Source: Morchella semilibera (taxonomy: Eukaryota; Ascomycota; Pezizomycetes; Pezizales; Morchellaceae). Taken from it: a stretch of 64,000 bases of DNA. Below are positions 1-64,000 of the stretch, piece after piece. Under the pieces are notes generated by a model. It did no database searches. It was not told the origin of the DNA and saw only the letters and a list, made by a program, of their open reading frames with translations. The DNA is taken from positions 2,542,001 through 2,606,000 of the forward strand of contig CM018604.1 in NCBI GenBank assembly GCA_009192285.1, given 5' to 3'. The stretch's first letter is position 1; every line of letters starts with the position of its first letter. The translations under genes were made by a program, and so were the position numbers.

Positions 1-155
1 ATGGGCAACATACAATGGCATTTAGTGAGTGAACGAATTCTCACCTGTCATCGACCAATTTTGTTCACTCACTTAATTTAATGCCAGGGCCTTGTACCGG
101 GGGTTGTGGGTTATTCTGAAGAACATTTTTGGGGGGGTATGATTGGTTGAAGCTG

Positions 156-209
156 CAGAAAATGATACTTGGCACCAGAAAATGATACTTGGCACCAGAA
201 AAGGTACTT
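156..209. repeat. 20-bp tandem repeat, about 2.7 copies
   Basis: Two perfect 20-bp units (156-175 and 176-195, core AATGATACTTGGCACC) are followed by a degenerate third unit in which the core becomes AGGTACTTG. It lies in non-coding sequence and no function is visible. Confidence 0.8.
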
Positions 210-720
210 GAATAGGTTGCCTCCCGTCTTTTGCAACGCAACCTCTGAGACTGCAATTTGACTGTTGTTTACACCCAACTCCACCAAAAAATGTTTCCCA
301 CAAGGGCTTATGAGCTCAAAATCTTATCTAGGGGAAGCTGGGAGTCAGCGCTATTCTGCAGTCCTTTTTTTGTATTTTTAGCAAAATATTTAGATTTTTG
401 AGTGAAGGTATATGAAAGTTCTTCAGACTTTTTTCCCCTATACAAATTTGGTGCGCTAGGGCTGGTGTGTGATTGATGATAATTGGTTGCTCCCATTTAA
501 AATCCCTGCATTTTTGGCCAATGAAGCAGAGTTCTTCAGACTAAAGGTGAACACCCGGTACTGTTGCGTGCGCAGGAGATCGGGTGGGTGGCAACCCAAC
601 AAGAAATGATGTCTAATGTCTTGGCCAATCATTTTACTGTACCACACCTGACCCGGGCGAGAGTGGTGATAGCGCACCCCGGAACAGATTCGTACCTTGC
701 AGTAGTGTCTTCCCCACTTA

Positions 721-903
721 TCGCCTGGGCGGATGAAACTTGTCAAATTCGCGACCTGGACCGTGCGCCCTTAGTGTAAGGGCTTTTTTCCGGTTGCTAA
801 GAACAACAGAGCCAATCACGAATTCACAACAATTACCATAGAAGGCTAGTGATAGCTGAAAGAGGGAAGTCGCGAATTTGACAAAAGTCATCCGTCCGAG
901 CGA
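721..903. mobile_element. MITE, Tc1/mariner type (TA target site)
   Basis: A 183-bp non-coding element is bounded by 35-bp terminal inverted repeats at 721-755 and 869-903 that match at 29 of 35 positions; the inner 16 bp (TTGTCAAATTCGCGAC) are perfect. It is flanked on both sides by the dinucleotide TA (719-720 and 904-905), the target duplication of the Tc1/mariner superfamily. There is no room for a transposase, so it is a non-autonomous copy. The superfamily call rests on the TA duplication and size only; no parent element is in the window. Confidence 0.7.
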
Positions 904-1963
904 TATGCATACTAAGTGTTAATGAATATTGGTTCTGCGGTGATGGCATATTTCATGTAGAGTTGACCTTGGTCACCAGATTGACATATTTGTCTAGAGA
1001 GCCGTTTGGGCCGACCAGCTTCCGAAGATGTACCTGTAGTTAATTAAATTCTAATCCAGATGAGGAAGCCACGAGACCAAGCAAATTGCGCTATTAACTT
1101 AGCCGGGATGTGGGAAGGATCTTATCTCGCTTGGCAGGGCACTCATCACCCACTGGCCTGTATCATTGGCTACAGGCTTATGGGGTGAAAGGGGTGAAAA
1201 CGATATGTAGATGACGGTGGGGTATTGTTAAAAGGGTTGATTAGGTTGGGGGATAGGTGCGCCTACATGTATTTACTCTAATTACCGCCGTAATGTTAAT
1301 TTTGCGGGGATATGCTAAGAGGCTGGGGATGAACGCAAAAAGGCATTCCTCGTGCCGGAAACGTACAAACAGCCCAGAGTATGCTACACGAGAACAAGGC
1401 CTTGGGTTTTGGAGGATAAACCGTTCAAATCCCACACTTTAGGGGCCCTCCGGCATCTAAATCCATATCCCCATTGATGAGCGTAGAGTACGGAGACTAG
1501 AACTAGGTTTCTAGAGTACCAGTCGTGCATGAATTAGGACATACTAATTCCACACCACATAATAAAGTACATGTAATTCCACACCCCCAGTCAATCAAAC
1601 TTGTACCTGCCGTGAGTGAGTAACCTAGCCACATTTCGCAACGAATCCATGTTCAATCAATGCCCTGTCAGTTCATTCACAGCTAGTTACATTCGGCGCC
1701 ATCATTCACCATAATAAAAACCTGTCTCAGCGCCGGGTCCCCTTTTCTTTCTCTCCCCTCTTTCCCCTACCCTCACCTACTTCTATCTTTCATATCTACC
1801 TCCACTGCCTCCAGGCATCCCTTCTTTTTGTTCTATCACCGCAATTCTGTCACTCTTTGAAAGTCGCTCATTCTTCTCTCGTGTTCACTCCTTCACGCAG
1901 GCTCTCTCTCTATAAACGGTTCTTTACAATTTATTCCCAATCTTTTATTTCAATATAATCACA

Positions 1964-2833
1964 ATGCGTTTCGCCTCTACCCTTGTTTTCGCAATCTCTG
2001 CCTTGACCTCCCTGGTTGCCTCTGCAACTACAACGTCGTCGGGCGAAAACCCAATCACTTACCCTCTTGGCGGCAGTATCAAAGCCGGTTCTGATGTTAC
2101 AATCACTTGGTATGATCAAGCCGTCATTTAGTACAACATATACTATTATCTTAACAATCTCGCTGACTTGGTGGATTTTAGGAGCGTTACATCTGGCACT
2201 TCTTGCGACCTTATCCTCAGGAAGGGCAAAGACACCGATTTAGATGAGGTCCTGAACATCGCAAGTGAGTATTAAATTTCCATTATTATACCTACAAATG
2301 GATGGCAGGTCTTATCTTCACACTTACTAACGCACCTAACAGCCGGTATTCCTAACACTGGTGCTTTCACCTGGTCCGTCTCCCCCAAGATCCCGGCTGG
2401 CAACGACTACTCTATTCAGATCGCTGCTGGCGACAAGGACAACTACTCGCCCATGTTCACAATCGAGTCTGATGTGACCTCCTCCCCCTCCTCCTCCTCC
2501 TCCTCCTCCTCCTCCTCCTCTTCGGTTTCCGTCACCTCGACCTCTTCCAAATCGTCTTCTTCCAGTGCTTCCTCGACCACCTTGGCTACTTCCACCACAG
2601 CATCTACCACTATTTCACCCAGTGCTACCACCACCACCACCGCCGCAGCCAACGCCTCCGCAACTGCCACTGGGTCGTCCAACTCTTCTGCTATTCTTAG
2701 CACCACCCGCTCTGCTTCGTCTGCCACCCCTGAGGCCACCGTGGTGGCCGCCAATGTCAACAGTGGCGCCCAGATTGCCTCCCCGCTAGCTTTGGTCATG
2801 TGCATCCTCGCCGGTCTCATGTACCTCAACTAG
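1964..2833 (+). CDS. GPI-anchored Ser/Thr-rich cell-wall protein (Kre9/KNH domain)
   Basis: Three exons (1964-2109, 2182-2264, 2343-2833) give 239 residues. Residues 1-20 (MRFASTLVFAISALTSLVAS) are a signal peptide. Residues about 25-120 form a Kre9/KNH-type beta domain, with features such as ITYPLGGSIKAGSDVTITW and a later GAFTWSVSPKIPAG. This is followed by a Ser/Thr-rich stalk whose start is a poly-Ser run encoded by a TCC microsatellite, and by a hydrophobic C-terminus (LALVMCILAGLMYLN) typical of GPI-anchor signals. Proteins of this family sit on the plasma membrane or cross-linked in the wall; the exact role of most is unknown. Both introns restore the domain exactly (W codon split across intron 1). 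Confidence is high for the family, low for a specific function. Confidence 0.9.
2479..2521 (+). repeat. TCC trinucleotide microsatellite inside the CDS
   Basis: A run of TCC codons encodes the uninterrupted poly-Ser stretch that starts the stalk of the GPI-anchored wall protein. Such repeats change length easily, so the stalk length probably varies between strains (inference). Confidence 0.85.
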
Positions 2834-3597
2834 GTTATCGAAAATGTATTGTTGAGTTAGCGGTGCTTGTGGGGAAGGAGATGATTGAATTTTTAATGTT
2901 TCACAAGTTATTGTATGATGGTACCTTTTTTTTTCTTATGGTGACATGCATTATCCGATAATGACAGATGCTGTCGCGTTGGCTTCACAGGTTCCCGACT
3001 AGGATTCTTTTTGCCGTTTATTCTTTTAACATATTTTATATTCTTCTTCTGTCTATTGCTATTCTTCTTGTTCATTCGGTGTTTGTAGGAATAATGATTG
3101 AGTGACATCCATAGTCAAACAGTTGAAAAGTTCCTGTGAGATATGAAGATACCCGAGATTCAAGAGAGCACCGCAAAGCCTGTTGGAAGAGATTTGCCTT
3201 TTATAAAGGATGTAGATTGGCCAACGGTGCAATCCACTATCTATTGTTGCTCGAGTGGTGAAGCGAGTGGTCTCTTCCAGAAGTCTGAGTGCATTTGAAG
3301 CCAAAAGTCCTCACCAATTGTCACTCGGCTTGGCAGCCCAAGGCTCGATTGTCGGCTGAGCCAATCAGTCCCCCTATGGCTCATTCGCACAGTCAGCTTT
3401 ATCTTACATAAGATTCCATCCGCTGCGCTATCCCTTAAGCTGTCAATTAATGCTGCCATAATAGAGGGTGAGAATTCGTATGGGAGATCAAATATTTGAT
3501 AAGAGAGATAATAAGATCTATTATCAACTTTTGCTTTTTTCTGGGGGGCAGCATTTACTAACAACCTAAGGGTATATACGCAGTCTAAAGTCAATTT

Positions 3598-3735
3598 GGG
3601 GCAACGACGAACCTGGGGCAACGACGAAAACACATGTTCCAGTCAATCAAGCGATTAGATTCCAGCCTGAGCACCTATACTTTATCCACTAAATATCCCT
3701 GTTCGTCGTTCAACTAGTTTCGTCGTTGTCCCTAA
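3598..3735. repeat. Inverted repeat with doubled CAACGACGAA motifs
   Basis: Two direct copies of GGGGCAACGACGAA stand 17 bp apart at the left (3598-3628). Two inverted copies (TTCGTCGTT at 3702-3710, TTTCGTCGTTGTCCC at 3718-3732) stand 16-17 bp apart at the right, so each end has a tandem pair facing inward. A further copy, GGCAACGACGAGCGATTG, is at 4098-4115. No clear target duplication is seen. It could be a short MITE with sub-terminal repeats or a cluster of protein-binding sites. Confidence 0.5.
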
Positions 3736-4287
3736 AATGACCTGAATCGATCCTTCTATATATAAATATACACCAAACCCCTGCATCTGCAACCTTAGAG
3801 ATTTCCATTCATTCTAGTCTATAAAACAACCACAGCAGAGTATAATCGCGATAGGTTCATAGGTTATCACTCGGTAGCTAGACCAACGAGTTGCCTACAT
3901 TTCAGCCTCCCACATTTATTATATATTATAGGATCAACAAGCCCAAAGGAGGCACCATTGCCACTAGGCCCTGAGAGTGTATGGGCACCAGCCAACCATT
4001 CTATAACTACATGTATATTCACATCGAGCCACCCCAAAGCTAAATTTTCCAACATCCATACATTCTCTAGTCAATCAACGACAGCATCGGAACCGGAGGC
4101 AACGACGAGCGATTGAACCAGCCGCCTTATCTCGCGGGATTGACAGTCCTCAAGTTAATTATATGTTTCCCCTTGACCCCAATGCTAGCCGTCTAGCGTA
4201 CTTGAGCTCACTCCCCTCCCGCCTTTTAAGGTGGTCTCTAATTTAGAATATCTTAAAGCTTAAGGAGGAAAATCTAGATACAGCTTA

Positions 4288-4406
4288 GGGCCCGTTTGGC
4301 AACCAGACAAAACGAAGTTTCCAAGGATCAAGGCCTAACAAAAAGATCGTTGAAACGGAGTTTACAAGGGTGAAAACTCCATTTTGGCCTGTTGCTAAAC
4401 GGGCCC
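4288..4406. mobile_element. MITE, PIF/Harbinger (Tourist-like)
   Basis: A 119-bp element starts GGGCCCGTTTGGCAAC and ends GTTGCTAAACGGGCCC, giving terminal inverted repeats of about 28 bp with few mismatches. It is flanked by the trinucleotide TTA on both sides (4285-4287 and 4407-4409), the TWA target duplication of the PIF/Harbinger superfamily. The GGGCCCGTTTGG-like terminus also resembles the Tourist MITEs of other genomes. It is non-coding and too short for a transposase. The matched arms and intact duplication suggest a fairly young insertion. Confidence 0.8.
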
Positions 4407-5259
4407 TTAGTTGAGTAATATTGACTCATTGCTATAGCTCCTCAATATTGTTACAAACATGAGACGTAGTTATAGACTAAGACATGTTTGATGTCAAGAA
4501 ATCTAGGAGGTACGAAGAAAGGGGTTGATAGCTTAAACTTTCTACTGGGGATTTCAACCACGCGCGACCCCATTCCGACCCCAACGAAGTCTCAATAATG
4601 TCATAGGGTTTATAGAGAATATATAGAATTATTAACCACATTTACGTTAGAATAAATTAGGGCTGTTGCGTAGTTACGAAGACCTTGACTAAGGCCAGGC
4701 CGTTGAATCACTTTCAGGGCCTCGGGTATATATCAAAGTAGAGCGACGGCTTGTAGTGGGAGAACACACGAGAATGTGCACCCACGCAGAAAAAAACACA
4801 AGTCGGGCAAGGGAGGCCATTAAAGACAGTCAATACACTTCAAAAACCGTAGTACCTACTCTCTTTCTTCTTGGGTTCGTCGCGCGGGTGTACATTACGC
4901 CGCTTGTACCGAACTTAATATGGAAAGCCGAGTGAGACCATATGATTATGCAACCCGTAGGTTATGGTAGGTCGCACTGGATTATGAGCGAACTTATCTG
5001 ATTACTGGATGAGCAAATCACAGGGCTAGCCATGAACCGTGGCTGTAATGTGGCCATACGTGTGATGGTAACTCCCAAAAAGAAGCAACAGAGCGGGTTT
5101 TTGAATACGTAAAAAGAAAGGTATAGTAGGGCGGAGAACGTTTTAATACACTTTACGGAGCATCGCTCCTATCATTGCAAAACCACCAGTTAAAGGAATA
5201 CAACTCTGGATCTTTATGCAATCAGATTATTTCAAATAATGAGCAGACAAGCTCGCGTC

Positions 5260-7905
5260 TCACTTGCGCAACTCTACGTAATTTGCGGGCTGCTAGTGTG
5301 TTAGTAACCTGAAAAAAATACGAAGTAATGACATGACATACGAAGAGACCGCGCTTTCCGCCATATGATCCCAACCACCAATCATCGTCTGGGAATTCGA
5401 TATCTTCGATAATAGCTTCATCAGGGAAGCTGAGTTCATTATCTTCGGTTGCTTCGTAGTCATACTGAGCAATCGCCGATGGACCATTGGAGGCTTGATG
5501 TTCTCCTTCATGCGGCGGAGTTGGTTGTGCGGACAGTCCATCCTCTGGTCGAGAGATAGGAGGGGCATGTCCCTCATCCCTATCGATGAGCTCAACATAG
5601 TTGCTGGGGAAGAGGCCGTGCTCCCCCTGAGCGTTGCGCCCAGCCCACCAATCCTAAGCAAATATTAGTACAATGCCCGCACTTTGGGTGGTGTTGCAGG
5701 AAATTTATACCTCATCCACCATGTCGACCTCCCCAACGATCTGCCCTTCGACCAAGTTTATTTCGTTCGTTTCAGTTGCTTCATAGTCAAATAAGATAAG
5801 TGCACGCTTTCCTGCGCTGCCTTCGACTGTTTCACCTCCCGCACCTACACCTACGGTTTCAGATCTAACCCTAGATGGCTCTTCCTCCTCGAGGTCATCT
5901 TCCTGCGGAACTACTCTACTCAAACTCTCTACAGGGATAGCAGATTCTGGTTCTGGTTCATGTCGTGTTATGGGCTCTTCCTGTTGCCTGGATACAGGCA
6001 TAGCAATCCTGATAGGACTACCGGGGATCTCAGGAGTAGGGGGGGTAGGAGATCGTGGGGGTTGAGGTGGCGGGTGGGGAATCCCAGCTGCGGTTGCCTC
6101 TTCCTCGTCATCAGCAGGCTTGGGGGGAAAGCCGGGGAGAGCGACAGCCCCCCCAGCAACGATAGTAGGCCTAGAAGAGATATCAACAGGTGGTGGCGGA
6201 GGAGCACGATCGCCTGTAGTTTGCTGGAATTGGTAACCACCGGTCCTGGGAGGACTTTTGGGTGATGTTGGCGCACCCATAGGAGGGGCACCTGAAAATT
6301 TGTTTCTAAGTGCGCCAATACCACCGGCGGGGGCTTGTACATCCTCGTGATCATCGAGATTTTGCTGAGAAAACTTATTGGATAGGCCATCATTACTCGC
6401 AGAACTATGCCCAGTGTTTGAGGTGCTAATTGGGGGGTATTGCTGGCCGAAGTGGCTCGGTGGAGTAGTTTCGCTAGCGCCTGAGAGACCTCGTTCTCTT
6501 GCTTTCTTCTCAGCCCATAGCTGGGCGGGTGTTTTACCACCGGAGGAGCCAAAATCTCTACTTGCAGCACCTACAGGTGCTGCAGCTGGTACAGGAGGGT
6601 TCAATCCGAACCCACCAGGTGTGGGCGGCTTAGTACCAAAGCTGGGCGCGCCTGTTCCAAACTTCTTTGCAGGCTTTGGTTTTGGGAGAGAAGTAAGTCG
6701 CTCGCTTTGGGAAAATGCAGCCGATCTCTCCGATACTGGTTTTGGTTTTTCTTCCTCTTGTTCATGCGCCGGAGACGGCCTGGCCTGGGCTCTGATGGCT
6801 GCAATATCTACTTTACCCACTGGCTCATATGCGCCTTTTACGATCTCCGGACGATCCGATTTCTGCTGTGCTTGGGCTCTAATGGCGGCAATATCTACTT
6901 TCCCAACAGGTTGATAGGCCCCCTTCACAATATCCGGTCTATCACTAGCGGATGAGGAACTTCCATAACCGGATGTGGTGGATGTGGGCTGAGCACGTAT
7001 TGCAGAAATATCAACCTTTGTCGGTTGGTAAGCAGATGCTACCTTTTCCAACTGGCTCCTGGTGACGGGTGGAGCATCTGCGCCCCAACCGTCGCTATCC
7101 GTCTGCTCATCACGTTTGTAGGGAGCTCTTGAGCCTGTAGCACCAGTAACCCGAGTGGGCGTATAAGCGGGCTTAGACGATGGGGCCGGCGGCTTCGGGG
7201 GAGCAGTAGGGGTGCTCGAGGAGGAGTATTTAGCTCCCGAAGCATCACCAACCTTCTGGACAATGGATTCGGGTGAGAGATCAGATTCAGAGCGGGCGGT
7301 GACTTGTACATGATAACCCTAAGATATTATTGAGTAAATCTCCGGTGTGCTGTATAATACATAGCTCAATCAAGCTATTACTAGAAAACTCACATGCAAA
7401 ACCTTGGCAGCCGCGTTTAAATGGCCCGTAAAATATCCTTTAACTCTCTCCGGTACACCCTCACCACACTTACCTCACTAGTCAATGGAGGCTGCCCGGG
7501 AAATGATGGGTGTAGAGAGCTTACCCAGGCAATCAGAACAAACTTGGGCAACCCAGAGTTTGGATCTTTAACCTTGACAAAAGCAAATTGCACTTTACCG
7601 TCATTGAACTCTTCGATGAGTGCTTCAAGCTCCCCCTCTGCAGAAACGAGAACCTCGAATGTCAGTATTGTTTGAGCTACAGTAACAGCAGACGGTGGAT
7701 GAAAGGTGTTTAAACCTCCTGTGCTGTGCACTTTCAGTGTGCTGGCCTTGGATGTGGAACTAGCGACGAAGGCATTCTGCAATGGTGCTGAGACAGTAAA
7801 GACAGCCCATTGAGCATGAGTTGGGGACTTGTTTGTGGGGGGTGGGGATGAGACGAGGTTTTTATAAGAGCGGCCAATCTCGGGAGAGATGTCTAGGGAA
7901 GCCAT
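5260..7905 (-). CDS. abp1: Actin-binding protein Abp1 (ADF-H domain plus two SH3 domains)
   Basis: Five exons (7905-7525, 7468-7394, 7318-5711, 5653-5342, 5289-5260) encode 801 residues. Residues 1-150 are an ADF/cofilin-like domain, including [17 protein letters not shown], which is restored across intron 1. The middle is Pro/Ser/Ala-rich and disordered, with three copies of a (Y)[14 protein letters not shown] motif. The C-terminus has two SH3 domains: [17 protein letters not shown]...WW...[11 protein letters not shown] and [17 protein letters not shown]...WWLG...GLFPANYVEL, the last nine residues supplied by a 30-bp terminal exon. Abp1 joins cortical actin patches to endocytosis by activating Arp2/3 and recruiting SH3 partners. 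The two SH3 domains fit filamentous-fungal orthologues; budding-yeast Abp1 has one. The start at 7905 gives the expected MASLDIS-type N-terminus. Confidence 0.95.
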
Positions 7906-9384
7906 GACGACGTGAGAGTGTTGACTGGGTTTGTATATAATTGATAGATAGCAAGCAGGTCAAGGGCGGACTTCCGGTGGATAAGGAGGAGGAGGAGGAG
8001 GAGAGGAGGAGGAGGAGGAGGAGAAAGGGGAGGCTGAAGAACAGGGACCGCCCCCAACTGGTTGTGGTGATGAGCTTCATACGCTCTGACGACGACAAGC
8101 ACGTGGCGGGACGAAGGGATGTGGCTGTGCAAGCTACACCATCGTTCTCTCTGCCCGGACAGTCCACATACAGTATACATACATGTATATTTATCTGAAG
8201 GTACAATACGAGAAATGGGGGTCAGCTAGCTATTCTTCATGAAGGCTGCACTTTTGAGAAATCTTTTGTTGCTCAGGCACGCGAAGTTAATAAAACCACT
8301 ACAAAAAACATTGTATAGATTCAGTTTTTCTTTACCTTTCACATCAACTGTCCATTAGCATTGCGGTGAGCGTTCTAATACTAGAACATCTTGTTTCTTC
8401 TCCTTTGTGCTTTTTGTTACCAGTGTTGAAAGCTTATCATTCTCCCTCCCTCTTTCCCACACATTTCAGTTCACAGCCTACTTTCATTCTTTCTGATACT
8501 CTACCAGCTTAAATTCAAGCCCCAAGTCTAGTTGCGATACGTTGCAGAGTGCCTTATTGGCATGCCTAGCTGCGAACCAATCATTGACACCATTGTTTTA
8601 TTAGTTGGTTGCAATCCGTCCATTCTATTATAAGTAGATCCCAACAAAAGTCTACCCGCCCCAAACCTGTTTATTTGACAATTTTCTGTAGGCCAACCGA
8701 ATATATATATATTATATTCATGATGTGAATAATCCCAGTAGACAGGGCATTATGAATAGCAGGGAGATCCAGCTTTCAGGAAGTTGAAACTTCCATACAC
8801 GTCCGGGCGCAGCACGGGACACCAACATGTTTTTCCTTCCGGACTCCAGAAAAGATGTAAAAAAAAAGGAGGTAAAAAGGGGAAGTATATGATTTACACT
8901 GATGACCAACAAACCAACCCAAGGCATTAGATGTAAAGGGGAGAGAGGGAGAGAGACTATCGAGCTCAGACTATTTCGACCTCGATGCACTTCCCGACCA
9001 GGTACAACCCTCTATGAGGATAGGATGAGCGGCTGGCTAATAAAAAAAAAGATATATCAGAAAAACGGAGGAGAAAGATAGGATAGCCAGCATATGGGTG
9101 AGATAGCTGAAATGTACGCTGCAGAAGACATTGAAATCTCCTGCCAACAAGAAAAACAGTTTTACATGCTTGCAACGCTTGGAGCCCTGAAGTACCAACA
9201 AGCAAAACAGGTAGGTAAATCCTGTTGACTGAGATAACCACTGCGTGAGGGTTGCAACGTCCAAAAGCGCGCAGAAATTGGCTGCATCGAAGACAATGAT
9301 GCATGAATTCGTAACCAGTTTTTGGTTTACAGTACCCTATCATTCAGTTAGTAAGGATAGTTATATTAGGCCTAGATTTTTCCA
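7906..9384. other. Intergenic between abp1 and rpb7
   Basis: The left part is the abp1 promoter and 5' UTR, with a GGA microsatellite at about 7984-8025 and a TACATGTA octamer at 8179. From about 8250 to 9384 I see only short overlapping ORFs without domains; the right part should hold the 3' UTR of rpb7. No RNA gene recognised. Confidence 0.55.
7984..8025. repeat. GGA microsatellite in the abp1 upstream region
   Basis: Purine-strand GGA/GAG triplets run for about 42 bp, 80-120 bp upstream of the abp1 start codon. On the coding strand this is a TCC/CTC pyrimidine tract, a common feature of fungal core promoters and 5' leaders. Confidence 0.8.
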
Positions 9385-10079
9385 TTACCCAAGGTAATCC
9401 TAGAGATTTGATTAGCATATGAGAAAATGAGCAACGTTAGCCGAAGCGAGTAATATACCTCTTTAATACTTCCAATAGCATGCATTTTCCCAACGTCACT
9501 TCTTGTGCCCATGAGTTTGATTCGAATCTGAGAGCCTTTGTTGATGATTTGATCACCATTGTCTGAAAATTGTGGAGGATTCGAGGTAGGATCGAATTTG
9601 ATTTCCCGAGGGATGAGCTGGACAGGCTAGTGAGAATGACGTCGCAAAATGAAGCAGTGGTACTTACATGGCTGGATACAAAAACGGTAAGAGGTCCGAC
9701 TTCAGCGAAGAAGCCCATCTTATTAACAGAGCTCACAACTCCGTCCACCTGCCAGGAGAAAACGGCGCCGTAAGCTTACTGCAACCTCGCTCTGGCGAGA
9801 ACGTATCACAAGAAAGTAGAGTAGACTTACTGTCTCGCCCTTGAAAGGTCTCCATACAACAGCCTTGTAGGTGATTGTAAACTCAGCATCACCTTTGCCC
9901 GGAATGATTCTCCCTAAGGTGAAATTATCGTGTTCGATCACACAGATAATGAAGTATCGACCAGTACAAGAGCCTTCGACATCTGCATGGAGCTTGTGGA
10001 TAAGGTACTCGCGCATATGGGGACCAAAATAAGAAGGATGGAGCGTGATGGTACGCTGGAGCTCGTGTATAAAGAACAT
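9385..10079 (-). CDS. rpb7: RNA polymerase II subunit Rpb7
   Basis: Four exons (10079-9831, 9748-9668, 9617-9459, 9399-9385) encode 167 residues, the family's usual length of about 170. The N-terminal half (MFFIHELQRTITLHPSYFGP) is the tip domain. The C-terminal half has the S1/OB fold: DGVVSSVNKMGFFAEVGPLTVFVSSHLIPREI..., ending SIKEDYLG. Together with Rpb4 it makes the stalk of Pol II, which acts in initiation and in mRNA export and decay. The final exon is only 15 bp and codes for Asp-Tyr-Leu-Gly-stop; without it the conserved C-terminus would be lost. The gene is divergent from atp1, with about 0.9 kb between the two start codons. Confidence 0.96.
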
Positions 10080-10988
10080 TATAGCCTGTTGAGACGGTTG
10101 ATTGGGAGATAGTCCGTGGTTTCTTTTTCTTTTGAGTATAATCTCCTGCCGACGGGAGGGTTGAGGTGATGTGGGGTTGAAGGAGAGTGAGGGTATATTA
10201 TAGTGGGTAAGTAACGCGTTTTGAAGCTTCACTGGGATTAAAGCGATGAAGACGTGAGGATGTACCTACATGCATGTAACAGCAGCCTACCGAATTACAA
10301 AGGCTTTGTTGCGGCGCTCGTCAAAATTGGTAACTGAAGTGGCAACCACGGATTTTTTGAACCGGTAAAACTAAGACAACATCACATTGAATAATCCACA
10401 TTCGGAACTTCCGATTAATCAGTAATCCGCCAAGAAAACAATCAATAAAGCCATTCTCGCTACCTGATAACCTAATCTGCCAATAATCCGGCCCCAAAAC
10501 GGCAGCCGAACCACCGAGAATCTTAAAATTCATTACCGACGATGTATTAGGCACACCCGAATCGTCATCTGCAGTACCTACATGTACTCGTAAGTACTAG
10601 TACGGCTTCTGCTGTCCCGGAAAGTACCTGCTCAAAAACAGCAATGTGAAACTGATGAACTACTCCGGCAACCCTGCCTGGAAGAGTTGTGTATATAACC
10701 CTCACAAGGGTTGCCGGTGGGTTTGATGACTGCACATATCCTACAATGTTATTGTCGTTACTGCAAGTCTACATGTAGTTACGCCACACTTCCACATCCA
10801 ATCTCCAATCACAGTTCCCTCCGAATTCTGCCGCTGCCCACCCATCCAGCCGCCGCCAGGTTTGTCCTCGTCTGCAAAATTCATCATTCTTTCCCCGCCG
10901 ACGTCCGTGGTCTCAGAACTCAACTCTCCCCTCAACCACACCTCCCCCCCACCCACCTTAATTATCATCATCGCCATCATCATTAACA
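10080..10988. promoter_or_regulatory. Shared divergent promoter region of rpb7 and atp1
   Basis: A 909-bp gap between divergent start codons. It holds two TACATGTA octamers (about 10579 and 10771), two CCAAT boxes close to atp1, and a C-rich stretch just before the atp1 ATG. No gene-like ORF was found, so it presumably drives both genes. Confidence 0.6.
10798..10809 (+). promoter_or_regulatory. Two CCAAT boxes upstream of atp1
   Basis: CCAAT occurs at 10798-10802 and again at 10805-10809 (the second as CCAATCA), about 180 bp before the atp1 start codon. CCAAT is the binding core of the HAP/CBC complex, which in ascomycetes controls many respiratory genes. A role here is inference from position and gene function. 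Confidence 0.45.
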
Positions 10989-13250
<2,262 letters not shown>

Positions 13251-14411
13251 TAAACATAAGCCTCATGTTTTTCTCATGGTAAATTTGGCCTCATAGCATT
13301 TTTGTACACCCTTTCTTTGTTACTTTGCTCCAATTCGCATAAACTTTATTGACAACAAAATATATGTTTACACGAGTGAAGTAAAAATTTATGTGTCTCT
13401 TTGGTTAGTCAATGTTAGAGGAAAAAAAGTCGTGACACGGGGACATAAGGTTGCTGTATTTACCGCGAATTTTACTAGTTGCTATTTGTATGTGATTTCC
13501 TTCAAGGGATCGGATGTTGCAAAAGTTCTCATCACAATCACTTAATTATAAATCCAATTGACTCGTCTACTATAACCAGCCTTAGGCTGTGTTACGGTAT
13601 CAAGGTATGCTGTTACCGTCGTTAATAGATACTGGGTATTAGGGCGTATTGGCCAACAACTTCTGAGTCTAGATATTTAGTTCTTGGCGGTTTTTGGTGT
13701 GGATACTTAGCCCGCCAAGAGCTCGAAATTTGAACTCAAAATTTGAAAATATGAGTGTGGCCAACACGCTCTATTGACGGATCCCACCAAAGAGAAACAG
13801 CCGCCCATTTACAGTATCCGTCAATACCCAGTAAGTGACGGTACCATCCCTATTTTGCACCACCATATTCTACATACCAGCTTCAGGGCGTTGCTAAGCG
13901 TAGCGCAACTCCAGTGAATTACATGTACCGCAAATACTCGATCAAAACTACATGTACTACGGAGGGCCGGCCATGGTTGTTAGAGATTTTAGGCCTTGCA
14001 TCAATTTTGAGAAATACTGTTCGCCCATCCAGCAAAAAGATCCCTGCAACCTAGTAATTTTGATGGTTGGCCTAAGGTTTCTAACAGGCCATAGTTCTGG
14101 AGACTTACCCCCTACACCCGTAGTACTTCCATAGGAAATATTTGATGTAGATTGATGCCATCCAACCAAGCACCCGAGAGATAATGCCTGGGCGGAGCTA
14201 GCGAGTATTTGCGGTAGGTATGTCTAAGGATACGATGATTATGTAACAAAGTGATCGCCAATGCATGTATTTATATAGTAGTAGATCTCACCGGACAGGC
14301 TTAAGCCACTTCCTCAGGGGTCAAGTTCTCTTTCAGTAACTTTAAGATCCCTTCTCCCACCTAGAGTTGTGCTCTGCTGGAGAACAGCTCATTCTAAACA
14401 CATTATTCAAG
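13251..14411. other. Intergenic with a nested palindromic repeat
   Basis: No gene recognised. It contains the atp1 3' end, a nested inverted-repeat structure at 13612-13850, and two TACATGTA octamers only about 30 bp apart (13920 and 13952). The last about 150 bp should be the promoter of the dipeptidyl aminopeptidase. Confidence 0.55.
13612..13850. repeat. Nested foldback element (MITE-like)
   Basis: Several inverted pairs are stacked. The outer arms are TACCGTC...ATACTGGGTATT (about 13614-13640) against AATACCCAGTAAGTGACGGTA (about 13823-13843). An inner pair is AGGGCGTATTGGCCAACA (13641-13658) against TGGCCAACACGCTCT. A short pair is TATTGACGGATCC against GTATCCGTCAATA. A central hairpin is CTTGGCGG against CCGCCAAG. 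It looks like one small inverted-repeat element inserted in another, or one element with repeated arms. It is non-coding and the superfamily is uncertain. Confidence 0.5.
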
Positions 14412-17400
14412 ATGTACGATCTGGCACCTTATCGGGACGTGGAGGGTCAACCGTCAAGAGATGCTGGTGACTCCCCTAGGTCCTCTATAGACTCTACTTC
14501 AACGACCTCCCTTATTCTCGAAAGAATAAACCGTGATGGCGATGACACAGATTATAACCCAGCCGCGCCCATTCTGACTAGAGAGAAGCATAGTGATGAC
14601 GACCTCGAAGCTGGTAAATCTCGTCTCAAACCTGCTGAAAGGAAAGTTAGAAAAGCTGTGTATATCCTTGGAGCAGTGATGGTTGGAGCTTGGGCCCTAG
14701 CTCTTGTGGTATACATTGCTAGAGATCATTATAAATGGGCAGATTCTCCCGGTTCGACACTCCCATCGCACCTGGGGAAGACTATCACACTTGATCAAGT
14801 GATGGGGGGGCAATGGAGGAGTAAAAGGCATGAGATTCAATGGATAGATGGTGCTACTGGCTCGGAGGACGGCCTACTTTTAACACAGAACCCCCCTTTA
14901 TCCAGCAACTTTCTTGAGGTACACGATGTTACAAACGCCAGCAATACGATCGTATTAATGCAAAGCAGGTCCTTGCAAGGCAATGGACAACTCATTCATA
15001 TTGCCAAAGCGTGGCCTAGTTCTGATTTAAACCGCGTTCTTGTGGCATCGGATGTTCAATCTGTAAGCTCTCTTTTTCGTTATTATAATTTCAGGCCCTG
15101 CATTGTATTAACCTATTCAGAATTGGCGACACTCGTTCACAGCTGTATATTGGATCTATGATGTCGCCACAAAGGTTGTTCGGCCCCTTGTACCTTCAGA
15201 CCCAGAGGCTAGATGTGCATTGGCAGTATGGTCTCCTCAGGGAAACACTATTGCCTTTGTCCTTGACAATAACCTATACATCCACCGGTTGGACCAAAAG
15301 ACCACCTCAGATGTATTCAAAGTTACGCAAATTACTAGAGATGGCGGGACACAACTGTTCTACGGTATTCCTGATTGGGTTTATGAGGAGGAAGTATTCT
15401 CTGGAAATAAGGCACTTTGGTGGAGCGCGGACGGAGGTCATCTTGCCTTTTTGCGAACAAATGAAACAGAGGTTCCCGAATATCCAATTCAATATTTCGT
15501 TTCACGACCTTCAGGCGAAATCCCTGAGCCTGGCCAGGAAAACTATCCTGAATTGGAGTTTATTAAGTATCCAAAAGCTGGCGCGCCGAATCCTGTGGTT
15601 GATTTGCGCTTTTATGATGTCGAAAAGCAGCAAATATTCTCAGTCGACATTGAGGATGATTTCCCTGATGATAATAGACTTATTACAGAGGTCTTATGGG
15701 CTGGAGGGGAAAACGTTCTTATTAAAGAAACAAATCGAGAAAGTGATTTACTAAAAATGGTTTTGATTGATGTTAGTACGCGGACTGGGAAGGTTGTGAG
15801 AGAAGTAGATGTGGAGTCTCTTGATGGAGGGTGGCTTGAGGTGGTGAGTATAATCTCTATCTCATATCTCAATAGCGAAGGCATCTAAACCATGGCATAG
15901 ACACAAAACACGAAATATATCCCTGCGGATCCTGCTAAAGGCCGGGAGAATGATGGATATATTGACACTGTCATCCATCAAGGATATGACCACCTTGCAT
16001 ATTTCACTCCTCTTGACAATCCAGAACCCGTCCTTTTAACATCCGGTCAATGGGAGGTTGTTGATGCCCCTTCTGCTGTTGATTTAGAGGACGGATTGGT
16101 ATATTATGTTTCTACAGAGCGTTCTCCGATCGAGAGACATGTCTATAGCGTCAAACTCGACGGCTCTGACAAACGCGCTCTGACAAACATATCAGCGGAC
16201 GGACGATATGATGTTTCGTTCTCAAAACTGGCTGGTTATGCCCTACTAACATATTCTGGACCAGATATTCCTTGGCAGAAAGTAATTAGCACGCAATCCA
16301 AGAAAGGCGATTCATTCGAGAAAGATATCGAAAAGAATGAAGAGCTTGCAAAGCTTGCGGCGGCATATGCACTACCCACCTTCCATTACTCAACTGTGAA
16401 TATTGATGGCTTCGATTTGGAAGTTGTCGAGCGACGCCCTCCAAACTTTGACCCGAAGAAAAAATACCCTGTTCTTTTCTACGTTTATGGGGGCCCAGGA
16501 AGTCAAACTGTCACAAAGAATTTCCAGATAGATTTTCAGGCCTACGTTGCTGCAGCCCTCGAGTATATAGTCGTCACTGTAGATGGAAGAGGGACTGGGT
16601 TTATCGGGAGGGAGGCTCGTGTTGCCGTCCGAGATGATCTAGGGTCTTGGGAGTCAAACGATCAGATTGAGACTGCGAAGATATGGGCAGCCAAGGATTA
16701 TGTTGACGAGAAACGAATTGCCATCTGGGGATGGAGTTATGGCGGTTTTATGACTCTCAAGACTTTAGAGCAAGATGCTGGTCAGACATTCTCTTACGGC
16801 ATGTCAGTCGCCCCCGTTACCGACTGGAGGTTCTATGGTAAGCCCACTCTCTATATTTTATTTCAAAAAGATGCAGGTTGGAGATTAAATTGAGCGCGGT
16901 TTGGTGTGAAAAATACTTCACGATACTACCAAGATATGCCCTTTTGGCGTAGACCCATCTTTTCTACATGACCAAAACTGATAACCCTTTTATAGATTCA
17001 ATCTATACCGAACGTTACATGCACACCCCACAAAACAACAAGGACGGTTACGAAAATTCGGCAATCAACAATGTGACGGCGCTATCCCAAAACGTCCGCT
17101 TCCTCCTAATGCATGGCATTGCCGATGACAATGTCCATCTGCAGAACTCTCTTACCTTGCTGGACAAACTAGATCTTGCCAGCGTAGAGAACTACGATGT
17201 TCACGTCTTCCCTGACTCTGACCATTCGATTTATTTCCGTAAGTTCCACTAACCACCATCTACCTGTGTTGCGGGAACCCCGACTAATCGTTATTATTAT
17301 CATAGATAATGCAAACAGAATGGTCTTTGACCGTCTCAGCCAGTGGCTCATCAGGGCCTTCAATGGTGAATATTTGAAGCTCGACCACCTGAAGCCAAAG

Positions 17401-17418
17401 GAGATTGAAAATGAGTAG
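14412..17418 (+). CDS. dapB: Type IV dipeptidyl aminopeptidase, membrane-bound (DapB/Ste13-like)
   Basis: Five exons (14412-15062, 15121-15843, 15901-16837, 16996-17238, 17306-17418) encode 888 residues. A Ser/Asp-rich cytosolic tail is followed by one transmembrane helix at about residues 80-105 ([21 protein letters not shown]), giving a type II membrane protein. Then come the DPP4-type beta-propeller and the C-terminal peptidase S9 domain. The catalytic triad is Ser737 in GWSYGG, Asp814 in HGIADDNVH and His847 in SDHSIY. The enzyme removes X-Pro or X-Ala dipeptides in the vacuole or late Golgi; tail length and overall layout favour the vacuolar DapB over the Golgi Ste13, but the sequence alone does not settle this. 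The start at 14412 gives MYDLAPYRD; an upstream in-frame TTG at 14367 is not needed. It is tail to tail with MMS19. Confidence 0.93.
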
Positions 17419-17793
17419 TGGGCTGTTTGATTAAGTTCAATTTTTTGTTTTTTGTTCCAGTGCAACGATTTTGTTAGTAACAGTTTACTTGCTGGTGGCG
17501 CTTGGCGGGGAGGGGGATATGTTGCTATGGTCCTTTGTTTTTGTTCTGTTTCTTCTCACCTGTTTCCGTATATTTTCACTCGATTTCATTCAAAGCCCAA
17601 GATTCTCGATCATTGTAGTCACTTCTTTACGTTTCCGGCCAGGTTCATGCATGATATCAACGAAGTTATGTGCGCTATCATGTACCGATGATCTAATGTA
17701 CAGCCGAGTGATAGTCTGTGAATACACACTCTATTGTCCGTTATAATGAATATCTCCCCTTCTTTTGTCGCAGCCACCTACATACCTACCTAT
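17419..17793. other. Convergent 3' region between dapB and MMS19
   Basis: A 375-bp gap between the stop codons of two convergent genes, probably both 3' UTRs. A small overlapping ORF on the plus strand has no domain and is best read as chance. Confidence 0.6.
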
Positions 17794-20700
17794 CTACACT
17801 TCAGGTTCATCCATCGCAAACCACTTCGCCCTACAATCAACCGCCTAGCACACACCCCATCAGCACTCGTCACCACACTCAATCCCCCCCCCCCCGGAAA
17901 GGGAAGGAAAGGAAAGGAAATGAAAAGAGAAAAATACATACCTCCTTCCTCACCCCCCTCTTAGGGTCATCCAGCACTCCCGCCAACCCCCTCAACACTG
18001 CCTTCTTATACGGGAGCACCAACTCACCCCTGACTCTCCCCGGTAACGAGGCCAAGCAGCGCACTGCGGCCGCCCTCACTCGCGGCGGATTCGTGCTGCG
18101 GTCAGCACATACAGCTATCAGGCGCGTGATGAGCGAGGAGACATGCTCGCGGACGGCCTCGGTCGATTCCTGCACGGCGGAGAGGAGCGTGGAGAGGGTG
18201 GCGAGTTTGACGGGTGCTGAAGGGAGGTCGAGGGATTGCAGGAGGAGGGGGAGGATTGTGGGGAGGCTAGGGAGGAGGACGGTAGCGGGTACGGCGAGGA
18301 GGATGTTGGAGAGGGCGGTGAGGTAGTGGGGTTTGAGCGCTAGGGAGGTGGGAGGTTAGTATGCTTAGTTATGTTGGAAGGAGGGAATGGAGGGTGGAGG
18401 TAGTTATCGGTCGAGGGGAGGGCAGGAGAAGAGGGAGACATACCGGCACCAGCATCTTTAAACCCGTCTACAATCCTCGGCACACAGAACGCAAACACAC
18501 GCTGCTTCGTGAGCAGGCGCACAACAGCATAATTCTCCCTCGTCAGGAAGTCGTCTGTCTCCAAGAGTGCGGCGAAGCCGCGGGCCGCGTTGGGGCCATA
18601 CGTAGCGTGCCCGAGGAGGGCAATAAGCCGGATTGTGGTCTCGGTGCCGAGGGGGTCGCCGCGCAACACGAGTGCTTTAGAAAGGAAGAAGAGTGTGCGA
18701 AGGTTGTTGTCCAGTGAGGGGTCATTGGAGGTGGTGGAGATGGTGAGTGGCGTGAGGAGGGTGTCGGTGAGGGATTGGAGGGAGGGCTTATCGGCCACGG
18801 TGAGCCATTTGTTGGTGAGGAGGGAGATGGTGTGGAGGTGGCTGATACGATGGGCGGGGGAGGAGGGGGCCGCGGCGAGTTGGACGTTTGTGAGGAGGAA
18901 TTTGGGGAGTGAGGGGTGCGGGAGTTGGATCTGGGGTGGTTAGTTAACCAGGTATTATGTGCGGGTGGGTTGGTGGGATGGGGAGGGAGGAGCTTACCTC
19001 TCGTCTGATTGCCGCCAGGACATATGCGAATATAATCACGCACCCCCCCTGTTCCTTCGGTGCCCCTGCCTCAAAAGGCCTAAACTCTGCCGCCACCTTC
19101 CCTCTAGTCGCTGCAATGCTATCCTCACGCAGTGAGTCGTGCATGATATACTCGCACGGCTCGCCGTGCACAAAAAGCCTAAACACCTGCTCTATGACCG
19201 CTGTCTGTACCTCGACATCCAGTGGGCGGATGAGGATATTAAGCAGTCGTCCCGTCACATCCAGCACCGAGTCATCCGCCATGATGCTAGAGCCGTTCTC
19301 CGACTCTTGGCCGACGAGCGGCAGAATGGTCTTGCACAGCAACCGTGGTACTAGCCGCGTGAAATGTGCTTTCATGTCGGCCTGGTTGCGCTCGGGCATG
19401 TTCTGCAATACGTAGAGGATCGTTGATAGGATTGCGCGCGGGTAGGCGGGTCCGCAGCCGGCTGCGTGGGTAATGGGTCAATGATTGTTCGGCAGAAAGA
19501 TGGGAGGGCTGTGGCTTACGGGAGAGTATCACTTCTAGCTTGTTGACCATCCGCGTCAACAGGACCTCGAACACCCCTCTTTCCAGACTGAGCTTCGCTA
19601 GTGCCTCCAGCGTCCCGGTATAGACGCTGCCAGCGTCCTTATCCGAGTCTGGCAGCTGCGCCATGAACGCCGGGAATGTGATGCTCATGATGAGCGCGGG
19701 TTTCAACCTACTCACCTCCTTCAGCCCCTTCAGCGCCTCCTCGCGCAGCTCCGTCTTCTCGCTCCTCTCCAGCGCAACCTCGTCCAGGTATTGTACGACC
19801 ATGCCCACCTCCCCCTCCTCTAGGAACCTGCGTAGCTTCGCGAGCAGCGCAAGCCCACGCAATGCTGTGATCCGGAAGCCAGCCTCCTCCAGTGACGACC
19901 CCATCAGCGCCTTCGAGTACATCTCAAATAGCTTTTCCCGGAATTCGCCCATGTGGTTCTCGATCACCGGGAGCGCCTCCATGGCTCCCCAGATGCCGTA
20001 CACCTTCACGGTGCTCTCAAGGAACAGATTGAGCACATCGAGCAGCGCACGCTGCTTCGCGATGCCCTCGGCGTCGCTGTAGATCAGCAGCAGCGCCGGT
20101 ATCGTCGTCTGCACCACATACGCGTGCGCGGCCGCGCTTGCCGTCGCCACCTTTGCCAGTATCTGTCCGGCGGGCTTCGCCTGCTTCTGCTGCGGCTCCT
20201 GCAGCAGCTTCAGACACTCCTTGACGGGGCCCTTGAGGAATCTTGTCAGCGGAGCTGTGGATGGCGGTGCGACATTGAGGCCAAAGGAGAGGGTCTTTGT
20301 GATTGCATGTGCGACGTTGAGGGCCTCCTGAGCGAGCTCGTCCTCGTCGGTGGAGTTGAGGATCTCGAACTTGACGGCGTCCCAGAGCTGTACGGAGTGT
20401 GTTGCGATCGTCTGGGCGCCATATGAGGATGCACAGGCGGCGATGGTCTGCAGGACGTCTTTCTTGACGCTGGCAGACGTGGAGTCGAGTTTTTCAATGA
20501 GCTGTGGAAAGACTTGGGCGGCGAAGTAACGTGTGGAGGCGATGCAGGAGCGGAGGCGCGTTTTGAGATCTTGGGCGGTGATACCGTAGGGATCGTCAGG
20601 GGGCGGGCGGAAGGTGATGGGGAAGTAGCAGTATACAACGTCAAATAGAAGCTATATAAAGGCGGGTTAGACTTCAGGTGTGGCCAATTGGTTTGAGTGG

Positions 20701-21599
20701 GCCATAGGGCAGTTTTTTTTTCTTTCTGGGGGGTCCATGCCTCTACATGCATAACAATATCGAATTCCACCAGCACGACCTTAACGACCGAGAACACAAT
20801 CATAAGATTTCGGGGGTCCTTCTCGCCACCCACAAGATCTACCAGACCCGTCACAAACTTCCCACCCATACTCTTCAGCGCTACACCATCCGTCAGCACC
20901 GCGCCCAACCATCACCACTTAGAGCACACACATACCATCTCGATGCCCCCCCATAAGCCCGTCCAGTAGCGTCAGCACGATGAACCGCGTGCCTTGCGGG
21001 TGCTTCTGCAGATCGACCTTACACAGCGCCTCCGTGACGGCGACGGCCTCCTCATTACTGAAGCGCGCCATCTTCTGCAGCGCGATGAGGCCCGTTGAGG
21101 TCTCTTTCAGCCCACTTTCATCTTCAAGCCGGTCACAGAGGAATCGGCCAATCAACACCACTTGCCTGTTGATTAGTTCGTGGAGGCATTAGGGGGGTGA
21201 GAGGCAGAGGGAGGAAGTGAGAGGACTAACCATGTCGTCGGGTGAGAGCTTTTGGGTCGAGAGATGTGAGTACGGCAGAGAGGTAGGAGATTGCTACAGA
21301 AGTCGCGGGTCGGTCAGCCACTAATTGCGCGTTAAGTGGGAAAGGGGGGGGGGGGGCACCTTTAGCACGAACGGTCCTATCTTCATCGACCAAATACTCT
21401 CCGAGCGACTGCACGACTTCCAGGAGCTTAAGTTCCTTACTTTCGATACCTGGATAGTCATGGCTGTTACTACTGGGTGACCTTTCTGACTTGGAATAAT
21501 AATAATAATAACAATGATACGTTTTGCAGATTGTGTGGCTATGCGTGCGGCCTCTGTGGGGTCCTTTTCGACATTCAGCATGTACAGACGGGCATCCAT
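17794..21599 (-). CDS. mms19: MMS19-like HEAT-repeat protein of the cytosolic Fe-S targeting complex
   Basis: Multi-exon gene; the N-terminal exon is 21599-21521, the C-terminal exon 17844-17794. The N-terminus has the family look: MLNVEKDPTEAARIATQSAK, then LLEVVQSLGEYLVDEDRTVR and FLCDRLEDESGLKE. The middle is characteristic (YCYFPITFRPPPDDPYGITAQDL). The C-terminal HEAT repeats end LPYKKAVLRGLAGVLDDPKR-GVRKE followed by AVDCRAKWFAMDEPEV. I estimate 1,050-1,100 residues. MMS19 hands Fe-S clusters to nuclear proteins such as XPD (TFIIH), DNA polymerases and helicases, hence its roles in repair and transcription. The intron at 20740-20652 appears to use a GC donor (GAG|gcatgg), which preserves HVE-LLFDVVYCYF. 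Exons are unusually GC-rich compared with dapB next to it. One intron holds a 13-G run (21344-21356), another a 12-C run (17884-17895). Confidence 0.93.
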
Positions 21600-21983
21600 A
21601 GCTCTTTAAGAGGATTGAATTTTTTTTTTTGTTCGTGGTGGGAAATTAGTACTATGGAGGGGGCGCGGGGTATTTTGGGAGGAGGGAGGGAGAGATAGCA
21701 AAAACGCCTTATCCTTATCGATAAGCGAGAGGTGGGGCTCGACCGAGCATAGAATATCACTCGGATCTATGTTGGGGAGTTAACGTTAAACTTCTAAACT
21801 TAACCGCAAAGCACTCACCTACCACATTTATTACTGTTGAGCAATCCTTAACAGAGCCAAGAACGATATATCTACTCTACACGCAGGTGCATACTAATGA
21901 GATCCCAAACACAGCCCACCAAGGGTCCAACAAAACTACATAAATGAAAGGAAAAGGGAAATAAACAGATAAATAAATAAAAA
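21600..21983. other. Short intergenic, MMS19 promoter and pectate-lyase 3' end
   Basis: A 384-bp stretch between two genes on the minus strand, with nothing recognisable. It should contain the MMS19 promoter and the pectate-lyase 3' UTR. Confidence 0.55.
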
Positions 21984-23684
21984 TCATCCCACTGTCCCTG
22001 CCTGCGCCAAAACATACGCCTCCACCTCCTCCGCATTCGTAAATCCACCCTCCACCCCCGTCTCCCCAAAACCTTCACACCCCCACACCAGACCCCCCTC
22101 TACCGCCTTCCCTAGTCCCACCTGGTACTCAAGGATGTCCCTCGAGACCTCCTCCAGATCAACACTCGCCCCATTGAACGTATTCCCCACGCCGCCGTCA
22201 TCAGCCCTCACACACAGTCTCGCCGGTATGTCCGCACGCGTCAGATCGCTGTATGTAAAGACCCTAGTGGTGTCCTCCGCGTGTTTTCCGTCTTGGCGGA
22301 ACACGTTCCCGCTCACCAGAACGCTGCTCTGGTTATACACGCCGAAACGGTACTGGAAGGGGTGGACGTCGGTGTCGGCGTCGTCGCCGTCCGTTGCGTT
22401 CGGTGGTGCCCCGAATAGCGGTGCCTTGTTGTTGGTCGATGCAAAGAGGTTGTTGACAATGTGGAATGTGCCGAAGCGCATTAGCGGGTTGCGCGAATCG
22501 CTATTGTTGAAGTGGTTCCCGTAGATGGTGAAGCGCATCTTCCCCAGGTCGCGGTCGGCCTCCTTATTTCCGCCACCAAAGAGGAGGGACTTGTGGTGGT
22601 TCCGGACAATGTTCTACGGCCCCATTATATTGCGTCAGAAATGACCGCGCTACGGTGCCTTTTGAAGGGAGTGGGGTCTTACGTGGGAGAAGGTGATATT
22701 GTCGGACCCGTCCTCGGCGTCGAATAAACCGTCGAACCGGTCAATCAGCCATCCGTTGAGGAAGGGCTCCAGCGGGACGTCCTCGGGACCATCTTCAAGG
22801 ATGAGGCCGTCAAGCCAGATGTTGGTCGCCGTAACGGCAGAGATCGCATCGTATCTTGCGTTCCTATATAGAGTAGTGTTGGTCAATACCTGTCGCAAAA
22901 TCATTGACACACTGCGCCAGTGATCGTGATCGATATCGCACATACCACGTCGCCGGGAACGTCTCCGGTGCTGGAAAACAATCCCTCGGGGGCACAATCC
23001 TCAGATTCCTCACTACACCCATCACCACACCACACCGTCAATCACCGTCCTCTCAAAAGGGGCCTGCCAGCCAATAATACAAAACTCACCATGAACATTA
23101 TCCACGCTGCTCAACTTCACATTCACCCCCACGAGCGCATCCCCTCCCTCCTTATTCCACCCCACCAGCCCCGTCCCGCTCCCCACCTCCACCGCCTCCC
23201 ATGCCTTCTGCCCATTCTGCGCCTGCCCCCTCCACCCATTCATCCTCCCTAGTCTCGTTCTATACGCTGCTGCATCCCCGCCCTCCCACGTCCCATTCGC
23301 CGCCACCGCCGCGTTCACCATTGCCACATACGTCTCATTTAGGCTTAGAACATACATGGTGAAATTAAACCCCGGCGACGCCGAGTGTTCGATGTACCAT
23401 TGGCAGTCCGCATAGGTATCGGTGCCGTTGTCGGTGATGTGGTTTCCCAGCAGTGTGCCGTTCACGTAGATTGTCTTGGGTGAGGGAAGCTGGAGTGCGG
23501 ACCGTAGCGAGGGCATAGTGTCGACGATGTAGGAATTGTTTGAAGAGTAGGCGCCGGCGGTGGAGAGGTGGGCGGCGCCGAGGGGGGTGCGGGCTGCGAG
23601 GTACGGGGGAGGGGGCCCTGTGTAGGGGGCTAGGGTGCAAAGGGCACCAGGGAGAAGCAGCAGAAGGGTGGGAAGCTTCAACAT
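21984..23684 (-). CDS. Secreted pectate lyase-like protein (PL1, right-handed beta-helix)
   Basis: Four exons (23684-23090, 23012-22946, 22863-22683, 22613-21984) give 490 residues. A signal peptide (MLKLPTLLLLLPGALC) opens the protein. The core has the PL1 pattern: VRNLRIVPPRDCF, TATNIWLDGLILEDG, then DGLFDAEDGSDNITFSHNIVRNHHKSLLFGG, which parallels the Ca-binding and substrate strand of pectate lyases, and MRFTIYGNHFNNSDSRNPLMRFG with the conserved RxPxxR-like stretch. Several N-glycosylation sites (NXS/T) are visible. These enzymes cleave pectate by beta-elimination outside the cell; this one is a somewhat divergent member of 490 residues against the usual about 330-400, so activity is inferred. 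It shows strong G/C third-position bias. Confidence 0.85.
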
Positions 23685-24818
23685 TATTTTAATGATGGAT
23701 TAAGTTTTCCTGATTTCTTTTTTCGTTGCCCAGGGTAGAGCGTAGCTTCTGGGTTGAGTTGACTTTTAGCTACTGTATGGAGAGGCCATCTTATATTACA
23801 TACTTATGTATTTACAGAGGCGTTTACTACTGCCTACTAATATGCACACGCAGATTGACAGCTCCGTCGGAGCCAAGGGAAGCTTTTCCAAAGCTTGGTA
23901 TTTCCTCTCGGGCTATAGGGCCCCATACTACCAGCCGCCCCATCTGCTGCAGGAACATGCCAGTAGATAACCTCGAGGGGGTTACAAAACAACAGGCATC
24001 CAGTTTTGGGTGTTGTAAAGACCGTATTTTTAGAAAAGCCCATTAACTCCCCTATCCTCTAGGGCCGATCGTCCCGTGTTCAGAACGTACTCATGTTGGA
24101 TTCCATACGCGAACGAACATTATATAGATGCATATTTATTGAATAATAAACAATCTAGCAAGATCTGCTCTTCGCTCATTTCCCTGGGTAGCCGGGATAT
24201 CCGGGGAGAAATGGTCGGAATCCCGGGATATTTAGTCCCGAAGGTAGTTTTATATTGTTTCGAGTTGTGGGTTATGGCTTGGATCATGGAGAGTCACTCG
24301 TGATGTGATTGATTGATGTTGAGATTATCACTGCGAGCCGGGGAAAATATATCCTTCCATGTAATAATTGTGGCAGGTCTAGACCACTCTTATATTATGT
24401 CATTACTGTTGTTTGCCAAGGCTATTATTGTTATAAAAGGGCTATTAAATTCCCTCCTGTGTTACAATAAGATAGGACAAGAATTATATTCGCTGCCAGA
24501 GTCAATATTTCAAACAGGTGTGAATTGTGGCTTGTGGCGAATATTCTAGACTAAAACAGATAGTATCGGAATCTACCCAACTGCGTGCGCCTTGATCTCG
24601 CCCGAACCCGGATATGCTATGCTAACCTCAGACAAACTAAACCTTGACAAAAGTGAAACGAAACAAGTAGTCGTGATGATTCGTAGTGTACTTTGTCGAA
24701 ATGAACATTGTAGGATATGACAACTATGCCGAACTAGAAAGGAACGGTATAAAAACTAGGAAGAAAGGAGAAAAAAGGATAATTATCCCGCCCGCCCCCG
24801 GTATCACTGTTCGTTAAC
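23685..24818. other. Intergenic between pectate lyase and AMP deaminase
   Basis: About 1.1 kb. The left part is the pectate-lyase promoter on the minus strand and the right part the AMP deaminase 3' UTR. Around 24178-24245 there are several CCGGGATAT-type repeats (GCCGGGATATCCGGGG, TCCCGGGATATTTAGTCCCG) that form short inverted pairs. No gene recognised. Confidence 0.5.
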
Positions 24819-27800
24819 TCAAGCCTCTTCTGGAGTCTCCTCAACAACACTCCCCGACCTCTCCGCTTTCGATTCCTTCGTGATGCTCCCATCCTTCTCC
24901 GACAAGCTCGTCTGGCGCCTACTAAATGCACCAGGCCACACCCTTGGCTCCGACCCACTGATATGCAGATCCTTCATACCCTCAATGTATCCGCCCGGGC
25001 TTCTCGAGCCTCCCCCCTCCATAGTTGCCAATGTATTCGCCCTCGAAAGTGTCGGAATAGTCGGTGTATGGGTGCCATCGACACTATTATTGTATCCTCT
25101 GTCGGTACCAGCAATGTTCAGGCCCGTGTTCATGGAGCTCTGGTAGACCTCGTACGGTGTGAAGGATGTGCTGAGGCGCGACGATCCCGGCGAGACTGCG
25201 TCGAGGAAGGGGGGCGGACGCTGCCGCCAAGGGAGGCGGCGGTAGAGAAGTTGGCGACGGATGTGGGGTTGGTCTGCATGCTGGTTGTGGGGGAGTGGGG
25301 GCGGGAGCCTTGCATTGTGGAGGTGGGGAGGAGGAGCTTTGTGGGGAGGGTGGCGTGGGTGGGCTTTTGGGAATTGGTCTGGGATGTGTAGCGTTCGATC
25401 CTGGGGCGGCTTGTGTTAGTCTCGGGGCATTATGAATAGATTGGGGGCGGGGACGTACATTGCGAGCTCCTCCATCAGAGTTTCGTGCCTGAAGGCCATT
25501 CTGATATTTGGGACATTAGATTTATCCATGAGGTTACCAGCTACGCCTGGCAGGTGGTAGTCATTTCCTAGCCACCTGGCCTTGACGGCACCTTCGAAGC
25601 CGGATTGCAGAACACTGTTTCTGGCAAGCTCACACATGTCGACAGCGCTCAGCTTGTAAATTTGTGCGGCGACGGAATACTCCTCGATCAATGGCTCCTT
25701 TGTAAATGCAAACTGGAGCGGATCGTCTGTTGATAGCGATACGTTCAACCCCCGCTTGAAGTACGAGAGGAATGGGTTCTTGTCGTATGCCAAGAATAGC
25801 GCATTGTTGGACAGTGGGGACATGGCAATGCCAATGCGATCAAGATAGAAGATGTACTGCAAGAGCGGGACCTTGCGCAGCAGAATACCGTGGCTGATAG
25901 AGTGACAACAGAGTAGTGCTGCAGCAAGATGGTCCGTGTCTCCTGCCTCCCCGCAGTGAGGTCGGAGAACAAACGTGTTGAACCCGCGCTGCTTCCTCCA
26001 CACGTTCAATGACGCGATGTTCGAGAAGAGGTAGTAGACCCAGTAACTGTAGGGAGGGTTTGTCTTGAAGTTCCAGGCTGAGGGGAAGGGAAACTTCTTA
26101 AACGTCCTTCTCTCAACTTTGCTCTCGTCGTCTACACTGTCAAAGCCAATAACTCTTTGTAAAAAGATGTGAAGCTTTGGGTGAGAGGTTGGATCCTTGG
26201 TTACCTCAAATAAGGGCTTGAAGATGTTACGAATGAGCTCATCGAACGAGCCGAGGAGGTTGGTAGACTTGTAGACATCGTAAAGCCTGGGAATCTGAAT
26301 CAACCAGCGGACGTTGTGGGAGAAGAGCTTATTATCTATGACCCATGCGGCTAGTTTATCCCACTCATCCTCAGAGCGTCCATAAATTGAAATTCGATAT
26401 TCAGCCATTTGGTACTTGCTAGCTTCCAAATCGACGAAAACCTCTAGATATTTATTGCTGTTAGGACCGGAAACCAGTCAGTGTATAGAATTCCCATACC
26501 TTTTGTAATCTCTGCCAAGTAACGGCCTTTGATATCATTGTCGGTCTTCAAAAAAATAGTTCTCAAGCGTGATTCTCCAACTGGGTTATACTTAAGATTG
26601 AATTTATCAAACCGATGAAAGGAATCTGTATGAGCCTATATAAAACATCAGTTATAGTCCCAAAAGAAATCGTGAACATTTTACTAACATGCATATCCAA
26701 GGTATCAATGCTGAGATCGTAGGCGGTCAAATTAATACTATGAAAAACTTCGGCCAAGGTCAAGTGTTTTCCATCTCTGAACAGCACAACCTCCTACGAT
26801 AAATTAATATTTAAAACTACAATATTAATGGCCAGGTTGAAACTAACGTCAGGGCTCCTCTTCATCTTGTGTTTGATGAACCGCAAAAGATGCTTCTGGT
26901 TCATGCAAGCCGAGTGATGAACGTGAGTATCGACTTTTCTGACATTGTAAAAGTCTCTGTGTGGTACTCTCTAGACACACAAGAGTTTAGCAACTGTTGG
27001 ACGATGAGTAGACCAATACCAGGCAGGGAACAGGTCAACCCCCAACCGAAACCCCTACCTTTGAGTCGGCCATTTCTTGGTGTTCGTTCAGTAAGATGTA
27101 CAAGTTCCATTTGCCTTCAAGATACTGTAATCTCCTAAAAGCGAAGCTTTTACTAGGGCCATCACTGGAAATGTCAAGCACTTGATCCAGGTCCATGTAG
27201 TACTCCCGGAGTGTTGGAATAGCAATGATTGGCATGCTGACATCAAGGGCTATTTTTCACGCAACATTAGATCTACGCTCGGGTTTACACTATGAGAAGC
27301 TCGGTGAATACCTTTCTTGTTTTCATACACCTGATACACGCCTTGTTCATCCAGCTTAAATTCCATCTCGTCTTCTGTCGGGATCTCACACTCCCCAAGC
27401 ACAAAGTCTTCTCCGATATTGTGCCCTGGCTTCCTCCCCTTCTTCTCAAGCTCAGTCCTTGGCCTCAACTCCCCGCTACTAGTTCCCCAGTTAGTGCTAC
27501 CAGAGGCTTCGCCCTGGCCAGTAGTGGGGCGTTGTGCATCCTCAACCCAGACTGGCGCTGGTGGAGGTGGATAGATATCCCAGCTGGGGTCATCTTTAGG
27601 GTTGTCGGCGTGACCTTGAAGGGAAACCCGCAGATACTTGTGACGAAGGTCCAAGATCTTTTGCACATTTGTATAGATGGTCGTGAGCTCGTTGGAGAGC
27701 TGGGGATCTTCTATTTCAGTTGAAAAGGGGTTACTGATATTATCCCTTGGTTGAAATTGGAATACTGGATACTCAATCCAAGGGCACCTACTGTCTACAT

Positions 27801-28443
27801 ATGATCCTTTTGAGGCACCTGGGACCTCTCCTGCATACTGGGGATTTGCAAGATCCTGGGCACTTGAGATGACACCGTGGGGGTCAAAACGGCCCATCTC
27901 AGGTGCCTGTATACCTTCGTGTTCCTTGGGTTTGTCGAGGGAGGCTAATCCCACAGGAGCTACTGGTGCACCCATACCTCTGGAGCCTGCAACACTAGAC
28001 CCAATTGTTGCTCCTGCTGCCGGTCCCAAGTATTGATGTCCGTGGGAATGTGTGTGTGGATGCTGGTACGAAGAGTTGATTGATTTGACGCTGGCGGCTC
28101 TACTTACATTCCCTCCACCACCCCAGGTCGATGCTCTGATTATTGGAGAGTTCCATCCACTACCTCCTGGCTGCTGCGGCTGGTAGAACAGCTTTGCATC
28201 TGTTTGCTTCAATATCTTTTCTTGTTTGTAGTCAAAAAAAGCAGATTTTCTCTCGCCATCCCTCCCACTGCTATAATTTCTTTCCGCGTGATCATCTTCG
28301 GGCGACGATGAAATAACTCCATCATTTTTCCCGAGGTAGATGCTACCATCGTCAGTAGATGTCTCACGATGCATAGACGCATCTTCATCTATTTCCGAGC
28401 CGTCTGGGGAAGCCACCAGAGGTACATTGTCGGGGGATGGCAT
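24819..28443 (-). CDS. amd1: AMP deaminase
   Basis: Multi-exon; exon 1 is 28443-27312, exon 2 27249-27059. A long Ser/Gly-rich, poorly conserved N-terminal part leads to the conserved block [18 protein letters not shown]. The metal site [11 protein letters not shown] follows (about 26900) and then the TIM-barrel deaminase core with [10 protein letters not shown] and [10 protein letters not shown]. It converts AMP to IMP in the purine nucleotide cycle, balancing adenylate pools, and is cytosolic. After the intron at [14 protein letters not shown] the reading frame runs into a stop at 25130. The fungal-type tail [13 protein letters not shown]...[12 protein letters not shown] continues in the next frame to 24819. 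The change of frame falls near a run of six G on the plus strand (25209-25214). One missing base there, real or a sequencing error, would explain it; an unseen small intron is the other option. The catalytic domain is unaffected. Confidence 0.93.
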
Positions 28444-29548
28444 TAATTGGAAAAGGCAAGTTACAATAGGTGATCTTGGAATTGAGGGTGAGGATGCAAT
28501 CAGACTCTACTGGCAGTGTGATTTCAAGAGGAGGAAGTAGAAGGTTCAGGTGATGTGGAACGTCGAAAGCTTATGTAGGATATTTAGGCAGGTGCACGGA
28601 TCCGTACCTGCGGGCTCTACAGCTGATCGAAGACAGCCCTTTTTGATTTGTCTCTGGACTCAACGCCAAGTGGCCCCGCCCGGGAAAATAGTGGGGCACC
28701 GATAACTACATGTAACTGGACTAGTTAAACGGGTGGTATGACTAATATCACCCAAATTCAGTAATGAATTAAACGAATGTTACTCTTTGTAAGAATATGG
28801 AGAATGTTTTTTTAATTGCCAGGACCCACCAAGAGCATTGCTTTGTTGAAAATTTATGGAGTTAGTTGTACCCCCAGAATAGGAATACGCGACCAAAACA
28901 AAAGAGGTGAAACCAATAGCTACATGTATCTACCTACTACTCGTTTACCAGCCAGAAAATGCAAGTGGCGGGGACAGGGGTGAATTGTATGAGAGATCTG
29001 GCTTAATATCCGGCTCTTAAGCGAGTACATGTATGTGCTTGATCTATTCCTACTGTCCATCGCTGTGGACTCGAATTGGATGCTGCGGCCGGTCTACATA
29101 CACACAATACTTATCTACCTTCGATGGCGGTCGTCGCCGCTAGCTTACCACCTTGCTCAGGGCAAGGATAATTATTTGTATGGACTGGCGATGATCTCTC
29201 CTACAAATCATCCCTGTGGTAAACGAGTAGAGTAGCTTAATCCAGCCATCTTCTACCAAAGTACTACTACTCTTGCAATTGAACTATACTCACGTATTAC
29301 ATTGTCAAGTCCTGAGAATTCTTGGTAGCAACAGGCTCACAGGACAACGTGATGGGCTATGTATCTATCACCATATATACATGCAACTCAACGGCATTAT
29401 TGAAAACTCCCCTCGTAGATTCGTTATAAAAGCCATACAATACAATAGAAAACAAACCATTACAAAAAACAGGAAGAAAAGAAACGTCACAAGTAACCAC
29501 GAAAAAGTATTCCATGCCCTGTTTTGTCGCGCACAACTATTGGAGATC
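28444..29548. other. Intergenic with a MITE copy
   Basis: Includes the AMP deaminase promoter and 5' leader (28444 to about 28650), a MITE-like repeat (28722-28888) and three TACATGTA octamers (28708, 28920, 29026). ORFs in 29029-29620 are short, with no domain. Confidence 0.55.
28722..28888. mobile_element. MITE copy A (partner of 57553-57768)
   Basis: About 165 bp share most of their length, in the same orientation, with the copy at 57553-57768. Common blocks are TAATATCACCCAAATTCAGT-like, AATGAATTAAACGAA, TTTGTAAGAATATGGAGA and CAGAGCATTG/AAGAGCATTG. The ends are imperfect inverted repeats (GGTGGTATGACTAAT against TTAGTTGTACCCCC). This copy lacks about 20 bp present in copy B and has a more decayed outer terminus, so it is probably older. 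Confidence 0.7.
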
Positions 29549-29974
29549 TTACAAATGTCTCCTGCGGCGAGATCCGGGAGTTCTGCCGTTCATCATTGCA
29601 TTCCCCTAACACCCTGTTAGGGAGGGACAATAGCAAATATATAAACTATGTGGGCGTGCTTACCTGGGCCTTCTTACTCCTGGACCCTGTAAGAGTTCCG
29701 GCAACCTTCTTTGCCATACCTTTTGAGAGATGTTAGTGAGTTTTTCATACTAACTAAAGCTAAGCAACAAACCATGAATCCTAGCACCAAGGGTAGGCTT
29801 TGTGCGAGCACGACGATGGGTCGATACTGGGGCTGGACCAGTAGCCTTAGTTCTTCTACGGGTCGCTCTAGACCCTACTGTCCTGGTTCCAGCAGGGTGG
29901 GTGAGGCGGTACATTAGGGATGGCTTTCTAGTGACAGTGGTGCCAGGAGCGCGGCGGCGGGTAGTCAAAGGCAT
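29549..29974 (-). CDS. Small basic Arg-rich protein (unnamed ascomycete family)
   Basis: Three exons (29974-29773, 29719-29664, 29605-29549) encode 104 residues, mostly Arg, Lys, Thr and Ala: MPLTTRRRAPGTTVTRKPSL..., then LGARIHGMAKKVAGTLTG and a C-terminus GNAMMNGRTPGSRRRRHL. I recall short basic ascomycete proteins of similar layout, with a KxxGxLTG-like middle and an MxGxxGxxRR end, but cannot name the family. The last acceptor is chosen because the nearer-upstream AG leads at once to a stop. No signal peptide or membrane segment. Net charge suggests RNA, DNA or membrane-surface binding (inference). Confidence 0.6.
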
Positions 29975-31418
29975 GGCTGATTGTAATCTAAAATTTAGTT
30001 GTACTAAGTATGTAGTTGTAATAGGGTAGAAATAGATGTATAGTAATTCAAACGTTTGTGGGATATAGAGCAAAAGGAACCAGGACGAGGGTAAGATCCC
30101 GCCCTATTATATACATCTGCCGTGTTAACCACATGTAGCTTTGAGTAATAAACGTCATAGAACCCGAGTGCAGGATTCTCGAATGTTGAATACCTGTTGA
30201 TCCTACAGTAGCCCTGCGTCAGTGATCGGCAGCCCACTTAATTAATTCTTGGCATTCTAGGAGGCTGTCCACAGTCTATGGAAAATGACCAAAATGCGCG
30301 TTTTAAGGATGGGGTATAAACAGGATTCAGAGAAAACTCCACCGTTAGGTTAAGCGCTAGTGCTGTTATGGGGGTAGATCTCCCAGTTTCTGTAGATTGA
30401 TTACATGTAACTACAAACGGCGAAGTTTACTCGTTTACCACGAAAAGAACCAAGTAACGGAAACGGGATGACTTGGTAAACGAGTACTACTAGTCAAGTT
30501 TTTATCAATAGGACTTCGGTTGCTACAGCCATTACCTACCCCCGTCCTATTGATAAAAATTTGGCAAGTATGGTGTCGAGGGTACCGGTAAGTGAGTAGA
30601 ACGTATCAACGTAAACTGCACCGCCCCGTTCTACTTGCCGGATTTTCAAGTTTAGGACGGTTGCCACCCAACTTTTGGTTACATCTCGTCCTAAACTTAA
30701 AAATTTGGCAAGTACTCACTTACCCTTGACACCGGAGTACGAACCATAGCTTCTCGAGCGAATGCGCGACGCCCTTTCCTCCAATCCTTGTGGCTATACC
30801 CCAAAAATTCCTGATAGTTATACAGCGGCGGACGTCATTCTTGATTTCTGGTTCATACCTCTTGGATTTTCTATTGATATTAGACCACAAACGTTGTTGA
30901 GATAATTAAACTTTAAGTCACCTAGGTCTGTACTTTTTTAAAAACGTACGCAAGATATATTCATTGAATGGCCTCTTAGTGTCAGTATTACGGAATCTCT
31001 GCATGTATAAATACATGTAGACATTATAATTAACAGAGCTTGTCAAGCTAGCTCACGATTGATCTGTTTTTGTGCCGAACATTCCCCCGTCTAAACACCC
31101 ACATATATCGATAGCCTACTTCAAAAGTATAAGCTATCAATCAATTAATCATAAATCATATCATAACTACATGTACATGTATTAATTAATAAATTAAAAA
31201 AAAAACTGTTAGCTCAAGAAATCCTCGAGTGATAAAATATGATCAACTTTAAATATTTTCACGTGATCGGGGCACCCCGCACAGGGCCCTACGTCATACC
31301 GATAACCCGTTTCGATGAGTGGATAATATAACCAAAGCCAGACAGCAAACCTTCTCTCAAACCCCAACATCACGAACTTAATCACTTTGAACCTATCAAA
31401 TACCAAATACTATCAAAA
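29975..31418. other. Intergenic with a three-hairpin composite repeat
   Basis: Contains a block of three adjacent inverted repeats (30499-30735) and four TACATGTA octamers (30402, 31012, and overlapping at 31168 and 31174). The last about 200 bp should be the promoter of the NAD(P)HX dehydratase gene. No protein-coding signal seen. Confidence 0.55.
30499..30735. repeat. Composite of three hairpins with shared direct repeat
   Basis: Hairpin 1 has perfect 16-bp arms (30499-30514 and 30544-30559, TTTTTATCAATAGGAC). Hairpin 2 has arms CCGGTAAGTGAGTAGAACG and CGTTCTACTTGCCGG (30585-30603, 30627-30641), differing by four extra bases. Hairpin 3 has arms around AAGTTTAGGACG and CGTCCTAAACTT (30648-30659, 30687-30698). 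AAAAATTTGGCAAGTA directly follows hairpins 1 and 3 as a perfect direct repeat. Hairpins 2 and 3 are enclosed by an outer pair (GGTGTCGAGGGTA...GTAAGTGAGTA against TACTCACTTACCCTTGACACC). It is non-coding and resembles a multi-arm foldback element. Confidence 0.75.
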
Positions 31419-32758
31419 ATGCCTCCAATTCCTACACCAACGCCCAAGGAGCTCCTCATGAGGGTCAAGAAGTTCATACCGCCCCTATTGGAAACTATGC
31501 ACAAAGGTTTTATCTTTCGTTCATGAATAAGAAACAATTAAAGGGGTGCCATGAATCTCATCGATGTACCGTAGGACAACAGGGACGGGTTGCTGTGATT
31601 GGTGGTTCTGAAGAGTTAGTTTTGAAAATCCCTATTCATCGGGCCAAACAGCTTATCTGTTGGGTTTAGCTATACAGGAGCACCTTTCTTCTCTGCAAAC
31701 GCGTCTGCGTTAATGGGTGGGTATCTATACACAAAATTACAAATTGTTACATGCATGAAATTACCCTAGCTAAGTTTAACATACAGGCGCGGATATGTCC
31801 CATGTTATTTGTGAGCCCCAAGCTGCTCAAGTAATATTTCCAGATCCTAAAATCGAAAACTAGGGCCTAACGTTTATTTTCCTAGGTGATCAAAGCATAT
31901 TCTCCCAATATCATGGTACACCCTTATATGCGGCAATCCCACCACCGCGAAAAAGGAACAGATACAGCCGAAGAGATTAGCAGCAAGATTGAGCAAGTAC
32001 TAGATCGACTTCATGCCATCGTCATCGGGCCAGGGTTAGGGAGGGACTCTTTGATGCAAGAGACGGCTAGAATGATCATAGAAGCAGCAAAAAAGAAGGG
32101 AATGCCTTTTGTCGTAGATGCCGTTAGTATCCTCCATGCCCAGACAGTAGAGGGTACTCAGTTTGCAATAGGATGGACTTTTCCTGGTCCAGAATCATCC
32201 ATCGGTGGTCCAGAATTATACACACGCCATTTTAACGCCCAACAAAGCAGAGTTTGAACGACTGTGTAAAACCATGAAGATAGAGCCCATGGATGGGGAC
32301 GAGACAGAGGTCTGCTCAAGACTTGCCAAGGCATTTGGTGGAGTTACAATTATCCAGAAAGGGCCAAAGGACTACATATCAAATGGGAAGCAAACAATTG
32401 TCTGCGATCTTAAAGGTGGATTGAAAAGAAGCGGTGGCCAAGGAGATACGTTGACAGGGTGTTTGGTCACTTTCTTGGCTTGGAAAAGGGCATATCAGGA
32501 CAGACTCTGGAAGTACGTTTACAACCTAAGTTTCTATATAAGATGTTTCAATTATTCACGGTGTTTCTTAGTCACGACAACTCTTTATCCGATTCGGAAT
32601 TAACTGCACTGTCAGCATATGGAGCTGCAGCAATGACAAGAAATTGTTCACGGCTGGCGTATGAGAAGAAAGGAAGGGCTTTACAGGCCCTCGATCTTTC
32701 ACTGGAAGTTGGGCAAGCTTTTAAGAATCTGTTTGAAAGCGAGGATCCAAAACTTTAG
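31419..32758 (+). CDS. ATP-dependent (S)-NAD(P)H-hydrate dehydratase
   Basis: Seven exons (31419-31506, 31575-31614, 31670-31716, 31787-31830, 31886-32122, 32172-32512, 32572-32758) encode 327 residues, the usual size for the eukaryotic enzyme. Ribokinase-like fold with YjeF_C signatures: GRVAVIGGSEDYTGAPFFSA, IGPGLGRD, VVDADGLFLVQN, AILTPNKAEFERLC and the catalytic-loop GGQGDTLTGCL near residue 250. It repairs hydrated NADH and NADPH, working with the epimerase (not in this window). The C-terminus is supplied by the last exon (WNHDNSLSDSELTAL...). An in-frame read-through of intron 5 (32123-32171) would replace the conserved DADG motif, so splicing there is well supported. It converges with the cytidine deaminase gene, whose stop is 189 bp away. 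Confidence 0.93.
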
Positions 32759-32946
32759 GGAAAGAAACTCATCCAGAAACCTTCATCATAAATAAAACGT
32801 TTCATATAAAAGGCATCGCTACAATACCATCAATTGGTCAACGCTATATATGAGGCATTTACTTGGGGTGAGATTAAGTATTGTCCTAATTGCGCTGGCA
32901 ACGAGAGACAATACTTGATTTCACCGCAAGTACCTAACCTCAACAT

Positions 32947-33732
32947 TTATTTCTTATCACTATTGCCAGAGAGCTCCGAAGTAGGGTTGAGGTCTTCGGG
33001 GCCAAATGACATAGGCAGGAGCTGACGACCACAAGGTGAAAGAGATTTATCAGTGCACAATTCTAAAATTCCCAGGGTTGATTAAGACTCTTTTATTCTC
33101 ACCTGCTCTAGTGTCCTGACCACGTATTCCGCGTTCTTGTCGTACATGAAAATAGGTGTATCAAGGCTCGCGAATTCGCGAATGAATTGACGGCACATCC
33201 CTATTGACCCGATTAGATTGTAATTATGTAAATACATGTAATCTGGATATTCTAAGCTTGAAAATTTCGAAAGAGTGCCTCTTACCGCATGGTGATGACG
33301 GCGGGGTAACGTTCGTGGCGACACCAATTGCCCTATACTTTTTTTTCCCCTCTGTCTAAAATACCCCCCGCCTCATGTCAGTATCAGATTCAGTCACTCT
33401 GGAAATTCTAACCTTGAACCTACAATCGCTTTTACCAGAGCTACTCTCTCGGCGCAGATAGTGACCGGGTATGAGGCATTCTCAATGTTGGCACCAATGA
33501 CCCACGAGCCATCTTCGCAAAGCAGAGCGCAACCGACCTGAAAGTTTGAGTAAGGGCCTAGAGTTGAAGAGACATATCAATATACATTCCGAAAGAGCCA
33601 ACGTGAAGCTCAACCACAGCAGCAGCGGCAGTACGAAAAGCACCTACAGTATGCAACATCTTTAGCCGCAATCGTCCGCTTAGTAAGTTCTGTAACTTCG
33701 GTGGCGTTGAGTCCGTGGAGAAGATCGCTCAT
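32947..33732 (-). CDS. cdd1: Cytidine deaminase
   Basis: Five exons (33732-33648, 33557-33424, 33355-33286, 33200-33103, 33021-32947) give 153 residues, typical of the tetrameric type. Zinc-site motifs are CAERVAL (C-A-E with the catalytic Glu) and PCGMCRQ. The substrate loop AYCPYSNFQVGCALL is split by intron 1 inside the Cys codon and comes back exactly. The C-terminus is LLPMSFGPEDLNP. It deaminates cytidine and deoxycytidine to uridine and deoxyuridine in pyrimidine salvage. All introns leave the frame intact; the choice of acceptor in intron 1 matters because a later AG would skip PYSNFQ. Confidence 0.95.
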
Positions 33733-36505
33733 GATTACGGAGGAAATACGGTAGAAATGATTCGAGAAATTTTATAGGTTGTTGAAGCTGGTGGTGGGAT
33801 TTGCTTAAGTGCGGAGGTTACGATAGCTTCAGTGATACCCTGACAAAGGCAAGCAATATCGCCAAGCAAACTAAGTAAGATCACGACTTACAGATCGCAG
33901 TCGAGTTTCTTCAAAAGCGTCCAAAGTTATGTAAAGGTCTAATAAAAGGCAGCAACTTCCATCAGAGCCGGTAGTTTTAAAATGAGGTTTATTCATTTAC
34001 TAATATCATGTCTCCCCCAGGTATCGGTGATTAAAGCCTACCTACAGAGATAAGAAGGGCCCTCGCTCGGGGCGCCAAGTAACCTACCATACCCGCGAGG
34101 CACATATGTATCTTTGTAAAATGACTCCCAAAATTCTACGTACTTTACCATTTAATTGGTATACCAGCTACTCCGAAAACCTTGGTAGATGGCCCCTAGA
34201 CTAGGAGAGGTACCAAAACGCGCCAACCACCGGAAGCAAAGGGATCGATAGGCAACACATGGCAGTCGTTCGAAGGCTCTCCATACTGCACATAGCACGA
34301 CCATACATACATACATTATATGAGGACATGTGCTAAGTCAAGCGTACCGGGCCTTTTATCGCATCAGTGGTAGGCATATATGCAGAGATACCCAGATGTG
34401 TGTGGGAGGGACGCAGGCAGGTTTCCAGCCCGCGTGGAAAGTAATAAACCCTTGATATATGTTCACAGATTATCACTCGTGTCCCTTCCTCGCGATTAAC
34501 ATTTGAGTAATCGTACAGTCGGGCAAGCCGTTTGAAACAATTGCCTAGGAAATTGTATACATCATCTAACGATAATTCTTGTTACTAGTCGGACAGCTGC
34601 ATGCGCACCATCTCCATGCTGAGACACTATCTACCAATGCCCCGGCTCCCAAGACAACACCCCCATCTAGCCAAAAGTTATGCATCGACTGCCAGCCATT
34701 GGGTCCGCATGTCTTGCTGCGCACCATAGTCTACCTAGGCTTGTATCAGGTAGGTCATACGACCGTGCAGATATGATCCTCTCAAGAGCCTCTTACCAAA
34801 CCCCATATCACCGACAGCTCTTGGTACCCGTCGATCCGGAGCTAAAGGCCCAATACACATAAACTCAAATATTCTGGGCAGATATCGCCGATTAGCAGTT
34901 ATTTCGTCAAATTATATTCTAGATAATTGTCGCCATTGCCGGTCTGTGCGTATAACTAACATTTCCTGGTGATACCAATCATCGTCCCAATGGAACAACC
35001 CATTACACAACATATCGTGGCTTACATCGCCTCGATGCTAGTTTGTCCTTTGGAAATTTAGGAGCGGGGAAACCGGAGGTGCGCACTATGAGTGAACGAG
35101 AATATTGTGTAGTGATACCTAAGTAAAATGATCATTGGGAAAGTCTTAGATGGCTCGTCGTTCCCCAAGGCTCCATATCTTGTCTAAATCTACCTACATG
35201 TAGCTACTATAACCATACTCACGTGTACCCGGCGCCATGACACTAGAGAGCGGAGCTATCACGGGATACCAAGGCACTAGGTAGATAGGGAACTACAGCA
35301 AGTATTAGCAATTGGAGTACCAGTAGGTTCCAGGTGCAAGGCAGGGGGATAAATGTAGAGCTATCTACCTTCCTACATCATGTCCGAATAGCGCCATACA
35401 TACGAGTTAGCCGCCAGAAGACGTAGTACGATCCACCCATCGATGGCCCATGATCAGCGCATTTGTTTCAAAATTGTCCAAAATTAGGGTCGAAGTTAGT
35501 ATATGCGATGAGTGCTACAAAAAAAAAAAAGCCATATCAGCCTTTACACAATCCGTAATTAACCTTTTCAAACGGCTGTGACGTTTGCAATTCTTATTCA
35601 CCGCGAAGAACGCCTTTATACATATATACAGGGGCCTTCCTTGGTTAAGCAGGTACCGGGCTACGGCGTAGCACTTTCCTAAATATCCAGCCCCGCCCTC
35701 CTACGGGGGGGAAGGGGAGGGGGGCTTGCGGTCACCGCAGCAAAAGATGGTCGCTTATCGGCGTGAACTTTTTACTACAGGGAGCAAGGATCGACTTGTT
35801 CTTCCTGAACAGTCAAGTATCACGAATGGCCAACGTGCTCACGTGGGGTTGAGACAACCATTTTAGGGATGTTTTCAACGGATCCCTCATTAAGTCTGTC
35901 TATTAAGCCTGTCTATTAAGCCTTAAGCCTGTTCAGCTTCGCATGGTAATTCCTATGCTGGTAGTCGTTCCTGGGATCCTCACAGCGGAAGGATTTCGGC
36001 CAGTAGATAGTTCATCCAGTTAAATTTTTGTTTATTTGGTTTGTTTGCCTCCTCTTGCTCGAATATCGACACGAGCCCCGAGACTACCATTCCCCGGAAA
36101 CTAACCAGTCAGGTTTTTAATTGGGCGGATCATAGATAAACTGTCAGGATAAAAAAAAAAAGAACGCGTCTTGATCTCAAGGTACGTCTTTCATATGATT
36201 GGCTGAACGGACATATGTACGACCTTCAGATTTGTCAAGCGAGTGATAGGGCTGTGAGGGGAAGGCCTCCCGTTGGTTGGTTTAGGCGCTCGCCCTATTG
36301 ACCTCGAAAACTGGTTCACCGAAGGCACCGAAGGCAATCGAAGCTGGTTAGATATGAGTTGCGGGGTCCAATTGCTCCCAACACTCACATTCTCATCAAT
36401 TTGGATCTGGCGGCAGCATCTAGCATGGTCATGCAGCTTCATGACGAAAAGTGTTTCCGCGCCATGTAGATGCACAACCAAACATTTTCCCTCCTCCTCC
36501 TCCTT

Positions 36506-36508
<3 letters not shown>

Positions 36509-36541
<33 letters not shown>
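36509..36541. repeat. Poly-T run (33 T)
   Basis: The longest homopolymer in the window, preceded by CTCCTCCTCC. Read on the minus strand it is a poly-A run, which could be the tail of an old retroposed copy, but the sequence upstream of it matches nothing I recognise. Confidence 0.8.
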
Positions 36542-36543
<2 letters not shown>

Positions 36544-37905
36544 AGCCGAGCAAGCCTTGTAGAAAAGGTGTGGCTATAGAGGTACTACGTACCCCCATGG
36601 AATTATTATGGGGGAAAGTTAAGACATTTTATAACTTGCGGCGGCGGCGTGGCTTTATGGCATGTTTACAAATGTGAGTGAGGTTGAGGAAGAAAATAGG
36701 GATGGGATTCTCTCGGTTCCACCGCAAATTCTGCGAAAGGGATCTGAAAGTGGCATGATACCTAATAAAACTACGGCCCTCCAGCGGGGATCTGTTGATT
36801 CCTAGTGTCGAAACCCTGGTTGGAATTGAAGTTTAGCGTTGGTCTAGGGTTGTATACATGTATGTATACATGTATGTATGTGTAGTGGCGCCGGTATAGT
36901 CGAGACTCCTGTGCCGAATTGAGTAAACATATGCGTAAAAATTGACTGGGTGATGGACGTCCAGAAGCTGTAACTAGACTTCAGTGATGCCATGATGCAT
37001 ACAGAGGCCTAAGTGGTTAAAACCTCAATGCTTTTGTCCAGAACCTTACCCAACTCGATATTTATGCTGAGGTACGTACCGCGTAATTAAGGGAGGCATC
37101 TTACAGTCAGGTTTCTTAAAGCGAGGCACTGTAGCTATATAACAGTGCTGACGCTGAACCGTATCAGATGGCCTTACTTTATGTATTCTGTCTACACGTA
37201 TTCAGGATGTATTTACATGTACCTAAAGTGGAAGGGGGAGACAGAGATAAGCTACTCAATTACATGTAATCAACACGAAGAAACACTATCAGATATATGG
37301 GGCAGGATACCTTCCGCGCCGTTTATTTTTGGTGAAGAGCAACTTATGTGCGCGATACTGTGCACAGGACACATACTGCCAGACGTCCTTCCAGCTCTTT
37401 GGATATTCAGAATCATCCTCCTGTCGTTGAGGAATCAAAAAATAGGAACTAGGTACTCTACATCAACATGTGTTGACGCTTGGAGTAAGCCGCCGGCTTG
37501 CGCGCCGGGTTACTTTCTGTATGCGCACGAGCCAGTCGTGCCCCTGACCTAAACTGCATCTCAACACACCCCAATTTGTATCCATGGTAGCTTGCCCCTG
37601 CCCAAATTTAGGAGTACTAGGCTAATGCGGTTAGTGGTCCACGGCAGCACCACTGCGATTCGCGCTTCAATGTTCCACAATCACACATAGAGAGACTCTA
37701 CAATTGCAAGAGAACGACAGCAATTGTTGGCCAAGGGCCTGGGGTAAAAAAACCATTTATTGACTCTGTTTTGCCAATTGAGTGTCCAGTACATGGTACG
37801 TTATTATTACAGAGTCTACATACAGCCCGCAGTAGACATCCCGGTTGGGGCAGGTGTCGTACCTACATGTACCTACATCTAGTACTAGCGCTTTTATATG
37901 TACTC

Positions 37906-37923
37906 TACATGTAGGTACATGTA
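37906..37923. repeat. Paired TACATGTA array
   Basis: Two octamers spaced 10 bp start to start, about one helical turn. The same 19-bp sequence (TACATGTAGGTACATGTAC) is repeated exactly at 41655-41673, nearly 3.8 kb away. Confidence 0.8.
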
Positions 37924-38460
37924 CTTTAGAGCAGAATCTCATCGGCTATGTGTCTTGTAGGATTCTGTATCAAATTACAAAGGAAAATAGATCTCCAGGT
38001 CTTATGGGGAGCGGGTTGCTTGTCAAGATACATACATGTGGTTACCCCCACCACCATACCTTTCCCCTCAGATACGAGCTCTTAGGACTGGAGCAGGTAC
38101 TGACTGGGAGTTGCCGGGTTAACCAACCTGGACTCGAATGAGCAAGCGAGCTGTGGGACGACTGGTTACTGGTGTGGGCGTTGTGCGCGATGTTTGGCTC
38201 GGTCCCGCGTCGTGCAGGGCGTTTGCGTCACGAACAAATCAAAACGATGCAGAAAATTGCACTCGCTGGCAGGTGGGCCCTGACGTTCAACGGAGTGTCT
38301 CAGCCGAAAGCGCTGTGGTAATTCCTCCGGGACGGACATCTCATACATAGAGTACAGACAGACCTAGCTAGCCATTTTACGCTACCTCCCTACATATCGA
38401 GTTGGGTTTTCTATCTGGTACCGTACATACATACCGGGGTGGGAAAGACAGAAAGCAGAA

Positions 38461-38508
38461 GCAGCAGCAGCAGCAGCACCTCCACCACCTCCACCACCTC
38501 CACCACCA
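38461..38508. repeat. CAG and CCA/CCT triplet microsatellite
   Basis: Six CAG triplets are followed by ACC/TCC-rich triplets (CTCCACCAC three times). A shadow ORF reads through as Gln/His or Ser/Thr runs, with no sign of being a real gene. Confidence 0.8.
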
Positions 38509-39119
38509 GTGTCAAGAAGGGGGACTCGGCAGCAGCCAAGCGTACTACGCTGCATTATTATTACCTACAGCTCAACTCAACCAACAGGATACTACGGAGT
38601 GAGCACAAGAACGTCTTCTGCTCCTGCAGGCCGTATCCCATCTCATCCTCACTCTTTCAGTCGTGTCAGGAATAACCCAATATCACGCCTACTTACTCCC
38701 TCTCCCCTTCGTTCCCGTTTTCAATTATTTGGGATAGGGTGTTTTTCGACTCAAGTTTCGGGGGACTAGCAGGGCAGCATCTGACCATTGAACGGGACGG
38801 TACCAAGCAGTAACTTGCACCAGGCAGCAGCATCAATAGCAAAAGAGGAACACTCTGATGCACATTGGGCCTGTCTGTCCTTGGATGCGTAAGAAAAGAA
38901 GCAACCGCTACTGATCCTCACCCCCCCCCCCCCTTCAACTGCAAGTAAAACCCTACTAGTAAGCTTCAGCGTCTATCAGTCTGATATCCGATCATCATCC
39001 AACATTACCTCCTTCTCCTCATCCCTCCTTCTCATCCCACACACCCACACACCCACCAACCCAATCACTCACCCAATCCACGAGAGGGAATATCAAAAAT
39101 ACACAATAAGTGCACAAAA

Positions 39120-40847
39120 ATGCCTTCTGCACGCCCCGTTATATCACAACCTGCTCGCCCACCGAGGCATCATACCCCGGCAGTGACTCGTAAGATCTCC
39201 AAAAGGCGTTCTCTCTACGACGGTTCTTCTTCATCGGACGAAGGTCCTCGCCCTACATTCAAACGTGTATCGTGCTGTACTGCCGGAATAAGTTCAAGCA
39301 ATCCTGAAATGAAGATGAGAGCACCTATTCCCGCAATGGACCCTGTTGATTTCGACAACCTTCCTCCCGCTGTTCGACGTAAAGTAAGTCCACAAGTAGC
39401 ATTTTAATATTCTTTCGTTGAAACCCAGCTCTTATCCCAGCCAAGGTCCAATTGTGTAAAACTACATGTAAGGATCTATATCTAACAATTATTTGTGCAG
39501 TACTTTTCGTCGCTTGAAAGACTACGGTATGCACAGCAGCAACACATTGGCTCCTCATTACCACCCTCTAGCCATGGTAGAAGCCAGAGCTCACACAGCG
39601 CAAAGCCCAGCAAACCAAAATCAAGGGCCAGGCCATCCTTCGATAGCTTTCGAAGCAACTCTTCACTACCTCAAACATCAAATTTTATACTAAGTAGACC
39701 ACCTGGCACAACAGCCGATGAGTTCATTTTATCACAGGCAGATGCTAAATGGTATCTCGAGCTCCCCGAAACAATCAGGAGGAAACACTTTTCGAGGGAG
39801 GAACGCATCTTATTAGCAAGCAAGTGTGAGAGCATAATTGTGGACGCAGCAGATGAAACTATTTACAGAATTGGGCGGCAGGCGAACCGAAGCCTAGACA
39901 CTCTAAACAGCCTGTCATCAAGTTCAACATCACGGGCATCATCTCTAGACTTGGATGGGATGAACGCTGTTGAAGAAATTAGGAAGTCGTTTAGGTGGAT
40001 GGAAGAAGATGGTACATTGGATTTACGTCTGGATGAATTTTGCAACCAAGTATCAAGAGATCCAGTAAGATCTCAGGGGAAACCGTCAATTCAGAGGGCG
40101 ATGTCATTATCTTCAAGACCATACAGGGCACCTTCATCGCATTCGTCCTCTCCTAGTCGGCCGTCGCTAGGGTCAGCCCGTCGTCCAGCGTCGCACAGCA
40201 TGGGCGGTTCGAGGCAAAGAAGTATTCATTCGATCGATAAAGATGCGGCGTACTATCAAGACCCAGAAGCGCGATTGAAGCTCCGAGTTTACCTTGCATC
40301 TCCACAAAAATTTGATGAGGCCATTGAGTTTGGGTTTCCCTCGGCGACAGGATGTAGGGACTTTTTCAAGTGCCGACCAAACACTTCGGCAACTATTCGT
40401 AGGGTCGATCCTGGGCTTGACGATCACTCAAGCCTTGATAGTCCACTCTTCGACAATTTCGATGATACTGAGACATCTTCGGCGCAGAACGAGCTGCTTG
40501 CCTACCACAAGCTTAGGGAGAATAAATTTAGAGAATTCGGCGAGCCATTGATGGGTACAAATATATTACCTTCACGCATGAACAATGGCACTCTATTTGA
40601 CCCTTACCTTCATGCGGAGCCTGGTAATAGGGAGATGACTTTGAGAATGACGCTCACAAGGAAGGATCTGCGAGCGGATGAAAATGAGCTGTATGGTTGG
40701 AAAAAGGATACCGATCCCCTGGCGCTTGAGGAATTACCTCCAGTGAGTGATTCTGACGCTGGGCAATTTGATTGGGGAAATGCAGGGAAGGACTCGGATT
40801 CGGGGCTGAAACGGCTTTGGCGAAGAATCACGGGAGGGAGTCGGTGA
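39120..40847 (+). CDS. Fungal conserved protein, 'mucin-like', function unknown
   Basis: Two exons (39120-39383, 39501-40847) give 536 residues. It is Ser/Arg-rich and mostly disordered. Conserved blocks are PAVRRKYFSSLERLRYAQ (spanning the intron), DEFILSQADAKWYLELPETIRRKHFSREERILLASKCESIIVDAADE, an Asp/Glu-rich segment with SFRWMEEDGTLDLRLDEF, and DPEARLKLRVYLASPQKFDEAIEFGFPS. Orthologues in other Pezizomycotina, as I remember, are annotated only as 'mucin, putative'. There is no signal peptide or membrane helix, so the mucin label is misleading; an intracellular, phosphorylated scaffold is more likely (inference). The intron holds one TACATGTA octamer. Confidence 0.85.
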
Positions 40848-43800
40848 TACAAGCGATTGGCGCTTGAAATCGGGGCCTAGTTTTTTTTTTTTTTTTTTTT
40901 TTATTACACCATTTCACATGTCTATTCTTCATTTTCTATTGTCACTCCTGCTGCAAGAACCGCGGCGATCATCGAAATTCTTCGCTTTCCTTAAATTCCT
41001 TAAAATCACTTGTTTATTTGTCTATTCATCAGGGTTGGCGGCGCATGGTCTTTTTTTTCCTTTTTTTCCTTTTTTTTTTATTGTGGCTATATTCTCTTTA
41101 ACTTCACGTCTATTATGAAATCCGGTATATTGTTGGGCTGCTTATCTTTTATACAGCATTGGTCTGTGAGGCCGAGTCACTTCCTTATGCGTTTTACTAT
41201 TGTTTCGGGGTTTCTTCATCTTGGTTTAGCTGCACTGCAAGCGATTTGGGGTCTTTCTTGGAAAAATTTACCAGGTTGGCGTATTATGCATTTTCATTCT
41301 CACCGCTCGTTTTCCTACTCGCTCGCATTCCTAGTTTTCTGTCTACACATGTAAAAAAATTCTTACTTGAGTCCCCTTTTGAGCTATTGATACCCTTGGG
41401 GAGTTTTGGCGGGGGCATTTTTTTTTTCGTTCATAAGGTTCATAGGTTGCTGTCACCATAGGACAGGATAATTGAGCCGGATGGCTTTCAATGGGGAAAG
41501 GCTAGGAGAAATTCAATCAGTCGTGTGGATGAACCACAAGAAATTTACTACAATACTCGTTCATTGATATCTGATACCTCAATTGTCCCGTTTCCTGCAA
41601 GTTTCCGACTGGCCTTCGCTTATAAATGCTTGTTTGAAACCTCCCAAGAATTATTACATGTAGGTACATGTACATACATCAACAAACATGTATGTATGTA
41701 TGTATGTACGTTTTCGCATGTAAGTGCAATCACCCTCACTGATAGGCCACTGATATATAATCAAAGGAAAATTATACTCCCGTCTGAGCTGGTTACGGAT
41801 CATTACATGTGTTTATCCAACACGCCTTGCATGCTTCATACTCCAGACAGTCGTACACAGGTGAGAAAACACTGTACATTGAGCCTATTGAATTGTTTTA
41901 GCTCACGGGGCACATCTAGAGTCCATGTATGTGCGAACGGATTTTGTCCTTCATTTTATTTTAAGCTTTTCGGGAACGTGGTTATATAATCATGTGTGTA
42001 ATCTCGCAACTGATGTCAGGACGAAAACAATGATCTACCAAGGCTGGATTTGACTCAGATCACGGACCCTGCAAGGAGTTGAGATGCCATCGTGGGGTGG
42101 GGGGTGAGGGGTGGGGGGAGGGGAGAGAAAGAAGCTTAGAATTTGGGGGGCCTTATTCGACGGGGCCAGTACCCTACAAGTATGTTTGGTCCGGGGCGTA
42201 AAAGGAAAGAAGGGGGAAGGATAGAACATCCGGTGCGAACGGTCTGTGAACCCGACCGGGCATAAATGTCTCGGGCAGTAAGAGTACACGTACAGAACAA
42301 TCCATCACGAACATTATAGAATAGTCCAGACTCGTGTTTGTTTTTGTTTCGACTCGGAGAGTGCTTTCTTGTTTACTCAAGGATCTTCAATCAACTGAGA
42401 TCACAAGATATCACCCGAATCACATGACTCGTTCTGCAGCTCATTGCATGGCGGCTCGGGAATCTGAAGCATAGCGGGATCGGATGGGAGTTGGAGGTTG
42501 AGAAAAATTTTACTTCTTCCCTGTTCAGATCCACGGGTCGGTCTCATCTCCTATACAGGGCTTGCTTCACGGATTTATAACTGCAGGCGTCCTGTATGAT
42601 AACAAGAAAAGAGATCTTGGAGAGTAGGTATGTACATGTATGTACGTATATTCCTGTCATGGCTACGATTTGTGAGTTCTCCAATTTACCCCATCTTTTA
42701 CGGCACATACAGAAGTCTTATGACAAATAATTTTCCTGATATCAACAACGGCAACTCTCTATCTCTACCAAGGAAACAATATAAATTCACCCCAGGATCA
42801 TTCCAAGTTGGTGGTTCTGGGGTGAGCGCTCACCGACAAGGCGCCCCAAAAGCTTGCGATCTACAGACTGGAAGAGCTTGATTTTTCGCTACCCCTTACA
42901 CTAACTGAGTTGTACACTACTCGGGGTACCTTAGAATGTATCAGGATCCTAGAGATCCAGGGGTATAAGCTCGTCCAACCATGTCGAAGGAGTGAAATAT
43001 TGAACACAAAACACAAAAGAGCAAAGCGAAACTACATGTATTAGCCTTATTGCCTTCTTGCCCTTCCCGAGTCATTTCTTGCATGGCCAACCGAAATGTG
43101 CCGTGAGCTTAAGCCCTAAAAATTATTGCCCGTATGTTTCGGTTTCGGTTTCGGTTTTGTATTGCGATATCCCGTGCTAGCGATTGAGATTCTTTGACAG
43201 CCACTGAAAGGGCCGGAGCAGGAAAAAAAAAAGCCACCTATATCATACCGCAACGTTTCGGGCATCCGTAGAGCGGACGGTAAATACCGAAGGAAATATC
43301 TCAACACGGAGAACTTCCAGAACGCTCGGAGGGGATTCGGATTGCGAAATAAATAGGGGATGTCCGGTGCGCTAAATTAAAGATATTCGTCGCAAAATCG
43401 AGAAGTTTATAGTAACTATGTAGCCTTTTGGGTTTTAGCACTGTCAGAACTACTTTCGGGTTAGCAACTAATCCTGGATTCAGACGGAGGACCGCGACAT
43501 TGATCTTGCTTACTAATACATACAAACTGCGCGCCAAGACCAGCAAAAATGACCATACAAGCGACATTGTCCCGCCCAAATATTTTTATAACTCAACAAC
43601 CAGGAATGATTTCAAAAATTCAAGCAGATAGAATAGAGTAGGTAAACCTGGGTCTCTCCATCCAATAAGATTAAGAATATGTGTTGTGGTAGGTGGGCTA
43701 TAACCGGTCAAACTTGAGGTGTTCAAATTGCTCCGTGTCAAGGATTCCCCCCATAGCCGTGTAATATTTGATTAGTCACCTACTCTTCACTCTAATCCGA

Positions 43801-45754
43801 TTTTACTAAGCCGCATGTGGGAAACAAGTCCAGTGCCCTGCTAATAATGTTGATAATATTAATGCAAGTCTTTTCGATATAGCGGTGCTCCTCACCCGGA
43901 GAAGGATATGTGACCGTGGGGACGGCGATCTTCATAGCAGGCATCTCCTCTCTATAAGTTGCGTTGACCTTTTTAAACATAATATAATCCGCCCTCTCAT
44001 TACCATATTCTCCACACGCTCTCCGGCCAGACGTACCACCCCTGAAAATCTAGTCGATGTGTTAGTGTAGGGTTTCTGGCCCTCAAAAACTCTAAATTAA
44101 AGGCTCAGGGTTCTTGCAAATATATAGCTCTAACTCGCCTTGGTTTTATGATACATGCTATGGTAATAATGATGATGTGGAACAGGAAGCAAAGATTGTT
44201 ATGGTGGAAGTGACGTAAAGGTACGTGACAGATCGCCCAGGGGAGTCGTAATAAAGTATTTATGTTTCAAAGCTTAAAGGTCGTTATCATTTCCCTCAAC
44301 CGTTTGGCATAGCTGTCCTCCCGTCGAAGGGGCGTACCTAGGGGACTGCTAGCTAAGTCAAACTTACATTGTTCATTATTATGCATGAAGTTAACTACTA
44401 CAGCTAGACTGCAAATATCCCGATCAGGTATTTAAATTCACAGCCCAATCAACCCGGAATCCCATATTGTCGCAAACACAATCATAGCACCCCACCTTCT
44501 ATAATTATATTTGATCTACGGTTAAAACGATAAATACATTAGAGTCTTCAAAGGGCGTGGTTGTTGTATTAGCAGTCAACGATCTTACGAATGGGGCCTG
44601 AGTTTATACCAAATTGTCAATTCTAACAGAGACCTCGCATCAGTCCGCTTGATATCACATTTCACTCGTCTCAGCGAAGGCGACAAATCCTGGTTACCTT
44701 TACCAAAGGAGCAATACAATGACGGCCAACTCTCGATATCTTAATCACGTCCGGGGAAGATTTATTTTTGAGAGCCCAGGGACTAGCAAAAAACGAAGAT
44801 GAGGGTCTTTTCTGCTAGCTAGAGCTGGGATAATACGGGTATGTGTATTCTGTTATTCCAGCCCCTCGTATTATAGGGATAGATGATTCCAATGACGATA
44901 GTACCCGATAATGGGAAACATGTTCTAGACGGAAGGAAGAGCTTTTGCCTAGAGCGTCATCTTGAGTAATGTTCAGATTAGAGCCCTAAGCAGCAAGGCA
45001 TGTGGCTTCCTTGAGGTGCGGCACTATTATCTCCGGAACTAAAGTACTCTACTTTACATACAGTAGCTCATGAAATCTGGCATGACGCTTGTCTATCTGG
45101 GATACGCATTGACCAGGCAATGCTTCCTAAGTATCCTCACTCGGGCACTCTAATCTACGGCTTTCGCTGTTGTATCTAAAAACAATATGCCCACCATCAA
45201 CGTCTCATTTTTGTCGTTCTCTCCAACTAAGTAGTTTGAGGCATGCAGACCAGGCTAAAACCTGCATACAGAACCTTGAAACCCGCCCTACGGGCAAGCT
45301 ACTTCATGCAGCACTTAATACAAGACCCTACTCTCATTCGGCTTAAAAGGGTCAGGGTTGGTCTCATCCTTGTAGTCTCTGTCGTGACTGCAATGATTAG
45401 TGTCCTAAATGATACGGCCACTATATAGCTATCCAAAGTGTTGAAGAGTTAATATTGATAGTTGCTGCAAGAGGGGTTAAAATTTGCGGAGTAGGGACAT
45501 TATTTGGTCTTAGATTCTCGGGGTCCGACTGACTACATGGTTTTGTGGGTGGCACTCGACCCAAATATTTCTTAAGAGTTGAAAGGCTCAACGGAGCTGC
45601 GGGTTTCTGTGCCTTAAATTAATACCTTACCTCAACGCTCAAGCACTTATTTCTCTCTACGCACTACCTAATGCGCTGATTCAAGCTGTAAAAAGCAATG
45701 CTTGATATTTGCCATCAAAAACCCAAATAACTACAATATGATCTATGCTCTAAT
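40848..45754. other. 4.9-kb gene-poor region
   Basis: No supported gene. Directly after the mucin-like gene comes a T-rich stretch with an 18-20 T run (about 40880-40900), probably 3' UTR. ORFs at 41010-41461 encode Phe/Leu-rich strings typical of T-rich non-coding DNA. TACATGTA occurs at 41655, 41665, 42635 and 43033. A GATGA-type tetramer run (CATGTATGTATG) is at 41685-41710. I see no RNA genes. Confidence 0.5.
41655..41673. repeat. Paired TACATGTA array, copy of 37906
   Basis: Exact 19-bp repeat of the array at 37906-37924: two octamers with 10-bp spacing. Flanking sequences differ, so it is not simply a longer duplicated segment. Confidence 0.8.
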
Positions 45755-47254
45755 CTAAGCTCTTTCGCTACCCCTCAACCTGACAGCTTGACCGAACTTT
45801 TGCAGCTTGGTAAGCAACTGATCCCCCTGCTTCACCACATCCTGATATTGCTTGTTCTTATCATCTGGCCGATTTGTCTCGATGACACCGTTTACACGGT
45901 CGATAGTGCAATTAAGCTTTTTGGATGGAATGAATTTCGAAAGGTCACGATCGAGCCATTCCACGGAGACACCAAAGGCATTAGCCATGCTTTCTAGTCC
46001 AACGACACGGTATGACTCAAGGAGTTGTGCATAAGCTCTTCTCCTCATTTCACGAACGTACCTGTATCCATGTTAGTTCATCTAAAGTTATCGCCAAGTA
46101 GGTAATGTCCATACCAAGCCTTGTGCTCAGCCAATACGCGGTCCTTGCTTAAGAATCTTTCTTCAACTTCTGCAAGTGCCACAAAGAAGCTTTTGTAGTC
46201 ACATAGATATAAGCTGTTTACCAATGTCTCCAGAGAAGAATATCCGTCTGTGTTCTCCATATCGGCATCAATCATCTCAACATCACCCACAGATACAGCT
46301 CCACCACTCTTGGATCCAAGTACAGCCAAAACCTCAGCTGAATCAATAACCTTCGCCTTGAAATCAACACGATTTAATGATATAGTACCGGCAAGAACCG
46401 CATATAAGACTAACGTGGAATATGTGCAAATTTCAGTAGATGTGAATGTTGATAGTGAATCAAGCAACAACGGTGCGGCATCAGCATATTGACGGCATGA
46501 GAGGAGATGAAGACCTGTGTAAGACTTGAGGCGGTTGCGGCGATCCCAATCTCCGCCAGTATCAATCAACCTAAAAAGAAGGTTAGATACAGTTCTAGTA
46601 AAATATTAGATTTGGGAAAGAAATTGAGTACCGTCTAGCACGCTCCACACTTTTTTTTACAGCCATTTTGTCATCGTAAAACATTTCCATACGGATTATG
46701 GCAAGGACAATGTCAATTTTGGCGCCAAGAGTTGGAGTTTTTGTGTATAGCTCTTCATAGGCAGCCAGAGCTTTCTCCTAAGAATGAAGGTCGTCAGATT
46801 TACTTAGAACCAGACGGCGAGATCTTCTCCGTATCTGGGGAACAGCTGCGGAGACGGGGCGGATTTGAAAATACAGATAAAAGCAACGGCCTACCTTGTC
46901 AACAACCCTGGCCCAGAACTCTGCCTTCTTTCCCATAGCTTCAACGACCTCTGATTCCCCAGCCTTCTCCTCTACCTCCTTTAACTCCTTCTCGTATCCC
47001 TCAAGCTCGTTATCGTTGCTTTTCTTGAGCTCCTCGTAAAACTTTTCGTCCCATTTAATCTTGCCTGAGAGAATACCATCCGCTGGGTGCGCCAGGTAGC
47101 GGTACAGCGGCGCTTGGGACTGTTCTTTGATGGATGTAGTCAAAGTCTTTTGAGCGGCAGCATGACTAGAGCTTAAAGACGCAGTTTTGAGAGTGAATAT
47201 ATGTTGCGAGAGGAGTAAGTTGGGATACGACGCATACTGAGGGTCCGAACCCAT
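45755..47254 (-). CDS. rpn7: 26S proteasome regulatory subunit Rpn7 (PSMD6)
   Basis: Four exons (47254-46895, 46777-46632, 46570-46115, 46061-45755) encode 422 residues, matching the family's about 390-430. An N-terminal helical repeat region (KIKWDEKFYEELKKSNDNELEGYEKELKE, then EKALAAYEELYTKTPTLGAKIDIVLAIIRMEMF) leads to the Rpn7 domain (DWDRRNRLKSYTGLHLLSCRQYADAAPLLLDSL). The C-terminal PCI domain contains MRRRAYAQLLESYRVVGLESMANAFGVSVEWLDRDLSKFI. Rpn7 is a scaffold of the proteasome lid that helps hold Rpn3 and Rpn11. It is divergent from vma16, whose start codon is 397 bp away. Confidence 0.96.
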
Positions 47255-47651
47255 GTTGGAGGGGTACCGTGGGGGTTTCCGTTAAATGGTGGAGAGCTAT
47301 AAGCTGGACACCGTTGAGATGGAGTTGATGGGGAAGGTAATGAATGGAGATTCCCGCGGGGATGGAGATGAGGACGCAGCTGGATGGAGATGTAGACGCA
47401 GCTGGATGGAGATGTAGGCGATGAAAATGGAGTGAGAGATCGTAGAGGGACCATAGTTCAATTGAGGCGGATGACATAATCATACACTAGCCACATCATC
47501 CAGCCTCATATCACGTCGACCAAAGCTGACCGCTACCGCCTCTACATCACGAATCTCACCCCGGAACGCTCACGAAAACACGTCTTTTACAGAAAATCGC
47601 CTAAAGACCCTACGTAGACACTTTCACCCCCTCACTACGAATATAATAACA
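47255..47651. promoter_or_regulatory. Divergent promoter of rpn7 and vma16
   Basis: A 397-bp gap between two divergent start codons. It contains a 22-bp tandem repeat of about 2.8 copies (47360-47420). I see no perfect proteasome control element (GGTGGCAAA) on either strand. Confidence 0.65.
47360..47420. repeat. 22-bp tandem repeat in the divergent promoter
   Basis: Units are 47360-47381, 47382-47403 and 47404-47420 (partial), each starting GGATGGAGATG and, when complete, ending ACGCAGCT. It lies midway between rpn7 and vma16, so it may carry repeated factor sites; each unit has GGATGGAGATG as its most conserved part. Confidence 0.8.
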
Positions 47652-48523
47652 ATGGGGTACTACGGCTCTTACTCTCGTTACGGAGGCCTCACCACCGCGG
47701 TGGTTGTTGTCGGAACTTGTACGTCTGTCCTGCTTGCCGCCCCCCGCGAGCTGGGCCCGAGTCGTCACTAGCACTGTAGTAGCTAATGTGGATAGATAGA
47801 TATGCTCTTCAATGGTGACGGCGAAGCTTTTAATGTATATTATTCCCTCATTTTTCTCACAACCCTCCTGTCTCTCGCCTAAGTGCTTACCAATGCAAAT
47901 CCAGGTTGGTCGCTTCCTTGAAGAAACATCGCCATACGCGTGGGCCTCGCTGGGAGTGGCCCTTTGTATAGGTCTTAGTGTCGTGGGAGCAGCATGGTAT
48001 GGCACTTCAACCTCTACCGCCGGTTCACTTCTCACAATGCTGCCGCAGGGGTATCTTCGTCACCGGCTCTAGTATAATTGGAGGAGGAGTACGGGCACCG
48101 CGCATCCGCACCAAGAACTTGATTTCTATTATTTTCTGCGAAGTTGTCGCTATCTATGGGGTCATTATGAGTATGTACTCCCTGAACAAGCTTCCCACAT
48201 GCAATCTTCCACTGACACTTCATTAAACAGGTATTGTTTTCTCGTCTAAACTTGGCAATGTACCCTCCGCAGAACTTCTTTTCACCGAAAAGAACTACTA
48301 TACAGGCTGGGCCATCTTCTGGGGAGGCCTCACTGTCGGTATCTGCAACCTTGTTTGTGGTATTGCCGTCGGTATTACTGGTTCTTCAGCAGCCCTTGCT
48401 GATGCTGCCGACGCGGCCCTGTTTGTCAAGATCCTTGTCATCGAGATCTTTGGTAGTGTGTTGGGATTATTTGGGTTGATTATCGGATTGTTGATTGCCG
48501 GAAAGGCCGAGGAATTTAGTTAA
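47652..48523 (+). CDS. vma16: V-type ATPase proteolipid subunit c'' (Vma16)
   Basis: Five exons (47652-47718, 47800-47834, 47905-47996, 48049-48170, 48231-48523) give 202 residues, close to the 213 of yeast. Exon 2 is only 35 bp and codes for the [11 protein letters not shown] loop. Transmembrane helices carry [43 protein letters not shown] (with the proton-binding Glu at residue 96), and [48 protein letters not shown]. It forms the V0 rotor ring together with c and c' and pumps protons into vacuole and Golgi. The splice phases agree at all four introns; the intron between exons 3 and 4 ends gccgcag. Confidence 0.95.
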
Positions 48524-49769
48524 ACTATCAGCTTTCCCACCCTGGGGCGCGAAGAACAAGGATTGAGGTTAAGAGAGGCTTTTCTTTACTTCACGGACTG
48601 ACGTGGATTTGTTTCAACAGGCTAGTTAGGGCGTATATATAATGACATGCAGGGTCAGGGGATGGAATGGTATGGTTAACTGAGATTCGAAGGGCATTTT
48701 TCAGGCGCGCGCGGTTTGTCTGTATTACTAGGTTTCTCGAGGGATCTTGAGGACAATGATATATATCCAATAGAGCCCCATTATTTCTTTCTTTCTCGTT
48801 AAGATCAGGGCGAACACGTATTAATGTTTGGTGATGTAAGTCTTGGTTACCCTATTGTGACATTGGGGAAGTGAGTGCTGGGCTATGATTGAGTCTAGTG
48901 TACTGTTCCTTCCTCACCCAACATCTTAATTCTATAAAGTACTGCGGGGCCGATTACCCGAACTCAAAGTATTCGAGTATCTTAGGGTACTAGTACCTGG
49001 GGGCGGAGTTTCACACGGTGTCTTAAATTAGGGAAAGAATTCTACTTCGGTCGGTTCGTGGGCGTCCCTTAGTGACTTTGGGGATAGATAACAATGGCGC
49101 TGCTTCAATGTGAACCCTATTTATCAACTTTCCTGTTGACTAATGGCTTAATAAATACTCTCTTTATATAATTTGGCATCCCCGTTTGCGGCTGCCTGGT
49201 TTTTATCTATTTAAGGATCTAGAGTAGGGTTTATCCATATGTAGAAAATAATGACTAGTGCTAGATGTAACTTTATATACTGTGGGGCAGTTTGACGATT
49301 GCATATGCTTATAGTTACTGAGCGACTTGGGAAATTGTGATAGTCTCCAGCAGCTGACCGCCCCTGGGGAGTTCAGCTACATTGATTCATATACACACCT
49401 ATAATTAATATCAAGAATATCATTCAGCAATAGAAGGCTCTAGTTAGTTGTTAGTCTACATAAATATAAGGGAGTAACTAACTCAATACAAAACCAAGAG
49501 AACAATCCAGGCTGCTCATATTAACACGATATGATAAATTCGTAGCGCCATATACCGGACCAAAGAAAAACAGAGAAAGAAAAAATCCTGATTAAGATAT
49601 AAGAGAAAATAAGGGAAATTATCGACTGCATAAAGCACAAAAGAAAAGGCAATAGTCTATCAGGTACCCCGCCCTTCCCGATTAAGAAAAAGAAGCCCTT
49701 CTATGTATGCAAATGCACAAACCGCCCAGACCTTTCAAGAAAGAAAAGAAAGAAAGCTGGCCAGGTAGC
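48524..49769. other. Intergenic between vma16 and cystathionine gamma-lyase
   Basis: About 1.2 kb between the ends of two convergent genes; both 3' UTRs must lie here. No gene or RNA recognised. The part from 49440 to 49620 is A-rich. Confidence 0.55.
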
Positions 49770-51132
49770 TTAGGCCTTTGTTCCTTGGACATAGCTGCTG
49801 ACTCTTTCGAGTGCACCAACGATATCATTAATAAGGTCCTCAGAGTCCTCAATGCCAACGCTCAACCGAATAAGATCATCAAAGACTCCACTCTTCTCCC
49901 TTAGCTCTACGGGGATTCCGGAATGGGTCATGCCAGCTGGCAACTCGCAAAGACTCTCAATTCCACCGAGTGACTCAGCAAGCGTAAAGATTTTGGTTTC
50001 CTGGCAGAACCTCTCGGCGGCAAGAAGTCCACCCTTGACCCTGAACGAGATCATACCGCCACCCATCCCCTTACGGTGCTGCATTACGGCGATTTTGCGC
50101 TGTGGGTGAGAGCTGAGACCAGGGTAGTTGACGGAAAGAACGTGCGGTGAAGACTCGAGGACTGTAGCAATGGCGGTTGCGTTTTCAGTTGAGGCTTTTG
50201 CGCGGAGGTGGAGAGTCTTCAGACCACGGTGAGCAAGCCAGCAGTCGAAGGGAGAAGGGACGGCGCCGATTGCGTTCTGGAGGAATGAGAGACGGTCGTT
50301 GAGCTGCGAATCATTGAACGCGGCAACACCCATGAGGACATCCTAACAAGGTGTCAGTAGAGTTTTAAGACTAAAGAGAAAAATTAAGGGATCTTACAGA
50401 GTGGCCATTAATGTATTTGGTGACTGAATGGATGACAATGTCAGCTCCATGTTTGAGGGGATTCTGAATATATGGTGACAAGAAGGTGTTATCAACCACT
50501 ACAAGAATTCCGTGCCTGTGTGCAATCTCTGCAATGGCACTGATATTCACGAGCGATAATGTCGGGTTACTTGGGGTTTCGATCCAGATAAGCTTGGTGT
50601 CTGGCCCAATCATGGACTCTGCATCGACTTCAATGGCTCCCGTGAACGACACACGAACACCATGGGCAGCTGCAACTTTGGTGAAGTAACGATGGGTACC
50701 ACCGTACACATCACTAATGGAGATGACATGACTACCAGCTGCCAAACTCTGAAGAATTGTTGCTGTGGTTGCAGATCCGGACGAGAAGGCAAGAGCATAG
50801 CTGGCGCCCTCGAGCGCGGCTACAGCGTGCTCGAAATTATCACGGTTAGGATTGGACGAACGAACATATTCGTAAAGACCGACCGGATTCCCTACTGATG
50901 TTTGAGCGTAGGTTGTAGCAAGGGAGATCTGTAATGCAAGATTGTTTAGTATTCAACTCCTGAACAAGGTGTGGCGGGGTATGGAGGGGCCTACAGGCGC
51001 GATGACAGCCCCGGTTACAGGGTCGTGGGGCGAGCCAGCTTGGACAGCTCTGGTACCAAAGCCACGATTGTCCTTAGCAAAACGGGGTTCCTCGTCGATA
51101 GCAGGAACATCTTGGATAGATTGGATAGTCAT
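49770..51132 (-). CDS. cys3: Cystathionine gamma-lyase
   Basis: Three exons (51132-50995, 50928-50398, 50342-49770) encode 413 residues, normal for the enzyme. The Cys/Met-metabolism PLP domain shows GFGTRAVQAGSPHDPVTGAVIAPISLATTYAQ at the start, GLYEYVRSSNPNRDNFEHAVAALEGASYALAFSSGSAT, DVYGGTHRYF, VDNTF and the PLP-lysine motif HSVTKYINGHSD (Lys217). It ends with SLGGIESLCELPAGMTHSGIP and RLSVGIEDSEDLI. It cleaves cystathionine to cysteine, 2-oxobutyrate and ammonia, the last step of reverse transsulfuration. The YG/xGxHS-type loops favour gamma-lyase over cystathionine gamma-synthase or beta-lyase, but these families are close. Confidence 0.95.
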
Positions 51133-52839
51133 TGTCTATTCGAACGGAGAATGGACTTTTATGGAGTTTATTGAGAATAGATGGGCGGCGGTGACACTGG
51201 TAGGGAGGTTGGCAACCAACTGTGTAAGTACAATTTTAAGCGAGGTTTGGTAGGGCAGCCTGTAGATAGGAAGGGGAAAGAGGGATGGACGAAGAAAGAT
51301 ACTGGTCTTTATAAGTAGGTGGATAGGAGTAGCAAAGAAAAAAAAAAGGTCATGTAGCTGACAATGTAGCTATGGTTCCTGCACCTTTCTCAAATAGATC
51401 TCACCAATCGATGGCGACATCTCGGGAATAGCTGATGGAAGCTTCCGACTGAATCCGTCGGGAGTTAGTAACCAAACCCTGTCTACACACCCTCAACTTC
51501 TTTTGGTTGCTTCTCTCCACTTCCCCGTCTTTGAGTTCCTCCGAGTTGTAGCAACCCTTACAAATCAATTTAACTGACAAATCCTCACAACCACCATTTT
51601 TTTATGCAGGAGTGTCTCGGAAATGCCTGATGTAGCAATAATCTGTACTACATATGTCAGTGGCGGTCATGTTGAGACTTTGCTGTCTGTACTGAATTTA
51701 ACAGTCCACTGAGCTTAGCTTAGGTATTCCCCCGGAATAGGTACTGTCCTACCTTTGAGCCCTCGAGCATCAACCACGTACAGAGACATCTTCTCTGCTA
51801 GATAGATAGGGTCTATCGGTCGAATGAGAACTCGCAAGATACCTAGCCGATGATAACCATTGTATATCCGCAACTCTATCTACTCCGAGTATACCGGAGC
51901 ATATCAACCGTCGATGCACCAATTCACGAGCAGGGTCCAGCACTTAACTCCATACGGCAACCCTTTAAATAAATAAAGGTTGCTGCACGCGCATCCTGCA
52001 GAGTGCATCCTACGGCAGAATTAACCTAGATTCCATGCCAGGGTGCAAGTTATCCGGTCGCCCTCATGAATCATGTCCCTCGCTGAAAAAGAAATACGGC
52101 GTATACAATTACCGATATACATTGCAATAGTGATCTTATGTAGGTATCTACTGGTGCCCTATGTGATATAAAGATGATGGCTTTGTTGCTTTCAAACCTG
52201 TTACTAACAAGGAAGTGTCACATACTCTCAAGCATGAATATTGGTACTAAGAAGATTGAAAATCCATTGGGGGATTCTCTATCGACACCTAGCTAAGGCG
52301 CAGTACACACTAGAAGATAAGATACAAAGGAAAACCAGAAATCGACAAAAAAAAAGGCAACTAAGGAATAAAAAGTAAGTGTTAAAAAGTTCAGCAACAG
52401 CCCCCCACTCCTATATTTGTTACAGCGAAAACAATATCCACAATTTCCCAACCCAAAAAGAACCCAAGCAAGCCGACCAACCAACCTGACTAAAGAAAGC
52501 TTAATCGTACCACCGACCAACCCCACAAACGCTACCGTGCAAGCAAAGATTTCGTACCGGTACCCCCGGCTAGTGGGATGCCCATTTACCCCACTAGGCT
52601 ACTACCGAACCGACCCCGCTAACCAAACGAGAGGAGTAAAAGAAGAAAATGAATGGAAAGAACTTAAAAATGGTATCAAACATCCCCTGATTAATCATCG
52701 ATTGTTTTAATCAACAACTAAAGAAGGATCCCCGGCAGCTTTCTCTGGTGTAATGAACAAGCCAACCTAAGTACAGGCTAAGGGAAGTCTCAACTTAAGG
52801 CCGCTATGTGGAGATGCCACGTTAGGATGGAAATTTTCT
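51133..52839. other. Intergenic, cys3 promoter and MFS 3' flank
   Basis: The left part (51133-51600) is the cys3 promoter, with a near-perfect sulfur-regulator site at 51411. The right part leads to the stop codon of the MFS gene at 52840. No gene recognised between 51600 and 52839; an ORF at 52417-52710 lies in A/C-rich sequence with no domain. Confidence 0.55.
51411..51420. promoter_or_regulatory. Possible CYS3/MetR binding site upstream of cys3
   Basis: ATGGCGACAT matches the bZIP sulfur-regulator consensus ATGRYRYCAT at 9 of 10 positions. It lies about 280 bp before the start of a gene of cysteine synthesis, which this regulator controls in other filamentous ascomycetes. A match of this quality also occurs by chance, so the call is tentative. 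Confidence 0.35.
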
Positions 52840-54650
52840 CTATAGAGAAAGGTCCTCTGTGCTCTCATAGCATACCTCCCACTTCAGGCTCGACTCATAG
52901 TCCCTAACAGTAGGATGGTCTCTCACAAAGTACGCAATAGCAGCGCCGCCGAGCGAGATGATGGTCATCGCTGCCCACAGGCTATAGTTTGTCGTCTCAA
53001 TTGAGACATCATCACTGAGCGAGAAAGCGACTCCAGTCCCTGCAAGAGCAAGAGACCGGAACGCAGTCGCGCCTTGCATGAATCCCATAATGCTACCAAG
53101 GCTGTAAGCATCAGGGCTGGCATTTGTCACAAGAAATGCTACAAGTGTCTGTGCAAATCCTGTGACTAGCGTCTTTGTGAAGATAGAGCTCGCAGATGAA
53201 ATCCATACTGCGATCTCAGAGCTACGAGCAACCTTCGACACAAGAGGTGTCGCAATGTAGATCAAGGGGAAAACCCAGCAGCATAGCCGGTAAAGTCTCA
53301 ACAGCCCTAGTCGCTGCACTGATTTGGCAAAACCTAAATAGATGACTGTACCGGCAGCGATACCGGCGAAAAGAACAACGAATGACAGGAAGAAGCAAGG
53401 CAACCCAAGCCCACCGTGTTCGGTCGGTGAATTGCCAAGGAGGGGTAGTAGTTGGTCAAAAGACGCCGAATGAAGCGAAAGGAAGGAATAGGAGCATAAT
53501 AGGATCATCAAAGATGGCGCCTTCATAATCTCGCTAAATCTCATGGGGTCCGGTCTGTCGTTCTGGAAAAACGTGACTCTGCGGCGCGGTGTCGGTAACG
53601 TCTCTGATTGGCCAAGGAAGGTGTCTTTCTCGGTCAGGAAGTCAGACGAATCGCTACGGCGACCGTACAACGGTTGTGTTTCCTCATCGAAATTCTCGGA
53701 AGCAGAGGTGCTCGGTAGAGTCTGTATCCGGTAAGCAAAATTGCACTAAACGGGGAAAACCAAAACCCATACTTCGTTGAGAAAAACCAAGTTGATAAGG
53801 AAAATAATAAACATCAAACTTGCGCAAGCAAGCTGGGAGCTCAGAATGGGGAATCTCTTCCAAATCTCATTTTCGGATGAGAAGCGGTGTGCAAGAAGTG
53901 CCTGAATGAGAGGCCCAATGACACCACCTGTAGCCACAAGGGGCAGTCTAGAGAAGTTGCGAGCCTTCGCGCTTGACGTCTCGCTGACATCTCCAATCAT
54001 GGTCGCTGTAGACACACGGATCGAAGAGCTCATGAGTCCACCAAACGCGCGGATCAAGCAACAACTCAACAGACCGTTGCTGAAGCCCATGACCACACAG
54101 GATACTGACAATCCCAACATTCCAACCAGAGCGACAGGTCGTCGTCCCAACTTGTCCCCCATCCATCCCCAATAGAGACCTTAAACTGTCTTAGCTTTTT
54201 ACTCACTTCACCAACACTCTGGGGAGCTTACCAGCAATTGAACCAAGAGCGAAAACCGTCTCAACCAAGCCAGTCCAGTATGCAGAGTTGACGCTCCCGC
54301 ATAGCTGGCTGTCACGAAGAAGGATATATAGCTGTGGTTGAAGACTTGATGCAACAATACTGCCTAAACGTCAATATCGGAGCAAACTCAGTGTGAGAGA
54401 AGCACAAGTGGACATACGCTTCCGCCAAATGCAGCGAGTAGATCAGCCAGAGCTGCTTCCTATCTTTACTCGAGACCTCTCCGTCTACCTTCTTCAACAG
54501 GTCCTCGTCCTCCAGAACTTCCTCCTCCCCTATCTCTGCTCCATACTTCTCAAACAACGGGTTTCGATAGCCCGCATCGTTCTCCATATCCATATCCGCG
54601 ATATGGATTCCAAGGGACTGATCCTCTTCACACGACGACGATACTGACAT
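52840..54650 (-). CDS. Major facilitator superfamily transporter (multidrug/metal type)
   Basis: Four exons (54650-54418, 54359-54232, 54179-53773, 53721-52840) give 549 residues. An acidic N-terminal tail (about 65 residues) precedes the first membrane helices. The MFS signature GWMGDKLGRRPVALVGMLGLSV (loop 2-3) and the motif SSIRVSTATMIGDVSETSSAKARNFSRLPLVATGGVIGPLIQAL (helices 4-5) place it in the DHA1-like family near the ZIF/ZRG-type or 'MFS multidrug' fungal proteins. A charged loop with TPRRRV separates the two halves. The substrate is unknown. The second half has SFDQLLPLLGNSPTEHGGLGLPCFFLSFVVLF. It shows no cluster with biosynthetic genes. Confidence 0.88.
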
Positions 54651-57552
54651 GTTTGCTGGATAAGCGTGGTGTTTGTTGTGACCGGCACAGAGTTGTAGTT
54701 TGAATTTGCTTGTTAATGAGTGGTATTTGGACGTGGTCCAAACGGTAGTAGTTAATGAGTGTGAAGGTGATTTACAAGAGCCTCATGAGACGGTATTTCT
54801 CATTACTCACAGGCGGTCCGTGGGAAAAGGAAATCAGTGACAGCGGGCTGCTGTAAAGAGTGTGTGATAATAGTTTATTCCTACGGGGATTTCAAGTGGA
54901 TGTCGACGGACGGTTCTTCCAACACACAGGTTGGAGGGGTGGAAAAAAACTAGGTAGCCAACTATTATGCAACAACACAGGTAAAGAGCGTGAGATGTTA
55001 AGGAGTGTGGAAGAAGAAGTCGGTGTCTATGGTGGTGTTCGGTCTTCAAGACTCGAGACAGGAAATGAAATTCTCTAAGCTCCGTCCAGGGGCCTGCAGA
55101 GAAAGAGGAAAGGGCCCAGGAAATGTCCCGCGCGCAAAAACGGCCTTAGATGTAGTTTATGAACCAACAGGCAAGCGTGGGATGGCCACTGCCCAATCAT
55201 GGCCCGGTGAGGGCAGACAAAAGGGAGAAGGCACTGTTGATCGGTGGGGCTAGGAGCATATGCCAGGGGTAAACATTGTATCAGATACGCCAAGCCGATT
55301 GGCTCCTCCTGTGCTTGGTTTGGCGACATGTCTGAGTACAGCAGAGCAAGGGCTTCATTTAGCGCCTCTGTCCATTCAGAAGCGCTGAAAGATGGTGGGA
55401 TAAAAAGATCTATGCATGTACGGTGTACCTTACATGTGTGCATTGTGTATGAGCAACGCTTCATATGGCCAGGTGTTTCAACGTCTATTATTCACGGTTG
55501 GGCGTTGGGCGTTGAACGTCGAAAGTTTGGATGACACCATGAGCCCCTTGATCACACCATGAGAGAGAAAGAGAGGGCAGTTAATGAGGACTGTAAACTG
55601 CCGCAATACCTAGCAAATTCTCTCCCTGGGTTACCTTTCAACGATTCGCACCTTTCCTCTCTTTCCTACTAGCTATTGTCCTTGGACGTCAGCGGCTCAG
55701 AAACAAGGTTGAGCAAGGGCCCTATAACTGCACTTCTAGGCATGCATTTGCACCTCACCTCACACCCCCAACCTCCGATATCTGTTTACAAAGGTACATG
55801 TATTCATCTCGGGGCACTTTAATCATCACTACATGAGGTAGGTAGATAAAGGTCTCTATACTATCGATATCGGGTTCTTCTAATATGAATAGAAATTCTA
55901 CCTCGGAGTCTTCAATCAACAATATACCAAGGATATCCTGGCGCATTTACCCATTGACCTCGTCAAATTACCACCTTTGAGCTGCTCGAAGTCTAAGAAG
56001 AGTACCGAGTACCGAAACAACCCCAGAGTTGCGCTTGAGCCTTAATCACACACGTCTACATATATGATGAATCTACAAATAATCTATATTGATACATATA
56101 GTTACTAGCCACGAAAGACTAGTCGCCATGTAAGTGATTCGTTTGATTGCCACCGTTTAATTGGGCCTCCATACAATCGAACCCATGCACCACCTCAAAT
56201 GGCGAGGAGTGTCGACTTATCAGGTTTGTATTATGCATAACTCCCCCGCTGCTCACACCTCTAGAGAGCACTATGCTGGCAGCACTCATACAAGTCAAGC
56301 TCTGAAATCAATATCTGGGTAATCTCTAGCAGCTTGGGTCTTTAAATTTTAGGACATGGTAAATTTCTCGAATCCTACAGCTCGGTGCCTCCCGCAACCT
56401 TCTGATGAGCACCAGGGGTGTTATTAGTTCCGGGCACGTAACTACTGGTTCGCCTTGGGGATTGCAGCCAACAAATGGTATTGAGAAAAAAGACTTCAGA
56501 ATCGGACATGGAACCGCGAAATAAACAATCCATTCCGCGATCACCGCTGCCCGGTTAATCCGATGTTGCGTACCCTATATTAGACAACAAGCATATTTGA
56601 ATATATAGGGTGTTAATTACTTTCCTTGAGTGGATAGAGGTCTCGGTACCGATCTCGAAATGAACGCTTAGACGGCAGTTACGGAGGAATCCACATCGTG
56701 AGTAAGACCATGGATGTCAACCAAAAGACAGCCTTTCCTATTATCTTGTCAGAGGTACGACTATATACATGGAGATCTAATCAATCTACCTCGCCCAACA
56801 GTCTCCCATTTCTAAATATATCACTATAATTCCAAAGTAGAGCCTAAACCTCTCCTATAATTTCCACAACCACATTCTCCTACCGTAGGTATCTCTCATA
56901 TCGGGATTCCCCGCGGTCGCCGCGATTATGGCGTTAGAGAACGTGCGCATGGATGACAAGAAACATTTACATATGTGTTTACATACATACAATACCACGA
57001 GGCACAAATCTCCTACATGTACCACCTGTTTTACGCGGAGATGGATGACACCAAAACTGGAGTCATGTCTGAGACCCTGGATCTTTAACCTTACCGGAAC
57101 AACCCGAGAACTGGAGACCGGGCGGGGGAAACCTAGTAGCTGTCCTCTACTCTCCTAATAAAGAACAGTAATACTACAGGTTGATCCTTGTAAAGTACAT
57201 GTGTAGTGAAGTTATCCGGATGCTTTTCTCCCCCGCTCTGCCGGTTTCACGGACCGAGGACACTATCTACAGGTAATTCGGTGGCATCCGCACCAAAACG
57301 GCGGCAATTCTTCTAGAAGAAGTAGAGTGTCGGCTTACATGTACCGATCAATTTACGGCTTTGGGGCTTTCCCGCCGGAAATATTTATGCTAGTATAGTG
57401 AACGCCAACCATCAAAGCCATTAGTCCCATACCATGGAGTGGATGAGTCCACTTCTTTTAGGAAACGATTTCTTTCCTAAGCTCATCTAGTCAATTAGGA
57501 AGAGAAGTTCAAACAGCAACCTTATATAGAGCCTAGGACTCTTGTAGACGAG

Positions 57553-57768
57553 CTCCTGGGGTATGGTTAAACGGGGGGTATGACTAATACCACCCAATTT
57601 CAGTAATGAATTAAACGAAATTCTTAAGAACAGATGGTACTTTTTTGTAAGAATATGGAGAGCGTTTCTTAATTGTCAGCACCCATCCAGAGCATTGTTT
57701 TGTTGAACTTGGTTTTCAAATTTATGAGGAGTTAGTCGTACCCCCCAGGATAACCATACCCCCAGGAG
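57553..57768. mobile_element. MITE copy B (partner of 28722-28888)
   Basis: A 216-bp element whose termini are inverted: CTCCTGGGGTATGGTTA at the left and the complement of CTCCTGGGGGTATGGTTA at the right, each followed inward by GGGGGGTAYGACTAA. So each arm contains a tandem GGGGTATGRYTA pair. It shares most of its interior with copy A. It has about 20 extra bp (around TTCTTAAGAACAGATGG) and better-kept ends than A. No transposase. The target duplication is not obvious, so the superfamily is unassigned. Confidence 0.75.
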
Positions 57769-58079
57769 TGCGTCTACACAGCCGCTAGTGTCACCAACTC
57801 AATCACTACATTTTGGTGATTGAATAAACTAAGGTTAAGCCTAAAATCACATACTATATACTTTGTCAGCGCCGTGAGGGAGATATCTCAGTACGCTTAA
57901 TGAATACGTGTATGAGCTTTAGGAATCCCGGATATTTGCCGTCGCAATGGTTGCCCAACGGCTCTGATACCTCTATGGAGCTCTTTTCTTTGCTCAGCTA
58001 TGAGTTGACTTTCAGTCTTTTTAGATGTGTTGCAGGGCATGCCTCTAGATCGTGAATGATCAGAATCATCAGATGTCAC

Positions 58080-58610
58080 TCGCTCAATATGAGGGTTATT
58101 TATCTATTTATTTATACCTCATACATGTAAGCCTTTCGGTTATGGCGGTTCAATATGAGGGCTTGTTGTTATAGTATTTGTTTATTGATTTATCTTCATA
58201 TATGCAACCCGTAGGTTATGGCAGCCGCCCCTCCCTCTTCCCCAGGGTTGTTGTAATACATGTATGTTTGTTGTTATTCTTGTAATATGTTTTGCTTTCG
58301 AGAATTGTTAAATTTAGTGCCTAGGACTACATGTATTTTTCCGGTATATACAATTACAATATGTATTATATGGATATAAACTTCTATAAGACGGCTCCCC
58401 TAGGCCCTGTCATGTGGTTGGTCAATCAATCAAGTCTCGTACTGTCCAGTCCTCTCTCCAATGAGGTTACAAAATTTGGTCGATCATGGATAACCTATAC
58501 ATGCATGCGAGGGCTGCCTGTTGTAATATGGTTGCTTCTACTGATTGATTAATTAATTAAAAATTTGTATTATATGCAACTCCGTAAGTTATGACAATGG
58601 TCAACTCCAT
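58080..58610. repeat. Cluster of degenerate repeats sharing TATGCAACCCGTAGGTTATGG
   Basis: Three related units: CATGTAAGCCTTTCGGTTATGGCGG (58124-58147), TATGCAACCCGTAGGTTATGG (58201-58221) and TATGCAACTCCGTAAGTTATGAC (58573-58594). CAATATGAGGG precedes two of them (58087, 58151). The 58201 copy is identical over 21 bp to 4947-4967, 53 kb away. These are remnants of a dispersed repeat family of unknown type. Confidence 0.6.
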
Positions 58611-59368
58611 GCCTAAGAGTCAAATAACAAAATTGGTGATTTGTGGCCTATAGTGGTATCAGGTAGAATTATGATGGGGAATTGGGGGTGCCTCTGCATC
58701 TGCCTACAAATCGTGGAGCTGTGTCGAAGCTTAAACTAAACGTTCCAACAATGTTAAGAGCAATTGCAACTGAGACAAATATTGAACAGAAAGGTGTTGT
58801 ACATAATTTTAGTGTTGATCTGGTTTAGCAGTCTCTGTATGATCTGTACTTCGCTCTAGATTGCGTATACAAAAAGTGACGGCCAGTTCAGATAATGCTC
58901 GTTACCCACAATATATACATAGCTGGTGGAAACGTGTATTATACACGCTGTCGCCAAATACAGTAATGCTGTGTTCCCTGGCTCTATAGATCTGTAATTC
59001 GGCGCGGACAGGCCATATGGAAACAGCTGTAGCTCGGGGGCTATGGAACAGCAATTAGAATGGTGGGCCGACCGAGGCTCATTTATTTAGCATGGTTAAT
59101 TATAATCCCAACATAATTATATACATGTAATAAAGATAAGAGGCATTGGTTTAGCATCTAATCACCAATAATCACTCGCACAGAAATACTAAGCATGCTA
59201 TTAGATATTTCTCGCTCAACACGATGAGGTCACAGTGCTAAACCTGTATCTTCTTGATAGGTCTAAGAACATGTAGCTAAGTACATAGATATCGAAAAGA
59301 AAAACGAGGTTTCAATGCCTAGATACTTTATGTACTTACTGGTTTGTTTCATTAAACTTAGATGTATC

Positions 59369-59392
59369 CTTCTTCTTCTTCTTCTTCTTCTC
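59369..59392. repeat. TTC microsatellite
   Basis: Eight TTC triplets in the gene-free region upstream of tfb2. On the minus strand a shadow ORF reads it as poly-Arg, which is not a gene. Confidence 0.8.
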
Positions 59393-59790
59393 TTTTTCAA
59401 ATATATGTAGCCACAATTCCTGCGGGGCCCTTTATTATCAAAAGTGAAACTATTGTACATGTAAGTACTAAATAAGTATCAAGTCATCCTGTTAAGTACA
59501 GTCGCACCATCACCCTCACAGTTGTGTACAACCACAGCCATTTCAACCATTCACTCATTCACGCCCGTTCCCTTTCACGACTCACAACTCACGGCCTACG
59601 ACACCTCGCGACTTCGCACTCCTTCACCTATTACACCCTCTCAACACCGTCCCTGCCAAGCCCTACTGCATTACTACATAGTAAACACACCCGGGTAACT
59701 GGAAAACCGTAGAGCTATTCTATCGTACATTCTCGGCCACCGCGCTTGACAGGACAGCACTGAGCTTCCTATAGCCCAACCTTTCGCACA

Positions 59791-61553
59791 ATGTCGGGCG
59801 GAAACATTCGAGGGTAAGTCTCACACGTAGCTCTCACCATTGACAGGTGTGTGCGCGCGTGTACATAGCTAACACCCTCTGCAGTTTCAGCTACTTGGAG
59901 GTCAGTTTCTCGGGGGTGCAAGGCGGGCGAACACTTGTGAATGATATGGAATTAACACAGATGATGCGGTACTATAGAACCTCCCTCCGATTACATTCCG
60001 CCGACTATATCAGCAGCCCGCAACCTCCCTCGCAATATTCCGTCGTATGCTCCCAAATTTAGGTATGTGAAATCCACGCACTCCCGAGGTGCCCCTCCAC
60101 TAAGCACTACTAACACCCCCCCCCCCTCCCCCAACAGCTAAAGTAATAGTAACTACGCTTCTCTATAACGATACCCCCATCCCACTATCCGATCTCGAAT
60201 CCCTCATCCGGCCAGAATCCCACCGGCAGCGCGAGGATGCCTTCAGCAAGCTACGGCGCCTGCACATCGTCATCGAGGAGTCGGGTAACATCAGCCTCGA
60301 CCCCGTCTTCAAGAAGAACTTCCGTCTCGCGCTCACGGGCGGTGGCTCGCACAACTCATTTGGTGTCCCGTGCACCACGCCCGATAAGAAGAACGTCACT
60401 GTGGCCTTTCTCGACGAGTATGCGCAGAAGAAGTTCGAGAGCATTCTTCACTTCATGGTGGGCACGCACAATGACACGAAGCCCGGAGACGGCGTCATTG
60501 AACTGCTATGTATTGGGAAGCTAATGGAGCGACAGTAAACCCCCCCCCCCCCAAAGAGGGAGAAAAAAAAAAAACTCCGGAGGAGAGGGGAAGCTAACAG
60601 CGATGACAGAGGCAAGGGCTCGCAGGCAACAATCACGAAGAACGGCTTCTCGTTCTTACTACAGGAGGGAAACTCGCAAATCTGGGCGCTACTAATTCAA
60701 TACCTAGACTATGCGGAGGACCTCAAGATGGAGAAAACGGACGTGCTGCACTTCTTCCTCATGCTTGGGTCGCTGGAGCTTGGGCAGGCATACGCCGTGG
60801 ATACACTGACTATCACGCAACGCACGATGCTGACGGATATGCGCGACTACGGGATCGTCTACCAGCGGAAAGCATCTTCGGACCGCTTCTACCCTACTAG
60901 ACTTGCAACGACGCTGACGAGCGAGAGTGGTGGTTTACGAAGCGCCAGCCAGACGATGGATGTAGCGACGGGCGTGGATAAGGCCGATGATGGAGGAAAG
61001 GGATTCGTAATTGTTGAAACGAACTATCGAGTCTACGCCTACACCAGTATGCCCCCCCCCCCCTCGTAGCCGCTAAAATAGTTACCGCTGCTGATAAACA
61101 CGCCCCACAGACTCCCCGCTTCAAATTGCAGTCCTGAATCTCTTTGTGCGCCTCACTACCCGCTTCCCCAACCTTGTCTCCGGCCGCATCTCGCGACACT
61201 CGATTCAAGAAGCTATCAAAATGGGCATTACAGCCGATCAAATCATCAGCTACCTCACTGTGCACGCGCACCCACAGATGCGCAAGAACCTTGTCGTCCT
61301 TCCACCCACCGTTGTCGACCAGATCCGGCTGTGGCAGATTGAAGGCGAGCGCATGAAGACGACACAGGGTTTCCTGTTTCGAGACTTTACGACGGCACAG
61401 GACTTTGAGGATGTGGCAAAGTATGCTGGCGAGTTGGGTGTGCTCAAGTGGAGGAGTACGGCTAAGAGGGAGATGTTTGTTACAAGGCATGAACAGATCG
61501 CCGAGTGGTTGAAGAGGAGGGCGGCGGCAGGGGGCGGGGGGAAGAAGGCTTAG
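59791..61553 (+). CDS. tfb2: TFIIH core subunit Tfb2 (p52)
   Basis: Six exons (59791-59813, 59885-59900, 59978-60062, 60138-60534, 60610-61046, 61111-61553) encode 466 residues, as usual for fungal Tfb2. Exon 2 is 16 bp long. Motifs: FSYLENLPPITFRRLYQQPATSLAIFRRMLPNLAKVIV at the start, FSFLLQEGNSQIWALLIQYLDYAE in the middle, and SRHSIQEAIKMGITADQIISYLTVHAHPQMR with FLFRDFTTAQDFEDVAKYAGELGVLKW at the C-terminus. Tfb2 anchors the XPB helicase (Ssl2) in TFIIH, needed for Pol II initiation and nucleotide excision repair. The introns contain long C runs (60116-60126, 60540-60554, 61052-61063). The client relationship with MMS19 (which serves XPD) is a known link, but their presence in one window is probably coincidence. 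Confidence 0.95.
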
Positions 61554-62776
61554 GAAGGAAATAGAGGGGGGGGGGGGGTTAATAAATTTTATAGCGGTTT
61601 TTCCCCCTCTTTCCTGTTCTTTCTTCTGTTTTATTTTTCTAGCTTCTAGCTTCTAGCTTCTTCCTTCCTCCCTTCTCTCTATCTTTTTTTGGGTTTGGCG
61701 GGTTCTTTAAGGTCTAAATGTGACGTATGATTATATGTTTGTGCCGCTGTTGGGAGAGGCTCTGGGGCGAGGTAGGTTTATAGAAGGTTGGCAACTATCA
61801 ACCTGTAATTTTATCCGGCAGTTGTCTAGTTTGTATTCTTATAGAGATCTCAAACATTCAATCTATCCTGTGTGTGATGTGGAGGTGAGGGGGGGGGGGG
61901 GAGGGAAGAGAAGTGGTTGTATGAATCACAGAAAGTCACTCGAGTACGAGGGAGAGTTGTGACACAAGGGATCACAGGGGATCACTCGAATTTTGAGCCA
62001 CTGGTAAAGAACGAAGGAAGGTAAGCAATGGACCAGACTGCTGCCTTCTCGCGGCTCCTTCGCTACATATTTCCAAAGCTACTAACTCCCATGTTTAAAG
62101 CCCCCTCCCCCCAAAGCCCATAGGGGTTAAGTTAACCCCTACAATGTGGCCAAAAAAAGAAAAATTTCCCTAGAAGACCCACCCACCAGATATAAACCTA
62201 CTGGCCCCGACAGGAGCAGAAGAACCCCCCCCCCCACCCCCCGGGTCCCATATTGATGCCAGGCCCCCGCCCGAGTAAGTGTTCGTAACGCTCACCCCAA
62301 TTACAGTAGTCTAGTTACACCACAAATCGAGATTTGGTTCCAAAGAAGGAAAGAACGTAGTACTTGTGCTAGCTAGAGAGTAAGTATTTATTCGCCCCCC
62401 CCCCCTTTTTCCACGTCTGTGGGAGGGGGGAGCTCTATGTTTCTCCTCTCTCGGTTTGTTAAGATGATTGAATTATTTATACAATAGGATCAGCCCGCTT
62501 CTCAAGGACCACCCCAGGTTAAAACAAAAAACAAAAGAAAAAAGTAAGCTATTTACCATGTCATTTTATGCCGCCACCTCACATTGCACTCTAGCCCACC
62601 AGGAAGAGGAAAGAGAGGAAAGAGAGGGGGGATACACGTATTTACAACAAACCAGCCAGACAAGACAAAAAAAAACCCCCAAAAAACTTTTTCAATCCCA
62701 AAGCAACAGAAACAGGAAAAGAAAATATCCGCAAAGAAGAAAAAATATTAAAAAAAGAGAAAAAGAATTAAGCACC
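61554..62776. other. Intergenic with long G/C runs
   Basis: A 1.2-kb gap between the ends of two convergent genes (tfb2 and utp14). It holds runs of 12 G (61566-61577), 13 G (61889-61901), 11 C (62226-62236) and 11 C (62395-62405), and an A-rich stretch from about 62520. No gene recognised. Confidence 0.55.
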
Positions 62777-64000
62777 CTATTTAAACGGCGCAGAAATCGG
62801 CTCGACAACAACCCCCTTCTTGATAATGACCCTGGGCATCGTCGACTCCTGGAACGTCGTATTGGTGGTCCACTCGGGCCCAATGGGGATGCGCAAGCTC
62901 CGCTCGTACTGCTGCTTGGTCTCGAACATGTGTGGGAGGCTTGAGGCATGGTATTTCAAGTTCTGGAACCACCACCGTCAGCTTACGAAAAAAAAAAAAA
63001 AAAAAAAAACAGAAAAGATATAAAATACCTTCTTAACCCTCTTCTCATTAATAATGACCTTCGCCAATTTTGCGTCCTTCCTCTTATCCTTCGCAATACC
63101 CTTTACAGTCTTCAGGAACCTATTCGGCTGGTCCCGGTTGTTCGGCTTGAGCCCTTCACCCGTCCAGCTCCCCCACCCGGGTAGGCTCTCGTCAATGACT
63201 TGGTCGCCCTCGTCCTCGACGACTGCCCTCTTCTCCGCAGCAAAGTCGGCCACCACATCATCCCCCGCAAACGCCCTCTTCACCAGCTCCCTCTGGGACC
63301 TCGCGGCCTTTCCGCCTTTGGCGGGGATGAGGCTGATCTCCTTGTCGTCGACGTCCTCGTCGTCCACGCCATCGTCGTCGGGGTCCGCGACCTTTGTCTT
63401 CTTGTGCGTAAGCTTGAGCGTGACGGACGTGTCGATCTCGACCTCTGTGTTCGCGGCGGGGTCAGCGTTCTGTAGAGCGGCCTTCTTGTTCTTGGCGAGC
63501 TTCTTGCTGCTGCGCTCGGTCTTGGAGTCGGATTTGCCGGTGGTGATGCTGAGCTGCTTAGGCTTGACGAGGGTGACTTCCTGCGGGAGCCATGGGTTGC
63601 CACCAGCGGGGGCGTCGTCTTTGCCGCCGCCGCCGAAGGAGGTGTGCTTTCCGCCGGTGGTTCCAGAGGTGGTCTTGGGCGCGGAGAAGGGGTTCTTGGG
63701 CGCTGCAGTGGTGGCCGCGGCAGTGGCCTTGTTGATGAAGGTGACTTCTTCGTCCTCTTCGTCCTCTTCTTCCTCTTTGTCGTTGCCCTGCTCTTGCTCT
63801 TCTTCTTCTTGGTCACTCAGGTCCCGTTCTTCGAACTCGGATTTTCCGGTGGTAGTCTTGGTGGCGGCGGGCTTCTTCTCCTTCTTGCCGGGCCTGAATG
63901 TCATTCTACCGCCTGTCTGCTTGGGTTCGTCGTCGTCGCTGCCTTTGCCGTTGTTACTCGGCTGGTCGTCGTCTAGTAGGGAGTTCTTGAGCTCTTCTAG
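62777..64000 (-). CDS. utp14: U3 snoRNP-associated protein Utp14 (C-terminal part, cut by window end)
   Basis: Two exons are visible: 62777-62962 and 63029-64000; the latter stays open to the window edge, so the N-terminal half (perhaps 500 residues) lies beyond. About 385 residues are seen. An acidic and Ala/Lys-rich stretch (many Glu/Asp runs) precedes NPWLPQE, KKLAKNKKAALQNADPAA, RELVKRAFAGDDVVADFAAEKRAVVEDEGD, LPGWGSWTGEGLKPNNRDQPNRFLKTV and the C-terminus KYHASSLPHMFETKQQYERSLRIPIGPEWTT...MPRVIIKKGVVVEPI. These are hallmarks of Utp14, which activates the helicase Dhr1 during 18S rRNA maturation in the nucleolus. The intron holds a 20-A run on the plus strand (62988-63009). Confidence 0.95.

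Follow-up and report, generated by a model that had tools for sequence, protein, structure and literature searches.

An exact palindromic octamer dispersed through non-coding DNA of Morchella semilibera, a putative site for a DNA-binding protein

Copies in the window and their abundance in the genome

The window, a 64,000-nucleotide stretch of Morchella semilibera DNA, contains exactly 37 copies of TACATGTA between positions 1264 and 59463, in agreement with the sequence-only reading, which had counted about 37 by eye. All copies listed here are exact matches, and overlapping or 10-bp-spaced pairs share a line.

1264..1271, strand., TACATGTA, between predicted genes
1568..1575, strand., TACATGTA, between predicted genes
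4008..4015, strand., TACATGTA, between predicted genes
8180..8187, strand., TACATGTA, between predicted genes
10579..10586, strand., TACATGTA, between predicted genes
10770..10777, strand., TACATGTA, between predicted genes
13920..13927, strand., TACATGTA, between predicted genes
13949..13956, strand., TACATGTA, between predicted genes
28707..28714, strand., TACATGTA, between predicted genes
28921..28928, strand., TACATGTA, between predicted genes
29026..29033, strand., TACATGTA, between predicted genes
30402..30409, strand., TACATGTA, between predicted genes
31012..31019, strand., TACATGTA, between predicted genes
31168..31181, strand., two overlapping TACATGTA copies, TACATGTACATGTA (31168 and 31174)
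33233..33240, strand., TACATGTA, between predicted genes
35195..35202, strand., TACATGTA with C and G flanks (CTACATGTAG)
36855..36862, strand., TACATGTA in 12-bp tandem repeat 36851-36879
36867..36874, strand., TACATGTA in 12-bp tandem repeat 36851-36879
37214..37221, strand., TACATGTA, between predicted genes
37261..37268, strand., TACATGTA, between predicted genes
37864..37871, strand., TACATGTA, between predicted genes
37906..37923, strand., 10-bp-spaced pair TACATGTAggTACATGTA (37906 and 37916)
39463..39470, strand., TACATGTA in predicted intron 39384-39500
41655..41672, strand., 10-bp-spaced pair TACATGTAggTACATGTA (41655 and 41665)
42633..42640, strand., TACATGTA, between predicted genes
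43033..43040, strand., TACATGTA, between predicted genes
55795..55802, strand., TACATGTA, between predicted genes
57014..57021, strand., TACATGTA, between predicted genes
57336..57343, strand., TACATGTA, between predicted genes
58122..58129, strand., TACATGTA, between predicted genes
58257..58264, strand., TACATGTA, between predicted genes
58328..58335, strand., TACATGTA, between predicted genes
59122..59129, strand., TACATGTA, between predicted genes
59456..59463, strand., TACATGTA, between predicted genes

Dinucleotide shuffles of the window yielded a mean of 0.81 copies (maximum 4 in 100 shuffles), and Markov models of orders 0 to 3 predict 0.8 to 1.9. The expectations at orders 4, 5 and 6 are higher (6, 19 and 29, respectively) because those models are trained on the motif itself. 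Across the 56.76-Mb genome, a morel's by its best protein hit (Morchella snyderi, 94%), we detected 22,206 copies against 3,723 of the reversed word, a density of ~390 per Mb; the count takes in near-identical contig pairs (C9/C10). On a figure of ~11,000 genes for morels, the octamer would occur roughly twice per gene. In a 311-kb sample, TACATGTA occurred 122 times against 8.0 expected (order-3 Markov), the top excess among octamers, and the next 14 palindromic octamers listed were only 2.7 to 5.7 fold enriched. The octamer is therefore far more frequent than lower-order composition predicts, as the sequence-only reading had supposed. One sampled stretch, L050, is 99.95% identical to another, L049; it was retained in the octamer enrichment, flank and blastn analyses of this sample and omitted from all later ones, beginning with the gene models.

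The enrichment belongs to the exact word, which at ~15 fold is far above each of its one-letter variants in the 311-kb sample. Three variants are enriched (2.3 to 3.4 fold). Among single-letter variants the excess is confined to transitions (105 vs 44.1 expected), transversions being close to expectation (86 vs 81.3), a pattern that resembles mutational decay as much as tolerated binding. Also enriched in the sample are ATGTATGTA, ACATACAT and TATATATA. These words, the three enriched variants and the one window pair that sits inside a 12-bp tandem repeat would fit the view that TACATGTA arises secondarily from TACA/TGTA short tandem repeats or from some other mutational bias local to non-coding DNA. 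The height of the exact palindrome above all its one-letter variants argues against such an origin, which we consider quite unlikely.

Location relative to genes

Of the 37 window copies, 36 are intergenic under the predicted gene models, and the remaining one, at 39463, falls inside a predicted intron (39384-39500). This intron is supported by a Morchella snyderi protein, whose single match over 39120-40844 exceeds the protein's own length by 39 columns. The surplus equals the length of the predicted intron, and the residues brought together by splicing in the gene model run on without a break in the M. snyderi protein.

The wider sample gave the same picture, based on home-made gene models that comprise 53 genes in 301 kb, with some genes missed. 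Among 117 sampled copies (L050 left out), 114 lie between predicted genes, three in introns and none in exons. The 76.8 kb of predicted coding sequence would be expected to hold 0.53 copies under an order-3 model of that sequence. Given that only ~0.5 exonic copies are expected anyway, the count does not support active exclusion from exons; the sequence-only reading was correct that no copy is exonic and one intronic, but "excluded" was too strong.

In DNA on the 5′ side of genes (65.1 kb) we counted 62 copies, as opposed to 34 in the 65.0 kb on the 3′ side (p = 0.006, from incomplete home-made gene models). Intergenic DNA between divergent genes holds 29 copies (23.8 kb, 6 regions), that between tandem genes 17 (39.7 kb, 17 regions) and that between convergent genes 11 (15.4 kb, 9 regions). 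These counts suggest that copies favor the 5′ side of genes and divergent gene pairs; the 5′ lean is suggestive rather than firm since the models are home-made and incomplete. In the distance bins, which use gene models with score >= 20 only, the DNA up to 100 bp from start codons (3.8 kb) and from stop codons (3.8 kb) was free of copies, and copies reach kilobases upstream of predicted genes.

Both of the latter observations weigh against the idea that TACATGTA is an RNA element (for example, of untranslated regions) or a DNA-structure mark, not protein-binding DNA. UGUA is a known RNA–protein contact sequence, which favors this idea, but core and flank (below) are symmetric on both strands, pointing to double-stranded DNA. 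We regard an RNA or structural role as highly improbable.

Flanks, surroundings and clustering

The flank common to the copies is a short symmetric extension, TAnnTACATGTAnnTA. Reading outward from the octamer, 64% of the arms have T at position 3 and ~52% have A at position 4, and information content is near background by ~12 bp. The two arms are statistically independent: with TA on 92 of 234 arms, independence predicts ~3,430 genomic copies of TAnnTACATGTAnnTA, near the 3,317 observed (control 251). Complementary bases flank the octamer at position 1 in 36 of 122 cases, with 33.2 expected from base composition. Extended perfect palindromes are thus not in excess, and the earlier description of longer palindromes formed by the flanks was overstated.

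The surroundings of the copies are otherwise unrelated. A blastn comparison within the 311-kb sample (E up to 1e-5) returned no match containing TACATGTA, L049/L050 and one self-palindrome excepted, and the octamer-rich stretch 35000-38300 (8 copies) has itself as its sole match in the genome. Together with common flanks that end at ~10 bp, these results lead us to reject a single repeat family; that all copies derive from one dispersed family or miniature transposon is extremely improbable, and the sequence-only reading's view that no one transposon family explains them is supported. Neither of the two outcomes that this reading had named as refuting it, a count matching lower-order composition or membership in one family, was obtained. 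The dinucleotides beside the octamer are diverse and spacers differ within arrays, which adds to the case against short tandem repeats or mutational bias.

Copies of TACATGTA also cluster. A gapped pattern for pairs at spacings of 8-38 gave 2,666 matches in contrast to 129 for the reversed control; the spacing histogram uses 92 of the 100 matches listed, eight that start on a nested copy being left out. Pairs at 10-bp spacing number 606 in the genome (control 37), with spacer letters that vary, including within triple arrays. Flank preference predicts ~227 such pairs, and because local clustering could account for the rest of the excess, we make no claim of cooperative binding at one helical turn. 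Weak matches (four of the six letters after TA) in the 10-bp register beside an exact site occurred 14 times vs 4.1 expected. Overlapping copies, in the nested form TACATGTACATGTA, number 501 genome-wide (control 90; context-free expectation 167), and slippage could be a source of them.

Separately, we noted a second dispersed bipartite motif, CGAGTGATA-N4-RTGA, with 3,424 copies vs 2 for its control.

Transposon excision footprints as an alternative

The main rival explanation is that TACATGTA copies are Tc1/mariner-type excision footprints, in which TA is duplicated at insertion and a 2-nt overhang leaves TA-CA-TG-TA. The letters of the octamer, TA + CATG + TA, are identical to taCATGta, a rare Tc1 excision footprint in Caenorhabditis elegans (PMC3520976, excerpts). 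The morel genome has 69 matches to the DDE_3 transposase (E up to 0.001, duplicate contigs counted) and contains TA-flanked CAG...CTG miniature elements. The unrelated surroundings and TA-rich, target-like flank fit footprints, as do the 501 nested copies and the transition-type decay.

However, three sampled stretches that bear mobile elements (L033, L036 and L041) contain no octamer in 22.8 kb of non-exonic sequence, which suggests that TACATGTA is absent from them. Their TA density (59-65 per kb) is only slightly below that of the remaining 15 stretches in the comparison (60-75 per kb). The preferred TAnnTA contexts are scarcer in these three (3.8-4.6 per kb) than in stretches with the octamer (5.7-11.7 per kb, the octamers' own included), which fits footprints and makes the lack of octamers there weaker evidence than TA density would imply. 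Zero copies were also found in L031 and in four gene-bearing stretches with no mobile element seen by eye (L034, L038, L044 and L045). Another stretch without the octamer, L052, comprises 4 kb of sequence out of a region of contig C1 that has 8 of that contig's 18 DDE_3 matches.

Candidate donors are few. In ~301 kb we identified six TACA...TGTA inverted pairs, three of which are not octamers (direct-orientation control 2.5), in a scan that would miss diverged elements; some 110 excess octamers thus face three candidate donors. The other footprint that excision should leave, TACAGTA/TACTGTA, shows little excess (42 vs 32.9), and a 5′ lean is not expected from excision. The octamer has the letters of a Tc1 footprint and the genome has DDE_3 transposases, but the octamer is missing from the sampled DNA that bears mobile elements, and its copies far outnumber candidate donors. 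The footprint explanation is weakened by these results, and we consider it unlikely.

A putative binding site and candidate proteins

We favor, with moderate confidence, the reading that TACATGTA is the core of a symmetric site, TAnnTACATGTAnnTA, for a homodimeric DNA-binding protein that is probably regulatory or architectural. From the sequence patterns we infer protein binding at TACATGTA, the dimeric state and a part in transcription regulation. The protein would recognize TAnnTACATGTAnnTA as a homodimer, and selection would maintain the sites in non-coding DNA, where they may recruit a general regulatory or chromatin-organizing factor near promoters. The copies are often grouped in homotypic clusters, within which a spacing of 10 bp, or one helical turn, is strongly favored. 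Among the options offered by the sequence-only reading, a bound factor is the best supported, by inference. This analysis found no support for a replication or recombination mark, nor for the seed of a small mobile repeat; a mobile origin in the form of excision footprints is weakened as described above.

The only lead to a protein, a weak one, is a TALE homeodomain of the Irx (Iroquois) type as candidate reader. The genome has one match to the TALE homeodomain (PF05920), at C14:782200-782292, and its helix 3, translated by eye in L051, reads WFINARRR. The Irx form of helix 3 is WFANARRR, with Ala50 at the specificity position; the morel protein has Ile there, unlike Irx, and its helix is not of the Irx type. 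The likeness is that TACATGTA is the reported preferred Irx site (PMC3520976, excerpts) and that the genome has this one PF05920 match. CATG-containing DNA is bound by NACC1, a BEN-domain protein (PMC11472053, excerpts). The BEN domain (PF10523) had no match in the morel genome or in the control genomes, so its absence in the morel is uninformative about a BEN-domain reader. Five matches to PF00046 homeodomains were identified in the genome (C9/C10 pair counted), and nothing further was found linking them to TACATGTA.

Comparison with known systems and significance

The highly iterated palindrome of cyanobacteria, HIP1, is likewise an exact octameric palindrome with thousands of copies per genome. 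HIP1 occurs in coding DNA too, whereas 0 of 117 morel copies are in predicted exons.

The identical octamer is very common near genes in Phytophthora, an oomycete and not a fungus, where it was discovered in promoter sequences and linked to expression. In excerpts of the two reports, "motif-1", with consensus TACATGTA, lies upstream of 12,070 Phytophthora genes, for which a homodimeric factor was proposed (PMC3520976), and M93 of P. infestans, with the same consensus, has 4,150 occurrences in promoters (PMC3597505). Unlike in the Phytophthora promoter survey, the morel octamer was counted genome-wide and is also found downstream of genes and in introns.

Our literature search, with subscription journals mostly outside it, found no paper with both TACATGTA and Morchella. 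Searches on over-represented palindromic octamers in fungi, and on ACATGT with fungal transcription-factor terms, found none; for Morchella genome palindromes, the matches listed were by title mitochondrial-genome and review papers. A broader picture, which we hold to be doubtful, is that morels may have a genome-wide architectural or general regulatory factor, unlike those of yeast, that recognizes a nearly exact 8-bp palindrome present about twice per gene, with a parallel CGAGTGATA-N4-RTGA site, and that oomycetes may have arrived at the same octamer code independently.

If the TACATGTA sites are bound, one factor would contact a large share of the DNA near genes in a fungus of economic importance. 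If they are footprints instead, the genome would preserve the traces of something like 20,000 excisions, a remarkable record in itself.

Abundance of the palindromic octamer

The window contains exactly 37 copies of TACATGTA, in line with the approximately 37 counted by eye in the sequence-only reading, and each of 100 dinucleotide shuffles of the window held four or fewer. The whole assembly (56.76 Mb, 23 contigs) has 22,206 copies versus 3,723 of the same word backwards, and the true non-redundant number is somewhat below 22,206 because some contigs are near-identical pairs. Contigs C9 and C10 form one such pair (99.95% over 10 kb), and parallel family hits suggest that C12/C13 and C21/C22 are others. 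These pairs point either to two nuclear haplotypes that were both retained or to duplication in the assembly.

Comparison with a Markov model, as had been proposed, was made on 311 kb of sampled sequence (one duplicated 10-kb locus included). TACATGTA occurs there 122 times versus 8.0 expected at order 3, the largest departure among all octamers, even with homopolymers counted. The 14 palindromic octamers listed after it are enriched 2.7 to 5.7 fold. One-letter variants number 220 versus 150 expected on both strands (highest single variants 2.3, 2.9 and 3.4 fold), and their excess consists almost wholly of transitions. In non-coding DNA there are 105 transitions versus 44.1 expected and 86 transversions versus 81.3. 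Therefore, the full palindrome matters and decayed relatives are few.

Location relative to genes

Genes were predicted with a small gene finder trained on the sampled DNA itself, and the window models resemble ordinary fungal proteins. A Pfam scan of six raw reading frames from the window matched two, DPP IV and AMP deaminase, both largely within gene models. After removal of the duplicate locus, 114 of 117 TACATGTA copies lie between predicted genes and three in predicted introns. A protein encoded at 39486-40844 shares 94% identity with one of the pezizalean fungus Morchella snyderi, which indicates a morel or a very close relative. The intron copy at 39463 had been noted earlier and is well supported, as the M. 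snyderi protein is unbroken across the residues joined there. The best-scoring frame through the copy has a non-coding score for 35 of the 37 window copies; the remaining two score only marginally above zero, at 0.3 and 2.5.

The octamer had also been described as excluded from coding exons. None of the 117 copies falls in 76.8 kb of predicted exon, but coding sequence is expected from its own composition to hold only about 0.5 copies, so the zero indicates a lack of enrichment and does not prove active exclusion. In the better-scoring gene models, no copy occurs within 100 bp of start codons (3.8 kb) or of stop codons (3.8 kb). Density is higher on the 5′ side of genes (62 in 65.1 kb) than on the 3′ side (34 in 65.0 kb) and highest in the six divergent intergenic regions. 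Given the incomplete gene models, both trends are no more than suggestive.

Flanks, spacing and clusters

Reading outward from TACATGTA, T occupies flank position 3 in 64% of arms and A occupies position 4 in about 52%, and the two arms vary independently. The core with its short symmetric flank, TAnnTACATGTAnnTA, occurs 3,317 times versus 251 for the control. Among the 92 of 234 arms that carry the flank TA, the next letter is C or T in 84%, followed two further on by T in 55%, resembling a weak second copy. A single repeat family, already doubted in the sequence-only reading, was rejected, since flanks are unrelated and the octamer-rich stretch that was searched had no match other than itself. 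Also rejected was a simple TACA microsatellite, because flanking and spacer letters are diverse.

The pattern for pairs at spacings of 8 to 38 has 2,666 matches versus 129 for the control, spacing 10 alone gives 606 versus 37, and overlapping copies number 501 versus 90. Two-letter spacers at spacing 10 differ even within triple arrays. About 227 pairs at 10 bp would be expected from flank preference alone, and the others may reflect general clustering, so cooperativity is not claimed as proven.

Uneven distribution and mobile elements

The octamer is unevenly spread, with 21 of 53 five-kilobase blocks lacking it versus 9.9 expected. Eight of 19 distinct ten-kilobase sampled stretches are octamer-free (L031, L033, L034, L036, L038, L041, L044 and L045). 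Three of these (L033, L036 and L041) bear mobile-element sequence; L036 shares repeats with L041 and encodes, by eye, a reverse-transcriptase-like product.

DDE_3 matches in octamer-free stretches
C1:2005673, within L033
C4:501902, within L041

Together, these three stretches have no TACATGTA in 22.8 kb of non-exonic DNA of nearly normal TA density. The octamer is also missing outside mobile DNA, since L034, L038, L044 and L045 lack it and have ordinary-looking genes. On contig C1, the 1.9 Mb from about 3.92 to 5.83 Mb holds eight of the 18 DDE_3 matches of that contig, no spacing-10 pairs among the matches listed up to 6.08 Mb, and no octamer in 4 kb read from it. As nested copies occur at 4.30, 4.58 and 5.52 Mb, this region is at most octamer-poor.

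Further repeats were found in the window and elsewhere. The TA-bounded inverted repeats of the window look like miniature transposons, and two of the three end in GGCAAG-TA. Elements with TA-CAGCGATGGGG type ends are possible Tc1/mariner-type non-autonomous elements.

Other repeats and runs
Window 30488-30570, short TA-bounded inverted repeat
Window 30632-30714, short TA-bounded inverted repeat
Window 32860-32932, short TA-bounded inverted repeat
L041 1275-1391, miniature inverted repeat, TA-CAGCGATGGGG type ends
C1 near 106.5 kb (fragment C1_93311 13205-13305), miniature inverted repeat, TA-CAGCGATGGGG type ends
L048 3168-3259, ends related to the TA-CAGCGATGGGG type
Window 28724-28850 and 57566-57707, two copies of a repeat of about 130 bp, 80% identity
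Window 17884, 21344, 38921, 60116, 60540, 61052, 61566, 61889, 62225 and 62395, runs of 11 to 13 C or G

The first copy of the 130-bp repeat adjoins the TACATGTA at 28707 without containing it. Runs of at least nine C or G number 47 in the 301-kb sample, of which three fall in predicted exons. In the 311 kb, CCCCCCCC far exceeds its Markov expectation.

Binding site or excision footprint

Two explanations for TACATGTA remain serious. Tc1/mariner excision can leave TA-CA-TG-TA, a footprint that occurs in C. elegans according to PMC3520976. Such an origin would account for the sequence itself, for flanks that are unrelated and for decay by transitions. The genome also has 69 DDE_3 matches (E up to 0.001) to Tc1/mariner-type transposases. 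However, the sampled stretches that bear mobile elements lack the octamer, the TACAGTA form has no real enrichment, and candidate donors number only three in about 301 kb (direct-orientation control, 2.5) against some 110 excess octamers. The first of these points is weakened by the lower number of TAnnTA contexts in L033, L036 and L041 (3.8-4.6 per kb versus 5.7-11.7 in octamer-bearing stretches). We consider this origin unlikely. TACATGTA is probably a site to which a protein binds as a homodimer, which would account for its symmetry, exactness and short symmetric flank, as well as for the homotypic clusters, non-coding location and 5′ lean.

The same octamer is Phytophthora promoter motif-1, abundant there, in PMC3520976, and M93 in PMC3597505. 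The former paper refers to Irx homeodomains as readers of TACATGTA. A footprint left by a transposon was not expected by the same authors. The Morchella genome has one PF05920 match, with a helix that reads WFINARRR when translated by eye. Because this differs from the Irx form, the link to an Irx-type reader counts as a lead, short of membership.

A second dispersed motif

Screening of words in the sample identified CGAGTGATA, which in 22 of 25 cases is separated from a following RTGA by exactly four bases. Genome-wide, CGAGTGATA-N4-RTGA occurs 3,424 times (1,690 + 1,734) versus two for the reversed control.

CGAGTGATA motifs in the window
3865, minus strand
17705, plus strand
21755, minus strand, deviating (ATGC)
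31226, plus strand
34471, minus strand
36240, plus strand, deviating (5-nt spacer)

A text search of the literature for CGAGTGATA gave no such motif by title among the matches listed. The motif is not positioned relative to TACATGTA (10 within 500 bp versus 10.9 by chance) and, being asymmetric, is no excision footprint of the TA-CA-TG-TA type. It may serve as the site of a further abundant factor. The genome thus has at least two very abundant dispersed motifs, in keeping with the protein-binding reading of TACATGTA.
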